Virus record (IMG/VR): IMGVR_UViG_3300028897_000717
Coordinates: 1 to 54,931 of that record
Strand: one strand, 5' to 3'
DNA length: 54,931 bases
From: a virus
This document shows, piece by piece, positions 1-54,931 of the stretch. Every line of letters starts with the position of its first letter. Position 1 is the first letter of the stretch. Position numbers and translations under genes: made by a program. Under the pieces are notes generated by a model. That model searched no databases. It was not told the origin of the DNA and was given only the letters and a program-made list of their open reading frames with translations.

Positions 1-596
1 TCAAACAACTGCAATATATGAACAGAGTAATGATCCCAATATTTTTCGAGAAAGTAATGGTTGACGGACGCCATACGCCCTATCTTGTTTTCCTTTATAA
101 ACTTAATCAACTCATCTATTTCCATGGGGGGAGGAGAATTAACCCACTTTCTCTTTTCACGGTCAAACCCAAGTTTAACGTTTTTACATATAGCATCAGG
201 CAATGTTCGTTTTAACCGCTCAAACAGCGAACCATACCGCATGTCTTCCTGCACGTTCCAGTACAGCATGCGGTTCCAATCCTTTGCCACGCCCTTGAGG
301 TTTTCATGCGTTTCTATCGTATCATTGGTGTTGTTAATCAGTTTAAAAATGCGGTCGAAAACCTTGTTGTGCTTTTCCAATAGTGGTTTTGGGATAATGG
401 CATTTATCTGTTGTAATGGCATGGCATTAAACAAGTCAGATAGGTGATATAGTAACCATACCCCAAGGAAGTCTTTGCCCAACTTCCCGTTTCGTATGGT
501 GATTTCCTTCCACTTTGGACCGTCACCAACGTTCCACTTTAGGCATATGGCACCATGATTTTCTGTTACCGCTATCTCTGCTTCTTTTCGTCCCAT
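1..596 (-). CDS. Hypothetical protein, 3' end cut by window edge
   Basis: An open frame begins with ATG at 596 and runs off the left edge without a stop, giving at least 198 residues. A purine-rich GGTGAGGGTGG stretch lies just upstream of the ATG and can serve as ribosome binding site. The product begins MGRKEAEIAVTENHGAICLK and is mixed in charge, with no signal peptide or membrane segment. I do not recognise the family. It follows the radical-SAM and sulfotransferase genes on the same strand and is probably cotranscribed with them. Confidence 0.7.
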   Translation of the reverse strand, partial: MGRKEAEIAVTENHGAICLKWNVGDGPKWKEITIRNGKLGKDFLGVWLLYHLSDLFNAMPLQQINAIIPKPLLEKHNKVFDRIFKLINNTNDTIETHENLKGVAKDWNRMLYWNVQEDMRYGSLFERLKRTLPDAICKNVKLGFDREKRKWVNSPPPMEIDELIKFIKENKIGRMASVNHYFLEKYWDHYSVHILQLF

Positions 597-691
597 TTCA
601 CCACCCTCACCTGATAGTAAACAGGGGGTTTCTTGTGTTTATAAAGGTTATTCAAGTTTAATGCCTTGTCACATTTTGTAACCCGCACCAT
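572..691 (-). CDS. Possible small basic protein (39 aa)
   Basis: This short frame fills most of the gap between the radical-SAM stop (709) and the next gene start (596), and overlaps that next gene by 25 nt. It begins MVRVTKCDKALNLNN and is lysine-rich. The upstream sequence lacks a convincing ribosome binding site. The frame extends further upstream only by overlapping the radical-SAM gene. It may not be expressed, and no family is recognised. Confidence 0.3.
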   Translation of the reverse strand: MVRVTKCDKALNLNNLYKHKKPPVYYQVRVVKWDEKKQR

Positions 692-708
692 GTGCGTGGA
701 CCCGTCTA

Positions 709-1812
709 TTATATGAAATTGAGGTGACGGGGTGGTTCGCCTTTTGGTTTTTCCAGTTTCGCCTCGCCTCTTTTTAGTTTCCATAAGAACTCGTTCACCT
801 TGTGTTGCAAGCATAATGACCCGCACATAGTCTTGGCATTGAAACGCTCCGATGCTAATTCACCAATAACTTGCCAGTATCTTTTGCCTTGCCAAATTCG
901 TTTGAAAGAATCATCGACGATACTACCAATGTGAAAGCGCGCATATCTTTCGCCAAAGAACATGCCACATGGAGCGACCAGACCGCTACCGCTAAATTGC
1001 ATAATAAAAGGAGGACCATAACAACGATCATATTCCCTCTTTCCCTCGCTTAAAATTTTTGACCATTTCGCCTTGACAAGATAATCAGGAGTGCTTAACG
1101 CCTCCGCTTCCGTTAGGATTGGGATTAGCTTTGGGTATTTATCGTACTCTACGCCTAAGTCTCCGTCTTCATTGTCACTGCAGTGCTTGAAGATAGTATA
1201 ATCCACCCCCAACTGCTTGCCCAGTCTTGCCAACGGTAAAACCTGGTCGGCAAAACTCGGGAGCGTGACCATCTGCAACCCTATGGTACAGTCGCACCCC
1301 AACTCCTTCTTTACCTTCATACATTGCCTTATTGTTTCCACAACGCGGTCGAACGCCGTAATAGAGCATCCGTGAATTTCTGCGTACCTATTCGGCATCG
1401 CCGCAGATATGTTAAATCGGAGATAATCAAGAGCAGGAAGAATATCCCAAAGATGGTCCCTTTTAAGTAGGAATCCATTCGTGCCAAGAGCCATTGAAAG
1501 ACCGTTCTGCTTGCCCCTGATAATCGCGTCATACAGGTGCGGATTACACGTGCTTTCTCCATCACTTACAAAGCTCACCCCTTTTACACCAATTTCGGCG
1601 GCATCATCTAAGAATCGAAATATTACATCTCGGGATAAATTGATATTAGTATTGGTCTGCACTTGGCCATAGCAAAATACACACCGATAGCTACATTTGG
1701 TGCCCATGCTACAGTCAATGGTTATTGGTGCTATACGCTCCCCTGCGAGCCACGCCTCAACCCTATCCCTATGCCACTGTAACTTATGCCCATCTAAAAC
1801 TAATTCGCCCAT
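709..1812 (-). CDS. Radical SAM/SPASM enzyme
   Basis: A 367-residue radical-SAM protein. The 4Fe-4S motif CxxxCxxC is at C40, C44 and C47 (KCSYRCVFCYG). The C-terminal third has further cysteines in an SPASM-like arrangement (DRCYGP, APCGMF, MCGSLC), which would bind auxiliary clusters. Family members reductively cleave SAM to start radical chemistry on peptides or sugars, and the substrate cannot be told here. It shares a start block (KLQWH..R...WLAGE), Cys spacing and a PPRHLNFI tail with the radical-SAM protein at 6426-7442, so the two are paralogues. It starts 3 nt after the sulfotransferase upstream and belongs to the same operon. Confidence 0.9.
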   Translation of the reverse strand: MGELVLDGHKLQWHRDRVEAWLAGERIAPITIDCSMGTKCSYRCVFCYGQVQTNTNINLSRDVIFRFLDDAAEIGVKGVSFVSDGESTCNPHLYDAIIRGKQNGLSMALGTNGFLLKRDHLWDILPALDYLRFNISAAMPNRYAEIHGCSITAFDRVVETIRQCMKVKKELGCDCTIGLQMVTLPSFADQVLPLARLGKQLGVDYTIFKHCSDNEDGDLGVEYDKYPKLIPILTEAEALSTPDYLVKAKWSKILSEGKREYDRCYGPPFIMQFSGSGLVAPCGMFFGERYARFHIGSIVDDSFKRIWQGKRYWQVIGELASERFNAKTMCGSLCLQHKVNEFLWKLKRGEAKLEKPKGEPPRHLNFI

Positions 1813-1815
1813 CCT

Positions 1816-2439
1816 TTACTCTGGTAATTCCTTTCTATACCCAAAGTTATCAAAAATCTTTGCGTCCTTTTTTAATACCAGGTCAACCAATTCATCATCG
1901 TAATAATATGCCGTCTCTCTGTGGTCGGATGTATTCATTACGCCCAAGTCACACAATTTTTGTTTCACCTCATATCCCATGTTCAGGATATCGGCAATCT
2001 GTTCCGTTAATCCATCCTCCATGCGGCATATTTTATCCAAGAGGCACGCTTGTGGCTTGTTCGGGTGAAACCATTGTATGATCATTCGTGCCGTCATGAA
2101 TCCCACACTATCATCAAATAAATTTGTCTTCACGTAAGTCCCCAACTGTTTTTGTGTTGGCAATAACATGAATTCCTTGAATGACATGCCCTTTAAACTC
2201 ATTGTTACAAGATTTGCCCACCAGCTCACGTACCAGTCAAAGGGGTTGCGCACAAAACCGAAACAGAATCTATTTGCTAAATCCACCCCAAAGAGTTCGT
2301 GTGCCTTATAAATTGGTGCATGTCGGTCATTGGTCATCACAACAATGTCGTAACTGGCGTAACGATTAAAAAATTCCCGCAGCAGTGTGCCACCCGTTTT
2401 GGGAAAGTGCGAGTATACAAATGTGCGCCCTATTATCAT
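1816..2439 (-). CDS. Sulfotransferase family protein
   Basis: A 207-residue protein with the two hallmark PAPS-binding elements of sulfotransferases. The 5'-phosphosulfate loop is HFPKTGGT (residues 11-18). The 3'-phosphate element is GFVRNPFDWYVSWW (Arg64). The order and spacing fit the compact Sulfotransfer_2-like families that sulfate carbohydrates. The predicted reaction is transfer of sulfate from PAPS to an unknown acceptor, probably a glycan given the neighbours. Its start overlaps the preceding methyltransferase stop by 4 nt (ATGA), implying translational coupling. It is one of seven putative sulfotransferases in the window. Confidence 0.85.
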   Translation of the reverse strand: MIIGRTFVYSHFPKTGGTLLREFFNRYASYDIVVMTNDRHAPIYKAHELFGVDLANRFCFGFVRNPFDWYVSWWANLVTMSLKGMSFKEFMLLPTQKQLGTYVKTNLFDDSVGFMTARMIIQWFHPNKPQACLLDKICRMEDGLTEQIADILNMGYEVKQKLCDLGVMNTSDHRETAYYYDDELVDLVLKKDAKIFDNFGYRKELPE

Positions 2440-3275
2440 TCTTTATCCCTAGTCAGATACCAACATGCCCTTAAGGCCAACCTAGCCGAAAACCCTACCA
2501 ATGGTATAAACGGTCGTTGTACTTTTTCTAATATGGGAATTTTGGGATTCCACTTCCCCTTTATTCTTATTTCATCGGCATTGTCCCATTCTGTGGATTC
2601 AATCATTGTGTAATACCATAGAGGGTGAAGTGTCCAACCAGAAAATATATTAATCATTGTATGAACCACATCTTCGTATGATGCCAAGTATACTGATTCA
2701 TGCGATATGCTTTTTGATCTATGGTCTGGCCTGTCAGTTGCCACCCTATCTTTACGGTCACGATGAAATATTTCGCTCTCTATAATTATTGTTTTCACTG
2801 AATCGGAAATAAGTCTTACTATTTCAGTCCATGGGTTTGTCATATGGTAAATCAAACCGAGGCATGATATAACGTCATAGTTATTGTCTGGTGTAAAATT
2901 GCGTACATTGGTTGTATGCCACTTTATTCGGGTTGTATCTATATTGGGGATTCGGTCTTTGATTTTATTCCATTGCTTCCTGAAATCCAGGCGTCCCTCA
3001 ACTGCGGTGACATGTTCTGCCCCTGCCCGAATATATTCTATAGGGAAATGTCCTGCATTGGAGCCCAAGTCAAGTATGCTTTTGCCTTCAAATAGGTCTC
3101 TGCGACTATTGATCCACAATGTCAGGGGTCCCAAGCGCCCATTATAATCGCCACCCAATAAAGTGCCATCATCCAATATCTGATTAATAAGCGAACCATT
3201 AAGGCAGTTTATAACGCCTGAACGCTTATATATGCCATCATCTCCTATTGGTAATCCCGTTCTATAAAAAGACAT
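2436..3275 (-). CDS. SAM-dependent methyltransferase (class I)
   Basis: A 279-residue protein with a classical SAM-binding Rossmann core: motif I ILDLGSNAGHFPIEY near residues 67-81, an acidic VEGR loop about 20 residues later, and an ISCLGLIYHM post-motif. The motif style resembles the CmoB/DUF1698 group of small-molecule or tRNA methyltransferases. Between a split transketolase and a sulfotransferase it could methylate a sugar or sugar precursor, which is inference. It begins directly after the transketolase C-half stop (3276). Confidence 0.8.
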   Translation of the reverse strand: MSFYRTGLPIGDDGIYKRSGVINCLNGSLINQILDDGTLLGGDYNGRLGPLTLWINSRRDLFEGKSILDLGSNAGHFPIEYIRAGAEHVTAVEGRLDFRKQWNKIKDRIPNIDTTRIKWHTTNVRNFTPDNNYDVISCLGLIYHMTNPWTEIVRLISDSVKTIIIESEIFHRDRKDRVATDRPDHRSKSISHESVYLASYEDVVHTMINIFSGWTLHPLWYYTMIESTEWDNADEIRIKGKWNPKIPILEKVQRPFIPLVGFSARLALRACWYLTRDKE

Positions 3276-3758
3276 TTACACCCTTATGTATGCTGGTTTC
3301 TTGCTTTTAATAAACTTATCAATCAAAATATCAAACCTATCTGCATCGTAGTATGGGTCATAAACCTTCATACCTATCATATCTATGAGTTTTATGTCAT
3401 CCTTGCCGCAACAATGGCAATCGCCAAGGAATCGAAAGTAATCATCACATCCGGTTGCAATGAATTTGACTGGCAATTCCTGTAGTACAACATCATTTCG
3501 TATCTGCTCAAGCGCTCTGTAAACGAGAAAGTTCACTATGCTATAAACAACTGGTCGCATGCCTGCAAGCGCCATCCCTGCAGCTATCCCGACCATGCCC
3601 TGTTCGGCAACCCCGCAATTGGTTATCCGTTCTGGCATTTCATCATGCATTTTATCAATGGCGCCAAAACCCATATCCCCCACAAGCAAATGATAACGCT
3701 CGTCTTTTCTGAAATAGGGGACTAACTGGTCTATTATGATTTTGCGGTAGTTGCTCAT
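3276..3758 (-). CDS. Transketolase-like, pyrimidine-binding (C) subunit
   Basis: 160 residues matching the Pyr domain of transketolase: RITNCGVAEQGMVGIAAGMA contains the conserved glutamate that activates thiamine diphosphate, followed by RPVVYSIVNFLVYRALEQIR. It lacks the usual third (Transketolase_C) domain, so it is about half the length of an ordinary C-terminal subunit. It directly abuts the N-half gene (3759). The two presumably form a split TPP enzyme transferring a two-carbon unit onto a sugar or aldehyde. Split transketolases occur in polysaccharide clusters. The product here is unknown. Confidence 0.85.
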   Translation of the reverse strand: MSNYRKIIIDQLVPYFRKDERYHLLVGDMGFGAIDKMHDEMPERITNCGVAEQGMVGIAAGMALAGMRPVVYSIVNFLVYRALEQIRNDVVLQELPVKFIATGCDDYFRFLGDCHCCGKDDIKLIDMIGMKVYDPYYDADRFDILIDKFIKSKKPAYIRV

Positions 3759-4505
3759 TTATAGGCGCAATTCATCCTGTGTTGGTAAACGATAATGAAA
3801 CTTCGGTACATTCTCTGCCACTAACAGGCCATACCCCTTAATTGTTTCTGCCATAACGCAATGGGGGAACTTGTCACCCACATACATATTTAGCGTTTCA
3901 ATTAATTCTGCCATATCATGTCCGTTACATATTATGGGCCACAACCCAAAACCGCTTAACCGCCTGCGTAGCGAATCATTAAACCTATCCATTACATTAA
4001 TTCTGAAATCCATGGCCTGCAAGCGGTTATCGTCCACTATTATTGCAAGGTTGTTTAATTCATGCTTGACGGCAAACTGAATGGCTTCCCAGTTGCTCCC
4101 TTCCTGCATTTCGCCGTCTCCTACAATACAAAAGACTCGACCCTCATGACCCAGTACCTTTTTTCCGAAGGCCGCGCCTACCGCTATCGGCAGTCCGTGT
4201 CCCAACGAACCGCACCCTGCGGTTATCCCATAATTCAAGTTGCGGGCGGAACAACCGGGAAGCTCAAAGTTTAACCATACCTCTCTCGGTATTTTGCCTA
4301 AGTCGGTAAGTATGGCATAAAGTCCATAACACCCATGTGCCTTGCTAAATATCAATTCATCATGGTCACCCATAACCTCGTAATACAGGGCAACCAATAT
4401 ATCCACACAGGACAGGGATGGCGCTATGTGCCCCTGCTTATTGCGCACAGCAACATCTATGACTTCACGCCTTATTTGGTCTGCTTTATTTTGATGGGGT
4501 TCCAA
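3759..4505 (-). CDS. Transketolase-like, TPP-binding (N) subunit
   Basis: A 248-residue N-terminal transketolase domain. It shows the QGHIAPSLSCVDILVALYYE helix, FSKAHGCYGLYAIL, GSLGHGLPIAVGAA, and the Mg/TPP motif GDGEMQEG followed about 26 residues later by DDNRLQ. The start appears to be TTG at 4505, lying inside the small upstream gene (4486-4596), so translation is probably coupled. It partners with the Pyr subunit immediately downstream. Together they make a minimal split enzyme without the C-terminal domain. Confidence 0.87.
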   Translation of the reverse strand: MEPHQNKADQIRREVIDVAVRNKQGHIAPSLSCVDILVALYYEVMGDHDELIFSKAHGCYGLYAILTDLGKIPREVWLNFELPGCSARNLNYGITAGCGSLGHGLPIAVGAAFGKKVLGHEGRVFCIVGDGEMQEGSNWEAIQFAVKHELNNLAIIVDDNRLQAMDFRINVMDRFNDSLRRRLSGFGLWPIICNGHDMAELIETLNMYVGDKFPHCVMAETIKGYGLLVAENVPKFHYRLPTQDELRL

Positions 4506-4596
4506 TTGGTCCGTGGCCTCCGCCTTTCCCTTTCCCCTTACCCTTGCCCTTAGATTTGATTTTTCCGCCAGGACAGTTTTTCTTTTTTGCCATCAT
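4486..4596 (-). CDS. Small Lys/Gly-rich protein (36 aa)
   Basis: A 37-codon frame with tandem ATG ATG at 4596-4591 preceded by a strong GGAGGAA site. The product begins MMAKKKNCPGGKIKSKGK, continues with alternating Gly-Lys, then GGGHGPIGTPSK. It is extremely basic and low in complexity. It ends inside the start of the transketolase N-subunit. The strong ribosome binding site argues that it is translated. Function unknown: nucleic-acid binding is a guess from composition only. Confidence 0.6.
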   Translation of the reverse strand: MMAKKKNCPGGKIKSKGKGKGKGKGGGHGPIGTPSK

Positions 4597-4651
4597 TTCC
4601 TCCATTAATTGTAAAGCGTTATGTGTTCCCAATCGAAATAACTGTTGAAAT

Positions 4652-4972
4652 CTATCGTCTTAATCCTATACCTGCAGGAGCGCCAGGAACAGTTTTGTTG
4701 AAGTCGAAAGGGACGTTTACACTGTGCCCCCATATGTTTCTGGCATTTACCTCAATATGGTGATTGCCATTGGATATGCCTGCCAAGTCCATGAGAATAA
4801 CAACTGTTTCACCGCCAACGTCCGTCTCTGCGTATGGCACATAAGTTGGCGCTCCATCAAAAATGACTTCATATTCGTCAACGTCAGTTTGCGGGTCACA
4901 CACGAGAAATGGGTTTGCCATTGCAAATGCTGGCAATAAAACAATGGCAACAATTAAAAATAATGTTTTCAT
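4652..4972 (-). CDS. Exported fibronectin-like small protein
   Basis: A 106-residue protein with a clear Sec signal peptide (MKTLFLIVAIVLLPAFAMA, then NPFLVCDPQ). The mature part looks all-beta, with alternating hydrophobics such as YEVIFDGAPTYVP, GETVVILMDLAGI and GNHHIEVNARNIWG. This resembles a single fibronectin-III or Ig-like domain ending in a proline-rich tail. Such exported proteins occur in phage genomes, but the role is unknown. It is probably secreted or periplasmic in the infected host. Confidence 0.75.
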   Translation of the reverse strand: MKTLFLIVAIVLLPAFAMANPFLVCDPQTDVDEYEVIFDGAPTYVPYAETDVGGETVVILMDLAGISNGNHHIEVNARNIWGHSVNVPFDFNKTVPGAPAGIGLRR

Positions 4973-4984
4973 ATGGTTATCTCC

Positions 4985-5713
4985 TTATTTAAATGATTCT
5001 TTATACACAGGAAACATATTGAATATAAGTCTATCGCGATTTAAAACCTCTTGCACCATGTCGTTATCATAATATTCAGTCCAATGCTTTTTGCCCTTGG
5101 TAATATTTGCCTTTGGGAAATTCCTTAGAGACCCTATGTGTTGGGGTGATAATTCAATGGTTTCACTTAATAGTTTATACAAAACATTGGGAATCCCAAA
5201 CTCCATGGGCACTATTGCGTCGGCTAATTGTAAGTTTTTAAACTCCGTAACCCACTCATGGTTTGGCATCCTTAAAGTTCTAGCGATATCATAAAACAAC
5301 ATAACAAACCTTACCGTAAACGACCCCATATCCTTGGGAAATCTATTCTTGTGTGTATCCCTCAGATATTCGGTCTCATATGGTAATTGGTCTACGGGAT
5401 CCATAAATACATAATCCATGAAACTCATATTCTTCCGTTTGCGTAGTCCCTTGTACCAAATAGTTACATACCAATCTAATGGGTTGCGGACAAAACCAAA
5501 CTTGAAACATGTATGGATATCAAAGTAATTTATGAAACTTAGTGGTTTGTGCCAATACCCACTCTTATCTATTTTTGTTGGCACTCCATCCGTCGGTTTA
5601 TAGACGATCTCGAAATTATCCTCAATCCACTTCTTTACGCTGGTCCCGCCAGTATGTTGCAAATGAACAAATATCGCGTGCTTTTCCGTGTCCGGGTTTT
5701 TAAATATTATCAT
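4985..5713 (-). CDS. Sulfotransferase family protein (tandem copy A)
   Basis: A 242-residue putative sulfotransferase. ATG at 5713 is chosen because it overlaps the preceding stop as ATGA and gives the same N-terminus as the neighbouring paralogue (M-IFKNPDT versus M-IFENPDT). The 5'-phosphosulfate loop is HLQHTGGTSVKKW, with the usual PK replaced by QH. The 3' element is GFVRNPLDWYVTIW. It is a close tandem duplicate of 5710-6426. A longer frame reaches 5767 but would overlap the upstream gene by 58 nt. Confidence 0.82.
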   Translation of the reverse strand: MIIFKNPDTEKHAIFVHLQHTGGTSVKKWIEDNFEIVYKPTDGVPTKIDKSGYWHKPLSFINYFDIHTCFKFGFVRNPLDWYVTIWYKGLRKRKNMSFMDYVFMDPVDQLPYETEYLRDTHKNRFPKDMGSFTVRFVMLFYDIARTLRMPNHEWVTEFKNLQLADAIVPMEFGIPNVLYKLLSETIELSPQHIGSLRNFPKANITKGKKHWTEYYDNDMVQEVLNRDRLIFNMFPVYKESFK

Positions 5714-6426
5714 CGCAACATATCCATATACATTGGGAACGCCTTGAATATCAAGCGATCTCGCCACACGACTTCGCGCACCATTGCGTCATCATAATAT
5801 TCCTGCCAAGGTTTTCGTTCTGTGCTGTTTTCATGCGGAAATTCCGTATCGTTCTTGAACCCAAGTGTATCAGTCAAGAGTTGCCGCAATATGCCTATAT
5901 GTCCTAATTCCATTGGTGCTATCGCATCCGCAAGGCATAATTCCCGCCAACGGGAACGCCAATTAGGGTCTATTACTATCTTTGCTAAATCAAAATAAGC
6001 AGTCAAAAAACGCCACGTAAGCATGCCTATATTTTGTGGTATCCTCTTAAAAGACTCAAACACTACTCTCGTATTCCCATAAGCGTAGGGCAACTGTTCC
6101 GAAACAGGCAAAGACATAAAGTGTTTAAAACTCCATGATTGGCGTTCCTCCCCCCTTCTATGCCAATACGATACATACCAATCAAATGGATTACGTATAA
6201 AACCAAACTTAAAGCACATCTGAATCTCATAATTTTGTGCCAAACATAGTGGTTTATGCCAATAACCACTCCTATCAACCATGCTATCTGTTACTACTCC
6301 ATCGCCAGGTTCGTAAACAATCCTGTAGTTTTGCTCCAACCACTTTTTTGTGCTGCTCCCTCCAGTATGCTGCAAGTGGGTAAATATTGCTCGCTTGCCC
6401 GTGTCTGGATTTTCAAAAATAACCAT
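5710..6426 (-). CDS. Sulfotransferase family protein (tandem copy B)
   Basis: A 238-residue paralogue of the gene at 4985-5713. The PAPS loop is HLQHTGGSSTKKW and the 3'-phosphate element is GFIRNPFDWYVSYW. ATG at 6426 overlaps the radical-SAM stop as TAATG, making a coupled operon. Both copies share the unusual LQHTGG loop, so the substitution is ancestral to the pair. A dispersed 16-bp palindrome (5941-5956) lies inside the gene and encodes SRWRE. The acceptor is unknown. Confidence 0.82.
   Translation of the reverse strand: MVIFENPDTGKRAIFTHLQHTGGSSTKKWLEQNYRIVYEPGDGVVTDSMVDRSGYWHKPLCLAQNYEIQMCFKFGFIRNPFDWYVSYWHRRGEERQSWSFKHFMSLPVSEQLPYAYGNTRVVFESFKRIPQNIGMLTWRFLTAYFDLAKIVIDPNWRSRWRELCLADAIAPMELGHIGILRQLLTDTLGFKNDTEFPHENSTERKPWQEYYDDAMVREVVWRDRLIFKAFPMYMDMLR
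5941..5956. repeat. Dispersed 16-bp palindrome, copy 1
   Basis: TTCCCG-CCAA-CGGGAA, a perfect 6-bp inverted repeat around a 4-nt centre. It lies inside the sulfotransferase gene 5710-6426 and is translated there as SRWRE. Confidence 0.9.
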
Positions 6427-7442
6427 TATATAAAATTTACGTGCTTTGGCGGTTCCTCTTTCAGCGCCCATAAATAACGGTTGCAGGCATCCATCCTACA
6501 CATCTTGCGACACTCTGTGCAATCAGGTGTGGGTTTGTTTATAGTCCACACCATATCGCTAAACGGTTGTTTCTTGATATTTCCATAGTAGAACGCCTTA
6601 TTCCCCAGGTGAGCGCTACATGACCATAATCCGCCCCCACTATCTAAGTATGCCCAGAAAGGTAGGGCATAGCATTTGTCATATGCACGCTCTGCATTGT
6701 CTGCCGTGTTTGTGCGGTATATTATGGGGAACCCATCAATTTCGACCCTCTCTGTCCAAGAGGAATAATCTATGTCTCCATATGGGGCATCACTTGAGGG
6801 GTGCTGCGAGTACGGTTTTATTACCAGATAATCCATGCCAATGTTTTTTGCCATTTTAGCCAACTCAAACACTTCGTCCCTATTTTCGGGCAACCAAAGC
6901 ATCTGAAAACCCAACACACACGGATATTGATTACGCTCCCTGATAGACGCCGCTCGTTCCATGTTTCTTAATGTCTGATAAAATTTGTTTTCCTTAACGC
7001 CGTGTAGTTTGGCATACGTGCCCGGAAATCCAGCATCCACGCTCGTCTTTATCCAGTGGCAGTACGGGAGTATCTTTTCGGCAAGTTCCTGTTTTAGCAA
7101 TCCGCCATTAGTGGTTATGGCCACATCTAAACCGCTTAACACGGCAGTTCTCACTATTTCCGCAATATCCCCATGAAGCAACGGTTCCCCTTCTCCCGCA
7201 AACATAACGCTCTTGGTGCCTACCCCTGCCATCTCACCGAATGTGGCCTCAAGCAACCCAATATCTAGTTTGCGTCTCTTGTATCCCATAAAGTCAAGGG
7301 CACAAAAGACACATCGGTGTTGGCATGCCCCTATCGGGCTAATCTCCACATATATTGGCCCTATCGGTTCTCCGTTCAACCACTTGGTGATTCTTTTGGG
7401 GTGAAATTGTAATTTTTGGCTATCAATATAATATTTATCCAT
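6426..7442 (-). CDS. Radical SAM/SPASM enzyme
   Basis: A 338-residue radical-SAM protein with CxxxCxxC at C40, C44 and C47 (ACQHRCVFCALD). GEGEPLLHG supplies the GGE-type SAM-binding motif. The C-terminal SPASM-like region is rich in cysteine (DKCYALP, LWSCSAHLG, DCTECRKMCRMDAC). ATG at 7442 is preferred to an upstream GTG. It is a paralogue of 709-1812, with the same N-terminal block, Cys positions and a PPKHVNFI end. It sits directly upstream of two sulfotransferases. The peptide or sugar substrate is unknown. Confidence 0.9.
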   Translation of the reverse strand: MDKYYIDSQKLQFHPKRITKWLNGEPIGPIYVEISPIGACQHRCVFCALDFMGYKRRKLDIGLLEATFGEMAGVGTKSVMFAGEGEPLLHGDIAEIVRTAVLSGLDVAITTNGGLLKQELAEKILPYCHWIKTSVDAGFPGTYAKLHGVKENKFYQTLRNMERAASIRERNQYPCVLGFQMLWLPENRDEVFELAKMAKNIGMDYLVIKPYSQHPSSDAPYGDIDYSSWTERVEIDGFPIIYRTNTADNAERAYDKCYALPFWAYLDSGGGLWSCSAHLGNKAFYYGNIKKQPFSDMVWTINKPTPDCTECRKMCRMDACNRYLWALKEEPPKHVNFI

Positions 7443-8427
7443 TGACACATCTCAAATCAAAACGTCTACAACCATATTGACTATGTATATATTCATGGCA
7501 TGTGTTACATACTGTTATGCATATATCTATATCTACAGATTCAATGGGGTTCTGTTTTATACCTTCTAGATGATGACAATGGAGGCTTTTATTGTCCCCG
7601 CATATTTGGCATTCCCAACCATCACGCTCAAATACCATTTGGCGTAATTCGGGTTGCACTTCTCTTGCAGAATATTTTTCTCGTCCCCTGAGAAATTTTC
7701 GTTGATTAAAGGTGGGACATTCATTTTTGCATTCATCAGAGCAATATAATCGAGACTCTCCGTGATTTACTAAATGTGTTACTCGTATCCGGTTACGGAC
7801 AGCGTTTTGAGTGGGGGTAAACCAGATGCCACAATAAGCGCATTTTACTTGTAAAATATTTGTTTCTGTAGGTTTCCTCCGAACGTCTTCCATAAATTTG
7901 ATTTGTTTAGCATAAGTATCATATGCACATAATTGGCGTTTTTTTACACCCCCCTTCCAACTTGATGACTTTTCTTTTTTCCTTGAGTTTTTTTGGAACC
8001 AAAGCAACCAACAAGTCTTATTACAAAAGAAATGTTTATTTCTTTTGAGAGCATAAGGGGTAACCATCTTAGGTTTTTTGCAGTTACTACATGCTACTTT
8101 GATTTTGGTAGATTTTCGTTGATAATTCCCCTTGCTTAACCATGAACGAAAACATTTTTGGTCACAGAAAAAATGCTTATTACGTTTTGCACGAGAGGGG
8201 TGAACAAATTTTTTTGTACCACACTCGCCACATTGAACTTCAATGCTACTAAATTGAGGGTTATTTGTTCCTCTGGTATTTTCTGATAACCATAATGCTT
8301 GGCACTTACTGTCGCAAAAATGTCTTTTAGACCTAACCGCACGAGCAAGTGTTAATCTTTTTGGTTTATTGCAGTATGCACACAAGACTTTGACTCTTTC
8401 TTTTCTTTCTTTTGTATGCTGTCTCAT
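7435..8427 (-). CDS. HNH homing endonuclease with zinc-finger array
   Basis: A 330-residue free-standing homing-type endonuclease. Four treble-clef-like zinc modules (CxxC, then FC..KC....W) occupy roughly residues 13-240. The C-terminal HNH nuclease follows: VFERDGWECQICG, then LHCHHLEGI, then VCNTCHEYIH. The zinc array probably reads DNA. It overlaps the radical-SAM gene downstream by 8 nt. The gene at 42920-43783 has the same architecture, so the two are related. It is probably a selfish element inserted between phage genes. Confidence 0.85.
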   Translation of the reverse strand: MRQHTKERKERVKVLCAYCNKPKRLTLARAVRSKRHFCDSKCQALWLSENTRGTNNPQFSSIEVQCGECGTKKFVHPSRAKRNKHFFCDQKCFRSWLSKGNYQRKSTKIKVACSNCKKPKMVTPYALKRNKHFFCNKTCWLLWFQKNSRKKEKSSSWKGGVKKRQLCAYDTYAKQIKFMEDVRRKPTETNILQVKCAYCGIWFTPTQNAVRNRIRVTHLVNHGESRLYCSDECKNECPTFNQRKFLRGREKYSAREVQPELRQMVFERDGWECQICGDNKSLHCHHLEGIKQNPIESVDIDICITVCNTCHEYIHSQYGCRRFDLRCVNG

Positions 8428-8430
8428 GTC

Positions 8431-8500
8431 TTATAAATACCCAAATCGCTCCATAGCCAGTTTAAATTTTGATCGCTTTTTCCATGTATTATCATGGCCA
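8431..8500 (-). pseudogene. Possible sulfotransferase C-terminal relic
   Basis: In the gap between two genes one frame reads NTWKKRSKFKLAMERFGYL and then stops at 8431-8433. This resembles the FTATMENFGYL terminus of the sulfotransferase at 10358-11302. It has no start codon or upstream domain, so I read it as the tail left after most of a sulfotransferase gene was lost, perhaps when the HNH gene next door arrived. A 25-codon ATG frame also spans this gap. Evidence is limited to about 15 residues. Confidence 0.35.
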
Positions 8501-9289
8501 TTATATTGGTTGTATGTTAGTTGCGGGTCTAAATTCTGCCTCGATACCCTGCCTTAATTCTATTGGTTTTGCCTCTGGCGGTGTCCGTGGATAACCAAAC
8601 CTGTCAAACAAGTATTGTTCCCTATGAAGAATTTCGCTTACTGCGCGCTCATCATAATAATCGCATATAGCCTTATTCGGGTCTTTCCTAACAGATGGCG
8701 TCAAGTTGTATGGTTCGGCCTTTCGTAAACCTGCCTCCTGTTCGGGGGATAGTTTGAAAATAAACTCATTGAATATGTCTACCACTTGTTCTACGAGTCC
8801 ATCTTCCAATCTTATTATCTTATCGGCTAGATCACTACCGTCATCATCGAGAAACATGAATTTAAACCACTTGGTCATCATACCATCCTTTATGTCTCCC
8901 TCGTTCCATACCCTCTGGTGGTGTGGCCAATTAATGGGTCTGCATTCATCCTGGTTTAATAGGTACTCACTAAATCCTACTGGCCTGTCTGTCACAGAAC
9001 CGTCAAAACTAAATTGTGCTATAGACCACCATGACACCCACCAATCGAAAGGGTTTTTTATTATGCCCCAACGATAAGGTGGGTCTGTAATGCGGTAGGG
9101 GCGATTTGGACCGTTATATATCCAATCACCAAGCCATTTACGAATGAAGGTTCCGGCGCACTTGGGCATATGAATGAAACCAAAATCAGTATGCACGTAG
9201 GTGAATTTTCGATAGGAATACGTGTCGAACTTGTTCTTGCGCCTATTCATGTGCTGAATGTATTCCCAGGCTATTTGGCTTCTAATCAT
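8501..9289 (-). CDS. Sulfotransferase-like protein
   Basis: A 262-residue protein with a 5'-phosphosulfate-type loop HMPKCAGTFIRKWL and a 3' element GIIKNPFDWWVSWWS, in which the usual Arg is Lys. The motif order fits Sulfotransfer_2-type enzymes. LEDGLVEQVVDIFNEF in the middle is shared in style with the 1816-2439 and 12254-12895 enzymes. It starts with ATGA overlap on the upstream YkgJ-like gene. The Lys-for-Arg change may alter PAPS binding. Confidence 0.78.
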   Translation of the reverse strand: MIRSQIAWEYIQHMNRRKNKFDTYSYRKFTYVHTDFGFIHMPKCAGTFIRKWLGDWIYNGPNRPYRITDPPYRWGIIKNPFDWWVSWWSIAQFSFDGSVTDRPVGFSEYLLNQDECRPINWPHHQRVWNEGDIKDGMMTKWFKFMFLDDDGSDLADKIIRLEDGLVEQVVDIFNEFIFKLSPEQEAGLRKAEPYNLTPSVRKDPNKAICDYYDERAVSEILHREQYLFDRFGYPRTPPEAKPIELRQGIEAEFRPATNIQPI

Positions 9290-9516
9290 TTTGACTTACA
9301 ACAAAAATCAACGCAAGCATCGGGGCGGTTCTCGTAAATGCCACAAAGATTGTCCTCGGTTAAGTGTGGACAGTCTTTATCAAACACAAACATCATCTTC
9401 TTTACTGTATGCCCCGTGCGCACCGATAAAAATTTAGCCGCTTTTGGAGGAAGTGTAATTGAATACTTATTGCCTTTCCTGCAACACTTTCCGCATTTAT
9501 CACAATCCTCTTTCAT
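9286..9516 (-). CDS. YkgJ-type CxxCxxCC small metal-binding protein
   Basis: 76 residues, starting at ATG 9516, which overlaps the radical-SAM stop (ATGA). It has the CDKCGKCCRKG N-terminal cysteine cluster and the downstream DCPHLTEDNLCGIYENRPDAC motif typical of the YkgJ/UPF0153 zinc- or iron-chelating family. Such proteins often accompany radical-SAM or post-translational modification enzymes. Here it lies directly between a radical-SAM enzyme and a sulfotransferase. Its biochemical role is unproven. Confidence 0.85.
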   Translation of the reverse strand: MKEDCDKCGKCCRKGNKYSITLPPKAAKFLSVRTGHTVKKMMFVFDKDCPHLTEDNLCGIYENRPDACVDFCCKSK

Positions 9517-10358
9517 GTTGACCTCAAGGTAATGGCACATGAGCCATACTCCTGAAATCTATTATTCTTGATTTTTACATCACACTCATTGCATGAGGGG
9601 GTTTGGCAATTTCTAAATTTGAACCCTATTTCAAGGTCTTCATCTAATATGTGTCCAATCGGGTTAATCCCCGCATACAAATCCCTGTGGCATCTATGTA
9701 AGTGCCCATCGGGTGCTATCAGTATTTCAGTATTCTTACATTCCACATCTTTTACTTTTCCACGCATAACTCTTGGATACTTATATGTTCCGTATAGTTG
9801 TCCATGATACTCACCCAAAAACTGCTTGGTGCGAAAATCAACTCCCGCAAGCAATGCAGTACGTTTCAATATCTCAATGCCAACATTAGGGTGATCCACA
9901 ACAAACAACCCTATATCATATCCCGCTCCCTGTAATGCCAGTATGCGTCTCAACAATACATCATAGTCTGCCCATTCGGGATGATAGCTAACTCTAATAG
10001 ATGCATAGGGGACGTTTCTCTGTAGTCGCCCTGGCAGTATTCTTTTTATGAAATCATCCAAATCAAACGTAAGGTTGGTAAGAATATCTATGTAGAATTC
10101 CGGTCTCACACCTTCTATGATATCCAACCATCCCTTGTAAACGCTTGGTTCTCCACCCTGTAGCGTCAACGGCACCATAAGCGAGCGGGTAATGTTTAAG
10201 CGGTTCAATCCCTCCACCCATTGTTCTGGGGTTAATTCCCGTCGACGGGAAAGTTTTCCGTGCCTATTGATGCAGTAGATACACTTATAGTTACAGCGTA
10301 ATGTTAGAAACACGCCCACATAAGTCAAATCGTTTGGCACATCAATTTTTGGTAACAT
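9513..10358 (-). CDS. Radical SAM enzyme
   Basis: 281 residues with the cluster motif at C22, C26 and C29 (RCNYKCIYC), a TLQGGEPSVYKGW SAM-binding GGE motif, and C-terminal cysteines (HLHRCHRDLYAG, CQTPSCNECDVK) that could carry an auxiliary cluster. It is shorter than and unlike the two paralogous radical-SAM proteins at 709 and 6426. TAATG overlap links it to the sulfotransferase upstream, and the YkgJ-like gene follows. A palindrome copy inside it (10236-10251) encodes SRRRE. Substrate unknown. Confidence 0.88.
   Translation of the reverse strand: MLPKIDVPNDLTYVGVFLTLRCNYKCIYCINRHGKLSRRRELTPEQWVEGLNRLNITRSLMVPLTLQGGEPSVYKGWLDIIEGVRPEFYIDILTNLTFDLDDFIKRILPGRLQRNVPYASIRVSYHPEWADYDVLLRRILALQGAGYDIGLFVVDHPNVGIEILKRTALLAGVDFRTKQFLGEYHGQLYGTYKYPRVMRGKVKDVECKNTEILIAPDGHLHRCHRDLYAGINPIGHILDEDLEIGFKFRNCQTPSCNECDVKIKNNRFQEYGSCAITLRST
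10236..10251. repeat. Dispersed 16-bp palindrome, copy 2
   Basis: TTCCCG-TCGA-CGGGAA, a perfect palindrome including the centre. It lies in the radical-SAM gene 9513-10358, where it encodes SRRRE. Confidence 0.9.
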
Positions 10359-11302
10359 TATAAGTATCCAAAGTTTTCCATTGTGGCAGTAAACCTATCG
10401 CGTTCTGGTTGTTCTATATCCTCAATCTTGATTGGTACAACCCTCATTGAGTCTTCACATTCTCTTTTTACCCTGTCTTCCATCATCTCTGTCAGAGCAG
10501 TCGGTGAAACAAATGGATAATTAGATAGCATCATTCCAGCAATAATGCCTGGGTTCTCCACAATCATTTCATATTTGACATATTGGGCATCGCCCAGTGT
10601 ATCCATTTGCGCTCTCCATATATGAGCACATCTCGTTATATTATTCCACTCACCCCATAGCTCTCTAGCCTCTGAAGATACATACCACGGGCAATATGTT
10701 TCCGGTATAAACCAATTCAGTAAGGGAAGGGTTGGATGGGTAACGCCATCAGGTGTAGCAAATTTTAATTTTACATAATCTGCCACGACATCAAGACCGT
10801 TTCTAACCACGATCATGAATTTTACTTTCGGAAAAATCTTTCTTATCGTTGCCATGTGTGGAAATCCATCCACCAAATCGGAGATAAATAAGGGACGTTC
10901 CTCTATTATTCGAACAATGGCAGCACCATTGTCTGAGTTGTTTCCATGTCTCCTTTCAATCAATCGTTCTGCACATGTGGCCCATGCCCAATCTTTGTAA
11001 AGTAAATGGCGGGGATCATCGCACAAATATATCCCCCTAACCATTGGCACACAATGATCGTATAAAAGTGATAATCGGATAAGTGGGGATAATGTTTTAA
11101 GGGCATCGTTTGATGCGTGCGGGGGGATAAGTTTAAACAAGGCTGGATGATTTAATCTATAAACATATTTCATGGTTGCAACTATCGCAGCAATCCAGGT
11201 CAGGCCAGTTCTTGCCACACCAGTTATCAGCAACATATTGTCAAGCATGCTTCTTTCTAACGGTAGTTGCAAGGCAAGCCCCTTATGATTTTCTTCAATC
11301 AT
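10358..11302 (-). CDS. Sulfotransferase family protein (large type)
   Basis: A 314-residue sulfotransferase of a different subtype from the short ones. The N-terminal loop is LLITGVARTGLTWIAAIV and the 3' element KFMIVVRNGLDVVADYV. ATG at 11302 is chosen because AAAGGGG lies 5 nt upstream. A TTG at 11344 would lengthen it by 14 residues. The C-terminus ends MENFGYL. It resembles the enzyme at 35082-35972 (IAIGRSGTSVLLRLL; FLHITRDPNAIINSMI), which lies in the other accessory island. Confidence 0.8.
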   Translation of the reverse strand: MIEENHKGLALQLPLERSMLDNMLLITGVARTGLTWIAAIVATMKYVYRLNHPALFKLIPPHASNDALKTLSPLIRLSLLYDHCVPMVRGIYLCDDPRHLLYKDWAWATCAERLIERRHGNNSDNGAAIVRIIEERPLFISDLVDGFPHMATIRKIFPKVKFMIVVRNGLDVVADYVKLKFATPDGVTHPTLPLLNWFIPETYCPWYVSSEARELWGEWNNITRCAHIWRAQMDTLGDAQYVKYEMIVENPGIIAGMMLSNYPFVSPTALTEMMEDRVKRECEDSMRVVPIKIEDIEQPERDRFTATMENFGYL

Positions 11303-11333
11303 GGTGCCCCTTTCATTTTCAAAATCGTGCTTA

Positions 11334-12266
11334 TCAGGCAACAAGCCTGCGCGTCTCCTCGTTGACGGTCTGCGCCGAAATAGCTTTCATGCAGGGTTCG
11401 GTGAACTGGCAGGTAGGTTTTAGACAGGGCATGTGCCCGCATATGTCGGGGGCAATTATCTTTTTGCCATTCTTGTATAGGTATACTTCGTGAGGAGATG
11501 TGGGGCCAAACAGCGCAACCGTCTTTTTCTGCATCGCGATAGCCAAGTGCAACCCAAGGCTATCGTTCGTTATGATTGATTTGCAACTGTGAATCCAATC
11601 CATATAAGTTCTTAAATCATTCTCCCCCTCCTGCCATGACACCTCCCTGATGTTTCCATCCAATAAACTGTATAATTCATTCCACCTCTCCGTGGGCCAT
11701 GCCTTGTTTGGCCACTTTCTGCCCACGCGATGATTTAATCCAACCTTAAATCTTACTTCGCTTTTTGGTTTATATCCGAGCACGTACGGCTCGCCATTCC
11801 ATTTCCGATCTAGCATTTCAAACAGCACATCCTGCCACGGGCGGGTGGCGTACCGTTTACGCTCATAGCTGCTATACGTCAAGAAAGCATTCACGCTATC
11901 CTTGTATGCCCTAGCAGTTCCAGTCTCAGGGTCAAACCTAAATCCGCATTTCTCCCATGCGTGAATCCTGTCCGCCAATGCGCACATCCCCGGTGTCTTT
12001 TCCAGATTTATCATAAGGTCATAGCGTTCGGACTCCAACTGTAACAACGAATCCCAATGCCTGATAAGCACGCGGTCTATCATTGGGTTGTTTTCAATGA
12101 GCGGGTAGGCAGATTCCTCTACAAGCCATGTAATATTATAATCCTTCAGGCAATGGAGTATTACCGTGGTGCGCAACACATCCCCAAGGCTGGGTGTTCG
12201 TCCTATCTCTGGATCCAGTGTTTCAGAATTGCCAAGTTTCAGGATAAGGGCCTTTAGCACCCCCAT
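11334..12266 (-). CDS. Glycosyltransferase family 9 (heptosyltransferase-like)
   Basis: 310 residues with the GT9/WaaF-type layout. The N-terminal block is LILKLGNSETLDPEIGR..SLGDVLRTTVILHCL. The C-terminal donor-site block is SIITNDSLGLHLAIAMQKKT then VALFGPTSPHEVYLY. A cysteine-rich segment (ICGHMPCLKPTCQFTEPCM) follows, as in many members. GT9 enzymes transfer heptose or related sugars to LPS core. In this operon it may build the glycan that the sulfotransferases modify. Alternative starts at TTG 12275 or GTG 12260 cannot be excluded, because GGAGG suits several. Confidence 0.85.
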   Translation of the reverse strand: MGVLKALILKLGNSETLDPEIGRTPSLGDVLRTTVILHCLKDYNITWLVEESAYPLIENNPMIDRVLIRHWDSLLQLESERYDLMINLEKTPGMCALADRIHAWEKCGFRFDPETGTARAYKDSVNAFLTYSSYERKRYATRPWQDVLFEMLDRKWNGEPYVLGYKPKSEVRFKVGLNHRVGRKWPNKAWPTERWNELYSLLDGNIREVSWQEGENDLRTYMDWIHSCKSIITNDSLGLHLAIAMQKKTVALFGPTSPHEVYLYKNGKKIIAPDICGHMPCLKPTCQFTEPCMKAISAQTVNEETRRLVA

Positions 12267-12895
12267 TGCCTCCAAGAATCTTTTTCGTAACCGAAAGCGT
12301 TAAACATGGGTCTTTCTTTATAATACACTGCTTCTGCCAATTGTTCCGTGTAATGGGCATCCCTGACGGAGCTATTCTGTCTTTCTCCGTTGTAACTTTT
12401 GCCCGTTACACGTTTTAAAATATTGCCTATCCCGTCCTCAAACCTGTAAACGGTCACATCGGGCGGTTTAAGCGTTCCACCAAATTGTACCCACCAACGA
12501 TAAAACATGAATCCCTCCTTGGCATTCTTTTGATGCCATAAGGCGTATTTCATCTTTTCTCCTTGTTTCATGCGTAAGTGTACTTTTGGCGGGTCTAGTT
12601 GGTGCGGGAGTGCCTTTGCATAATCTTCAAAGGCCATTCTGTCACTATACATCCAACTCCAGTAGGACATGTTCCAATCGTATGGGTTCCTGACAACCGT
12701 CCACATGCCAGCATTCCATAAGTCCGATCTCTCAATGAATAGCTGTTTGGCATGTCCGTATGCTGGATGCTGGTACTCATAAACGTCCCTGTATCCTTCT
12801 GCCCCTGGTGATTCATCCCCCATAAGGCAAAAGTCGGGTTGCCTTAGTTTCGCTTTTATGTATGTGCCACCCGTTCTTGGAAAATGGATAAACAT
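12254..12895 (-). CDS. Sulfotransferase family protein
   Basis: A 213-residue putative sulfotransferase whose PAPS loop is at the extreme N-terminus (MFIHFPRTGGTYIK), with the 3' element MWTVVRNPYDWNMSYWS. The tail NAFGYEKDSW matches the FGY ending of its relatives. It starts TAATG on the stop of the head-tail connector gene, so the accessory island is fused directly onto the structural operon at this point. Confidence 0.84.
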   Translation of the reverse strand: MFIHFPRTGGTYIKAKLRQPDFCLMGDESPGAEGYRDVYEYQHPAYGHAKQLFIERSDLWNAGMWTVVRNPYDWNMSYWSWMYSDRMAFEDYAKALPHQLDPPKVHLRMKQGEKMKYALWHQKNAKEGFMFYRWWVQFGGTLKPPDVTVYRFEDGIGNILKRVTGKSYNGERQNSSVRDAHYTEQLAEAVYYKERPMFNAFGYEKDSWRQWGC

Positions 12896-13497
12896 TACGT
12901 TTTCCAGATTTTATACGGCAATGTTAACGCCTTGACCGCATTTGGGATGTGACTTACTGTTTGCCCAACAATGAACGTCTCTCTTTGTTCGTACAGATCG
13001 CTAATTACCAGTTTGATTGCATGTTTTAAACGTTCTGGCACTTCCGAGGAACCGCCATAACCGCACAAGTATTGCACGGCTATCGGGTTTACGTTGTGGA
13101 GAGATTCTGTTGGCCAACTCTCGTTGTATTCCAAAACTATGCGCCCTGGTTCGCTCACCGAATCACATCTATACACCGTGGTTCCCATGGTAATGGTGCT
13201 ACTGTCAATATCAACGTATGTCACTATGGGGGCAGTTTCGGTAGAAAACGGCGGGTAAGGCAGTTCTATCGTGTCATTATTACTTGGCCAAGCATCTATG
13301 TAATACTTCACGGTCTGGCGTATCAAGCGCCTGCCAGTCATGTCTTCAACCTGTCCGCGAGCCACCTCTATAAGACTATTCAAGTAATCATCGTGTGCCG
13401 TTTCGCCTATCTCTATCCTTAGATGGTGCTTAACATCCTCCAGGTCTAGCGGTTCTGCGGTAGAGGCAGTAACAACATCAACTCTCAAATCTCGCAT
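12895..13497 (-). CDS. gp6-like head-tail connector protein
   Basis: A 200-residue protein matching the HK97 gp6 / YqbG-type connector family: EPLDLEDVKHHLRIEI with DDYLNSLIEVARGQVEDMTGRRLI forms the helical N-terminal core, followed by a beta insertion and LKHAIKLVISDLYEQRE. These proteins form a ring below the portal that joins head to tail. A good ribosome binding site (GAGGAGG) precedes ATG 13497. It is the last recognised virion gene before the left accessory island. Confidence 0.85.
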   Translation of the reverse strand: MRDLRVDVVTASTAEPLDLEDVKHHLRIEIGETAHDDYLNSLIEVARGQVEDMTGRRLIRQTVKYYIDAWPSNNDTIELPYPPFSTETAPIVTYVDIDSSTITMGTTVYRCDSVSEPGRIVLEYNESWPTESLHNVNPIAVQYLCGYGGSSEVPERLKHAIKLVISDLYEQRETFIVGQTVSHIPNAVKALTLPYKIWKT

Positions 13498-13500
13498 TCA

Positions 13501-13869
13501 CTACCTCCTCTTTAAGTACACACGGTTGAAGTCAAGCTGTTTCTTTAGCGGATTCAGCGTCGAACCAGAAACAGTCGCTAAAATGTTAAACTCCAACCCA
13601 TAGTGTCCAGGATTGATCTGTGTAGTCCACGTCATGCGAAGCACCATTTCGTTGCCGTCTAACGATTTAGTGACAACCATTTTACTAGAAGATACGGTTG
13701 TCCCCATCTGCTTTTCCCTAACGGTATAACTCATCATGGTAGACCCATAGGGAAGCATTCCATCGTTCTTCTGTGAACTCGTTGCCACAGTAACCCTAAA
13801 GCGGTAGGGCACGTTGCTCGAACCAGGCTGCAAGTTTATCTTGCCTGTGCCTTGAAAATCGTCGGCCAT
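13501..13869 (-). CDS. Putative virion protein, unknown
   Basis: 122 residues, beta-rich, with many Ser and Thr (for example VTVATSSQKN, TMMSYTVREKQMGTTVSSS) and a C-terminus LDFNRVYLKRR. The start at ATG 13869 has AAGGGGG upstream. There is no signal peptide. Its place between a connector gene and other structural genes suggests a virion component, but I do not recognise the family. Confidence 0.65.
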   Translation of the reverse strand: MADDFQGTGKINLQPGSSNVPYRFRVTVATSSQKNDGMLPYGSTMMSYTVREKQMGTTVSSSKMVVTKSLDGNEMVLRMTWTTQINPGHYGLEFNILATVSGSTLNPLKKQLDFNRVYLKRR

Positions 13870-13883
13870 TTACGGCCCCCTTA

Positions 13884-14285
13884 TTAGGTCGATGTAGCTG
13901 GGTCTAACACATGAACCGACCATGCGGGAACGGTCAGCGTGTCTGACGTACTCAGACTTCTACTTGAGCATTTCGTGATAAACACCAACATATTCGTGCT
14001 GAAAAGCCCCACGTGTGTTGCCACCATGGTAGTCGCCTTTCTCGCCGAAATATCCGATGTCTGGTCAATGGTGATTTTCCGACCACTGATAGACGAATCT
14101 GTCGGTCCCGTAAAAGTGACATCACCCTGAGCCGCCAACCCAACCGCAAATGCCGTAGAGGTGCAGTTAATGTATGCGGGCGGATCGGAAGACCATATCC
14201 CGAGTCTCAGGTGTGCAGTGGAACCACCGGAAGATATCCAGTTTAAGAGGGCATCAAGCGCGGTGTCATTGCAATAAAGTGCCAT
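13884..14285 (-). CDS. Putative virion protein, unknown
   Basis: 133 residues beginning MALYCNDTALDALLNWISSG, mostly beta-strand-like with Ser/Thr/Gly-rich segments. GGAGG lies 7-8 nt before ATG 14285. It has no signal peptide, metal site or known motif. It is likely a small structural or decoration protein from context only. Confidence 0.65.
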   Translation of the reverse strand: MALYCNDTALDALLNWISSGGSTAHLRLGIWSSDPPAYINCTSTAFAVGLAAQGDVTFTGPTDSSISGRKITIDQTSDISARKATTMVATHVGLFSTNMLVFITKCSSRSLSTSDTLTVPAWSVHVLDPATST

Positions 14286-14409
14286 GTTTCAATACCTCCA
14301 AGTTTAATTTCGTTTACGACCACAAATGACCCCGGATTGAACTTCAAGCGTAATGTGTCGTCCACCCCTATCATTCGGTCTGTCCTTCGGTTTTCTCTTG
14401 AAAACCTTT
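14286..14409 (-). other. Short gap with no confident gene
   Basis: This 124-nt gap follows the stop of the repeat protein. One frame starts ATG (MIGVDDTLRLKFN) and runs into the next gene, and another basic frame overlaps the repeat gene, but neither has a ribosome binding site. I see no hairpin of note. Confidence 0.4.
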
Positions 14410-16890
14410 CTAATCAGCTTTCGTAACAAAGTAGTAATCCCCCTTTTCTCCACTGTAATAATTATACCCAACGGATGCCGTAGCAAAATAGTACGGTGCC
14501 GTATTGGTGGTAAATGTTGCCAGTCCAAAAATGTAACCCACCCATGACAGGAACGTGCTCATCTTTTTGGCAATGGTCTTGTAATACACAGTCGCCGTCT
14601 GTATGCGCCAGTGAATGGGTATCGCCATCTTGTTTGCTATATGTTGACTTATCAGGTTCTTTGCGTTTATTGTCAGATGATAGAGCGGGGTGAATATGTT
14701 GGTTATATTTTGGCTTATGGCGTTCTTTGCTATAAGTAATACCCACCTCAAAACCACGCCCCTATCGGTAATCAGTTGAAACAGTGCATTCTTGGTGTCC
14801 AGCACAAACATTGCGGCAGTCACGGTCGGAGTAACTATATGCTGTGATAATACATTCTTTGCATATATAGCAATCCAACTTGTTACCTTAGTCACCCTTG
14901 CTATATTCATAATGATAGCATTCTTGGCAACCAACTCGAATACTGCGGCAACCCTAGATACTTGTACTATGTGTTGAATTATTGCCGCTTTAATGCTTGC
15001 CACCCAATATGCAGAAACTATTGCCCTGTTAGCTATGTGCTGTAAAATTGGGTTCTTTGCCGAAAGCGAAAATACGGAAGCAACTATTGTTGGTGTTGCT
15101 ATGGTTTGCGACAAAATATTCTTAACCACAAATCCAATGTTAAATAGCACGGTTTTTCGTTCAGCTATATGCAAAACTAGAGCGTTCTTCATAACAAGGC
15201 GAATGGCCTCGGCAGCCACAACAACAAGGTTGATTTTTCTAACTATATGCTGATGTATAGCATCCTTTACGCCCTTGATCGAGAATACAGCGGCAACGAT
15301 TCCTCTCTGTACAACATGCTGCGATAAGGCATTTTTGATAACTAGGGCTAAAATAGAAATCGCCACGTTAACCTTGCTTGCCACATGCTGATGCAGAGCA
15401 TTCTTGGCATTTATCAAAACGCTGACAAGCACTACACCACGTTGACTTATCGCCTGCGAAATGCCTGCCTTTGCATTGATTATCAGGGCAAACAATACGG
15501 TCTTCTTTTCGGTGATTACCTGCTGTATGGCATCCTTGGCATAAATTGCCACAACCGTCCAAATTACCGTAACCCTCTCTGTTATGTGCTGATGCAGGAC
15601 ACTCTTTATCACTATGCCCACATGCCTGAGATTGTAGATGCCGCTCTCTGATATGTGTTGATGTATGGCATTATTCAAAATAAGCAAGCGCTTGAAATTG
15701 TTCGCCCTGCTGGAAATAAGTTGCAAGAGTGCGTCCCCGGATGGGACAATTCTCTTGAAATTGTTTGCTCTCGCAGATATATGCTGGAACAACAAGGACT
15801 TGACTGCCATTAAAATCTTAAAGTCATTGGCCCTAGATGCTATGTGTTGAAAAAGTAATGACTTAACAGTCATCAAAATCTTGAAATCATTTGCGCGGGC
15901 AGATATGTTTTGCAGGATGGCATTCTTTGTCAACATTAGAAATTTGAAATTATTTGCCCTGCTCGCTATGTGTTGGTGTATTAACGTCAATGCCCCAATG
16001 GTTATTCTGAATCCGCTCAGTCTGTTTGAAATATGCTGATGTAAAACATTCTTAATGGTTAGCGTTATTTCTTCGCCACCCCCAACGACAATGTTGAAAG
16101 TAGTCGCAAAATGTTTCACAAACGCTGTCTTTATAACCATCAATATCTTGAAGGCATTCGGGCGTTGCGTGAAATGTTTCATAAAAGCATCTTTGATGCT
16201 AAAAAAGATTCTGAATCCTGCTATTCTATCTATAATGTGTTCATGGAAAGCTGTCTTAATCACCATGAGAATTCTGAAAGCGTTCGGGCGCATGGAATAG
16301 AACCGATGTATAGGCGCTAAGACGGAAAAGAATATGCGGAAGCTAGTTACCCTATTTGCAAAGTGTTTTAAAAAGGCAACGTTTACAAGAAGTGCTCTCT
16401 TGAAATTATTGGTTCGGTCAGAAAAGTGTCGCAATATGGTGTTATTCAGGGTGAAGAATATACGAAACCCAAGTATTCTACCCGTTATGTGTTTAATAAA
16501 GGTTGCCCTAACTATCATAGTCCTCTTGAAATTGTTGGGCCGTATTACCATGTGTTTTATTATGGTTCGTTTAATGACTATTAATATTTTAAAAGCATTC
16601 GGGCGCTGTGCAAAATGTTTTAGATAGGTATTATTGAGCGAAAAAAACAAACGAAAACTGCTTATGTGGTCGTTTATGTGTGGAAGTATTGCATCTTTTA
16701 CAGTCAGTATATGTGCTGGTTTCCAAAAATCGTCAGGAGTACTTGTCCACTTATCAGCAATTGTATCCAACCACTCATCAACCCCTGCATCTGCTGCAGC
16801 ACTAATAGCCTTTATTTCAGCAAAAAATTTATGAAATGCAGCCTTTATCGTCATCGCGATTTTGAAATTATTTGGTCTCTGGACAAACAT
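14410..16890 (-). CDS. Giant repeat protein: about 33 units of 21-22 residues
   Basis: 826 residues, nearly all tandem units. Units in the N-terminal half are almost exactly 21 residues, of the form KxAFxKHFxxRPNxFKIxxxI. Units in the C-terminal half are 22-23 residues, close to KNAIxQHIxxRxxVxxxxxxI. A non-repeat insert (about 24-60) includes DEWLDTIADKWTSTPDDFW. The last 60 residues are aromatic and Gly-rich without repeats. There is no signal peptide. Each unit pairs an amphipathic KNAIxQHI segment with a hydrophobic strand-like segment, so a solenoid or fibrous virion protein is possible. I know of no named family. Related units occur in 16892-17038 and 17965-18696. Confidence 0.85.
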   Translation of the reverse strand: MFVQRPNNFKIAMTIKAAFHKFFAEIKAISAAADAGVDEWLDTIADKWTSTPDDFWKPAHILTVKDAILPHINDHISSFRLFFSLNNTYLKHFAQRPNAFKILIVIKRTIIKHMVIRPNNFKRTMIVRATFIKHITGRILGFRIFFTLNNTILRHFSDRTNNFKRALLVNVAFLKHFANRVTSFRIFFSVLAPIHRFYSMRPNAFRILMVIKTAFHEHIIDRIAGFRIFFSIKDAFMKHFTQRPNAFKILMVIKTAFVKHFATTFNIVVGGGEEITLTIKNVLHQHISNRLSGFRITIGALTLIHQHIASRANNFKFLMLTKNAILQNISARANDFKILMTVKSLLFQHIASRANDFKILMAVKSLLFQHISARANNFKRIVPSGDALLQLISSRANNFKRLLILNNAIHQHISESGIYNLRHVGIVIKSVLHQHITERVTVIWTVVAIYAKDAIQQVITEKKTVLFALIINAKAGISQAISQRGVVLVSVLINAKNALHQHVASKVNVAISILALVIKNALSQHVVQRGIVAAVFSIKGVKDAIHQHIVRKINLVVVAAEAIRLVMKNALVLHIAERKTVLFNIGFVVKNILSQTIATPTIVASVFSLSAKNPILQHIANRAIVSAYWVASIKAAIIQHIVQVSRVAAVFELVAKNAIIMNIARVTKVTSWIAIYAKNVLSQHIVTPTVTAAMFVLDTKNALFQLITDRGVVLRWVLLIAKNAISQNITNIFTPLYHLTINAKNLISQHIANKMAIPIHWRIQTATVYYKTIAKKMSTFLSWVGYIFGLATFTTNTAPYYFATASVGYNYYSGEKGDYYFVTKAD

Positions 16891-16891
16891 C

Positions 16892-17038
16892 CTATCGTAA
16901 CCTTATCCGTAAAACAGGATGGGATTTTCCCGTTGGCGGGAATATTAGCGTTTTTATGTCAGATACTAATTGATATACGGCATTCTTTACCTTAATGATT
17001 GTTTTGATCCTTATGTTGTTTGGGCAACTCACTATCAT
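16892..17038 (-). CDS. Small protein with one copy of the repeat unit (48 aa)
   Basis: A 48-residue frame starting with ATGA overlap on the upstream gene and stopping just before the repeat-protein ATG at 16890. Residues PNNIRIKTIIKVKNAVYQLV match one unit of the large repeat protein. The C-terminal part includes FPPTGK, encoded by a palindrome copy (16927-16942). It could be an independent small gene or a detached N-terminal piece of the repeat protein. Confidence 0.5.
   Translation of the reverse strand: MIVSCPNNIRIKTIIKVKNAVYQLVSDIKTLIFPPTGKSHPVLRIRLR
16927..16942. repeat. Dispersed 16-bp palindrome, copy 3
   Basis: TTCCCG-TTGG-CGGGAA, lying in the small 48-residue frame between the repeat protein and its upstream gene. 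It reads FPPTGK on the minus strand. Confidence 0.9.
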
Positions 17039-17619
17039 TTAAAAATCGGGTTAATACAGTCACATATATGCATTGTGGAACCCGCCGCAGTTTCAACTTG
17101 TGCCCCCCCTGCGCTATGAGAGGTTAATGCCGCATCTGAATTCCTCAAAAAAAGGTAATATGTGGTTCCATCTTTTGCGCCAGCAGTGAATTGGACAGCA
17201 AATTGAAAGTCGGTATAATATGCCTGATCCAAATCCAACTTTTCACTATCATCCGAACTTTCCGTGTATTCACCGTTCTGCCACGTCCCTGTTGGGTCGG
17301 TCAAAGCTGCCAAATCGGCTGTTGGTTCACCATGGGTTAGGTTAGCGCCATCCGTTATAATTATATCGGAGCTATTGGTTAAAACCTGTGATGCTCCCGC
17401 CGCATTATCTGCTTCATTGACAAACAATTGCCAATAATCATTTCCTGTACCATTGGCATTGCCCTCAACCACTCGGATGCGCACCATGAAGGTTTCTTCT
17501 TTGCTTTGCCCGCTTCTCTTGCTATTCTCCGAACCCCATGTAAGATCGTTGCAATCAGTGCTTGAAGCATCGTTATTGCCGAAAATCCAACCAAACTGAT
17601 CTAGGTCTGGTGCAGTCAT
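17035..17619 (-). CDS. Putative virion protein, unknown
   Basis: 194 residues, acidic and beta-rich, rich in Asn, Asp and Thr (GNNDASSTDCNDLTWGS; QFAVQFTAGAKDGTTYYLFL). The C-terminal half looks like a jelly-roll or lectin-type beta-sandwich: strands are separated by short polar turns. There is no signal peptide. It overlaps its upstream neighbour as TAATG and precedes the repeat protein, so a surface or decoration role is plausible but unproven. Confidence 0.65.
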   Translation of the reverse strand: MTAPDLDQFGWIFGNNDASSTDCNDLTWGSENSKRSGQSKEETFMVRIRVVEGNANGTGNDYWQLFVNEADNAAGASQVLTNSSDIIITDGANLTHGEPTADLAALTDPTGTWQNGEYTESSDDSEKLDLDQAYYTDFQFAVQFTAGAKDGTTYYLFLRNSDAALTSHSAGGAQVETAAGSTMHICDCINPIFK

Positions 17620-17987
17620 TACCTGAGTACCCCACCAATGTCAGTCACGTGCCTTAATTTACCCTTGTGTGTTCCACGAACGCATTCAAAAATCAGTGCA
17701 CACCCTTTTTTTGCCCTACTAGGTTCGGGCAACACAACGCATTTAAACGGTTTTGAACTGGCTCGTTTGTTTTCCATGTTCCAATAACACTTTGCATCGG
17801 GGGTAAGCATGGGGCAATTTCCACAACATTTTTCACGTCGCTCTGTTGGACACGCTTCGCACCCTTGCACTTTGATCCACAAATCGTCTGGTTCATAAAC
17901 ATTCATGTACGCAATTGGACTTGGATCACCAACTGGACACAGTGCCAACATTTTATCGTTCAGTTTAATCCCAGTTAAATCCGCCAT
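17619..17987 (-). CDS. Cysteine-rich small protein
   Basis: 122 residues from ATG 17987, which overlaps the upstream gene by 23 nt. Eight cysteines cluster in the middle (GCEACPTERREKCCGNCPML..DAKCYW), suggesting a zinc site, with further cysteines downstream (FKCVVLPEPSRAKKGCALIFECVRG). The RG..KGKLRHVTDIGG end is beta-like. A longer start (GTG 18008) is possible. I do not recognise the family. The structural-gene context suggests a virion-associated zinc protein. Confidence 0.6.
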   Translation of the reverse strand: MADLTGIKLNDKMLALCPVGDPSPIAYMNVYEPDDLWIKVQGCEACPTERREKCCGNCPMLTPDAKCYWNMENKRASSKPFKCVVLPEPSRAKKGCALIFECVRGTHKGKLRHVTDIGGVLR

Positions 17988-18696
17988 CGTCTTCCCAATC
18001 AAACCCACCGTGACTGTAAAACTCTCCCTCTGGTATTCCCGCCGCCGTGGAGCCTAACCGAATCTGAGCATAACCAAGGCTGTCAAACGTTGCCCCGTCC
18101 TTTATGGTGTTCCACAATGCACTATCACATGCCGATATGGTTGCCCCCGTCCTGTATCGTATCTGATCTGGTATTCTGCACGATTTTCTGCTGTACTTTT
18201 CGAGTTGCAGTTTTACCGTGCCCCTGCCCGTGTTCCACACGTAGGACTGCATATATTCGCCCTGATCCATAGCCAAGCGTTCACTTGCCACATTGCCGAC
18301 CACCTGACCCGTGCCAGACCAACCAGGGGTGAACGGGCCCAGATAATAACCGCCCCCAAAGTGCCGCATCAACTCATCGGGGTCCATCCCGTATGCCCAT
18401 GCGACCGAGCCAAAGGGCAACCCAAAGCGCCCGTAAAAGGACTTAGGTTTGGTTTTGAATATAACGTTCAACACGCTAAGAATATTTTGCGATTCAAAGA
18501 GCGTGACATCAGATTCGGCAATGTGCTGCATAAGTGCGGTTAGGACGGGAATGCTTATGGGTTGCACCCGAAGCGTTTCAACAATATCCTGCAATATGGC
18601 GTTTCGAGCATTTATGGGAACGGTGTCCAGTGGGTACCAGAAATCATCATCGGTATCCATCCAGGTATCATCATAATCTACAAAAAAATCGCTCAA
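17965..18696 (-). CDS. Putative virion protein sharing the repeat unit
   Basis: 243 residues. The start is TTG at 18696, preceded by GGGGG. The first 70 residues (DTWMDTDDDFW, INARNAILQDI, LTALMQHIAES) copy the non-repeat DDFW element and two to three units of the large repeat protein at 14410-16890, indicating shared assembly or common origin. The remainder (FYGRFGLPFGSVAWAYGM, GYYLGPFTPGWSGTG) is aromatic and glycine-rich, like a folded tail or spike domain. Family unknown. Confidence 0.65.
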   Translation of the reverse strand: MSDFFVDYDDTWMDTDDDFWYPLDTVPINARNAILQDIVETLRVQPISIPVLTALMQHIAESDVTLFESQNILSVLNVIFKTKPKSFYGRFGLPFGSVAWAYGMDPDELMRHFGGGYYLGPFTPGWSGTGQVVGNVASERLAMDQGEYMQSYVWNTGRGTVKLQLEKYSRKSCRIPDQIRYRTGATISACDSALWNTIKDGATFDSLGYAQIRLGSTAAGIPEGEFYSHGGFDWEDDGGFNWD

Positions 18697-19974
18697 TCAA
18701 TCGCCCCCGTGCATGGTCGCCTTATTAGATATGATGCCAACCCCGCTTATGGGCGAAGCCACGTTCACCTTATCGGCAATGTTCACTGTTGCACTTGATG
18801 TTGTAATGGTATAACCCGGACATGAATTCAAATTGAATATTGCCGTTTCACTTCCCCCCTCATATTTTCCATCCTCAATCGGTGTGAGCGTTACATCAAC
18901 ATAAATGTTGCCATCCGCTATCGTTTGCGGACTTGAAATGGTCTGGTAGTCGGTACCGTTCGTCGCCGTACCGCCCATGGAGATAGTACAATTTAATGCC
19001 CCGGTCGAATTCGAACGCGTTATGCGATATGTACCCGTCCCCCCATCTTCTGTTGCCGATGCATCCGTTGCCGTAACGCTGACGCTTGGGGTTTCGCTTT
19101 CAGGGCCAATGTATGTGGTGCTAACCACATAATCATCAAGTTCAAAAGTCCAATTTCCATTCCAGGTGTTACCTGAATGAATATAAGTAACAACATCACC
19201 CCCAAGACAAGTTATGGTAAGATTTTCAGAATGACTTGTATAATTCACCGTCATAGTGCCCTTACTAACACCATCAATCCAAAGTTGAACTATCGCTTGG
19301 GTGGGCTGAATATCCAACATATATTCCCAAGAATGCCATTCTCCGTCATTCATATCCTCCAAATAAATTCTACCGCCTGAAAATTCTCTATATGCTGCAC
19401 TAAAACCAACAAACTGACTTCCCAAATCGAAGTAGCCCTTTAAAAATGCTTCAGTTGGACCACCCCCATCACGACACCAAACAAAACGGGGAATTTCATC
19501 ATGTCCAGATGATACGCAATCAATGTCGCAGAAAGTATTAACTGTAACACGGTGAAATTTGACACAATTTTCACTTGTATCATAATTAAAGCCAGATGGA
19601 ATTTTCAGATAAAATCTCCAATAAACTTTTAATATTTCTGATACATCGCCACACGGAGCATAGGTAAGATAACCTGCATAACTATCAATGCTACAGCTTC
19701 CACATCTTCTATGCTTGAATGATTTTCCAGAACCCCCTCTACCGGGAGCGGTTATTTCCGAAACTTCATCATTTCCCGCTCCACCACAATCACAGCCGTT
19801 AGTACAACTATCATCGTATGGTGCCCCGAATGCCCTATGATCCCAAATTCCGTATTTGCCGTCAGCACAGACCCAACTTTCAACACTATCGAAATTGTCT
19901 GAGGCTATTTCAGCACCAAAAACGGAAGAAGGAATCGCTAGAATAATAAAAACAAAGAAAATTAATCGTTTCAT
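18697..19974 (-). CDS. Exported protein with C-terminal Calx-beta domain
   Basis: 425 residues from ATG 19974. The signal peptide is MKRLIFFVFIILAIPSSVFG. Residues about 20-270 look like a jelly-roll/LamG-type carbohydrate-binding domain (SWEYMLDIQPTQAIVQLWID, GVSKGTMTVNYTSHS) with many cysteines early on. About 280-400 is a Calx-beta domain (TEDGGTGTYRITRSNSTGAL, GTATNGTDYQTIS). Secretion by the infected host and binding of a surface polysaccharide is a fair guess. A longer start at 20022 would bury the signal peptide. Confidence 0.75.
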   Translation of the reverse strand: MKRLIFFVFIILAIPSSVFGAEIASDNFDSVESWVCADGKYGIWDHRAFGAPYDDSCTNGCDCGGAGNDEVSEITAPGRGGSGKSFKHRRCGSCSIDSYAGYLTYAPCGDVSEILKVYWRFYLKIPSGFNYDTSENCVKFHRVTVNTFCDIDCVSSGHDEIPRFVWCRDGGGPTEAFLKGYFDLGSQFVGFSAAYREFSGGRIYLEDMNDGEWHSWEYMLDIQPTQAIVQLWIDGVSKGTMTVNYTSHSENLTITCLGGDVVTYIHSGNTWNGNWTFELDDYVVSTTYIGPESETPSVSVTATDASATEDGGTGTYRITRSNSTGALNCTISMGGTATNGTDYQTISSPQTIADGNIYVDVTLTPIEDGKYEGGSETAIFNLNSCPGYTITTSSATVNIADKVNVASPISGVGIISNKATMHGGD

Positions 19975-19978
19975 AATC

Positions 19979-20758
19979 CTACATTGGGTCATTAGCCTTA
20001 TAAGATTCAATGAAATAAACATTCCTTATCCTAATTTCGCCCGTACAGATGGCACCTGATTCATACTCTCCTATTCTAAAATGATCGGGTGCTGGATCAA
20101 CACTACCCAGGGTTTCCGCATCTGCCGAGTTCCAAAAACCATTTGCGTAAATCACGTGCTCATTGGCTGCGGTGGACCACGAATAAGCAACCCTCTCCCA
20201 TTCTCCCTCACTGAGTGCAGCATCAGAGGGAACATCATCCCACCCACCATTAAAATGAATACCCAACACTGTGTCGTTAGCTAGTACCATGAGTTGTGTG
20301 CTATCAGTGTTAACTGACTCATAAACACCACATTGAGCAGTTGGGGAAGTAACAATCCAGAGATCCATCCATACCGTACCGATGTCGGCATCCAAGGGGG
20401 CACCGCTAGTAAATTCCATTCGCTCGTCAGAGTCATTAATGGTAGCATAATCAGAAGTAACGGTGAGTCCAGTTACCACCCCTGCCTCGGAAGTTGTCCC
20501 AGAATCCCAACAACCATAGTTGGCACCACTTGGATGTTGCCCATTCCATGCAAATTTGTAAGTACCGGATGGACAATCACCACCCGCCGCCGCAACCGCC
20601 ACACCATCCGCAGTGCTAATGTTTGAGGTAAATCCGTCCATGTCCGATGCTGTGGTTATGCTCGTACCATCCTTGGTATCTACATCGGCCCATATTGGCA
20701 ATACTGCCAAAAACCAGCAAAACAGAAATGCTAAAATTATAGCTTGACTTTTTCTCAT
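19979..20758 (-). CDS. Exported lectin-like (LamG-type) protein
   Basis: 259 residues with signal peptide MRKSQAIILAFLFCWFLAVL ending around PIWA. The mature part is Gly/Asp/Thr-rich beta sandwich: FAWNGQHPSGANYGCW, GTVWMDLWIVTSPTAQ, EGEWERVAYSWSTAANEHVI and DHFRIGEYESGAICTGEIRI are typical of concanavalin-A-like/LamG domains. It may bind a glycan outside the cytoplasm. It starts with ATGA overlap on the next exported protein gene, in a run of five such genes. Confidence 0.7.
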   Translation of the reverse strand: MRKSQAIILAFLFCWFLAVLPIWADVDTKDGTSITTASDMDGFTSNISTADGVAVAAAGGDCPSGTYKFAWNGQHPSGANYGCWDSGTTSEAGVVTGLTVTSDYATINDSDERMEFTSGAPLDADIGTVWMDLWIVTSPTAQCGVYESVNTDSTQLMVLANDTVLGIHFNGGWDDVPSDAALSEGEWERVAYSWSTAANEHVIYANGFWNSADAETLGSVDPAPDHFRIGEYESGAICTGEIRIRNVYFIESYKANDPM

Positions 20759-21258
20759 TGCTCAAACGTTCCGTCGTTACCGCCCGTGAGAACATCCGCC
20801 TTGAATTTGTTCCATATCAGGGTACGCAATCCCACGCCTATCATTGTATCAACGTCCTGCGCTCTTATCAGAAACTTAAACACGTCAGAAAAGCATGTGC
20901 TTATCATGTCATCACACGTGCCAGTGCCCGCCCCCGTACAGCATGCCCATGGCACTTCAACGTCGGTGCATTCTGCATTTGTGCCTTCCACCTCAATATC
21001 CCTACAACTCCACGTTTTCCACTGTGACCGTCGTCCGAAATAAAGCGGGTCGCCCGTAGCATCATCACGCCAGTAATATGAAACGACCATGGTTTTTGTT
21101 TCTGCATCTATCAGGGTTATCTTCCATCTCAGATTTTGTGAGGTGGGGTTTGATAGGGTTTCGGGGTTATCCAAAACCACCGTGTCCGCAAAACTTGTCT
21201 TTATCGCTAGACTTGATAAAACCAACAAGCCAATAATTAAAACAAACAATTTTTTCAT
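20755..21258 (-). CDS. Exported protein, unknown
   Basis: 167 residues. ATG at 21258 follows GGAGGATGAAAGA and starts a clear signal peptide (MKKLFVLIIGLLVLSSLA..TSFA). The mature part, beta-rich with several cysteines (WSCRDIEVEG, CTDVEVPWACCTGAGTGTCD), would form disulfides outside the cytoplasm. I do not recognise the family. It belongs to the exported gene run at 18.7-23.6 kb. Confidence 0.7.
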   Translation of the reverse strand: MKKLFVLIIGLLVLSSLAIKTSFADTVVLDNPETLSNPTSQNLRWKITLIDAETKTMVVSYYWRDDATGDPLYFGRRSQWKTWSCRDIEVEGTNAECTDVEVPWACCTGAGTGTCDDMISTCFSDVFKFLIRAQDVDTMIGVGLRTLIWNKFKADVLTGGNDGTFEQ

Positions 21259-21272
21259 TCTTTCATCCTCCT

Positions 21273-22496
21273 TTATTCCACAAGTAGCCAATGGCCAGTA
21301 ATATTGAAAAATACTTCGTCAACCGATATCGCTTTCCCGACTACCTGTATGCAATCAGTAGAAGTTGCGGGGGGATCATCATCAATGTCACCATTTGCGG
21401 TATCGTCTAAGTAAAGCGTATCTCCAGGGGTGAGTTCTTCAGGCCAACCGTCATTTCGCACGAAACCACGAATCAAAACCACTATCTCCTCTGTATCCTG
21501 ACACGGCCAACCACCACCCCCGGGACATTCAACCGCCACACCGAAAGCAGGGAATAGTGCGTTGTCTGCATCTGCCTCGTCAAATTTTCCGTCAGAAGCC
21601 AAATACACAAGGGCAAATTGAGCAATATCGGAGCCCGCCAGTAATCCCCTGACCGCTATTCCGCTCCAATTATCATCCGCCATCATGTCGGGGGCAGCGT
21701 CTAACACTATCTGTGTTTTTGTTTCGTCTCCCCCTATCTCAAGCAATATGGCAGCAGCATCGCCAGAATTGGTTGCCTTTATGATATGTTTCTGTACGGG
21801 ACTATCCCCAACATCGTCCGTCGCCTGCCACGAGGACCAATCCGCAGAGGCAGTGCCCGTCTTGATTGATTTGCCGTCTGCCAAATTTATATCAAGGTTG
21901 AATATCCACCCGTTGGCAGAACTTTCAATAGTGTTGGATTGATTATCCTGTCCTAAAATCTTACCCCCATCAGCCAAGTAGAGGTCGGCAAACTCATTGT
22001 CTGCATTTCCGAGGGTTGCGCCATCGGATGCATCAGGTAAAAAGGCAGTCACCGCATAGACATTGGTTCCCCATACGTTTACCAGTTCCCATTCGCCACT
22101 GCCCGTATCTGGCGCTATGACCGTGGGCACCGATTCGCCCGCCGAGGCGTCGTCGTCAAAGGAATAAATGAACACCGCATTGCCATAGGTTCCATCGGCA
22201 TTCGTCACAACAAATCCCACGTCCTTGTCTGACGGGTTTGCAACGTTATCGAGGTCTCCTGCCGCACCGCCCGTGTGACTTCTTGCGGGATAAAAATTGG
22301 CACCCGCCTGTTCTGCCATGAGCATAGCTTGGCGTCGCATTTTTTCGACTATCAAGTTGAACTGTTTTTCCGAATCCGCCTTCAGCGTCTTTACGTCATT
22401 TTCCAACTGAGTCAGTCTGTTTGTATCTACTAACGAAACTCCCGCACAACCAGAAAGGAAAACCGTAATCAGCAATAATAGTAAAACTTTTCTCAT
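21273..22496 (-). CDS. Putative lipoprotein with beta-rich body
   Basis: 407 residues from ATG 22496: lipoprotein signal MRKVLLLLLITVFLSGC with lipobox LSGC, then a coiled coil (TNRLTQLENDVKTLKADSEK). The body looks virion-like (DGATLGNADNEFADLYLADG, GKILGQDNQ, ASADWSSWQATDDVG), as in tail-fibre or decoration modules. The start is chosen to give the lipobox. A longer frame to 22598 overlaps the previous gene. Its neighbour 22969-23577 has the same lipobox, coiled-coil and VIEPDTG-type layout, so they are related. Confidence 0.7.
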   Translation of the reverse strand: MRKVLLLLLITVFLSGCAGVSLVDTNRLTQLENDVKTLKADSEKQFNLIVEKMRRQAMLMAEQAGANFYPARSHTGGAAGDLDNVANPSDKDVGFVVTNADGTYGNAVFIYSFDDDASAGESVPTVIAPDTGSGEWELVNVWGTNVYAVTAFLPDASDGATLGNADNEFADLYLADGGKILGQDNQSNTIESSANGWIFNLDINLADGKSIKTGTASADWSSWQATDDVGDSPVQKHIIKATNSGDAAAILLEIGGDETKTQIVLDAAPDMMADDNWSGIAVRGLLAGSDIAQFALVYLASDGKFDEADADNALFPAFGVAVECPGGGGWPCQDTEEIVVLIRGFVRNDGWPEELTPGDTLYLDDTANGDIDDDPPATSTDCIQVVGKAISVDEVFFNITGHWLLVE

Positions 22497-22503
22497 TCCG
22501 TCC

Positions 22504-22959
22504 TCACATGAACACGAACAATATGTTGTCCTTATCGGTCGCCTCCCAAATTCTTTTTTCCATGGGCGTCGTGTCGATAAGGTGTATTTTCTCTTCATTG
22601 TCTATAAATATGTTTACGGCATGCAGCTTGGCCATCCCGCGAAGCAAGTTTCCAAAGGCAAACCCCATGGTCACGGGAAACTCCTGGTCAACGGGTAATG
22701 TGCGTTCCTGATTGGGGTCTAACGGATAGGCGGCAAGATAGCGCTTGCGCCTGGTTTCAGCCAAAAACTGCAAGGCAAAATTATCGCAATCTGAAAACAG
22801 TGGCACAAACCTCATGTCTGGTATTCTGCTGGTTTTCAGCAACACTTCTGCCTGTCTAAGTGGTAGCGAAAAATATGTATTGTCCCATAACCATATGTAT
22901 TCAAGGTGCGGCCATTGCTTTGCGAGAATCTTGCGTATCTGTTTGCTGGATATTTTCAT
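22504..22959 (-). CDS. DCDxFA/HAxN-motif protein
   Basis: 151 residues. It has a DCDNFALQFL motif around residues 57-66, MGFAFGNLLRGMAKLHAVNI about 40 residues on, and KIHLIDTTP. The Cys/His pairing resembles papain-like or transglutaminase-like folds of phage proteins, so a hydrolase or inactive relative is possible. There is no signal peptide. It sits between two lipoprotein genes. Functional assignment is weak. Confidence 0.6.
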   Translation of the reverse strand: MKISSKQIRKILAKQWPHLEYIWLWDNTYFSLPLRQAEVLLKTSRIPDMRFVPLFSDCDNFALQFLAETRRKRYLAAYPLDPNQERTLPVDQEFPVTMGFAFGNLLRGMAKLHAVNIFIDNEEKIHLIDTTPMEKRIWEATDKDNILFVFM

Positions 22960-22968
22960 AAATAGTCC

Positions 22969-23577
22969 CTATTCAGTACCTACTAAAGCACCAGTTGGTT
23001 GTATGTAAACAACGTTTGTGCCGTTGTAATATTCCAATCTATTATCCGTAGTGTCATACCAAATCCATCCCTCACTGGGAGAACTTGGGGTTGCGGAATT
23101 GTTTACCAATATGTAAGCGTCTCCTGAAGCATCGCTCTCCACGGCATTGGCATGTACATCACATAACAACCACGCCCCGCTCCCGCCCGTGTCGGGTTCT
23201 ATCACTCTAGGGTCGGACTCAGAAGATGTGTTGTCCGAATCGTATATGTAAAAATACAAGTCAACATTTGACCCGCTGAGAATCGCCACCACTCCCAAAT
23301 CGCCATCGCTCAGATTCGCACCGTTTATGCCATCAAGAGCGTTCGTGCCACCAGTCCTTGTGTTACGCCACCACGCCTTGCGTGCCCCTGCTTCTTCCGC
23401 TAATAACATGGCGGTAGCAGGTGCAATCTTGCCGTCTATGGATACCGACCATTTCTCAAGTCTTTCAACCCGTGCAACCAAATTCTCATAGTCTGCACTT
23501 GGCACAATGGTCATGCAACCAGACAACAAAAATGTTGTAAATATTAGTAAGGAGCACAACTTTTTTATTGTATTCAT
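22969..23577 (-). CDS. Putative lipoprotein
   Basis: 202 residues from ATG 23577: MNTIKKLCSLLIFTTFLLSGC with lipobox LSGC, then a coiled-coil stretch (YENLVARVERLEKW), then RVIEPDTGGSGAWLLCDVHA and ILVNNSATPSSPSEGWIWYD, an Ig-like beta body. It has the same design as the gene at 21273-22496. A membrane-anchored, perhaps surface-exposed protein is likely. Confidence 0.7.
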   Translation of the reverse strand: MNTIKKLCSLLIFTTFLLSGCMTIVPSADYENLVARVERLEKWSVSIDGKIAPATAMLLAEEAGARKAWWRNTRTGGTNALDGINGANLSDGDLGVVAILSGSNVDLYFYIYDSDNTSSESDPRVIEPDTGGSGAWLLCDVHANAVESDASGDAYILVNNSATPSSPSEGWIWYDTTDNRLEYYNGTNVVYIQPTGALVGTE

Positions 23578-23665
23578 ATTAAAATCTTGCCAACCCCGCA
23601 CGTATCAACGGGAGGGTGAAAGGAGGGAAAGCCCCTCGAACGCACAGGGTCAGCAAGCCGTTCCT
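23578..23665 (-). other. Non-coding gap with small hairpin
   Basis: On the minus strand this gap carries GAGGG-GCTTT-CCCTC, a 5-bp hairpin, followed by G/C-rich sequence with no start codon and no U-run. It may be an untranslated leader for the lipoprotein gene at 22969-23577. Confidence 0.35.
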
Positions 23666-24079
23666 TTAAGCCGATGTTGACCCACCTGATGGCGTCACCC
23701 CGTCAATGTAAAGCGTCAACGTGAAAGATTTCTGCGTGCCACTCATAACAATCCACGGTTTCTCGTCAACAAACGGATATGACACAAACAGCGCCGTTGT
23801 CAGTGGAACGTAGGTCGTCGTTTGAGCATCAACCGCAGGGTGTTTGGGAAATAGCATGAGCGCCGTAGTCTTGCTGGGTGTCGCCTGAATTGCCCGTCTG
23901 GATAAATCGGTAGCACCTGCGTGTATAGCCCAATACTTGTTCGTGCTTCCGCCTGCAGCCGACACACGCACGGCATAAAGGGTGCCATTTATAGGCGCAC
24001 CCTTATGAGCTACCTTGCCGCCAGACCATGTGGTCGTCTCAGAGCTAATAGATATTGTTTGTTTGGTAAAATACCCCAT
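23666..24079 (-). CDS. Putative virion protein, unknown
   Basis: 137 residues, beta-rich, beginning MGYFTKQTISISSETTTWSG and containing NKYWAIHAGATDLSRRAI and FTLTLYIDGVTPSGGSTSA. The Ser/Thr-rich, strand-and-turn composition fits a phage decoration or head protein. There is no signal peptide. It lies between the intein-bearing gene and the exported gene run. Confidence 0.6.
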   Translation of the reverse strand: MGYFTKQTISISSETTTWSGGKVAHKGAPINGTLYAVRVSAAGGSTNKYWAIHAGATDLSRRAIQATPSKTTALMLFPKHPAVDAQTTTYVPLTTALFVSYPFVDEKPWIVMSGTQKSFTLTLYIDGVTPSGGSTSA

Positions 24080-24082
24080 TGT

Positions 24083-25855
24083 TTATTCCTTTTTGTCGTC
24101 ATCCTGTTTCTCTATGGCTGGATAGAGTTCCATTACAGGTTCCTTTGGTGATTCATTTCCCGTTGGCGGGAATCCCAGTTGCATATCGGGGGGTTCTATG
24201 TCTTGGTCGTAACCAGGTCCCTCCGTAAAGGTTAACAACTTGCGGTTATGTAACCACGTCTGGTTTATGTAGTTCATATTTTCCAGAGCACCTAGAATAC
24301 TCAACCGCCCATCGTGTCCCGCCTGCTCCTGTTGTGCCAACTGCTCCACGCGTTGTCTCAATTCCCGGCGTCTTCCGTCTATCTTTTGGCGCATCAATGA
24401 ATCATCTTCGAACGGGTACAACCATGTAGTTTTAAGCATATCTGACTGCGGGGGGATATAGACGTTGATACCCAATCCACGTGCCCAACCTATAAAAAAT
24501 TCACAAGATGGACGTTGCTCACTATTATGAGAAGCAAAACCTTCTGCGACATAAGTCCCATCTGATGTTTTCAAACCTATAACAGTTTGTTCGCCTATAT
24601 CTTTAATGCTTTTAACGCCTACTGCATCTTTACGGTACATAACCCCAAGCATGTCTGGTTTGAAATTCTCCATCAATCGACGTGGTCTAATTTGCCCCAA
24701 AAATCTCAATATTTCTGGACGTCCACCTTTAATGTTATAAGTTATAATATTTTTGTTTTTACTAACAATAAAATCAAAACCAAGTCGTCTTAGGGATTCA
24801 TCAACTTGTCCGAGCATTCCGTTATCTTTTTGCGTAAACTGAAGACGAATAGATTTGTTGTGGGTATTAGGTCTGTAATTTTGTGGACAGCAACCTTCCC
24901 CATCGAAAGCAGCCGCGAGATAACCAGCATCCCATGAGTTGTCTTCCTTCCATACATCTAATAGTTTCGCAATTTTTGATGGTCGGTCTGGACGATGATG
25001 TGGTGTAACTAATTGTTCTGTTTTGCGCCACTTGTACTCATTTTCAGGGTAAGTTAACCATCTATGTAATTTTGATGAAATCAATTCCGTTCCATCCTCT
25101 AAACATATCTCACAACATGGTTGTTTTAATTCAATTGTTTTCTCTACTGTTGTACAACGCCATTGCCGTTTATTCCCATAGGTTGGCATAAGCGTCCCAG
25201 GATGTTCATCAAATGCAATCAACTTATCCCCAACTTTAACTGCACCAATATCAACCCATTCCAAGTTTGCGTTTAGCACTTTAGTATATGGACTATTACA
25301 ATATTCGGAGTCAGTAGCCATATCAACTCCAAAAATATACACATGTTTAAACCCTGCCGTCGGGTCTCCCGTAGCCTCCCGCGCCTTGACCGTCTCATAA
25401 ATGGCGAGCGCTATCTCCCACGAAATACTGTTGGTAAAATAGCGCCCAAAATAGTCTATGATTTCGTCCTTGGGGTAGGGAATGGAGAGGGGTACGTCCG
25501 GTTCCTTGCGCTGCATGTAGATGGGAAACGTGGTCTGCTGTGCGAGCCAATCGTGATGTGCATGGTCTCGCACAGCCATGTCGTATTCCCTTCTTGGGTG
25601 TATCTGAAACCACCGCGTGGCATACTGCACCAGCAACGGGAACTGGAGATAGAGTTGGTTCAATCCCCAGAACTCCGTGTCAGGGTCAGTAAAATATGCC
25701 CTGGCATCGCCCATGGAACTCGGAGCGAACCCGATTATGGCCACCTTGTTTCGCACAAGAGGCAAACCGCCCTCCTGTAAGTAATGACCATTGGTTAGTA
25801 ATCCCCAAGGTTGGGGCGCCTGTTGTACCTGTCCTTTTGCGGGTTTGTCCGCCAT
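24083..25855 (-). CDS. MptE/DUF115-like Rossmann protein interrupted by an intein
   Basis: A 590-residue precursor. Extein parts (1-185 and 445-590, 331 residues) form one protein: KVAIIGFAPSSMGDARAYF, GLNQLYLQFP, HVYIFGVDMATDSEY joined to SEQRPSCEFFIGWARGLGIN, then a coiled coil (RRRELRQRVEQLAQQEQ). This fold is seen in phage proteins related to MptE/DUF115. The bacterial DUF115 group includes Maf-type proteins implicated in adding nonulosonic acids to flagellin, but activity here is untested. AGGAGGAGG precedes ATG 25855. A palindrome copy near the 3' end encodes FPPTGN. Confidence 0.8.
   Translation of the reverse strand: MADKPAKGQVQQAPQPWGLLTNGHYLQEGGLPLVRNKVAIIGFAPSSMGDARAYFTDPDTEFWGLNQLYLQFPLLVQYATRWFQIHPRREYDMAVRDHAHHDWLAQQTTFPIYMQRKEPDVPLSIPYPKDEIIDYFGRYFTNSISWEIALAIYETVKAREATGDPTAGFKHVYIFGVDMATDSEYCNSPYTKVLNANLEWVDIGAVKVGDKLIAFDEHPGTLMPTYGNKRQWRCTTVEKTIELKQPCCEICLEDGTELISSKLHRWLTYPENEYKWRKTEQLVTPHHRPDRPSKIAKLLDVWKEDNSWDAGYLAAAFDGEGCCPQNYRPNTHNKSIRLQFTQKDNGMLGQVDESLRRLGFDFIVSKNKNIITYNIKGGRPEILRFLGQIRPRRLMENFKPDMLGVMYRKDAVGVKSIKDIGEQTVIGLKTSDGTYVAEGFASHNSEQRPSCEFFIGWARGLGINVYIPPQSDMLKTTWLYPFEDDSLMRQKIDGRRRELRQRVEQLAQQEQAGHDGRLSILGALENMNYINQTWLHNRKLLTFTEGPGYDQDIEPPDMQLGFPPTGNESPKEPVMELYPAIEKQDDDKKE
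24157..24172. repeat. Dispersed 16-bp palindrome, copy 4
   Basis: TTCCCG-TTGG-CGGGAA inside the C-terminal coding part of 24083-25855. It is translated as FPPTGN. Confidence 0.9.
24524..25300 (-). mobile_element. Intein with LAGLIDADG-like domain
   Basis: Residues C186-N444 of the host protein (259 aa). The N-terminal splice junction is Y|CNSPYTKVL, block A-like, followed by VKVGDKLIAF. A block B-like SSKLHRWL has His but lacks the usual TxxH order. A single clear LAGLIDADG-type helix, WDAGYLAAAFDGEGC, is followed by LQFTQKDNGMLGQV. The C-terminal end is GTYVAEGFASHN|S, with the required His-Asn and Ser +1. It looks splicing-competent. The insertion site is the conserved GVDMATDSEY/SEQRPS core. 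Confidence 0.85.
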
Positions 25856-25880
25856 GTCCTCCTCCTTTCCATGAACGATG

Positions 25881-26537
25881 TTAGCCAGTGCAACTCGAAA
25901 ACGTGAATGCTGCGTTTGGCGTTACAGTTACAATTGACGTGCCTGCCACGCTGGTAATGTACCAACGGTTGGATGAGCCAGCATGCAAATGAAACACTGT
26001 TGGTCTTCCGGTAGCTTTGACCGTCTTACCATGATCCGACGTAAACGCTATGGTTGTAACACTTGTTCCCAGTCTAACCGGATAAACAAGCGCAGACGTT
26101 GAGGTACCCATAGACCTAATCTCGATCTTGGCACTCGTGTCCACGGCTATGCGCATGTGGGCGCCCTTTCTCGGTTGGTCAATGTAATGTATGCCACCAT
26201 TACCCGTACCCTGGGTCGTTTGAATGATGTTCAACCCATAGGGTTTCAACCTCTCGCCAGTGGTTGTGGTAGTGAAAATGCTCTGATCCGTATAGTACGA
26301 ACTTGACTCAAAGACCATCCTGCCACCAGAACTAATCCTCAACAGTCCGCCATTCCCCGTTCTCATGGAACCAAGGTTTAGGATCGTGCTGCCGGCTTTC
26401 GCCTGTAACAGACCAGCAGATTCAATTTGAATTTCGCCACCACTCTCCACGTCTATGTAAGCGCTAGTGGGAACAATAAGTTTCCCGTCTTGCGAACGAT
26501 AAACAGAATATTCATGGTGTCCTATTTCTGTAGACAT
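25881..26537 (-). CDS. Putative virion protein, beta-helical character
   Basis: 218 residues. AGGAGG precedes ATG 26537. The first half has short strand-turn periodicity (IDVESGGEIQIESAG, LLQAKAGSTILNLGS, LLRISSGGRMVFESS) typical of right-handed beta-helix or tail-spike modules. The rest is Ser/Thr-rich beta. There is no signal peptide. Between the capsid region and the MptE-like gene it is probably a virion surface protein. Family not recognised. Confidence 0.65.
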   Translation of the reverse strand: MSTEIGHHEYSVYRSQDGKLIVPTSAYIDVESGGEIQIESAGLLQAKAGSTILNLGSMRTGNGGLLRISSGGRMVFESSSYYTDQSIFTTTTTGERLKPYGLNIIQTTQGTGNGGIHYIDQPRKGAHMRIAVDTSAKIEIRSMGTSTSALVYPVRLGTSVTTIAFTSDHGKTVKATGRPTVFHLHAGSSNRWYITSVAGTSIVTVTPNAAFTFSSCTG

Positions 26538-26577
26538 CTAATTAACCTCCTTGCGATTTATTTCTAACCGCCAGGGG

Positions 26578-27003
26578 TTAGCTAGAACCTAGTTTCAATG
26601 TGGACCATGCCTGCAAATTAACCTTCGCCTCCGTGGAACCCAATCGTGATCCCCTGTACTGAATCGGGATAACAAAAGTCCCGGAACAGGTCAGCGTTGC
26701 AAGCTGCACGTACCGCCTGATTGGTCTGTAAAAATCAACGGCACCAATGTCGCCCCTTGGGTGCGTGCTATCTTTCCAGTGAACCGAGTTGGTCATCGTA
26801 GTTGCCCAGGCACCTGCGGTTGATGTGCCAGTGCATTCCCTCAAAATTAGGGTGCCGGAACTAGACATTCTGGTCGTCCCCGGATGCAAGATAAACAGAC
26901 AACCGTCCCAACCCTGCATATCTAAGAACGTAGACTCATATGCTGTAATAGTACCAGTGCTGCCACGTCCTCCAGTTATTTTTACGTGTTCAAGTAAACC
27001 CAT
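26578..27003 (-). CDS. Putative virion protein, unknown
   Basis: 141 residues beginning MGLLEHVKITGGRGSTGTIT, after a GGAGG site. It is beta-rich (TRMSSSGTLILRECTGTST, YVQLATLTCSGTFVIPIQYR) with no signal peptide. Position two genes below the capsid gene suggests a head decoration or stabilising protein, but no family is recognised. Confidence 0.6.
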   Translation of the reverse strand: MGLLEHVKITGGRGSTGTITAYESTFLDMQGWDGCLFILHPGTTRMSSSGTLILRECTGTSTAGAWATTMTNSVHWKDSTHPRGDIGAVDFYRPIRRYVQLATLTCSGTFVIPIQYRGSRLGSTEAKVNLQAWSTLKLGSS

Positions 27004-27021
27004 TTCGTTATTTCCTCCTAG

Positions 27022-27708
27022 TCAATTAAAAATATCTTTCTCTCTAAGTCGAACTATGTGAAAGTCAGGATGGAACGCCTGAATTTCCTTCTGGCGCTCC
27101 ACATCCTGTTGTTTAAGTTTGTTACCAACGTAGTGGTGCTCCTCATCCCACTCCATAATGAGTTTCAAGTCAGGATTGTAATAATCCACCCAATAACCCA
27201 ATTCGGATATAGAATGCTCACCACCATTCGTGGCATACTCTCCTGAAGTGCAGTGTTTAAGATCGAAAAGATAAAACCAAGCGCAAGCACGAGGATTGTA
27301 ATTAGGTGGGGGAGACATAATTTTGTAACCGTTTTTTATCGCATCTTTCATATAGGTATTACCTATTCTCATCTGCGAATATTTACGTTTAGTCTCCTCA
27401 CTATGTTTACAACCCAAAGCCCATTTATTATTTTTATTACGCTCAATGACTCCTTGTTTTTGCTTATCAGAAGTCGTTTTGCCATACATCGGATTATTTC
27501 TACCAGATTTCACTATACTTAATTTCCTTCTGGTTTCATCTGTTGCTGGCGAACGATATTTATGCGCTTCACTCATTTTCTTGCGCGTTTCCTCTGATAC
27601 TGGTGCACGTTTTTTCCATGCATTACGCATTTTTTGCCGCGCTATTTCAGAATGTTTTTTACCGAAGAATGGATTTTTTTCTCCAGTATATCGACCTTTT
27701 TCAACCAT
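27022..27708 (-). CDS. NUMOD3-type homing endonuclease
   Basis: 228 residues. The first 110 carry repeated NUMOD3 DNA-binding modules (NPFFGKKHSEIARQKMRNAW, VSEETRKKMSEAHKYRS, NNPMYGKTTSDKQKQG). The C-terminal part holds a PD-(D/E)xK or Vsr/EDxHD-like nuclease core: DLKLIMEWDEEHHYVG with KEIQAFHPDFHIVRLREKD. Such genes are selfish homing elements. It lies immediately downstream of the major capsid gene, behind a perfect 9-bp inverted repeat. Confidence 0.75.
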   Translation of the reverse strand: MVEKGRYTGEKNPFFGKKHSEIARQKMRNAWKKRAPVSEETRKKMSEAHKYRSPATDETRRKLSIVKSGRNNPMYGKTTSDKQKQGVIERNKNNKWALGCKHSEETKRKYSQMRIGNTYMKDAIKNGYKIMSPPPNYNPRACAWFYLFDLKHCTSGEYATNGGEHSISELGYWVDYYNPDLKLIMEWDEEHHYVGNKLKQQDVERQKEIQAFHPDFHIVRLREKDIFN

Positions 27709-27721
27709 AGTTTTATTATGA

Positions 27722-27747
27722 TGTGACGTACCAAACGATACGTCACA
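27722..27747 (-). terminator. 9-bp perfect inverted repeat after the capsid gene
   Basis: TGTGACGTA and TACGTCACA flank an 8-nt loop, just past the capsid gene stop. The following sequence is A/T-rich but has no clean U-run, so it may be a terminator or an RNA-processing and stability hairpin rather than a classic intrinsic terminator. The homing endonuclease ATG (27708) follows 14 nt later. Confidence 0.5.
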
Positions 27748-27758
27748 GAATTAAATAA

Positions 27759-29093
27759 TTACGCTGTAGTGGCTGAACAACTAAAAGCATTTTGTCTAAT
27801 CGGTGCCCCATCGACCTCCATCCGGCCGATGTAACCAATTTCATTCGTCTCTGCATATAGTTGATCGAGTACTCTCACTCGCATGTCAAGGGCCGTGTAA
27901 ATTTCGTAATACTGAAAATTACCGAACACCGCATAACGAGTAGAAGCTGCAGGGGTTGTATAATCTTGGGCATATTCGCTCTCCTCAACTGGGTAGCCAA
28001 GGATAGTGTCGGGTTTTACGCCAAAGCCTGCAACCCAAAGATATTGACCCGATCCATCTTTTAAGCGCCTAATCGCTGTCACCAAGGTTCTATGCATGAT
28101 CCAACGACATCCTGCTCGCCACTGTTTCTCAACATTACCGACCACCTCGATCAAATTGTCCGCCTTGATTGCTGAGCTAGTGTTGGCTGTGTTCACGTTT
28201 CTCCCAGACGGGATGCCGTAATCGCTGGCCGTAAAAATCCCCAACGGTTTGCCTGCACCGTCGCCAGTCATGAACGCCTTCTCTTCCGTGACGGCAAACT
28301 TGTATGACATTCTGTCTCTCACCAAAGCCTCAATGCCACCCATAACGCCAGCATAACGAACTAGGGTTTCAGAAACCTTGATCCTCTTGGCACTGGGGTG
28401 CGGATGAAACGCACGACCCTCAAACTTCAGGTCGCCCTGCGTGCCAGTTCTGATTTCTGCCGTCCAGTCACTGTCTGCAAGGTCGGTGTCAAGCACTGGT
28501 CGCTGAATTTCCGCCGCCTGTGGCATGTCATAGGTTTTGCAAATGTTGCGCATGAAAGTCAGTCTTTTCAGGTCGGCAATCAAGTCGCCCACAAACGCAA
28601 CCGGGGCCACAAGAAAACCACCATAAGTGTCATGGTCCATCTGCAAGGTGTTTGTTCTAAGTTCAGGCGTGCCCAAGCGTGCCCGAAATTCATCGGCAGA
28701 AATGCTCGTTGCCAAGAACTGGTCAAACGCATTTCGATACTCGGGGGTATCGTAAATACTCACAATGCGCTTTTCTTCCTTCTTGTCTTCTTTCCTGTCC
28801 TCTGGTTCCGGTCTAATGGCGCCAGTCTCAACCTGCTTTAGCAGTTCGTCGCGGTTTTCAAGTTTTTCTTTCCGCGCTGCCGATTCCTTTAGTTTGTCCA
28901 GTTCGGTGCGCTTCTCGTTGATCGCGGTAGTTAGTTCGTCAAACCTCTTATCCATGTTCTGGTAATTGGTTTCCTCATCGGCGTTAAGATCCCTCTTTTC
29001 CTCACCCGCCTTATTCAAAAGCGCCTTCTGGTCCTCGTGTATTTTGTTTCGTTCTTCGTGTAACTCTTTTAATGCTTTTTCAATTTCTTGCAT
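27759..29093 (-). CDS. Major capsid protein (HK97 fold)
   Basis: 444 residues. Residues 1-100 are a charged coiled coil (KALKELHEERNKIHEDQKAL), the delta-like scaffold that the prohead protease normally removes. The HK97-family capsid body follows (FRARLGTPELRTNTLQMDHD, GGFLVAPVAFVGDLIADLKR, FAVTEEKAFMTGDGAGKPLG, CRWIMHRTLVTAIRRLKDGS). Length and order fit the family well. It overlaps the protease gene by 14 nt. Confidence 0.95.
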   Translation of the reverse strand: MQEIEKALKELHEERNKIHEDQKALLNKAGEEKRDLNADEETNYQNMDKRFDELTTAINEKRTELDKLKESAARKEKLENRDELLKQVETGAIRPEPEDRKEDKKEEKRIVSIYDTPEYRNAFDQFLATSISADEFRARLGTPELRTNTLQMDHDTYGGFLVAPVAFVGDLIADLKRLTFMRNICKTYDMPQAAEIQRPVLDTDLADSDWTAEIRTGTQGDLKFEGRAFHPHPSAKRIKVSETLVRYAGVMGGIEALVRDRMSYKFAVTEEKAFMTGDGAGKPLGIFTASDYGIPSGRNVNTANTSSAIKADNLIEVVGNVEKQWRAGCRWIMHRTLVTAIRRLKDGSGQYLWVAGFGVKPDTILGYPVEESEYAQDYTTPAASTRYAVFGNFQYYEIYTALDMRVRVLDQLYAETNEIGYIGRMEVDGAPIRQNAFSCSATTA

Positions 29094-30150
29094 TGTCGTC
29101 CTCCAAAATACCGGCCTCTCTGGCCTTCAACTTTAACTTCTCCCTCAGAATTTTCACCTGGTACATCGGCACCTCGGTTTCCTTCTCATCCTCTTTGGCG
29201 GTCGCGCCTTCAGGATCGGATACTGTTTCATCTTTTGCCTCTGCCTTTTCCTCGGCAGGGGGGTCATCAACCTGCCCCTCATCGACGGTCGCGTCTTCGG
29301 GGATCAATTCGTTTAATGCCTCAACCGTCTTGGCGATAGCGCCACGGTCTTCGTCATCTAAATCCAAATCGTATTCGAGCCTTATAAGGGCCCGCTCTAC
29401 ACTTTCATAGTCAACGCCCACGCGTTGTAAAACACTTCGGGCGGTTATACTTGTTTGTGGATATGCAGGCCATGTAACTGCGGACACATCCAAAATTTCT
29501 ATTTCTTCAAGTGTCCGAATATTTTCTTTTCCCTTCTTTTCCCAACTATCGGAAACCGTCCGAAAACCAAAAGACATTTGCGTAATATCACCTCGCTCAA
29601 TGCTTGCGACTAAATCACGATGCCAACTTATATTCATGTCTGGAATGATTTCACATTGCAATCCTTCGGCATCCTCTTTTAGTTTTAGTGTTCTGGCACT
29701 TTTGCGACCTAACACAAAATTTCGGTCATGGTTCCACAGCGCCCGAACATCCGACTTGCGTAAACTTTTCTTGGTCGCCCCAGGGCTTACCTTTTCGCGA
29801 AAACCCCCAAGGTCTAAAGACAATTCGTTGAATACTATTGGGGTGCCAACTAATTTAATCTTGTCCCCATCACGTTCAGCGCGCAATTCCGGGCCTTCGT
29901 GCATCCTCATTTCAAACTTGGATGTTTTTGCTTGGTCTTCATCGGATAATATTTTTCTCAAGGTATCCTGATCTTTCTTTGTCATTTTCCCATCCTCACG
30001 TTTTTTATTTTTGCTTTTCCGCCAACTATCGTAACAAACCGCCAAACGTTGCTTGTTATCCTTAAATTCTTTTTTCATAGTGTCATTGGACATACAGCGT
30101 TCAATAAATTTTGTTTCTGGTTCATTCTTCTTCGGTTTAGGAATTGGCAT
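29080..30150 (-). CDS. HK97-type prohead protease with extensions
   Basis: 356 residues. The N-terminal module (PKPKKNEPETKFIERCMSND, QRLAVCYDSWRK) is a conserved extension seen before some phage proteases. The protease core follows: IVFNELSLDLGGFREKVSPG, then the catalytic His in VRALWNHDRNF and the Ser in ITQMSFGFRTVSD. The C-terminal 100 residues are acidic and low in complexity (DATVDEGQVDDPPAEEKAEA), perhaps a scaffold. It cleaves the capsid delta domain during head maturation. Confidence 0.9.
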   Translation of the reverse strand: MPIPKPKKNEPETKFIERCMSNDTMKKEFKDNKQRLAVCYDSWRKSKNKKREDGKMTKKDQDTLRKILSDEDQAKTSKFEMRMHEGPELRAERDGDKIKLVGTPIVFNELSLDLGGFREKVSPGATKKSLRKSDVRALWNHDRNFVLGRKSARTLKLKEDAEGLQCEIIPDMNISWHRDLVASIERGDITQMSFGFRTVSDSWEKKGKENIRTLEEIEILDVSAVTWPAYPQTSITARSVLQRVGVDYESVERALIRLEYDLDLDDEDRGAIAKTVEALNELIPEDATVDEGQVDDPPAEEKAEAKDETVSDPEGATAKEDEKETEVPMYQVKILREKLKLKAREAGILEDDNARN

Positions 30151-30997
30151 TGTTATTCTCTAATGACATAGCTAAACATGGTTGGAAGGGTGTTTTTAGT
30201 TTTGCCCCCTTACTCTCGTTTTCTTTTGCCCATATAGGGCGTAAATTTTCCAGTGCCCAACAACGCTTGAAATCAATGTCATTTGCTGTAATAAAATTAA
30301 AAGCATCAATGGGGACAATATGGTCAATGTGCCATTCCCCATGATTCGCCCAAGTCATATCTGTGTCGAACTGATTTTCTAAATGTCGAATTAATTCATC
30401 TAACGTATAACCAACCAAATCTTCCCAGTGGTGATTTAATTTTCTGCCTTTCAATGTTTGATATATGTAATTGGAAATCGTTCGTTGTAATTTCCATTTC
30501 GGATCAATTTTTCGGCGCTCTCTCGCTAATCTATTTTGTCTTTCTCTGCCTACCTTTTTAAATTCTTTGATTTTTTCTGGATATTGTTCCCTGTATGCTT
30601 TGTTTTTGGCGGCTATTTTGTCCTTGTTTTTATCGCGCCATTTTTTCTGTCTTGCCCTGGCTTTTTCTGGATTTTTCCAATAGTCCCTTTTAGCTTGAGC
30701 ACGAAATTCTTCAATGTGATTTGCTCTATGCTTCCTTCTTTTGGCATTTACCTTATCTCGGTTTGCTGCTCGCCATTCCCTGGTACGTTCACGACTTTTT
30801 TCGGGATGTGCTTTCTGGTATTCAGAAATTCTCTTGTTAATGCGGTCCTTGTTTTTCTGGTAATATTCACTTTGGTATGCATGCCAACAATCTAAGCAAG
30901 TGCCCGCACGCCCATCCTTGCATGACTTATTTTTCACAAATTCATCAAGGGATTTTTCTACATTACATTTTTTACATTTTTTGGTTTTTACTGACAT
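30137..30997 (-). CDS. HNH endonuclease
   Basis: 286 residues. The N-terminal zinc module (KKCKKCNVEKSLDEF, GTCLDCWHAYQSE) is followed by a long Lys/Arg-rich helical repeat region (YQKNKDRINKRISEYQKAHP, YWKNPEKARARQKKW). The C-terminal HNH nuclease has GEWHIDHIVPIDAF and ALENLRPIWAKEN. It is likely a free-standing homing endonuclease placed between portal and protease. Its ATG comes directly after a terminator-like U-run, with no clear ribosome binding site. It overlaps the protease start by 14 nt. Confidence 0.88.
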   Translation of the reverse strand: MSVKTKKCKKCNVEKSLDEFVKNKSCKDGRAGTCLDCWHAYQSEYYQKNKDRINKRISEYQKAHPEKSRERTREWRAANRDKVNAKRRKHRANHIEEFRAQAKRDYWKNPEKARARQKKWRDKNKDKIAAKNKAYREQYPEKIKEFKKVGRERQNRLARERRKIDPKWKLQRTISNYIYQTLKGRKLNHHWEDLVGYTLDELIRHLENQFDTDMTWANHGEWHIDHIVPIDAFNFITANDIDFKRCWALENLRPIWAKENESKGAKLKTPFQPCLAMSLENNNANS

Positions 30998-31001
30998 AAA
31001 A

Positions 31002-31038
31002 TAAAAAAGCGACTCATGCTTCCGCCCGCACGGTCGCT
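31002..31038 (-). terminator. Intrinsic terminator-like hairpin below the portal gene
   Basis: On the minus strand AGCGAC pairs with GTCGCT across a 19-nt loop containing TGCGGGCG. TTTTTTATTTT follows, and the U-run is followed at once by the HNH gene ATG. It may end portal transcripts or attenuate HNH expression. Confidence 0.65.
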
Positions 31039-31092
31039 CTATAATCCTCTTTGGTTTATGTTAAACTATATGTAGTGCAAAATTAATACCAA

Positions 31093-34000
31093 TTAGCCTG
31101 GAGTTAAGCCGCAATCACACGAGTGGTGGAGTGGCGGGTGCCCAACCGACCGCCGTATACGCATGGGGACTAAATCACCTTTCGGTTGAAAATCCCCCTG
31201 CAACACAAAGTCTTGCCCCCTTGAAACCACCTTGCCATCTAGTTCTCTGCAATAAGGGCATGATTTGCCACGTGCTCTCCACACAAGTCTGTATCCCGCC
31301 CCAAGAAATATCATTGAAGCAACAGCATTACCTATTTGACTGCCTTCATTCGTGGCTATTTTACCGTGTCTCTTTTCTGCCCACTCGTCCGCCCGTTTTT
31401 CCACGTCCTCTGCCAACATTGCAGGGTCACTCTCTCGTAGCATTTGACGCAATTGCCCAAGGGAAGATTTAATGTGTCGCCCGCTATACGTATCCAAATA
31501 CTCATCAACAAACTTTTTTAGTTCGGGCGTCATTTCGGGTTCTAACTGTATTTCGGAGTGTGCCTCTTTCTGTATGGCATCTACGTAAGACATGACCACG
31601 GGTTTGAACATGCGTTTTATTTTGTCGGGCAGGTCGAAATAAAATTGCTCCATCCATTCCTCAAAGGACAAAAGGTTTCGTTTGGTCAAGTGCTTTTCTA
31701 CCGCTCGCTTTACGGCATTAGCTTCCAAGCGCACAAAGCGTTCTGCGGCGTCAAGAAACAACCCGTAAAAACTGCCCCGTATCCTGTGGCGGTTCATGGG
31801 AAATTTGCTATCGTCCTTGTCACCTTCTCCAAGCAATAATTGCTGGTCTTCCTCTATATTACCTTCCGGCAACTCGGAGAGTTCCGCCTCCATTGCACCC
31901 GCCCCCAAAAACATGTTAGATGGAGTCATGTTCATGGGTACGAGATAAACGTCCCCGCCTTCCTCTATCGGGTTCATGTCTTCAAGCTCGCGAATATCGT
32001 TGGCGGAGAGCCATCCCCATTGGCGTGCAGTGGAGTAATACTTACCTCTGCCTTCAATGTCACCACGCAACAATCCGCTAAGATTATGTTTAAAAAAGTA
32101 ATCTAGTTGATCATTTTCTGGTAACAACTGTGTGTTGTAACATTGTTCTAGTCGTGATGCCCAAGGAACTATAGAATGCTTGGTAAAAAATAAATCTTGT
32201 TTTTCTATATTGGAATTATGAACCACCACGCCATTAGCAATAAATGAGTGTGTCTGATTCACTTCTAAATCATACACTGGTTCGTAAATTCCCTTTTCAA
32301 TGCTCACAATTCTTGCGAGTTCACAATTTTCAAGATCAAAATTTTTGCCACCCCATAATGGGTATGCTCGTCCTTTTTTATCAAATGGTTTGCCATTCTT
32401 AAAGCGTTCCACATAAACGGGAGTATGTGAACCAATTCTACGATTAGAACCTGGATCTGAGCATGTAAATGTCCACAACGGATTCTGTGCTTTTGCACCA
32501 TTCGGCAAAATAGTTTCACGATTTGCAAAGCGTATATTTGTAACTGGGATGCCTAACCCCATACAAATATGACGAATCTGGGACAATAATTTACCATTAC
32601 ACGAATGAAATGCTATCCGGCCTTTTTTATCAACAGAACCATCGGCATCTAAATATCCACGCAAAAAACCCAACTGTAAATCGGCACCCAACTTAAAAAC
32701 CCAGCTCGGAACACTTTTAGTGTGAGCATTGCCACTGAATCCAAGCGCAATCAATTCATCACAGGCACTCACCGAACTAAATCGTGTTTGTCTTTCGCCT
32801 TCTTGTAGTTTGATTTTTCTTTTTGGTGACTTTTTAGCTTTTGTCTTCCAACTACGACCAGCCAAAATGCCCTCTATTGTATCCTTGCTAACCCCATATC
32901 TTTTGGCTATTACTGCGGATGAATTTTCAAATTTTGACTCAAATCTTATTTGATTAACATCACTCCATTTTAGTTTTGCCATGCAATGAGCTTCGCCATG
33001 GCGGTATATCTGCCCCCCCTGCCGAAAAAGTGACCTCATGACATCACGATAATAATCCATATATGTGGCCACCCTGGAACGTGCTATCGTTACATATCCA
33101 GAACTACTTTGTGATTTGATAATATTCCCATCACCCAACAATAACCCGCAAAACTCCATAAATGGAATAGTTGCTTTCCGTGTTGGCGTCTGATCTGAAT
33201 TCATGTCTGGCAAACATTTTAGATTAACTATGGTATCGCCAACTTTTAACATGTCAGCCCTAATCCATTCGTTTTGCCAAAACACCCTTTTTTGTGGTCC
33301 TAATATGTAATACGGAAAAAAGTGATGATATTTTCTCCTAACAAGTATGGGGTGGCGACCATTACAGCGAATTGTTCTGTTCTCGGTTTTAATGGTATAG
33401 ATTCGATCAATTCCCGTACAACTAGACTTGTTTACTTTGGATAATTTCCATTGTCGAAACGCTTTAAGACTCCAAACATTTTCTCCCGCCCTAATTTCCG
33501 CAATTGGTTTTGGTCCTGATTCAGTATAAACTTCCACTTCGGCAGGTAAACAATATGTAGCCTTATCTAAATCTCCCACAAGATGGGGTGGTACTTTAAA
33601 TAATCCAGCAATTTGTTCACGTTGGAACTTTTGCCCTTCCAGAAATTGGCTGTCTCTCGGCGGTATTCCTATCTCCTTGATTTCCATCCCTTCATCAAGT
33701 ATGGCTATTCGGTGCGCTGCATCCAAACCTCTATGCATTTTCTCCCAACTTTTGCGTAAATTTTCATGCCCCCGATCACCTAAATCCCCTGGATGCGTTA
33801 TAACTGCACTAGGTCTGGCATCATTGGCAAAAAATTTGGCTGCATATTTTTCCATGGCTAACCCAAGTGCTATCGCTTCACGTGACATAGAAAGTGGACC
33901 ATATCCCTGCACACCGTCAAAACCTAAACCAGGGATATGTAGGCAATCGCGCCTAGTTAATAAACGTTCTTGTCCATTTTTCAATGCAAACCGATAAAGC

Positions 34001-34455
34001 AATTGACCATTTGGCATGCGTTCAATTTCCATTCTATCTGGACGTAATGGCCACAATTCAATAAGTTGACCACGCTTATCAAGAACTTTATTGCCATAAA
34101 AGTTTCCCCAAGAATTCAGGTGAACCATCATTATTTCACGCAATTGTTGAGCAGTCATTTCTGGGTTTGGTTTGCGATAAAGCAATTGATAAAGTGGATG
34201 ATCGGTTGCCTTATCTTTCCCTTTAGCACCATTTTCACGATGTTTGAAAATATGGAGAGGTAAAGATGCCACAGCTTCGGCTAGAACACGGATGCAAGAA
34301 AACACAACAACATATTTCATTGCGTCTTCTTCACTCAGATTTTCACCCGTGTGCGTCTGTATCCCGCTACCCAGTCCCCAAAGTTTCAGGTTTGTGTTGC
34401 TAGTTCGTGTCTCCCGTTTTCCGTCCCCTTTCAAGAAACGTGTCAGGTATCCCAT
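31093..34455 (-). CDS. Portal protein (HK97 type) with intein and gpF-like C-terminus
   Basis: A 1120-residue precursor. Residues 1-301 are the HK97-family portal: YVVVFSCIRVLAEAVASLPL, HPLYQLLYRKPNPEMTAQQL, FFANDARPSAVITHP and FKVPPHLVGDLDKATY. The intein is 302-747. The portal resumes at 748 (SNIEKQDLFFTKHSIVPW, LLRGDIEGRGKYYSTARQWG). From about 880 a minor-head module follows, ending GAGYRLVWRARGKSCPYC and PPLHHSCDCGLTPG, typical of SPP1 gp7/Mu gpF-like proteins. The spliced length would be 674 residues. Portal and minor head protein are thus fused. The portal forms the DNA entry channel. Confidence 0.92.
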   Translation of the reverse strand: MGYLTRFLKGDGKRETRTSNTNLKLWGLGSGIQTHTGENLSEEDAMKYVVVFSCIRVLAEAVASLPLHIFKHRENGAKGKDKATDHPLYQLLYRKPNPEMTAQQLREIMMVHLNSWGNFYGNKVLDKRGQLIELWPLRPDRMEIERMPNGQLLYRFALKNGQERLLTRRDCLHIPGLGFDGVQGYGPLSMSREAIALGLAMEKYAAKFFANDARPSAVITHPGDLGDRGHENLRKSWEKMHRGLDAAHRIAILDEGMEIKEIGIPPRDSQFLEGQKFQREQIAGLFKVPPHLVGDLDKATYCLPAEVEVYTESGPKPIAEIRAGENVWSLKAFRQWKLSKVNKSSCTGIDRIYTIKTENRTIRCNGRHPILVRRKYHHFFPYYILGPQKRVFWQNEWIRADMLKVGDTIVNLKCLPDMNSDQTPTRKATIPFMEFCGLLLGDGNIIKSQSSSGYVTIARSRVATYMDYYRDVMRSLFRQGGQIYRHGEAHCMAKLKWSDVNQIRFESKFENSSAVIAKRYGVSKDTIEGILAGRSWKTKAKKSPKRKIKLQEGERQTRFSSVSACDELIALGFSGNAHTKSVPSWVFKLGADLQLGFLRGYLDADGSVDKKGRIAFHSCNGKLLSQIRHICMGLGIPVTNIRFANRETILPNGAKAQNPLWTFTCSDPGSNRRIGSHTPVYVERFKNGKPFDKKGRAYPLWGGKNFDLENCELARIVSIEKGIYEPVYDLEVNQTHSFIANGVVVHNSNIEKQDLFFTKHSIVPWASRLEQCYNTQLLPENDQLDYFFKHNLSGLLRGDIEGRGKYYSTARQWGWLSANDIRELEDMNPIEEGGDVYLVPMNMTPSNMFLGAGAMEAELSELPEGNIEEDQQLLLGEGDKDDSKFPMNRHRIRGSFYGLFLDAAERFVRLEANAVKRAVEKHLTKRNLLSFEEWMEQFYFDLPDKIKRMFKPVVMSYVDAIQKEAHSEIQLEPEMTPELKKFVDEYLDTYSGRHIKSSLGQLRQMLRESDPAMLAEDVEKRADEWAEKRHGKIATNEGSQIGNAVASMIFLGAGYRLVWRARGKSCPYCRELDGKVVSRGQDFVLQGDFQPKGDLVPMRIRRSVGHPPLHHSCDCGLTPG
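32215..33552 (-). mobile_element. Intein with LAGLIDADG homing endonuclease
   Basis: Residues C302-N747 of the portal (446 aa). The splice ends are Y|CLPAEVEVYTESG, with GRHPILVRR as the block B-like segment, and HSFIANGVVVHN|S. Two LAGLIDADG helices, FMEFCGLLLGDGNI and QLGFLRGYLDADGSV, make a full-size homing endonuclease. A VIAKRYGVSKDTIEGILAG helix-turn-helix-like segment lies between them. All splicing residues appear intact. The site is the conserved GDLDKATY/SNIE portal core. Confidence 0.93.
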
Positions 34456-34456
34456 A

Positions 34457-34597
34457 TCAACTCTTTAGTAGCGCCATTACCCCGAACAAAAACATAACTA
34501 ACCCTGCCACGAACACGCCCCACCATGGGTTGCCAGTGAGTTGCCATACCGCCACCGCCAGTGCAGCCATGCCGCCCGTGGTTATAATGTCTGTCAT
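34457..34597 (-). CDS. Small membrane protein (46 aa)
   Basis: The ATG lies one base after the stop of the APS-kinase-like gene, and the stop lies one base before the portal ATG, so the frame exactly fills the gap. The product begins MTDIITTGGMAALAVAVWQ and has two hydrophobic stretches, the second GVFVAGLVMFLFGVMALL. It lacks its own ribosome binding site, so coupling is likely. A membrane role such as holin-like is possible but unsupported. Confidence 0.6.
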   Translation of the reverse strand: MTDIITTGGMAALAVAVWQLTGNPWWGVFVAGLVMFLFGVMALLKS

Positions 34598-34598
34598 G

Positions 34599-34976
34599 TC
34601 AGGAGGTTCTATGCTGAAGTTCATCCGCCGTGGGTTCTTCGTATGTGGTTCCCGGCCATAATTTTCCGCCAGGTATGTATATCAATCGTGATTCCTTGAA
34701 TCGCTCCCGCGCCATGTTGCGCCATTCTCGCTTCGGGGAAACAAGGGCAATAATAACCTCTATCCCCTGCGCCTCGGCAATTTCCGCAATGCCCGCAATC
34801 ATCATTATGTGCTCCAAGCGGGCACCATCCGCATAACCGGGATCCCGTATCTTGTCCCTAACCTCGTCACCATCAAGGATAAGCACAGGTTTACCCTCTG
34901 CCCGTAATTGCTCGGCAAGTCTATTGGCGTGGTATGTCTTTCCCGCGCCTGCTCTGCCTGTTATCCAGTGAATCAT
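34599..34976 (-). CDS. Short adenylylsulfate (APS) kinase-like P-loop protein
   Basis: 125 residues from ATG 34976. The P-loop ITGRAGAGKT is at residues 5-14, followed by LILDGDEVRDKIRDPGYADG and LEHIMMIAGIAEIAEAQGIE-VIIALVSPKREWR, and ending YEEPTADELQ. This matches the order of CysC, which phosphorylates APS to PAPS, the sulfate donor of sulfotransferases. It is shorter than ordinary CysC and lacks the RDPKGLYKKAR segment, so activity is uncertain. A start at 35018 has a better ribosome binding site, but that region also folds into a terminator-like hairpin. Confidence 0.7.
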   Translation of the reverse strand: MIHWITGRAGAGKTYHANRLAEQLRAEGKPVLILDGDEVRDKIRDPGYADGARLEHIMMIAGIAEIAEAQGIEVIIALVSPKREWRNMARERFKESRLIYIPGGKLWPGTTYEEPTADELQHRTS

Positions 34977-34978
34977 AG

Positions 34979-35080
34979 AAAAAAAGAAAGGGAGGCATAA
35001 CGAGATGTTGCGGGCCATCCCGCATTGGCCTCCCCTAAATTGGACTCAGACAACTCTAGCCCGGGGCGTCAGAGTCCAAA
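34979..35080 (-). terminator. Tandem hairpins with U-run before the APS-kinase-like gene
   Basis: On the minus strand two stem-loops follow the sulfotransferase stop. TTGGACTC pairs with GAGTCCAA (arms 35040-35047 and 35071-35078). GGGAGGC pairs with GCCTCCC (arms 34990-34996 and 35028-35034) with an inner TGCGGG-ATGG-CCCGCA hairpin. TTTCTTTTTTT follows and then, after CT, the ATG at 34976. It looks like an intrinsic terminator or attenuator directly in front of a coding start. Confidence 0.6.
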
Positions 35081-35081
35081 C

Positions 35082-35972
35082 TTAATATCCCAATTCCTTC
35101 TTTAACGCCAAAAACCGTTCCCGCACAGGTTCCCTAATCAAACCCGCTATATCGGGGTACTCGCTTAGCTTGTGTTTTCTGATACTCTTTATGTGCCGCT
35201 TGGTTATCTCTGTTGGTTCAAGATTGTACTTCACGGCTAAAAATTCTGCGAACCGCCCAGGTGACGTGCATAAATCTTCGTATCTTATGTTTTGGCAGGC
35301 GTCGTTTTCGTGCGAAAACCTGAGCCACTCTTTCGTCAACGTTGTCACGACACAGGCAGTCCGCGTTTCAACATTCCAATCTTTCCAAAGAGCTTTGTCA
35401 TTATCATCTATATACCATGGTACATTAATGCAATTATTATACCTATCTACATAATCAACTACCGTCGCCATAAATTCGTCCGTCCACCAACCACGTTTTA
35501 TCATAGAATTTATAATCGCATTTGGATCACGTGTGATATGCAAAAATCGGCAACCAGGAAATATATCAATTAACGATGGCAAAAGCATCTGGCTTTCTAG
35601 GGTCTTTAAAATAAATAACGGATTTTCTCGCTCAATATAATCTAGCACTTCCCGTCTACGGGAATATTGACCGTGAAAATTGTTAGTGTAATAATTGCCT
35701 ATCCATGTATCCTCATTCTCGTTGGGGTTTTGATTTCGACCAGAAATTTGTGGAACAATATAATCCTCAAAAAGCATCCCAAGGAATATCTCATTATCAA
35801 GTGGATAACCAGGATAATATTTGAGTGCAGCTGGTTCATAGAGAAATACAGTTGGCTTCATAGATGCAAGAAGGCGGAGCAAAACACTCGTTCCACTCCG
35901 CCCTATCGCAATTATAAACAAAACACGGTTTGCAAATAAATCAATATAATTGGTTGGTATTTGCAAACTCAT
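35082..35972 (-). CDS. Sulfotransferase family protein (large type)
   Basis: 296 residues from ATG 35972. The 5'-phosphosulfate loop is FIIAIGRSGTSVLLRLLASM and the 3' element CRFLHITRDPNAIINSMIKR, followed by WLRFSHENDACQNIRYEDLC and GRFAEFLAVKY, the standard late motifs of Sulfotransfer_1/3-type enzymes. It ends LALKKELGY. It sits directly upstream of the PAPS-making candidate (34599) and downstream of neuB. A pentamer array immediately precedes its start. A palindrome copy inside encodes SRRRE. Confidence 0.85.
   Translation of the reverse strand: MSLQIPTNYIDLFANRVLFIIAIGRSGTSVLLRLLASMKPTVFLYEPAALKYYPGYPLDNEIFLGMLFEDYIVPQISGRNQNPNENEDTWIGNYYTNNFHGQYSRRREVLDYIERENPLFILKTLESQMLLPSLIDIFPGCRFLHITRDPNAIINSMIKRGWWTDEFMATVVDYVDRYNNCINVPWYIDDNDKALWKDWNVETRTACVVTTLTKEWLRFSHENDACQNIRYEDLCTSPGRFAEFLAVKYNLEPTEITKRHIKSIRKHKLSEYPDIAGLIREPVRERFLALKKELGY
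35649..35664. repeat. Dispersed 16-bp palindrome, copy 5
   Basis: TTCCCG-TCTA-CGGGAA within the sulfotransferase 35082-35972, where it encodes SRRRE. Confidence 0.9.
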
Positions 35973-36042
35973 CCTTAACACACCTGACCGAACCGCAACA
36001 TACCATGCCTCACCTTACCGGACCTTACCCGACCATGACATA
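35973..36042 (-). repeat. Degenerate pentamer array (TNNGG)n before a sulfotransferase
   Basis: Fourteen consecutive 5-bp units on the minus strand, mostly of the form TNNGG (TAAGG three times, TCGGG, TCCGG, TGAGG, TGCGG, TTCGG, TCAGG), interrupted by CATGG, TATGT and TGTGT. The array fills the whole gap between the neuB stop and the sulfotransferase ATG, and its last TAAGG touches that ATG. Several units resemble Shine-Dalgarno cores. Confidence 0.75.
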
Positions 36043-36044
36043 AA

Positions 36045-36813
36045 TTAGACACTACATCTCTCCCTTATCTCTGCCCTTACTTCCCCCTCCCCTGCAGTCA
36101 CATGCTTTTGCGTGCTCCCCATTGCCGCCTCAACCTCTCTTGCCTGCCTTACAAAACGTGCAAGCTCATCTGGTCGCAAGCTTACCGCATGGTCTGGGCA
36201 ATCCTCGCACAACTGCGAGTGTACGTGTACCTCCACATATTGTGCCCCAAGTGCAATGGCTGATATTACTATATGTATATCACGTGTGTGCGAGCTAAAC
36301 CCGTTGAACCAGGGGTTTCTTAACACTGCAAGGTTGGTCTGTTCGGGTGGGCAGGGGTAAAGGCTCGTGCATTGCAAAACGTACTTGGGGTTGAGTATCC
36401 GCACCGCTCTCTCGACCTCAATCATGAAGCACATTCCCGTTGACAGGATTACCTCACCGTTTATTGAATCGCTCGCCTCGCGTATTTTACGCATAAACTT
36501 TTCGTTACTTGCAAACCCAGATGCAACCTTCCACCGCTTCATGCCCAATCCGCGCAAAAAAGTTATGGCCTCATAATCGAACGGGGTTGCAAACCAAGCT
36601 ATGTTTTTTCTTTTGCAGTAGTCATCTAAATCAAACCACTGCATGGCAGTGAATTCGTAATCCTTGTATTTCGGTTGGGTGCCAAAGTAACATTGGAATT
36701 TTACTACGTCAGCGCCCGCCCGCTTTGCCATGTTTGCTAAACGCTTGGCTTGCCAAATATCGCCATTATGGTTGATGTCAACCAACCTCAGCAACTATTA
36801 GTGTCTGAGGCAT
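36045..36813 (-). CDS. neuB: NeuB-like nonulosonic acid synthase, apparent frameshift near start
   Basis: TIM-barrel NeuB domain: INHNGD, GADVVKFQCYFGT, FATPFDYEAITFLRGLGMKR, VASGFASNEKF, LSTGMCFMIEVERAV, CTSLYPCP, GFSSHT and GAQYVEVHVHS. NeuB condenses a six-carbon aminosugar with phosphoenolpyruvate. The usual C-terminal SAF domain is absent. The open frame reaches only TTG 36794. One base out of frame, ATG 36813 follows a perfect AAAGGAGGTGATG site and reads MPQTLIVAEVG, the expected NeuB beginning. One extra T near 36780-36781 breaks the join, so this is either a frameshifted gene or a sequence error. Confidence 0.82.
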
Positions 36814-36830
36814 TAGGGCATCACCTCCTT

Positions 36831-36846
36831 TTCCCGTTGACGGGAA
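36831..36846. repeat. Dispersed 16-bp palindrome, copy 6 (intergenic)
   Basis: TTCCCG-TTGA-CGGGAA between the stop of 36847-37059 and the ribosome binding site of neuB. The palindrome ends where AAGGAGG begins, so a hairpin here could influence neuB translation. Confidence 0.9.
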
Positions 36847-37059
36847 TCATTGCTTATTACTTATCTCCTCCCACTTCCGCCACACCAACGCCTTAAACTC
36901 CTCATCATCGGCATCCAATAGCATGCCTACCGTGGCAAGAAGCGTCACGTATTCTGGCACTTCCTCACAATCGTCCAACTCCTTGGGTAGTGCAAGTTCC
37001 TTGAACCCATCCCTGTTGGCCACGAGCGCCATGTCGTCTTTTTTAAGGCGGAGTATCAT
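36847..37059 (-). CDS. Hypothetical protein (70 aa)
   Basis: 70 residues, acidic (LPKELDDCEEVPEYVTLLA, LLDADDEEFKALVWRKWEEI), predicted mostly helical, without signal or metal motif. It starts with ATGA overlap on the gene upstream. Not recognised. It lies between the small HTH-type gene group and neuB. Confidence 0.6.
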   Translation of the reverse strand: MILRLKKDDMALVANRDGFKELALPKELDDCEEVPEYVTLLATVGMLLDADDEEFKALVWRKWEEISNKQ

Positions 37060-37286
37060 TTTTGAAATACTCGTTTTAATGTTTCCTCTAATACGTGCTC
37101 AAATGGTGCTTCTAGTTTTTGTTTTCTGGCTCTATTGCATATAATATTAGCTAAGATGCTATATTTTATTGGTTTTGTATCACCAAAAAAATCACATGCA
37201 GCATCTTGGACTATTTTCCATAATTCATGTTTACATAAGACTATTGCCGTATCACCACACTTTTTATCAGACCAATAAAATTCCAT
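37056..37286 (-). CDS. Hypothetical protein (76 aa)
   Basis: 76 residues, helical, with no signal peptide (KHELWKIVQDAACDFFG, ILANIICNRARKQKLE). It starts TAATG on the upstream stop and ends ATGA on the next gene. Not recognised. Its place in a tightly coupled run argues that it is expressed. Confidence 0.6.
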   Translation of the reverse strand: MEFYWSDKKCGDTAIVLCKHELWKIVQDAACDFFGDTKPIKYSILANIICNRARKQKLEAPFEHVLEETLKRVFQK

Positions 37287-37756
37287 TATGTACTCCTTAA
37301 CAATCCATACCGCTTCATAAAAAACCTTGCCCTGCTCGGCGTGAGATCCAACTCTCTCGCCACGCCCGCAATGGTGGTTGTCTGCTTGAACGCCTCCTCC
37401 ACGGCCATGCGCACAAGACAGTCAAGTTTTGGTTCGGGCAGGCGTTGGTATATGTTGCTGAAATCCTTCTTGCACCGCTTACTCACATAGAACGGGCCGG
37501 GGTCGCAACTCCTGAATCCCGCCGTGTCTGGTTTGGGTAATAGCTTGCGTTGCTCGCCCGCCTGTAACGTCTGCTGTGTTCTATCGCCCTGCTTTTGAAA
37601 CGTGAACGCAAGGGGCCCTATAATGTTTATGTTTAACCCTGGACCTTCCGTACCCCGAATAACATCCTTGACCGTGGGGAGAATCTGTGTGAGAATCAGC
37701 TTTACATCTTTGTGCTGTTCTATTACTATGTCAGGAAGGCGTTCGGTAGTAGTCAT
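37286..37756 (-). CDS. Hypothetical protein with C-terminal HTH
   Basis: 156 residues. The C-terminal 45 residues (VEEAFKQTTTIAGVARELDL then TPSRARFFMKRYGLLRS) form a Fis-like or resolvase-like helix-turn-helix. The middle contains CDPGPFYVSKRCKKDFSNIY. It may bind DNA and regulate the island. I do not recognise a named family. It starts with ATGA overlap on the 52-residue gene upstream. Confidence 0.6.
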   Translation of the reverse strand: MTTTERLPDIVIEQHKDVKLILTQILPTVKDVIRGTEGPGLNINIIGPLAFTFQKQGDRTQQTLQAGEQRKLLPKPDTAGFRSCDPGPFYVSKRCKKDFSNIYQRLPEPKLDCLVRMAVEEAFKQTTTIAGVARELDLTPSRARFFMKRYGLLRST

Positions 37757-37911
37757 TTGTATTTCCTACAATCATTTGTACACATGCATACAAACCATTG
37801 CATGTATTTATACAAATATTGAATACGCCCACATAACCAAGCAGTCCATTGCCATTTATGTTCATGGTGTACATAATCACTACAAGTCCAATAAAAATTA
37901 ATTTTTCTCAT
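37753..37911 (-). CDS. Small aromatic/cysteine protein (52 aa)
   Basis: 52 residues beginning MRKINFYWTCSDYVHHEHKW, rich in Trp, Tyr, His and Cys (WLCGRIQYLYKYMQWFVCMC). It is joined at both ends by 4-nt ATGA overlaps (to the dehydratase gene upstream and the HTH gene downstream), with AAGGAG 11 nt before the ATG. This tight fit supports a real gene. Function unknown, though a small metal-binding protein is possible. Confidence 0.6.
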   Translation of the reverse strand: MRKINFYWTCSDYVHHEHKWQWTAWLCGRIQYLYKYMQWFVCMCTNDCRKYK

Positions 37912-38765
37912 TTCAGCAATAACTCCTTTACTTCACCAAAACTAGCAGGTAACTCGCTACTCGTACATCGCACCCCGTGAGCATCCTCTATTATTTCGTG
38001 TAGCTTTTCCCCCGCCCTTAATCCAACATCCCTTAACTCCGCATTCGGGTGTATCACCTTTGCCACGTCCCTTATCCTTGCGCTTGCCATGCTTGGAGTG
38101 AATATCTCCCCGCCCTGCATGCTATCAAGGCACTGAAAGGCGAATTCTGCCGCGTCATTCAGAGATATCCAAAACCGTGTACTGCGCAAATCATGTATGG
38201 GTAGTTCCTTCTTACCTTGGTGCTTTAGTAGGTTGAAATACTCGACAACGTTTCCTCTCGATGTAACAAAATTTCCATATCTAACCACGCTTATAATTAT
38301 CTCAGGGGCATATGCCCTGCATGCAAGTGCCAACTGTTCCGCACACATTTTGGAAGCACCATACAGGTTACATGGACTACACGCCTTATCACTGCTAACA
38401 ATAAGCACCTTTTTCACGTTATTATCTATGGCCATTTCTACAGTATTGAGCGTGCCTATGATGTTGGTCAATACGGTTTCTCTCGGGTTATAATGAGACA
38501 CGTCTATGTGTTTTAGTGCGGCTGTATGCAATACCCAATCAACACCTTTGAGCGCCCGATAAAGCCTGTCCCTATCCCTTACATCGCCTATAAAGTACCG
38601 TATCTTATTCTCAGGGTCAGCAATTCTGCGGCGCATCTTTACCTGTGCATCCTCACCACGGGAATAGACTATGAGTTTTTTGGGTTCCCTGCTAAGTGCT
38701 TTTTCGATAAAGCGAGTTGCTAAACTGCCTGTACCGCCCGTAATTAAAATCGTTTTACCTTTCAT
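37908..38765 (-). CDS. NAD-dependent UDP-sugar 4,6-dehydratase (PseB/CapD-like)
   Basis: 285 residues of the extended SDR type. The NAD site is KTILITGGTGSLATRFI, then YFIGDVRDRDRLYRAL, HTAALKHIDVSHYNP, VSSDKACSPCNLYGASKMCA with the catalytic Asp, Lys and Tyr, and VVRYGNFVTSRGNV. This is close to UDP-GlcNAc 4,6-dehydratases that start pseudaminic or legionaminic acid synthesis. The motif style favours the inverting PseB branch. It is somewhat shorter than usual (about 330). Confidence 0.88.
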   Translation of the reverse strand: MKGKTILITGGTGSLATRFIEKALSREPKKLIVYSRGEDAQVKMRRRIADPENKIRYFIGDVRDRDRLYRALKGVDWVLHTAALKHIDVSHYNPRETVLTNIIGTLNTVEMAIDNNVKKVLIVSSDKACSPCNLYGASKMCAEQLALACRAYAPEIIISVVRYGNFVTSRGNVVEYFNLLKHQGKKELPIHDLRSTRFWISLNDAAEFAFQCLDSMQGGEIFTPSMASARIRDVAKVIHPNAELRDVGLRAGEKLHEIIEDAHGVRCTSSELPASFGEVKELLLK

Positions 38766-39775
38766 ACCTCAAACCCACCCAATGTATCTATCACGTCCTG
38801 TATCTGGTTTATTACCGTTGTGTCCTGACTGCCCGCAAACAGTAACCCCACCGCCCGTTCATTTACCGTCCTTGGCGTGTGGTACATTTTGACGTTCAGA
38901 GTTGACTTTGATAATAGCGTGTCTGCCGAGCGGTTGAACAAGTTATTCAACCAGCACTCTTTTGGTGGCGCAACCTCTGTGTACGTTGTTACAAGACTGC
39001 CACTATCCCCTCCCGCACACATCGCCCCCGCCATTAATTGATTGACAAACAATGCATTGCGTCCGTTGCCATAGTCCACCTTAACGGTCACGTCCGTCTG
39101 TCGTATTTCGTCTATTGTATGTCCCGTGGTGCGCCCGTACTTTTGCACCTTCATGCCCAAGAACGCCTTACGGGTATTCACCACCTCGCCTATCTCAAGC
39201 ACCCTGTCATCAACAAACTCAGGTGTTGCCCACGCAAGGGCAGCATCCACAAAGTTTACACCCCCATCAAAGTATATCTCCTTGAAGCTGTGGAGGTGCG
39301 CTATCACGTCATCAGAATTACCATGATCGTAAATCCCCGGTTGCAGGATGGGATCCCCTATGTTGGCATTATTCTCTGCGGCGAGGATATGGTTGTTGCT
39401 CAGTATCATGGGTTTTCCGTCCTTCATTACCCACATTCCGAGGGTTCCTGCAGTGATGGCAGGGTGACCTATGCTTACGCCCCCAGGGGCGGGACGCCAT
39501 CTATCCTTCGGGTTTGCCTGAATGGTTTTTATCACGCCCGTTTCAATAACGTCCGTTCTAATATCATCACCCAAATCCTTGGGTACAATTTCATCTGGTT
39601 TTAAGTCCTGTGGAGGAATCTTTTTGCTTACCCCGACCACAACGCACAACTCATCTGTGCGCTTACCGCCCATTTCCTTGTATCCTATGCCCACGCTAAC
39701 CACGTTGGGTTTCCCAAGCAGTGTGTCTGCCCACGCCTTTTTTGCTATACGCATTTCATTTATGCTTTTGTTCAT
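38762..39775 (-). CDS. Trypsin-like serine protease
   Basis: 337 residues with a chymotrypsin-fold catalytic triad in order: His129 in MILSNNHILAAEN, Asp177 in GGVNFVDAALAWA, and Ser258 in CAGGDSGSLVTTY. The first 100 residues form a separate module (VSVGIGYKEMGGKRTDEL, VVVGVSKKIPPQDL). There is no signal peptide, so it probably acts in the cytoplasm or in the virion. GGAGG precedes ATG 39775. Its place between sugar-biosynthesis genes is odd. Confidence 0.85.
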   Translation of the reverse strand: MNKSINEMRIAKKAWADTLLGKPNVVSVGIGYKEMGGKRTDELCVVVGVSKKIPPQDLKPDEIVPKDLGDDIRTDVIETGVIKTIQANPKDRWRPAPGGVSIGHPAITAGTLGMWVMKDGKPMILSNNHILAAENNANIGDPILQPGIYDHGNSDDVIAHLHSFKEIYFDGGVNFVDAALAWATPEFVDDRVLEIGEVVNTRKAFLGMKVQKYGRTTGHTIDEIRQTDVTVKVDYGNGRNALFVNQLMAGAMCAGGDSGSLVTTYTEVAPPKECWLNNLFNRSADTLLSKSTLNVKMYHTPRTVNERAVGLLFAGSQDTTVINQIQDVIDTLGGFEV

Positions 39776-40183
39776 CTAATCCTCCAGCAACCCCCATGCT
39801 CGAATTTCTTCATTCGTTAATTTTCTTAAAGCTCGTCCTTTTAATATGATTTTTCGCCTAGTTTCTTTTTCTTCTTTTACACGTCTAGCATCCCACTCTT
39901 GGTGTCTTTCCCACCATCCTGCTAATTTTCTTGCAGTTTTATTGTGAGCATCATATATAATATTTTCAACTTCATCCTCTGTTAGAGACCTACATGCTTC
40001 ACATAACATTTTTGTAGCCTCATCTAACCTATTAGTATTCCCATAATAATGATTTGCGGCTTCATGTACCCATTCTGGTATTTCTTTATTAATTTTGGGG
40101 TAAATATATTCCAATAATTCACATACTCTTATTGATTCGAGTTCTTGTCCACTCGCTTCTAAATAATCGCTTTGGCAAGGCAT
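39776..40183 (-). CDS. Hypothetical helical protein
   Basis: 135 residues, helical and charged (ICELLEYIYPK-like start, MLCEACRSLTEDEVENIIYD, RKLAGWWERHQEWDARRVKE, RKLTNEEIRAWGLLED). There is no signal or metal motif beyond a single CEAC pair. I do not recognise a named family. Its stop is shared closely with the protease ribosome binding site. Confidence 0.6.
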   Translation of the reverse strand: MPCQSDYLEASGQELESIRVCELLEYIYPKINKEIPEWVHEAANHYYGNTNRLDEATKMLCEACRSLTEDEVENIIYDAHNKTARKLAGWWERHQEWDARRVKEEKETRRKIILKGRALRKLTNEEIRAWGLLED

Positions 40184-40197
40184 AATTCATTCTCCTT

Positions 40198-41223
40198 TCA
40201 CAAAATTATTTTTATTGTTTTACACACTTCCAATATATCCTTTTCCTCACATCTTGTGCTAACGGGAAGGCAAAGCCCTCGCCCATAGATATCCATGCTG
40301 TTCGGGTATTTTGTCAGGTCGGGTTCACAATATACTCCCTGCATGGGTAAGGGTTTGAATATTCGGCGTGTAGGCACACCATTTTCCTCTAGTTTGTATT
40401 GCAACCTATCCGCAGGCATTTCAAATGTGGCCGCCGTATACCACCAATTAGGTGAGACATGTTCCCCTATCGTTTCCTGAAAGCAAGCAACTTTACTTAG
40501 CTCGTTTCGATAAATTAAATTGAACTTCCTTTTTTTCGCAACGAACTCGTCCAGTCTGTGTAGTTGTGCCAACCCCATTGCGGCACTCAACCCCGTCATG
40601 CGGTAGTTGTATCCCAATATGCCCAACTCATTGTTTGTGCCGGGGTAGACCATTTTCCCGCCAACGGGAACGCCCACCAACGCTCCGCCCCCGCCCGTGG
40701 TGATAATCTTGTTCGCATTAAAACTAATAGCTGAATAGGGGAGGGAGCACACATCCTCGCCCCCGTTTATCGTTGTACCTAATGCTTGGCAGGCATCCCA
40801 TATCACTTGCGCTTCTGGGTTCTGATAATACCATGCCGAATCGCAAGGGTTGCCGTACAAATGGACGGGCATGTAGATATCGGCATCGTTAACCTCGTCA
40901 ACCTCCATTAACCACGTATCGGGATTCACGTCATGAAATTCAATCTTTAGTCCACAGTATTTTGCAACATTCGCTGTAGCGGGGAAAGTTAATGCGGGCA
41001 AATGTACGGTCTGGTAATCATATTTTTTCATGCATAGCAGGGCAAGGTGTAACGCCGCCGTGCCAGAATTGGTACACAACACATCACTTCCCAATCGCAA
41101 CCCAAGTGCCGCCTCAAACACGTCAATTGGTTCACCTATTGTAGATATCTCACCATCCAGTATTGCCTCGGATACGTTTTGACATTCAAGTTCGCCTAAG
41201 TTGCATTTATCCAGATAAATCAT
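40198..41223 (-). CDS. DegT/DnrJ-type sugar aminotransferase (LegC/PseC-like)
   Basis: 341 residues of PLP-dependent sugar aminotransferase: the start IYLDKCNLGELECQNVSEAI, CTNSGTAALHLALLCM for cofactor phosphate, HLPALTFPATANVAKYCG, VIWDACQALGTTING with the PLP-contacting Asp, SFNANKIITTGGGGAL with the Schiff-base Lys, and GYNYRMTGLSAAMGLAQL. It transfers an amino group to a 4-keto sugar made by the dehydratase. A palindrome copy inside encodes VPVGGK just after the PLP-lysine motif. It starts with ATGA overlap. Confidence 0.9.
   Translation of the reverse strand: MIYLDKCNLGELECQNVSEAILDGEISTIGEPIDVFEAALGLRLGSDVLCTNSGTAALHLALLCMKKYDYQTVHLPALTFPATANVAKYCGLKIEFHDVNPDTWLMEVDEVNDADIYMPVHLYGNPCDSAWYYQNPEAQVIWDACQALGTTINGGEDVCSLPYSAISFNANKIITTGGGGALVGVPVGGKMVYPGTNNELGILGYNYRMTGLSAAMGLAQLHRLDEFVAKKRKFNLIYRNELSKVACFQETIGEHVSPNWWYTAATFEMPADRLQYKLEENGVPTRRIFKPLPMQGVYCEPDLTKYPNSMDIYGRGLCLPVSTRCEEKDILEVCKTIKIIL
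40655..40670. repeat. Dispersed 16-bp palindrome, copy 7
   Basis: TTCCCG-CCAA-CGGGAA in the aminotransferase gene, 8-10 codons after the PLP-lysine motif. It is translated as VPVGGK. Confidence 0.9.
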
Positions 41224-41432
41224 ATTTCTATATCAAGTATGGGGCAATAATATTCACATTCCCCGTTCTCATAGGGATAACCAATAAAATAACTCTGGTA
41301 TTTTTCATCTGGGGTTGCCAAATAACGATAACAATTTTCGCGCAGTGGACAAACTTCAGGTTCCGTAATACCTATTTCTATTGATATTTCAAATTGAGAA
41401 TTATCCCCTCTACACATTGTTATATCAACCAT
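41220..41432 (-). CDS. Conserved small Cys-rich phage protein
   Basis: 70 residues beginning MVDITMCRGDNSQFEISIEI, with EVCPLRENCYRY, then DEKYQSYFIGYPYENGECEY and YCPILDIEI. Four or five cysteines in CPLRxNCYR and CEYYCP arrangements suggest a metal-binding fold. I believe similar small proteins occur in other phages, but the function is unknown. Confidence 0.65.
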   Translation of the reverse strand: MVDITMCRGDNSQFEISIEIGITEPEVCPLRENCYRYLATPDEKYQSYFIGYPYENGECEYYCPILDIEI

Positions 41433-41595
41433 TGTTTCCCTCTTCTAGCTTTCGTACCTGTGCATCAAACCATTCTTCTTGTTTACGTTTGCGTTTCTCG
41501 TAGGCATTTATCCAATCTATTATTTCATTAATTTTTTTCTGACATTCATTTATCTTGTTATCAACATGACTCCAAACGTAGCTAATTTTTTCCAT
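41425..41595 (-). CDS. Small coiled-coil protein (56 aa)
   Basis: 56 residues beginning MEKISYVWSHVDNKINECQK and continuing KKINEIIDWINAYEKRKRKQ, a continuous amphipathic coiled coil. The ATG lies 14 nt inside the end of the membrane-protein gene upstream, and the stop overlaps the next start by 8 nt, so it fills a gap otherwise without a gene. Ribosome binding site weak. Confidence 0.55.
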   Translation of the reverse strand: MEKISYVWSHVDNKINECQKKINEIIDWINAYEKRKRKQEEWFDAQVRKLEEGNNG

Positions 41596-41845
41596 CCATC
41601 ACCGCCTTCATCCCACCTAAGCACCTTGGACACTCCTGCCTTGCCTCATCAAGCGTGAGCCATTGCGTGGGTTTGGGTTGTTTATGTTGACAACCAGTAA
41701 ACAACCATACTAATAGCAATACTGGAATGCCAATCATTGCCACAGTAATAAGCCAATTAATGAACCTATTCCAATAATGGTTCTCAATTTTTACAATTTT
41801 ACCGTTTTCTTTTGTAATAGTCCGCCCAGACCTATATATATCCAT
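41582..41845 (-). CDS. Single-span membrane protein
   Basis: 87 residues: a charged N-terminus (MDIYRSGRTITKENGKIVK), one hydrophobic helix (LITVAMIGIPVLLLVWLFTG) ending LFTGCQHKQ, then a C-terminal CPRC motif. A lipobox-like LFTGC is present but lies too far from the N-terminus for a standard lipoprotein signal. Function unknown. It follows the amidotransferase stop immediately. Confidence 0.65.
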   Translation of the reverse strand: MDIYRSGRTITKENGKIVKIENHYWNRFINWLITVAMIGIPVLLLVWLFTGCQHKQPKPTQWLTLDEARQECPRCLGGMKAVMDGKN

Positions 41846-42951
41846 TACGTTTGCCTCCTTACCTTCACAAACTCTTCCTTCAACCTAAAAGGTTTACTCA
41901 CCACCACACCCTGCACCTCACGTGGCGTAAAATCCCCTGTCTCCTCTATCAAGTCCCAATTTGTGTGCTCGCGTATCACGTTCCAATAGTCCTTGTCGCT
42001 CATGCCGAAATAGTCGAGGAATTCTTTGTGATGTTCTATGGGGTATTCGTCATCGTACATCTCGCACTGTAAAATACATATGTCTCGTGTTTCAAGTTCA
42101 GCCCTGATAAGTATGCTTAAATCACTCGTGGCACGTCCGAAGCCGTATTTTACAAATTGGAGGTACTTATGAATCGACTCAAGGGAATCCGATATCTGGC
42201 ATCTTCTTTCTAGTGTACCAATACTTCTGACTGGTCTAACTTTCATGCCTATTGATTCAGCAAATGCGGCATGCTCTAGGGGGTTCCAATTTTCGAAATT
42301 GCTCCATTGTGTAAAAAATATCTTATCAAATTCGTCATCTGTTGGCATATCCCAATCAAGATGGTCATAATAATAGTGCTTCATTAACCATTCTTTCGAT
42401 ATGGGGTCTCGCCAATCTTTCTGCTCATTCCCTGAATATTCGACTTCACCATCTTCCCCGTAAACACAAATCGCTTGTTGCCCTAGTTGTGCAGTTTGAT
42501 TGATAACCACGGCAGACACGGCGGTTTCCCAAGGGTGTTTTGGCCTCCCCTGTTCAACAAAATATTTCCTAGCAAGGGATCGGTACTTTTCTTCTTTTAA
42601 CTCAATATTAATGCGCTGCCATGATCGACACATGTTTTCTCTGTTCCATTTCCCTATTTCAGTTTCCATGTGTGGCAAAACAATCATGAGTATAGGGTCT
42701 GCCCACCCCATTTTCTTTACTCTGTATGCAACCCAAATAGAATCCTTTCCACCACCGAAAGGTATAGTTGCAATAGGGTGCCTATTATGCAAAGAACGAA
42801 AATAATTCTGTCTAGCATTCCAATCTATTTCTTTCTTCCTTTTAGCCCAGGTACATGCTCCACAAATTTGTCCATCATACCAGGTGATGCGTGGTCTCGT
42901 ACTGGGGGTGAGGCATGATTTACAGAAAAAAACTTCGCTGCTTTGTGTCAT
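41845..42951 (-). CDS. N-acetyl sugar amidotransferase (WbpG/PseA-like)
   Basis: 368 residues of the N-type PP-loop ATPase family: zinc cysteines FFCKSCLTPSTRPRITWYDG..GQICGACTWAKRK, PP-loop ATIPFGGGKDSIWVAYRVKK, then LARKYFVEQGRPKHPWETAV and FVKYGFGRATSDLSILIRAE. Relatives convert an N-acetyl to an acetamidino group on nonulosonic acids or other sugars using ammonia from a HisH-like glutaminase. No glutaminase gene is visible here. The start overlaps the HNH gene by 32 nt. Confidence 0.85.
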   Translation of the reverse strand: MTQSSEVFFCKSCLTPSTRPRITWYDGQICGACTWAKRKKEIDWNARQNYFRSLHNRHPIATIPFGGGKDSIWVAYRVKKMGWADPILMIVLPHMETEIGKWNRENMCRSWQRINIELKEEKYRSLARKYFVEQGRPKHPWETAVSAVVINQTAQLGQQAICVYGEDGEVEYSGNEQKDWRDPISKEWLMKHYYYDHLDWDMPTDDEFDKIFFTQWSNFENWNPLEHAAFAESIGMKVRPVRSIGTLERRCQISDSLESIHKYLQFVKYGFGRATSDLSILIRAELETRDICILQCEMYDDEYPIEHHKEFLDYFGMSDKDYWNVIREHTNWDLIEETGDFTPREVQGVVVSKPFRLKEEFVKVRRQT

Positions 42952-43783
42952 ACTTGAAGCCGTATCTTTTATTCATGATGGACCTATAAAATCCCTTATG
43001 CCATTCTCGGCGCACATTTGCCCTTAAATTACATTGACCACATAAGGATATCAAATTAGTTGGTGCACAGTTTTGTTTATCATAATCTATGTGATGCAAA
43101 ACTATTAGAGTGTCCTTATGTTTGCAATATGGGTTTAAACATTGATTGCCATCACGCTCCTTGAGTTCGGATTTATATTCTTCATCTGTCCAGGCGTTAC
43201 AATATTGGAGTGACTTGGTTCCGCCATTCCATGCGGTATTGTTCGGTCCACACATCCACGCTGAACGGCATGAGCGGTCGCAAAAAAGATGGGCGTATTT
43301 CTCTATATATTTAGGTAACCTCTCAATTGTTTTCCCGCAACATTCACATTGCACTTCAATTAAAGTTGTACGTGCTCTCGCTAAACAATCCTTGCTACAA
43401 AAATGTTCATCATATTCATTGAATTGCGATTTCGACCGTCGTAGTAATTTCCCGCAATAACCACAATTAGTTTTAATTGGTCCACCGTGCCAATTCGGGT
43501 TATTCTCCGGGATGCTCTCCCACTTCTTAAAGCACCCCACACTACAAAACCAATTATTTGTTTTCTTATGCTTCAGTCTAAATTTGCCAACTTCAAATTT
43601 AACGCCACAATTAGAGCATACAACAGATATCTTTCTTTTAGGTTTTTTCCTATCAATGCTCATTAATTTATTTTTACATTGTTGAGAACAAGTTCGCCGT
43701 ACTTTAGTATTATAATGATTTTGTATCCATGCAAAATAATCACCGCAAATTTCACATGGTATGACCATTAACTCCTGTTTCAC
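42920..43783 (-). CDS. HNH homing endonuclease with zinc-finger array
   Basis: 287 residues: four zinc modules (IPCEICGDYF..TCSQQCKNK, VVCSNCGVKF..FCSVGCFKKW, TNCGYCGKLL..FCSKDCLAR, VQCECCGKTI..FCDRSCRSAW). The C-terminal HNH nuclease follows (LKERDGNQCLNPYC, LIVLHHIDYDKQNC, LISLCGQCNLRANV). It is the architectural twin of 7435-8427. It is inserted between the acetyltransferase and amidotransferase genes and overlaps both slightly. A selfish homing element is likely. Confidence 0.87.
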   Translation of the reverse strand: MKQELMVIPCEICGDYFAWIQNHYNTKVRRTCSQQCKNKLMSIDRKKPKRKISVVCSNCGVKFEVGKFRLKHKKTNNWFCSVGCFKKWESIPENNPNWHGGPIKTNCGYCGKLLRRSKSQFNEYDEHFCSKDCLARARTTLIEVQCECCGKTIERLPKYIEKYAHLFCDRSCRSAWMCGPNNTAWNGGTKSLQYCNAWTDEEYKSELKERDGNQCLNPYCKHKDTLIVLHHIDYDKQNCAPTNLISLCGQCNLRANVRREWHKGFYRSIMNKRYGFKYDTKQRSFFL

Positions 43784-44340
43784 ACATTTTCCCCATTCTT
43801 CACAACCGTGTTCTCATTTATCCTCGCCATCAGAAACACTGTGGCGTTCATTCCTATCAAACAATCGTTTCCTATTATTGCCCCGCCCCCTATGGTCGCC
43901 CCTGGCCCAACGTGAACGTTGCTCCCCAATCTGCAATCATGGCTCACTATTGCTCCTGTGTTTATCAGACAGTTATCGCCTATCCTCGCCCCCGTCTGCA
44001 CTATCGCCCCCTCTAGCACCTGACACCCTTCACCAAATATTGCACTTTCTGACACTACGGCGGAGGGATGTATCAGGGTTGGTAATTCGTATCCCGCCTT
44101 TTTTAATCGCCTGAACACTTTGCGCCTGACCAAATGTTTCATCGCCCCACCCACTCCGCACGTTCCCATGTGGTATCCCTGCTCATACCAATATTCTAAG
44201 TCTGTACGGTCGCCGTCCTGATAGAATACCATGTGCCATGTGGGGGAGTTTGCCAACAAGAGGTCTTTCACCACCATGGCGTGACCGCCCTTGCCGTATA
44301 TTAATATCTTATTCGGAAGCCAAACGCTTGACAGCCTCAA
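43780..44340 (-). CDS. PglD/LegH-like sugar N-acetyltransferase
   Basis: About 186 residues. The N-terminal Rossmann part KILIYGKGGHAMVVKDLLL binds the UDP-sugar. A left-handed beta-helix of hexapeptide repeats follows (LIHPSAVVSESAIFGEGCQV, GAIVQTGARIGDNCLINTGA, IVSHDCRLGSNVHVGPGATI) with the catalytic-type His in SHDC. TTG at 44340 behind GGAGGAAGG is preferred. ATG 44370 would add 10 residues. It acetylates the 4-amino sugar made by the aminotransferase. Confidence 0.85.
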   Translation of the reverse strand: MRLSSVWLPNKILIYGKGGHAMVVKDLLLANSPTWHMVFYQDGDRTDLEYWYEQGYHMGTCGVGGAMKHLVRRKVFRRLKKAGYELPTLIHPSAVVSESAIFGEGCQVLEGAIVQTGARIGDNCLINTGAIVSHDCRLGSNVHVGPGATIGGGAIIGNDCLIGMNATVFLMARINENTVVKNGENV

Positions 44341-45211
44341 TGATATCCTTCCTCCCTGGCAACACCTCATTCTCTAGTTTCATTGAGCACGGCACTATGC
44401 CATCGTTCCCCAAGCGCATTGCCTTCTTGAGTATCCCCCGCTCCGCGCATTGTGCTATTGCCTCTGCGCCTATGCTTGCGAATGGGGTGCCTTCTTCTAC
44501 CGTTAGCAATTTGCCCGTTTTCCTTACAGAGTCAAACAATACATCTCCCGCCAACGGGAAAATGCGGGTAGGACATATAATATCCGTAGTTGTTTTATTC
44601 CCTATTGCATCAAGCACTTCTCTCAACATTTCGCCATATGTAAATATCGTCATGTCCGAATACGGATAGATGTAATTGTTTTTAAGTACAATGTCCTGTT
44701 CATATAATGTCTTGTATTCAAATACTATTTGTGGAGTTCTCTGTGGTTTGTATAACCCCAAAAAATATGTTTCCCTGTTTATGGCATATACCTTTATATT
44801 GGGTATCCCCACAAAGAACCGCTCAAGACTCTGACTGTGCGTGGGCCCGTATCCCCTGCGCCCGCCCATCGGGGTGCGTATCACTATGGGCAGGTCTATC
44901 CGCTTGCCGTACATTTCGGGTATCTTGCTCATGTGGTTTAGCAACTGGTCTAGGCAGAGTGTGAGAAAATCGCCCATCATGATTTCAAGAATTATCTTGT
45001 GCCCGTTTAATGCCAAACCTATTGCGAGGCCCGTTATCGCCTGTTCGCTTATAGGGGTGTTGAGTACTTGAGTTGGAAATTCGTTCACTAGTCCCTTGGT
45101 GACCCCGAACGCCCCGCCCTGTGGTGAGGCAACGTCTTCACCCAGTAATATGCATTGCGGGTCGGAGAGTTCCCGCCTAAGTTCGTTGCGTATGGCGTGT
45201 TTTATTTTCAT
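44309..45211 (-). CDS. TPP-dependent dehydrogenase E1 beta-like subunit
   Basis: 300 residues of the pyruvate/2-oxo-acid dehydrogenase E1-beta fold: ILLGEDVASPQGGAFGVTKG, RVLNTPISEQAITGLAIGLA-like block (VLNTPISEQAI with the TPP-activating Glu), MGDFLTLCLDQLLNHMSKIP, TPMGGRRGYGPTHSQSLE and GKLLTVEEGTPFASIGAEAI. ATG 45211 overlaps the small zinc-protein stop as ATGA. It is paired with the alpha gene at 45356. No E2/E3 genes are present, so an unusual sugar-related decarboxylation or ketol transfer is more likely than a PDH complex. A palindrome copy encodes FPLAGD. Confidence 0.87.
   Translation of the reverse strand: MKIKHAIRNELRRELSDPQCILLGEDVASPQGGAFGVTKGLVNEFPTQVLNTPISEQAITGLAIGLALNGHKIILEIMMGDFLTLCLDQLLNHMSKIPEMYGKRIDLPIVIRTPMGGRRGYGPTHSQSLERFFVGIPNIKVYAINRETYFLGLYKPQRTPQIVFEYKTLYEQDIVLKNNYIYPYSDMTIFTYGEMLREVLDAIGNKTTTDIICPTRIFPLAGDVLFDSVRKTGKLLTVEEGTPFASIGAEAIAQCAERGILKKAMRLGNDGIVPCSMKLENEVLPGRKDIIEAVKRLASE
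44545..44560. repeat. Dispersed 16-bp palindrome, copy 8 (one mismatch)
   Basis: CTCCCG-CCAA-CGGGAA in the E1-beta gene. The outer base of the left arm differs from the other copies. It is translated as FPLAGD. Confidence 0.8.
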
Positions 45212-45372
45212 AGTTTTTCTAGCTTTTTGCCACACCACGGACAAAACAACCATTCTCTTAGGTATGCTTCATTCGGAGCAATAAATACACCTCTTGCTTG
45301 AGGATGACTTAAATGTTTTATCCATCCATCACATCGACAAAATGTTATGCTAATTTTATCTTTGCTGTTCAA
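45208..45372 (-). CDS. Small zinc-ribbon protein (54 aa)
   Basis: TTG at 45372, preceded by GGCGGAGGATTGGC, starts a 54-residue protein with FCRCDGWIKHLSHPQARG and FCPWCGKKLEKL: two CxC/CxxC knuckles forming a zinc ribbon. A longer frame to 45444 would be buried in the E1-alpha gene. It lies between the alpha and beta genes and overlaps both by a few bases, so it is coexpressed with them. Confidence 0.6.
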   Translation of the reverse strand: MNSKDKISITFCRCDGWIKHLSHPQARGVFIAPNEAYLREWLFCPWCGKKLEKL

Positions 45373-46120
45373 GCCAATCCTCCGCCCACAGGCGTTCCAA
45401 TTCTTCTTTGCTTCTTGTCTCCTTGCCTCTACTGTGGGGGCCAAGACGGTTTTTCCAAAATTCCATTATATATGGTTCTTGATTTACTCTTGATAATTGA
45501 ATATTTGCTTTGATTTTTCTTGGCCATTCATTTGGATAACTATCATAAAATTGGTGCCACATTCCAAAGGTATCAGCGATATTACCTATAACGGGATAAA
45601 ACTCTTGTTGTTGTGTATACATTGCCCATGCATTGGCTTCGATAACAATAATTAATGGAACCTTAAAGGCATCAATAAAATTCATCGTCTCATACACCAC
45701 TCCCTGCCCCATCGTGCCATCCCCGATAAAGCATACCACAACGTTTTTCTGCTTGCGTCGCTTGAACCCCATAGCCACGCCCGCTGCTATTGGCACCATT
45801 CCCCCCTGTATGCCATTGGAGTAGAATCCCTCAGCGTGTAAGTGCTGGCTTCCGCCTATCCCTCCACAACACCCATTTGGTTTTCCTTTGAGTTCGGCAA
45901 GCAACCCGTCAAAATCGCCCGTCCATGCAAGATAGTGCCCATGCCCCCTGTGGTTGCTGAATATCACGTCACCCTTCTTTAAGGCGTTCATCACGCATAC
46001 GGCAGTCCACTCCTGACCCAAACATGTATGAAACGTGCCGGGGATAGTCGGGTCGGCAAGAATCTTTTGCTCAAAGTCCCGTATGGCAAGCGCCTGTTTT
46101 ACCAAGTCCTCATGTTCCAT
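45356..46120 (-). CDS. TPP-dependent dehydrogenase E1 alpha-like subunit
   Basis: 254 residues: MEHEDLVKQALAIRDFEQKI, HTCLGQEWTAVCVMNALKKG, SNHRGHGHYLAWTGD, GGIGGSQHLHAEGFYSNGIQ-GG, and the TPP/Mg motif VVCFIGDGTMGQGVVYETMN with EANAWAMYT. It is shorter than typical E1-alpha (about 320-360). It forms a heterotetramer-type pair with the beta gene downstream. Similar pairs sit in surface polysaccharide clusters, and the substrate is unknown. Confidence 0.87.
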   Translation of the reverse strand: MEHEDLVKQALAIRDFEQKILADPTIPGTFHTCLGQEWTAVCVMNALKKGDVIFSNHRGHGHYLAWTGDFDGLLAELKGKPNGCCGGIGGSQHLHAEGFYSNGIQGGMVPIAAGVAMGFKRRKQKNVVVCFIGDGTMGQGVVYETMNFIDAFKVPLIIVIEANAWAMYTQQQEFYPVIGNIADTFGMWHQFYDSYPNEWPRKIKANIQLSRVNQEPYIMEFWKNRLGPHSRGKETRSKEELERLWAEDWLEQQR

Positions 46121-46458
46121 CTATCTATTGCTTCCTCTTCGTTTACCGCACGGGCACCAAGCGCACCGCACACTTTACACTTTACCCTGAATCCCGTATC
46201 TGTTGCCTTGAGTACGTGTGGGTTGTTGACAGTCAGTAGGTCAATACCTAACTCAAGTGAGGCACAAAACGGGCAGGGGTCTGTTTTCACCTTCACCCCC
46301 GTTGGCCAATGGCGTTTTTCAAATTGCGCTAGCATGAGTTCAAGTTGTTCATGCTCCTCCCGCTCTGGTGTGGTCCATCGTTCCTTGTCGTGCAGTTCCC
46401 GTCGACGGGAAACCTTTTCATGATATTCCTTCTCTGTTTTAATCGGTTCCATAATCAT
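46099..46458 (-). CDS. Lar-type restriction-alleviation zinc protein with extra N-terminal domain
   Basis: 119 residues. The C-terminal half is DPCPFCASLELGI, then FRVKCKVCGALGARAVNEEE, then AIDRWNMRTW, the pattern of the Lar/restriction-alleviation family (zinc ribbon plus EEAIxxWNxR). The N-terminal half (PIKTEKEYHEKVSRRRELHD, EREEHEQLELMLAQFEKRHW) resembles the N-terminal segment of HigA-type antitoxins. RBS AAGGAG precedes ATG 46458. A palindrome copy encodes SRRRE here. Confidence 0.72.
   Translation of the reverse strand: MIMEPIKTEKEYHEKVSRRRELHDKERWTTPEREEHEQLELMLAQFEKRHWPTGVKVKTDPCPFCASLELGIDLLTVNNPHVLKATDTGFRVKCKVCGALGARAVNEEEAIDRWNMRTW
46396..46411. repeat. Dispersed 16-bp palindrome, copy 9
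   Basis: TTCCCG-TCGA-CGGGAA in the Lar-like gene. It is translated as SRRRE, the same peptide as copies 2 and 5 in unrelated genes. Confidence 0.9.
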
Positions 46459-47554
46459 AAAACTCCTTTCTCACACTCAACCCCTCATTGAGTTTTGCCT
46501 TGATAATTTCATGTATCTTCCTTGCCGCACCCTTACCCATATATTTTAGTGGATAGTCATTTCTTACCCATTGTTGGAAGGTCTCTTTAAATAGTAACCT
46601 AAGCGCCCAGCGAATACCCTTAATGTTGCACTCTATAACGCTCAATGCCATTAACCTTCCCTTCTGTCTATCCCCAACATTAATGGTCGGCACCCCTATG
46701 GCGGGCATTTCGTATATCCCCGCACTTGAGTTCCCTATCAGTGCATCCGATGCCCTACACCGCTCAAGAAACTGTTCTCGGTTCATATCGAGAAAATGCC
46801 AGTTGTGCCGATTCTCACACACCTTCTTAAACGCCTCGTTTATCCACCGCCCCCCACCATCGGCATTGGCACTGGCAAAGTATATGGTCTCGTCTCGTTT
46901 TTCCAATGCGTCCAGTAACAAATGCACTTCCTTTTGTTGCTCAAGTCTGTCCGTTAGCGTGTTCGGGTGCCACGCCACAACGAATTGCCCGTATCGCCTG
47001 CCCAACCACTTGCGCTTTTTAAGGCCGTCCAGTGCAATAAAACCCACGTTAAACACTTTGTCTGGAAATTCGCCTAGCTGCATGACTCGCTTGCTATATT
47101 CCTCACAGTATGTGAAATGCAGGGACGCCAACTTTGTTATGCAATGGCGCCATGAGTCATCAAGACTTCCCGCCGTAACCTCACCCCCAGATATATGCGC
47201 AATGGGCACCCGCAACATTCTTGCCGCCATACAACATGCTAGGGTTTCACTTCTGTCGCCCAGCACCACAAGCACACCAGGGTTCTGTCTTGCAAGCGCA
47301 CGGACGCACATATCTATGGCATTACCCGCACTGGCGGCCACTGCCAACTCACTATCGCTATCGTAAAGAATGTCAAACCGCTCACTTATGGGAAAATCAA
47401 TATCAGAGATAGTTAGACCAAACGAGGGAGCCAAGTGTGAACCCGTTACAAAAAGACATAGTTCCGTTTCGGGGTCGTCATGTACGCATTTGACAAGTGG
47501 ACGAATAAGGCCCCAATCAGCACGCGAAGTGGTAAGCACTCCTACGCGGAACAT
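46439..47554 (-). CDS. neuC: UDP-GlcNAc-type 2-epimerase, hydrolysing (NeuC/LegG-like)
   Basis: 371 residues of the WecB/NeuC GT-B-like fold: VGVLTTSRADWGLIRPLVKC, LCLFVTGSHLAPSFGLTISD, VLVVLGDRSETLACCMAARM, PIAHISGGEVTAGSLDDSWR, ITKLASLHFTYCEEYSKRVM, LIGNSSAGIYEMPAIGVPTI and GDRQKGRLMALSVI. NeuC/LegG enzymes hydrolyse UDP while inverting C2, giving the free ManNAc-type sugar for NeuB. The length is normal and all key motifs look intact. Confidence 0.93.
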   Translation of the reverse strand: MFRVGVLTTSRADWGLIRPLVKCVHDDPETELCLFVTGSHLAPSFGLTISDIDFPISERFDILYDSDSELAVAASAGNAIDMCVRALARQNPGVLVVLGDRSETLACCMAARMLRVPIAHISGGEVTAGSLDDSWRHCITKLASLHFTYCEEYSKRVMQLGEFPDKVFNVGFIALDGLKKRKWLGRRYGQFVVAWHPNTLTDRLEQQKEVHLLLDALEKRDETIYFASANADGGGRWINEAFKKVCENRHNWHFLDMNREQFLERCRASDALIGNSSAGIYEMPAIGVPTINVGDRQKGRLMALSVIECNIKGIRWALRLLFKETFQQWVRNDYPLKYMGKGAARKIHEIIKAKLNEGLSVRKEFYDYGTD

Positions 47555-48213
47555 GTTAACCCTCCATCCACTACCAAACTTACTCCCGTCATATACGCAC
47601 CTGCCTCGCTTGCGAGAAACAATACGGGCCCCACCAAATCTTTGGGTTCCGCCATGCGCCCAAGGGGAACTTTTGCCTGATATTTTTTCACGAACCTAAA
47701 ATCCTGCTTGGCATCCAGTACCCCTCCCGGCAAAATAGCATTCACCCTTATCCCGTATTGCCCATACTTACACGCCAAATGCTTGGTTAATGCCACCACG
47801 CCCCCTTTTGCCAAAACGTACTCCCCGCTAGGCGGTTTCACGGTTGTGCCCCAATAAAGCGAAGGATCGTGCCCTGCCACACCGTATATGCTACCAAAAA
47901 GTATAATACTACCTTGTACCTTGTGCTTTAACATGCTTTCACACGCCATTTCTGCCGTTTCAAACCATCCCAATGTATGCGCCTCAAAATCCGTCGGGTA
48001 CGTACAATTAACAAACACGTCTATCTTCTGTGCTTTATTGAATAGCTGTTGTCTACTTGCGGGATACCCTATGTTGAATGGGATATCCCCGCCATCCTTA
48101 TCGGCATTTATGACATCGGCATTCACCTCTTTGAATCCATGAACCAAGGCTTTCCCTATTAAACCACTGCCACCAGCTATGATTACTCTCTTGTTTTCTA
48201 GGTCGTTAAACAT
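47542..48213 (-). CDS. Short-chain dehydrogenase/reductase
   Basis: 223 residues of classical SDR: VIIAGGSGLIGKALVHGFKE for NAD(P), FVNCTYPTDFEAHTLGWF, IILFGSIYGVAG with the catalytic Ser, YVLAKGGVVALTKHLACKYG with Tyr and Lys, IRVNAILPGGVLDAKQDF, and the MTGVSLVVDGGLT end. Homologous SDRs occur in nonulosonic acid gene clusters (PtmA-type). It overlaps the NeuC start by 13 nt. It probably oxidises or reduces a sugar intermediate. Confidence 0.87.
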   Translation of the reverse strand: MFNDLENKRVIIAGGSGLIGKALVHGFKEVNADVINADKDGGDIPFNIGYPASRQQLFNKAQKIDVFVNCTYPTDFEAHTLGWFETAEMACESMLKHKVQGSIILFGSIYGVAGHDPSLYWGTTVKPPSGEYVLAKGGVVALTKHLACKYGQYGIRVNAILPGGVLDAKQDFRFVKKYQAKVPLGRMAEPKDLVGPVLFLASEAGAYMTGVSLVVDGGLTCSA

Positions 48214-48334
48214 ATTTTATTATCAAAAATGCACTCACCCAACCAACAGCAATAGCATTCCACCATCGTTTTGGTTCTTGCACTAAAAAAATAACATTAA
48301 CAATAAGTAATAAAATCAATACAACATCCCGCAT
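48206..48334 (-). CDS. Small membrane protein (42 aa)
   Basis: 42 residues: MRDVVLILLLIVNVIFLVQE, then PKRWWNAIAVGWVSAFLIIK. There are two hydrophobic segments with a positive PKR link, so a hairpin in the membrane. AAAGGAG precedes the ATG by 6 nt, directly after a palindrome copy. It overlaps the SDR start by 8 nt. Function unknown. Confidence 0.65.
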   Translation of the reverse strand: MRDVVLILLLIVNVIFLVQEPKRWWNAIAVGWVSAFLIIKYV

Positions 48335-48345
48335 ATTTTTCTCCT

Positions 48346-48361
48346 TTCCCGTCAACGGGAA
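48346..48361. repeat. Dispersed 16-bp palindrome, copy 10 (intergenic)
   Basis: TTCCCG-TCAA-CGGGAA between the stop at 48362 and the AAAGGAG site of the 42-residue membrane gene. The placement is the same as copy 6 before neuB. Confidence 0.9.
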
Positions 48362-48658
48362 TCAATCCCTCACAGCACCTTTTGGTAAACTATGGTCTAT
48401 CTTCCCAACTGGTTCAAACAATGAAAACCCCAAAAAATAAATAGGGGCAACAATGGTTTCGATTAAAATCACACTCCAAACAACATTCCCCCATATTACT
48501 TCATATTCTATGTTTTCATTACGTTTACTTCCTTCATTTAACAACCCATAGGTACCGTAAGTAACCCCATCTATTGTTTTACGATCACCACATCCATATA
48601 AACTTGTCGTTGCTACAAATAGAAATATTAAAAATATGACAAACATTTTTACTTTCAT
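48362..48658 (-). CDS. Phage lipoprotein/membrane protein
   Basis: 98 residues: lipoprotein-type signal MKVKMFVIFLIFLFVATTSL ending YGCG, KTIDGVTYGTYGLLNEGSKR, then a second hydrophobic helix WGNVVWSVILIETIVAPIYF and FLGFSLFEPVG. I recall similar GCG..TIDGVxYxTYGLLN proteins in other phages. They have no defined function. It starts with ATGA overlap on neuA. Confidence 0.75.
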   Translation of the reverse strand: MKVKMFVIFLIFLFVATTSLYGCGDRKTIDGVTYGTYGLLNEGSKRNENIEYEVIWGNVVWSVILIETIVAPIYFLGFSLFEPVGKIDHSLPKGAVRD

Positions 48659-49380
48659 GGTTCCTCCTTTTTTAAAATATACCTCTTCATGAGCGCCTCA
48701 CATACATGGAACCCAACCTCGTCATCTATATCTACAAACGACCATGGGGGCATGATGAACGGCATTGAAAAGCCGTCCAGTGCAGTTTTTTTGGATTCGT
48801 CCTTCAACCAGGATGCCCTGTACACAAATATGCTATTGTTCTGATCCCACGTCTGCGGAAATTCCTGCCTACTTAATCCGTACTTTATCTTAACCCGCCT
48901 GTAACTCTCCGTGCCCTCGTCAAATTCCACAATGTTCCAATATGGACTTCGCCTAGACTCGACCACGCTATACACGCATGCAAAATTATGTTCCCGCCAT
49001 AAATCGAACGCTCCCTGTATGTGTTCCTTGGTACGCAAAGGGTTACATGCATCAAGGTCTATAATACAGTCATATTCCACACACTGTATCCGCTCCATTT
49101 CCTTTACGGCATATCTCAGGGTCGCCATTTTCGGGGTGTCGTCCCGTGAAACGTATTCGGGGCGTCCTATAACCGCACACCTCATCATGCTGTCCAGTTT
49201 TCGTCCCGCAAGCAGTTGCACCTCAAGGTCGTCAGAGCATACAACTATATGCTGACCCGCCCACTCTTTTGCTTGGTCTATCGAATATTCAATTAAGGGG
49301 CGATTGCATAAAACCCTTGTGTGTTTGTTTGCCAGACCCCTGGAACCCGCTCTGGCCAGAACTGTGGTTAGGACATTCAT
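48655..49380 (-). CDS. neuA: CMP-nonulosonic acid cytidylyltransferase (NeuA/LegF-like)
   Basis: 241 residues from ATG 49380 (GGAGG 5 nt upstream). The nucleotidyltransferase start is TTVLARAGSRGLANKHTRVL, then PLIEYSIDQAKEW, IVVCSDDLEVQLLAGRKLDS, IDLDACNPLRTKEHIQGAFD, QTWDQNNSIFVYRASWL and PWSFVDIDDEVGFHVCEALM. These are the standard blocks of acylneuraminate cytidylyltransferases, which activate NeuB products with CTP. It completes the nonulosonic acid pathway in this island. Confidence 0.9.
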   Translation of the reverse strand: MNVLTTVLARAGSRGLANKHTRVLCNRPLIEYSIDQAKEWAGQHIVVCSDDLEVQLLAGRKLDSMMRCAVIGRPEYVSRDDTPKMATLRYAVKEMERIQCVEYDCIIDLDACNPLRTKEHIQGAFDLWREHNFACVYSVVESRRSPYWNIVEFDEGTESYRRVKIKYGLSRQEFPQTWDQNNSIFVYRASWLKDESKKTALDGFSMPFIMPPWSFVDIDDEVGFHVCEALMKRYILKKEEP

Positions 49381-49615
49381 TGCAACCTCCAAATTTAATC
49401 CTTGGTATGGGGACTTCCTTTATAGTGTTGTCCTCAAGATTTAGCTCGTAAAGTTTGCCTGTGAACGTGCGCCCGTCCAGATACTCCTGGCTCTCCTGCG
49501 TCCACATGTGAACCGCAGCATGTTCAGGGGAGTCTACGATACCCTGTTGGACGGGTTGATTCTGTATCCCACCCATTGTCCACGTCATAAAAATGACCAA
49601 AAGATAAAGTTTCAT
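49289..49615 (-). CDS. Small exported protein, unknown
   Basis: 108 residues from ATG 49615, after GGAGGGAATCA. The hydrophobic start MKLYLLVIFMTWTMGG may be a signal peptide. The body has YLDGRTFTGKLYELNLEDNT and CNECPNHSSGQSGFQGSGKQ. The last 30 residues overlap the neuA start by 92 nt, so the C-terminus may be read-through rather than a selected sequence. Not recognised. Confidence 0.55.
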   Translation of the reverse strand: MKLYLLVIFMTWTMGGIQNQPVQQGIVDSPEHAAVHMWTQESQEYLDGRTFTGKLYELNLEDNTIKEVPIPRIKFGGCNECPNHSSGQSGFQGSGKQTHKGFMQSPLN

Positions 49616-49628
49616 TGATTCCCTCCTT

Positions 49629-49835
49629 TCATACCTCCCATTTTTCGGCAAGATGCCGTTCTTTCACAATTTCGATAAATCGGTTGTACTCAAGCCAACG
49701 CTTTAGTTGACGGGCACATTCGGGACAATACATGCTCGCCTTGCCCTCCTCGCCCCGCTCACGCAATAAATAGCTAGGCGTTCTGCCAACGTTTAGATAG
49801 TTTCCACATGCGTGGAAGTTTCTGCACTTTTGCAT
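49629..49835 (-). CDS. Small zinc-binding protein (68 aa)
   Basis: 68 residues with CRNFHACGNYLNVGRTPSYL then MYCPECARQLKRWLEYNRF: two cysteine pairs (CxxxxxC and CPEC) forming a probable zinc ribbon, followed by a helix. It starts 3 nt after the methyltransferase stop. It may bind DNA or RNA, but this rests only on the zinc motif. Confidence 0.6.
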   Translation of the reverse strand: MQKCRNFHACGNYLNVGRTPSYLLRERGEEGKASMYCPECARQLKRWLEYNRFIEIVKERHLAEKWEV

Positions 49836-49838
49836 GGT

Positions 49839-51815
49839 CTAATTCCCGCCAACGGGAAAAGGTAAAAAATCCTGTGCTAAATCGTCTATCGGCATCTCAC
49901 AGTAGTCAGGGTTTAACTCTATCCCTATGGCCCTGCGCCTGAGTTTCTTGGCTACTATCAGGGTGCGCCCGCTTCCCATGAACGGGTCAAGGACTGTGCA
50001 GGGGACAATTTTTGCATTCTTAAGATTATTGAGTACGTCATAGCCTTGCTTTAAAATACAGCTACAGGTAGGCTTCCAACCGATGGTCTTGGATTCAGGT
50101 GGGTTTATCATTGTTCCACTTGCGGGAGTTCCAGCTGCATAGCCCATTCCCATCTTTTCACGCCTGTCTGACCGCCTTATAACCATTGGTTTATTTTCTG
50201 TAATCCTCTTCCACGGGCTCCCACACTCAGGGCAGCACCCTTTCTCGCTTGTGCCAGCCAATATGCACGTTCTTGGTATTTCTTCTGGAAATGTGGCAAA
50301 ATGGGCTTCCGGAAAAGGCTGTGTCGTGATTGTCCAGACGGAGCGTTTGTTGCGTGTATCAGTATAAATTGGGGTTCCATCTGGTTTATATGCTCCACTA
50401 TGACCCTTTATACCGGATCCTCCACCAGCCATTTTTGAAGTATAATATTTTCTTAAACCTTGAGCATAAGGGCTTTTTATTTTATCTGGAGCATTTGGGC
50501 CAGTCGGATAATTAGCCTTTTCTTTCACCGCATCCGCATCATAGAAATACCTTGCGCTCTTCGTCAGCAGGAATATGTATTCATGGCTCCTAGTGGGCCT
50601 GTCTGTGACCGATTCGGGCATGGGGTTCGGCTTCGACCATATTATATCAGACCTCAACCACCACCCGTCTGCTTGCAGGGCAAGGGCTACACGCCACGGG
50701 ATGCCGCAGAGGTCTTTTGGTTTGAGATTGACATTTGGGAGCGGATTGGTTAAACTTTGGTATGCCGAGTCCAAAGAAACCTTGTCCAACTTGTGATGGT
50801 TTGATGCATCCGCAGGCTTCTCAATGCCACAAGTGCAAACCGACTTATCTAAGGACTGCTGAACACCGTCAATTAATGAGTAACCGCAAAAAAGGCAGTA
50901 AGCATGCTTACCCCTCTGCCAGCACTCGCCCAGAAGTCGCTGAAAAAATAAGTCAGGCATGGACTCCAGAAATGCGTGAAGCAGCTCGTCTTCGGGGTAA
51001 AAGAAACGCTCTGAATCCCGAATGGAGGTTAAAATGTGGTTCTCCAAAAGAGAAAAATCCGATGTGGCAAAATGGTAATTCTCTAATTCCTTACTCTCCT
51101 GGTTGGGCAAGGAAAGTGAAGAAATTAGCTTGGAAACGAGCAAACCACCGTTGCGAAATCTGTTTTTCTGATAAACCTCACGACACCCATCACATAGATT
51201 TTCGCAAAGACAACCACAATCTTGAGAATCTCCAAGTGCTCTGCCGGAAGTGCCACAAGAAACTTCACATGGAACACCTCCACGCTCAAACGATTTAGAT
51301 AAACCAGGGTTTTTATGATGTTCCTTGTACGCCCTGCCACTTCCCATATAAGAATCTCCGAGATTTAAAAAAACCGTCCCGTCCTTCCTCAGCACCCTTC
51401 GCACTTCCCTGAATATCTCTACCATGTGCTGTATATATAGCTCCGGGGTGGGTTCAAGGCCGAGAGAGCCCTTCCACGCGTTGCATTTGAGGCAGAATTG
51501 ACCCGCTATAGTTCTTTCTCTTGTTTCCTTTTTCACACCGTGCGCTCCATAAATGGCTCCGGCATGTTGTCCATCATCTATACATTTGGGGCCATTTTCC
51601 CATTCATGCTCACATCCCTGCGAGTGATCAATTTCACAGCCACAAGGCCATATCTGCGGCTCAATCCCATAATCCCTAAGCCCCCAATATGGAGGGCTAG
51701 TAACCACACAATGCACACTCTCCCCCTCCATCTGCTTCAGTACATCAAGCACATGGCCATTGTAGATTGTGATTCCTGCGTGGTCGTAATGCGGTTTTAT
51801 TTTAATTCCCGCCAA
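49839..51815 (-). CDS. DNA methyltransferase (SPPY type) with an insert antisense to an HNH gene
   Basis: 658 residues. The catalytic motif TSPPYWGLRDYG is at 39-50, RRVLRKDGTVFLNLGDSYM follows, then after a gap LKPKDLCGIPWRVALALQAD, IIWSKPNPMPESVTDRPTRS, HEYIFLLTKSARYFYDADAV and the SAM motif DPFMGSGRTLIVAKKL. It methylates N4-cytosine or N6-adenine, perhaps for protection from host restriction. Residues about 173-351 lie exactly opposite a plus-strand HNH gene. The only start is TTG at 51815, inside a palindrome copy, with GAGG 7 nt upstream. It ends FPVGGN. Confidence 0.87.
   Translation of the reverse strand: MAGIKIKPHYDHAGITIYNGHVLDVLKQMEGESVHCVVTSPPYWGLRDYGIEPQIWPCGCEIDHSQGCEHEWENGPKCIDDGQHAGAIYGAHGVKKETRERTIAGQFCLKCNAWKGSLGLEPTPELYIQHMVEIFREVRRVLRKDGTVFLNLGDSYMGSGRAYKEHHKNPGLSKSFERGGVPCEVSCGTSGRALGDSQDCGCLCENLCDGCREVYQKNRFRNGGLLVSKLISSLSLPNQESKELENYHFATSDFSLLENHILTSIRDSERFFYPEDELLHAFLESMPDLFFQRLLGECWQRGKHAYCLFCGYSLIDGVQQSLDKSVCTCGIEKPADASNHHKLDKVSLDSAYQSLTNPLPNVNLKPKDLCGIPWRVALALQADGWWLRSDIIWSKPNPMPESVTDRPTRSHEYIFLLTKSARYFYDADAVKEKANYPTGPNAPDKIKSPYAQGLRKYYTSKMAGGGSGIKGHSGAYKPDGTPIYTDTRNKRSVWTITTQPFPEAHFATFPEEIPRTCILAGTSEKGCCPECGSPWKRITENKPMVIRRSDRREKMGMGYAAGTPASGTMINPPESKTIGWKPTCSCILKQGYDVLNNLKNAKIVPCTVLDPFMGSGRTLIVAKKLRRRAIGIELNPDYCEMPIDDLAQDFLPFPVGGN
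49843..49858. repeat. Dispersed 16-bp palindrome, copy 11 (gene end)
   Basis: TTCCCG-CCAA-CGGGAA at the 3' end of the methyltransferase gene, encoding its last residues FPVGGN before TAG. The sulfur-island neighbour gene at 51802 ends in the same six residues. Confidence 0.9.
50762..51298 (+). CDS. HNH endonuclease encoded antisense inside a methyltransferase gene
   Basis: 178 residues, and the only plus-strand gene I accept. The N-terminal zinc module is KPCPTCDGLMHPQASQCHKC. A Lys/Arg-rich middle (ARLRGKRNALNPEWRLKCGS) follows. The HNH nuclease is HRCEICFSDKPHDTHHIDF with NLENLQVLCRKCHKKLHMEH. The HNH residues are all present, so the strand is surely coding. It is wholly overlapped by the minus-strand methyltransferase frame. 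First codon positions of the two frames coincide. No strong ribosome binding site precedes ATG 50762. Confidence 0.88.
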   Translation: MPSPKKPCPTCDGLMHPQASQCHKCKPTYLRTAEHRQLMSNRKKGSKHAYPSASTRPEVAEKISQAWTPEMREAARLRGKRNALNPEWRLKCGSPKEKNPMWQNGNSLIPYSPGWARKVKKLAWKRANHRCEICFSDKPHDTHHIDFRKDNHNLENLQVLCRKCHKKLHMEHLHAQTI

Positions 51816-52629
51816 CGGGAAACCTCGCCTTGAACTCCAATATTTTTGACAGCAACCGTGTCGCCTCCTCCACGTTTGGTGACGGTTCCCGCCCTGCCTT
51901 AACGCAATCGAAAAAGTATTCCAACTGCCTTAAAAACATTTCGTCCCGTTCCTCTTCGCTCACGCGCAAATCTATATACTCCCCGTCAGCAACTATGTAC
52001 CGTTCCTCTTTATCCGCTGCCATATCCAGTGCTATATGACTACTACACCCGCCCTCGTGAAACAGCATAAAATTTGACCAAAACCGTTCGGTGTAGCCAT
52101 GCATTGCTAAAATCGGCCCGAAAAGCCATGAAGCGTAATCAAGTTCGTGGGACAGCTCAAGCATTACGTGGTTCAAATCCCTCTGCCCCGGCCATTTGCT
52201 GGCATCTGTGGCACACACTATGGTTGCGCCCCTTATGCCCCCTGCCTGCCCCTTTAATTCCTGCAGGCGTGGGTGAAAGCGCATGTTGTATCCAACCATG
52301 GATATCTTGCGGTGTTTAAAGAGTTTTATGCGCAACGCCAATAAACCCTTGGTCTGGTTGGATACGGGTTTCTCCACAAAAACGTGACTTGGCAACATTG
52401 CACATAGCAGGGCCCGCCCCGTATGGTATTGCGTGGGGTTTGTAATAAAGCAGATATCGGGTTTCAATTGCTCCACAAAATCCCATGAGTTGGTTTCATA
52501 AACACCAATAGCAGACCCGTTGCCGTTCCCAGAACGGAAGGCGTATAACTCATGTTCTGGAAAGTTGTCCCGAAGCAGGCGGACATGACGTTTTCCTATG
52601 CTACCGAGACCGCAAAATAAAATATTCAT
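51802..52629 (-). CDS. Gfo/Idh/MocA-type sugar oxidoreductase
   Basis: 275 residues: NAD site MNILFCGLGSIGKRHVRLLR, ICFITNPTQYHTGRALLCAM, the EKP motif HVFVEKPVSNQTKGLLALRI, and MLELSHELDYASWLFGP with the usual catalytic-site His region. The C-terminal domain ends KILEFKARFPVGGN, the last residues coming from a palindrome copy. Such enzymes oxidise or reduce sugar nucleotides or inositols. Homologues accompany nonulosonic acid genes. It begins just after a terminator-like structure below terL. Confidence 0.85.
   Translation of the reverse strand: MNILFCGLGSIGKRHVRLLRDNFPEHELYAFRSGNGNGSAIGVYETNSWDFVEQLKPDICFITNPTQYHTGRALLCAMLPSHVFVEKPVSNQTKGLLALRIKLFKHRKISMVGYNMRFHPRLQELKGQAGGIRGATIVCATDASKWPGQRDLNHVMLELSHELDYASWLFGPILAMHGYTERFWSNFMLFHEGGCSSHIALDMAADKEERYIVADGEYIDLRVSEEERDEMFLRQLEYFFDCVKAGREPSPNVEEATRLLSKILEFKARFPVGGN
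51806..51821. repeat. Dispersed 16-bp palindrome, copy 12 (gene junction)
   Basis: TTCCCG-CCAA-CGGGAA spanning the junction of two genes: it encodes the FPVGGN end of the oxidoreductase and also supplies the TTG start of the DNA methyltransferase (51815). Confidence 0.9.
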
Positions 52630-52641
52630 TTCGCCTCATGC

Positions 52642-52776
52642 AAAGAAAAAGGGCACAATACAGGATGGAAAAGCAGGCGCCCGCATCTGCCCTTCTTCTT
52701 TGGTCGTGATCCCCAACTGGCCAGGTCGGGAAATCGGTTAAATGTATTTCAACTCCTCGGGGTTGTCCCCGTCACG
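52642..52776 (-). terminator. Structured gap after terL with terminator-like stem
   Basis: The 147-nt gap below terL holds no gene. On the minus strand it has CGGGG-ACAA-CCCCG (52758-52771), a possible long-range CGTGA/TCACG pair closing that segment, and then 14-nt arms (52642-52655 and 52688-52701, 13 of 14 paired) around a loop containing TGCGGGCG. The distal arm reads TGCCCTTTTTCTTT, a terminator-like U-run. The oxidoreductase ATG follows 12 nt later. Confidence 0.6.
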
Positions 52777-54459
52777 CTACCTCCATTGTATGTATGGTAA
52801 TTCTTTTGGATTTGGCCCGTCATACTTGCTTTTCTTTGGACCCTCATGTTTAAGTGCCCTATCTAATGCCATAATGGTGGCTACAACACCATCAATTTTC
52901 TCCTTACTTTTAGATTTGTCTGGTTTTACGGCCATGGTTGGATCAAATGTTACAACAACGTTATTTATCATCCATCTAAGCACTGGATTTCCGCCATGTG
53001 ATATTTGTCCCTTAAACACAAGGTTTTTTAACTCTTTGGTTGGATGAGACATTGATTTATAACCCTGCCCAAAAGATATCAAGTGTCTTGCAGCATGTTG
53101 CTTGCTTTCATCCTCAAACCCCATTGCCTGCAAATCCTGGATAATCTTTGATGCCCCCCACCTGTCAAAAGCAATTTCTTTTACATCGTATGTTTGCGCT
53201 ACTGTATCTATCGTGTTTATGACATAAGCATAGTCTAAAACCTCTCCTGGCGTGGTTTCTATATATCCTTGGTTTACCCAAATATCGTAATTGACCCCAT
53301 CCTTTCTAATCCGCTCTTCCATCCCTACTTCTGGAAGCCAAAAATAAGGCAAGATAATATATTTACCGTTATCTTTTTCCGGAGGAAAAACCAAAACAAG
53401 TGCGGTAACATCTAGGGTACTCGCTAAATCCAAACCACCATAGCATTCCCTGCCTTTTAATTTATCTAAACTGATTGGTTCAATGCCACATTTTTCCCAT
53501 TTCTCAAGGGGAATAAATGATTTAACATCGCTTATTGGAATGTTCAGGCGATAACGCAAAAAATCCGCGTATTCAATTGGATCGTATTTGGCACTCTCAT
53601 AATCCCTTCTTACTCGTTCAATGGTAAAAATATGACCAATAGATGGGTTTAAGTCTTTCCATAGTTTTTCATCACCTGGATTATCTTTTTCTTTGTCCCC
53701 AATATAAAGAACTGGCAAAAAACTATTATCAGCTACCGTGCCACTTTCAATTGCTTGTGCTTTTTCTCTTTGCCTCCACCAAATTGATTCCTTATTGTAG
53801 ACTCCAGCAGTTGTCATGACAAAAACCAATTGTTGCGCCCTAGCATAATCGGTCCCGGAGGTTAGGACCCGCCAAAGCTCATCATTCGGTTGTGCATGTA
53901 ATTCATCAAATATAATGGCCGATGGATTAATCCCGTGTTTTGTATATGCCTCCGCCGATAGCACTTGATAAAAGCTATTGGTCTTGTAATCTATAATCCG
54001 CTTTCTGGAATCTATCACTTTCAGTCTTTTATTGAGTGTTCTGTGCTTCCTAACCATCTCCGCAGCTACATTGTAGACCAGCGACGCCTGCTCGCGGTCT
54101 GCGGCTGCAGAATATACTTCTGCACCGTCCTCATCATCACCCACTAACATATATAAGGCTAAAGCTGCCCCTAATTCCGTTTTTCCATTTTTTTTAGGAA
54201 TTTCTAAATAGCATGTTCTGTATTGTCTATAGCCATTTTCATTAAGCGTCCCAAAGAACGGTTCAATAACCCTCTCTTTTTGCCATTTCAACAATTCAAA
54301 TCGTTTCCCGTGCCACTCACCTTTTGTGTGACAACATAGTGTTTCTATAAATGTTTTTACATGACAGACAGGACATCTATTACGCTTCTTCCCCTTGAGA
54401 ATTATTGGAACTCGCTTGCATTCTATACATTTGGTTTTCTTCTCATTAAAAAACAGCAT
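52777..54459 (-). CDS. terL: Terminase large subunit (HK97/Terminase_1 type)
   Basis: 560 residues from ATG 54459 (1-nt overlap with terS). The Walker A-like IPKKNGKT is at 87-94, Walker B SAIIFDELHAQ near 181-190, and VMTTAG as motif III. A nuclease domain starts at YGGLDLASTLDVTALVLVFP, followed by AFDRWGASKIIQDLQAMGFE. An extra N-terminal zinc ribbon (C11, C14, C29, C32: KCIECK..NRCPVC) precedes the usual FIETLCCHTKGEWHGKRFEL start. It drives ATP-dependent DNA packaging and cuts concatemers. Confidence 0.95.
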   Translation of the reverse strand: MLFFNEKKTKCIECKRVPIILKGKKRNRCPVCHVKTFIETLCCHTKGEWHGKRFELLKWQKERVIEPFFGTLNENGYRQYRTCYLEIPKKNGKTELGAALALYMLVGDDEDGAEVYSAAADREQASLVYNVAAEMVRKHRTLNKRLKVIDSRKRIIDYKTNSFYQVLSAEAYTKHGINPSAIIFDELHAQPNDELWRVLTSGTDYARAQQLVFVMTTAGVYNKESIWWRQREKAQAIESGTVADNSFLPVLYIGDKEKDNPGDEKLWKDLNPSIGHIFTIERVRRDYESAKYDPIEYADFLRYRLNIPISDVKSFIPLEKWEKCGIEPISLDKLKGRECYGGLDLASTLDVTALVLVFPPEKDNGKYIILPYFWLPEVGMEERIRKDGVNYDIWVNQGYIETTPGEVLDYAYVINTIDTVAQTYDVKEIAFDRWGASKIIQDLQAMGFEDESKQHAARHLISFGQGYKSMSHPTKELKNLVFKGQISHGGNPVLRWMINNVVVTFDPTMAVKPDKSKSKEKIDGVVATIMALDRALKHEGPKKSKYDGPNPKELPYIQWR

Positions 54460-54896
54460 CAATCAAGCAAATCCTCTCCCTCACCTTCTTTGGGTTTCCC
54501 AATAGTCAACCCAACACGATTTACGGGTGACATACCGAACTGTTTAGAATATTTTTCAAATAACTGATAAAGAAGCCTGGCCCTTTTCTCTAATTTTGCT
54601 TTTTCTTCCGCATTCTGTTCATCTGCAATCAAACCATGAATCTCAATTATAAATGCACGTATTTGACATAAGATAGCCAGGGTATCTTCATCCAATTCCG
54701 TAAATAATCCAACCTTGTTAAGACGTTCGGTTAATCGTTCCCATACTTTTTTCGCTTCTTCACTAATATCCGAAGGACAGGATGGAATTATTGTCTCCGG
54801 TTGCGGTTCTTTGACGTTTTCTGGATCTGGGAGACTATGAGAACGCACTCCTTCTAATTTTCTTAATGCTGTTGGTTTATATGCTTTCTTGCTCAT
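54459..54896 (-). CDS. terS: Terminase small subunit (P27 family)
   Basis: 145 residues with the P27 layout: KPTALRKLEGVRSHSLPDP, PQPETIIPSCPSDISEEAKK, VWERLTERLNKVGLFTELDE, DTLAILCQIRAFIIEIHG, and a C-terminal helix with FEKYSKQFGMSPVNRVGLTI. It recognises the packaging start site and loads terL. It is directly upstream of terL with a 1-nt overlap. Confidence 0.9.
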   Translation of the reverse strand: MSKKAYKPTALRKLEGVRSHSLPDPENVKEPQPETIIPSCPSDISEEAKKVWERLTERLNKVGLFTELDEDTLAILCQIRAFIIEIHGLIADEQNAEEKAKLEKRARLLYQLFEKYSKQFGMSPVNRVGLTIGKPKEGEGEDLLD

Positions 54897-54931
54897 CTAA
54901 AAATCCTTAAATGGGAAATCTTGCGTCTACT
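54893..54931 (-). CDS. 3' tail of an upstream gene, cut by window edge
   Basis: A minus-strand frame is open from the right edge, reads SRRKISHLRIFR and ends in TGA overlapping the terS ATG (ATGA). Thirteen codons are too few to identify it. The overlap style matches the rest of the operon, so an upstream gene probably ends here. Confidence 0.3.
   Translation of the reverse strand, partial: SRRKISHLRIFR

Follow-up and report, generated by a model that had tools for sequence, protein, structure and literature searches.

In a 54,931-nt viral sequence (IMGVR_UViG_3300028897_000717, hereafter the window), we found seven sulfotransferase (ST) homologues of two subtypes lying among sugar-pathway genes; the morphogenesis operon of this tailed phage carries them as two inserted blocks (Table 1). 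These blocks probably constitute a late-expressed, cytosolic glycan-tailoring cargo that includes sulfation with host PAPS. The homology, the fold of ST1, the gene order and the insertion of the blocks are shown; the activity, glycan target, timing and destination proposed below are inferred. A phage-encoded glycan-sulfation system had been put forward in an earlier note on this DNA; ST homologues amid sugar-pathway genes fit that idea, whereas its second element, a PAPS supply of the phage's own, was not supported.

Table 1. Features of the two cargo blocks and their borders in the window
Feature	Position	Strand	Evidence
Radical SAM/SPASM protein	709-1812	-	Pfam 53.8 and 25.4 bits
ST1	1816-2439	-	207 aa; PHROG 3347 E 2e-6; loop FPKTGGT, H40, R64, S72 intact
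SAM methyltransferase	2436-3275	-	Pfam Methyltransf_23 above cut-off
Split transketolase/DXS-like thiamine enzyme, two genes	3759-4505 + 3276-3758	-	Pfam DXP_synthase_N, Transket_pyr
ST2	4985-5767	-	260 aa; PHROG 3347 E 2e-5; loop LQHTGGT
ST3	5710-6471	-	253 aa; PHROG 3347 E 8e-5; Sulfotransfer_2 21.2 bits; loop LQHTGGS
Radical SAM protein	6426-7448	-	Pfam 68.1 bits
ST4	8501-9289	-	262 aa; homology to ST1, E 9e-16; loop MPKCAGT
CxxCxxCC protein	9286-9540	-	Pfam
Radical SAM protein	9513-10358	-	Pfam
ST5	10358-11344	-	328 aa; Sulfotransfer_3 type, Pfam 20.5 bits; loop GVARTGLT
GT9 glycosyltransferase (heptosyltransferase family)	11334-12275	-	Pfam Glyco_transf_9, 58.4 bits
ST6	12254-12895	-	213 aa; PHROG 3347 E 2e-8; loop FPRTGGT
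gp6-like head-tail connector (cargo B, upstream border)	12895-13497	-	Pfam Phage_connect_1; synteny
Intein-containing portal protein (cargo A, downstream border)	31093-34455	-	Pfam; synteny
CysC-like P-loop kinase	34599-35018	-	139 aa; Pfam APS_kinase 72 bits; without lid and C-terminal helix
ST7	35082-35981	-	299 aa; Pfam Sulfotransfer_3 40.5 bits; GRSGTS and RDPNAIINS intact
NeuB-like nonulosonate synthase	36045-36794	-	249 aa; Pfam NeuB 167 bits; TIGR03569 194/400 bits
PseB-like UDP-GlcNAc 4,6-dehydratase	37908-38765	-	TIGR03589 321/408 bits
LegC/PseC-like DegT aminotransferase	40198-41223	-	Pfam 194 bits; TIGR04181 183/420
WbuX-like N-acetyl sugar amidotransferase	41845-42951	-	TIGR03573 163/203 bits; PDB 8wex E 1e-17
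NeuD/PglD-like sugar acetyltransferase	43780-44370	-	TIGR03570 150/161 bits
E1 alpha/beta thiamine dehydrogenase-like pair	45356-46120, 44309-45253	-	Pfam E1_dh, Transket_pyr
NeuC, hydrolysing UDP-GlcNAc 2-epimerase	46439-47554	-	TIGR03568 321 bits, cut-off 236
Short-chain dehydrogenase	47542-48213	-	PtmA-like among matches
CMP-nonulosonate synthetase-like	48655-49392	-	Pfam CTP_transf_3; PDB 6ifd CMP-Neu5Ac synthetase E 2e-17
GFO/IDH/MocA oxidoreductase	51802-52629	-	Pfam
Terminase large subunit (TerL), upstream border of cargo A	52777-54462	-	Pfam; synteny

Sulfotransferase families, fold and cofactor residues

All seven open reading frames previously read as STs are present on the minus strand, with their low ends where that reading had placed them, and no eighth ST was found in the window. 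ST7 exceeds the Pfam Sulfotransfer_3 cut-off (40.5 bits vs 27), while ST1, ST3 and ST5 fall under but near theirs (21.0/22, 21.2/22 and 20.5/27 bits). PHROG 3347, annotated as 'Galactose-3-O-sulfotransferase', is matched by ST1, ST2, ST3 and ST6; ST4 had no library match and was assigned through its homology to ST1. The STs form two paralogous families, one made up of ST1, ST2, ST3, ST4 and ST6 (44% identity between ST2 and ST3) and the other by ST5 and ST7 (E 3e-15); as a control for these E-values, the best value obtained with 2000 shuffled ST sequences was ~0.03. Among the predicted proteins, a paired PSB-loop/3'-phosphate pattern, written post hoc from these sequences, picks out exactly the five members of the first family.

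Structure prediction, which had been put forward as a check, returned a sulfotransferase fold for ST1, the single ST modelled: the AlphaFold (AF2) model is confident (pLDDT 92.8), and its 50 best fold matches in the PDB are all PAPS-type sulfotransferases (best E 4e-3, prob 0.99), with SULT-type enzymes and antibiotic sulfotransferases at the top. Likewise, a profile built from 48 members of the ST1-type family matched sulfotransferases in the PDB (E 2e-6); a five-sequence profile had given only one match, which was spurious. Across the 48 homologues, the loop Lys/Arg is conserved in 45, His40 in 44, Arg64 in 47 and Ser72 in 46, and in the profile alignment the family His lies opposite the TH site of SULT7A1. 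Every checked cofactor residue is retained only in ST1 and ST6 (loop Lys/Arg, His, Arg and Ser) and in ST7 (loop Arg and RDP...S). Elsewhere, the loop Lys is replaced by His in both ST2 and ST3, of which ST2 also carries Thr for Ser but retains the Arg, and ST3 retains both Arg and Ser; ST4 has Lys for Arg and no conserved His, and in ST5 the Ser of the 3'-phosphate motif is Asp. Because of these substitutions, seven active enzymes should not be assumed.

Two cargo blocks in the morphogenesis operon

Comparison with empty sites in relatives delimits both blocks. TerL and the portal gene are 18.3 kb apart here vs ~10 nt in relative L062 (cargo A, containing ST7 and the CysC-like gene), and the gp6-like connector and the head-tail adaptor are separated by ~14.8 kb vs ~50 nt in relative L067 (cargo B, containing ST1 to ST6). 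A second, sister contig sharing 12,079 identical bases joins cargo B to tail genes. Beyond its six STs, cargo B holds the GT9 gene, three radical SAM proteins, a methyltransferase and a split thiamine enzyme, mostly in overlapping or abutting genes; the start of ST6 overlaps the stop of gp6 by 1 nt, and promoter-like sites occur at chance level (40 observed, 42 expected). Judged by their position in the operon, both blocks would be expressed late, alongside the virion genes. Neither this insertion nor the nonulosonic-acid genes of cargo A figured in the earlier note.

Six nonulosonate families were matched in cargo A, in one block and on the same strand (2-epimerase, NeuB, CMP-synthetase, 4,6-dehydratase, aminotransferase and acetyltransferase). 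From sequence, we read them as a near-complete nonulosonic-acid pathway that would take UDP-GlcNAc through most of the reactions leading to a CMP-activated nonulosonic acid; it may be incomplete, since only NeuC passes its NCBIfam cut-off and six of the seven nonulosonate-type proteins fall below the curated full-length cut-offs. As points against the glycan-tailoring reading, Pfam recognised no nonulosonate transferase in the window, and the GT9 protein of cargo B is the only glycosyltransferase recognised there; the contigs do not include the early region and tail-tip genes, where missing functions may be encoded. Searches of viral contigs for the radical SAM protein at 6426, PseB and ST5/ST7 returned the sister contig at most.

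The acceptor carbohydrate would be built or modified in the cytosol. Neither a flippase, polymerase or ligase nor an exporter was recognisable in the covered portion of the genome (the early region and tail-tip genes lie outside the contigs), so cytosolic attachment to a virion protein is slightly favoured over a host surface glycan. Within the same broad reading, remodelling of the host surface is plausible though less likely than not, with sulfate and nonulosonate placed on host LPS, capsule or flagellar glycan and a potential gain in blocking superinfection or progeny re-binding, as with serotype-converting phage genes. GT9 proteins are typically LPS heptosyltransferases. Precedents include Acinetobacter prophages with genes that alter host nonulosonates (PMC12053666, PMC6586298) and Patescibacteriota phages that carry O-antigen nucleotide-sugar genes (PMC12911398). 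However, the cargo is embedded in the virion operon, not placed at an end of the phage or next to an integrase, and the window has no recognisable membrane glycosyltransferase, flippase or acyltransferase. The fuller proposal, that enzymes encoded in the phage's head-tail joining operon put a glycan bearing sulfate and nonulosonate on its own virion and that multi-ST phages form a recurrent class, is speculative and offered tentatively.

The CysC-like protein and the sulfate donor

The CysC-like gene expected just downstream of the last ST was confirmed, 63 nt from ST7 and on the same strand. Its product retains the P-loop, DGD and Arg of the APS-kinase core, matches Pfam APS_kinase well above the cut-off of 21.1 bits, though the match spans just positions 3-102 of the 152 in the profile, and yields an AF2 model (pLDDT 76) whose top fold matches are APS kinases (38% identity over 103 columns). 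These features and the proximity to ST7 would agree with a phage that converts APS to PAPS and so supplies its own donor, but we regard such self-sufficiency as unlikely. In both alignment and model the protein stops where the APS-kinase lid and last helix are expected, the C-terminal residues of the model are disordered, and the remainder of a putatively frameshifted lid was absent from the other reading frames. The score against TIGR00455 is 78 bits (cut-off 139), every NCBIfam apsK cut-off is missed, and the window yielded no recognisable ATP sulfurylase. The missing lid and helix leave phage PAPS supply unproven, and the proposal that this protein makes the donor is unsupported.

APS_kinase matches above the cut-off occur in 10 of 49 ST-bearing viral records vs none of the 26 capsid or TerL relatives, the control contigs being smaller. 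We dropped this co-occurrence as evidence of PAPS supply, because the kinases mostly belong to a separate family of 140-270 aa that is common in viral contigs and of which some, often, are fused to an NMNAT-like domain. Exact-pattern searches for CysC relatives in viral contigs found none, and an apparent phage match, AGRM01000002, is really a Salmonella contig, where cysDNC forms an ordinary operon.

In the favoured reading, the STs would move sulfate from host-made PAPS onto sugars. An alternative in which they act on small metabolites, with the CysC-like gene feeding sulfate assimilation, is very unlikely: the ST fold also serves small molecules, as the SULT-type and antibiotic sulfotransferase matches of ST1 illustrate, but the window shows no recognisable ATP sulfurylase or PAPS reductase; its STs have sugar genes as neighbours, and those of other viruses have glycosyltransferases or methyltransferases. 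Most improbable is action on modified DNA bases, as proposed for some phage operons, despite a DNA methylase at 49839 and reported phage base modification by glycosyltransferases and sulfotransferases (Iyer et al. 2013, as cited in PMC10829341), because the neighbours are nucleotide-sugar and nonulosonate genes and Pfam recognised no TET/JBP oxygenase, base hydroxymethylase, base kinase or thymidylate-synthase homologue among the window's main proteins. Both of these readings rank low for want of such partner genes.

Significance and relation to known systems

Seven STs and a nonulosonate pathway in a virion operon hint at a role for phage STs and provide an enzyme set for assay. If virions or infected cells do bear sulfated or sialic-like coats, phage adsorption, superinfection and recognition by the immune system would be affected; sulfation of the particle itself would add a new type of virion modification. 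Multi-ST sugar cassettes recur in other viruses, which hints that phages use this strategy more generally.

Among 32 other viral loci, ST neighbours are most often GT2 glycosyltransferases (10/150) and methyltransferases. The virus IMGVR_UViG_3300009436_000025 (G008) also carries six STs of the same family interleaved with sugar genes (capsular-type, Fringe-type, GT92-type and pyruvyl-transferase), but has far more glycosyltransferases and no nonulosonate genes in the part examined; another, G004, repeats the order ST-GT9-ST-radical SAM. ST1 and ST7 matched no annotated phage. Among cultured phages, a related ST was found in one, Stenotrophomonas phage DLP6, where it sits among replication rather than sugar genes, a point against the glycan reading. 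GTDB genomes gave just five ST relatives, all distant, of which one lies in a sugar cluster.

With bacterial legionaminic/pseudaminic acid biosynthesis, the phage shares the dehydratase, aminotransferase, acetyltransferase, NeuC, NeuB, CMP-synthetase and WbuX-type amidotransferase, although its proteins are shortened or divergent, NeuC alone being above its NCBIfam cut-off. The 139-aa kinase has the core fold and P-loop of adenylyl-sulfate kinase (CysC) but lacks the lid and C-terminal helix. Mycobacteriophages Che8 and Rita, whose virions are glycosylated by phage-encoded enzymes (Freeman et al. 2023, cited in PMC11256854), likewise possess glycan enzymes, which there decorate virion proteins; that source mentions no ST or nonulosonate pathway, and for the present phage such decoration is a proposal. 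Two OM43-type phage genomes have Sulfotransfer_3 genes whose function was called unclear (PMC10580990). The PHROG 3347 and marine-phage STs share the family signature seen here, yet those reports concern single STs, in contrast to seven from two paralogous families within a sugar cargo of the virion operon. Single phage STs are thus already known, and the multi-ST, sugar-gene cargo is a new variant.

Seven sulfotransferase genes in two families

All seven sulfotransferase (ST) open reading frames listed in the earlier note (ST1 to ST7) were present, and an all-against-all BLAST placed them in two families, with E-values far beyond those of 2000 shuffled control sequences. The first comprises ST1, ST2, ST3, ST4 and ST6 (ST2-ST3, E = 4e-75; ST1-ST4, E = 9e-16; ST1-ST6, E = 1.5e-9), and the second ST5 and ST7 (E = 3e-15). 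ST7 exceeded the Pfam Sulfotransfer_3 cut-off, ST1, ST3 and ST5 fell below Pfam cut-offs, and ST1, ST2, ST3 and ST6 matched PHROG 3347. A profile of 48 ST homologues further matched PDB sulfotransferases (from E = 2e-6). The best 50 PDB fold matches of the predicted ST1 model (pLDDT 92.8, pTM 0.89) were all sulfotransferases (best match, E = 4e-3, probability 0.99), and many of these structures contain PAP or PAPS. The fold distance was large (TM about 0.5); thus, ST1 is a compact, divergent sulfotransferase.

Four cofactor residues are kept among the 48 homologues: the loop Lys/Arg (45/48), His40 (44/48), Arg64 (47/48) and Ser72 (46/48). The Arg and Ser lie eight residues apart, the spacing of the 3'-phosphate motif in known STs, and profile alignment placed the His on the 'TH' of SULT7A1, where SULTs have their catalytic base. 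PAPS-binding motifs had been proposed for all seven proteins; this stands for ST1 and ST6, which have all four residues, and for ST7 (loop Arg and RDP...S), but the residues are changed in ST2 and ST3 (loop Lys to His; in ST2 also Ser to Thr), ST4 (conserved His absent, Arg to Lys) and ST5 (Ser to Asp). Seven active enzymes should therefore not be assumed.

Two insertions in the virion operon

The record is linear (54,931 bases) and probably a fragment of a phage genome. Nearly all main genes lie on the minus strand, in the order of an HK97-type tailed phage (small and large terminase, portal, protease, capsid, connector gp6). A 23.7-kb contig from the same metagenome (L003/G001) is identical over 12,079 bases and continues with an HNH gene, head-tail adaptor, tail completion proteins, major tail protein and a 962-aa tape-measure protein, tail functions being assigned by size, order and homology to relatives. 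Adjoining these identical 12 kb, the last 360 bases of the window (1-360) differ from it by 16 SNPs (13 synonymous, 3 not), a sharp border of strain variation at the contig end.

Relatives with empty sites, found via the capsid, revealed two insertions: the TerL-portal gap is 18.3 kb here versus about 10 nt in L062, and the gp6-adaptor gap about 14.8 kb versus about 50 nt in L067. The first contains a GFO/IDH oxidoreductase, DNA methylase, CMP-synthetase, SDR, NeuC, E1 alpha/beta pair, NeuD-like acetyltransferase, WbuX-like amidotransferase, LegC-like aminotransferase, PseB-like dehydratase, NeuB, ST7 and the CysC-like gene. The second contains ST6, GT9, ST5, a radical SAM protein, a CxxCxxCC protein, ST4, HNH, radical SAM, ST3, ST2, a split thiamine enzyme, a methyltransferase, ST1 and radical SAM/SPASM. 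In the second insertion most genes run into or directly against one another, and the start of ST6 sits on the stop codon of gp6, an arrangement that points to joint, late translation; promoter-like sites occurred at chance level.

Many homing-like genes, some recognized by eye, are scattered among virion and cargo genes, with low G+C (37-39% in the window), and may have helped move the cargo. The match of a sister contig (L061) ends at 32341, within the portal intein, so this intein may vary between strains. Several fibre-/lectin-like proteins have what looks like a signal peptide, or a lipoprotein motif, at the N terminus, a feature uncommon among virion proteins.

Features of the window and related contigs (low ends only for ST1 to ST7)
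Feature	Position	Strand	Remark
ST1	1816	-	
ST2	4985	-	
ST3	5710	-	
ST4	8501	-	
ST5	10358	-	
ST6	12254	-	
ST7	35082	-	
CysC-like gene	34599-35018	-	139 aa
TerL	52777-54462		
Portal	31093-34455		intein, LAGLIDADG match; ends by eye
Intein gene	24083-25855		intein probable, LAGLIDADG match; ends by eye
Connector gp6	12895-13497		
Strain-variable end	1-360		
Identity to L003/G001	361-12439		
Fibre-/lectin-like	18697-23601		weak Laminin_G_3, Calx-beta matches
Fibre-/lectin-like	4652-4972		as preceding
Repeat protein	14410-16890		826 aa; divergent repeats (RPNAFKI..., AKNAISQHI...); no Pfam match
Homing-like	7435-8427		HNH-/NUMOD3-type
Homing-like	27022-27708		HNH-/NUMOD3-type
Homing-like	30137-30997		HNH-/NUMOD3-type
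Homing-like	42920-43783		HNH-/NUMOD3-type
Homing-like	L003:13445-14343		HNH-/NUMOD3-type
HNH-like ORF	50735-51298	+	by eye; antisense inside DNA methylase frame 49839-51815
Chromosomal ST	L108:10001-10648		one MAG
Chromosomal ST	L109:8297-8986		other MAG

The CysC-like gene and PAPS supply

The proposal that the CysC-like gene could make the PAPS donor was not supported. Its protein exceeds the Pfam APS_kinase cut-off, matching over only two thirds of the profile, and its model has a P-loop core and a disordered end (pLDDT 76), with archaeal APS kinases as best fold matches (38% identity over 103 columns). However, alignment with a complete CysC showed that the lid segment and C-terminal helix are absent, the missing remainder was not found in other reading frames, and NCBIfam scores are about half of the cut-offs or lower. 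By sequence and model, the protein is APS-kinase-like in its core, and PAPS synthesis is at most putative; a host with sulfate assimilation would provide PAPS in any case. Short APS_kinase-like kinases with GR[FY]EDTN replacing the lid are a common viral family (L096, L098, L120, L132, L134 and others), in many cases with an NMNAT-like nucleotidyltransferase domain fused to them, and may be misannotated as adenylyl-sulfate kinases.

Possible glycan destination and known systems

The ST family is carried by 58 viral loci. In one 70-kb virus (G008), six STs are interspersed among glycosyltransferases of capsular, Fringe and GT92 type and a pyruvyl transferase; another (G004) repeats ST-GT9-ST-radical SAM, with a DegT aminotransferase further on, and further viruses have two to four STs per locus. 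Among 150 neighbouring genes at 32 loci, GT2 was commonest (10), followed by SAM methyltransferases (raw counts from a contig sample, without base rate), which ties the family to glycans in general. Chromosomal STs of the same family share a gene setting in two MAGs (Deltaproteobacteria OFTM235 and Dadabacteria), and neither is surrounded by a sugar cluster.

The cargo is best read as tailoring glycans in the cytosol late in infection: a nonulosonate donor would be made from UDP-GlcNAc, and the STs would sulfate sugars of an acceptor glycan with PAPS from the host. The analysis establishes homology, the ST1 fold, gene order and the insertions; enzyme activity, target, timing and destination are inferred. 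No flippase, polymerase or ligase was recognized in the window, which slightly favours cytosolic attachment of the glycan to a virion protein, a kind of decoration reported for the mycobacteriophages Che8 and Rita (PMC11256854). A change of the host surface is nearly as likely, and phages are known to encode functions that alter host nonulosonates (PMC12053666). Single STs, their function called unclear (PMC10580990), and O-antigen sugar genes (PMC12911398) are already known in phages. In the open-licence literature searched, we found no phage described as having multiple STs together with a nonulosonate pathway inside its virion operon.
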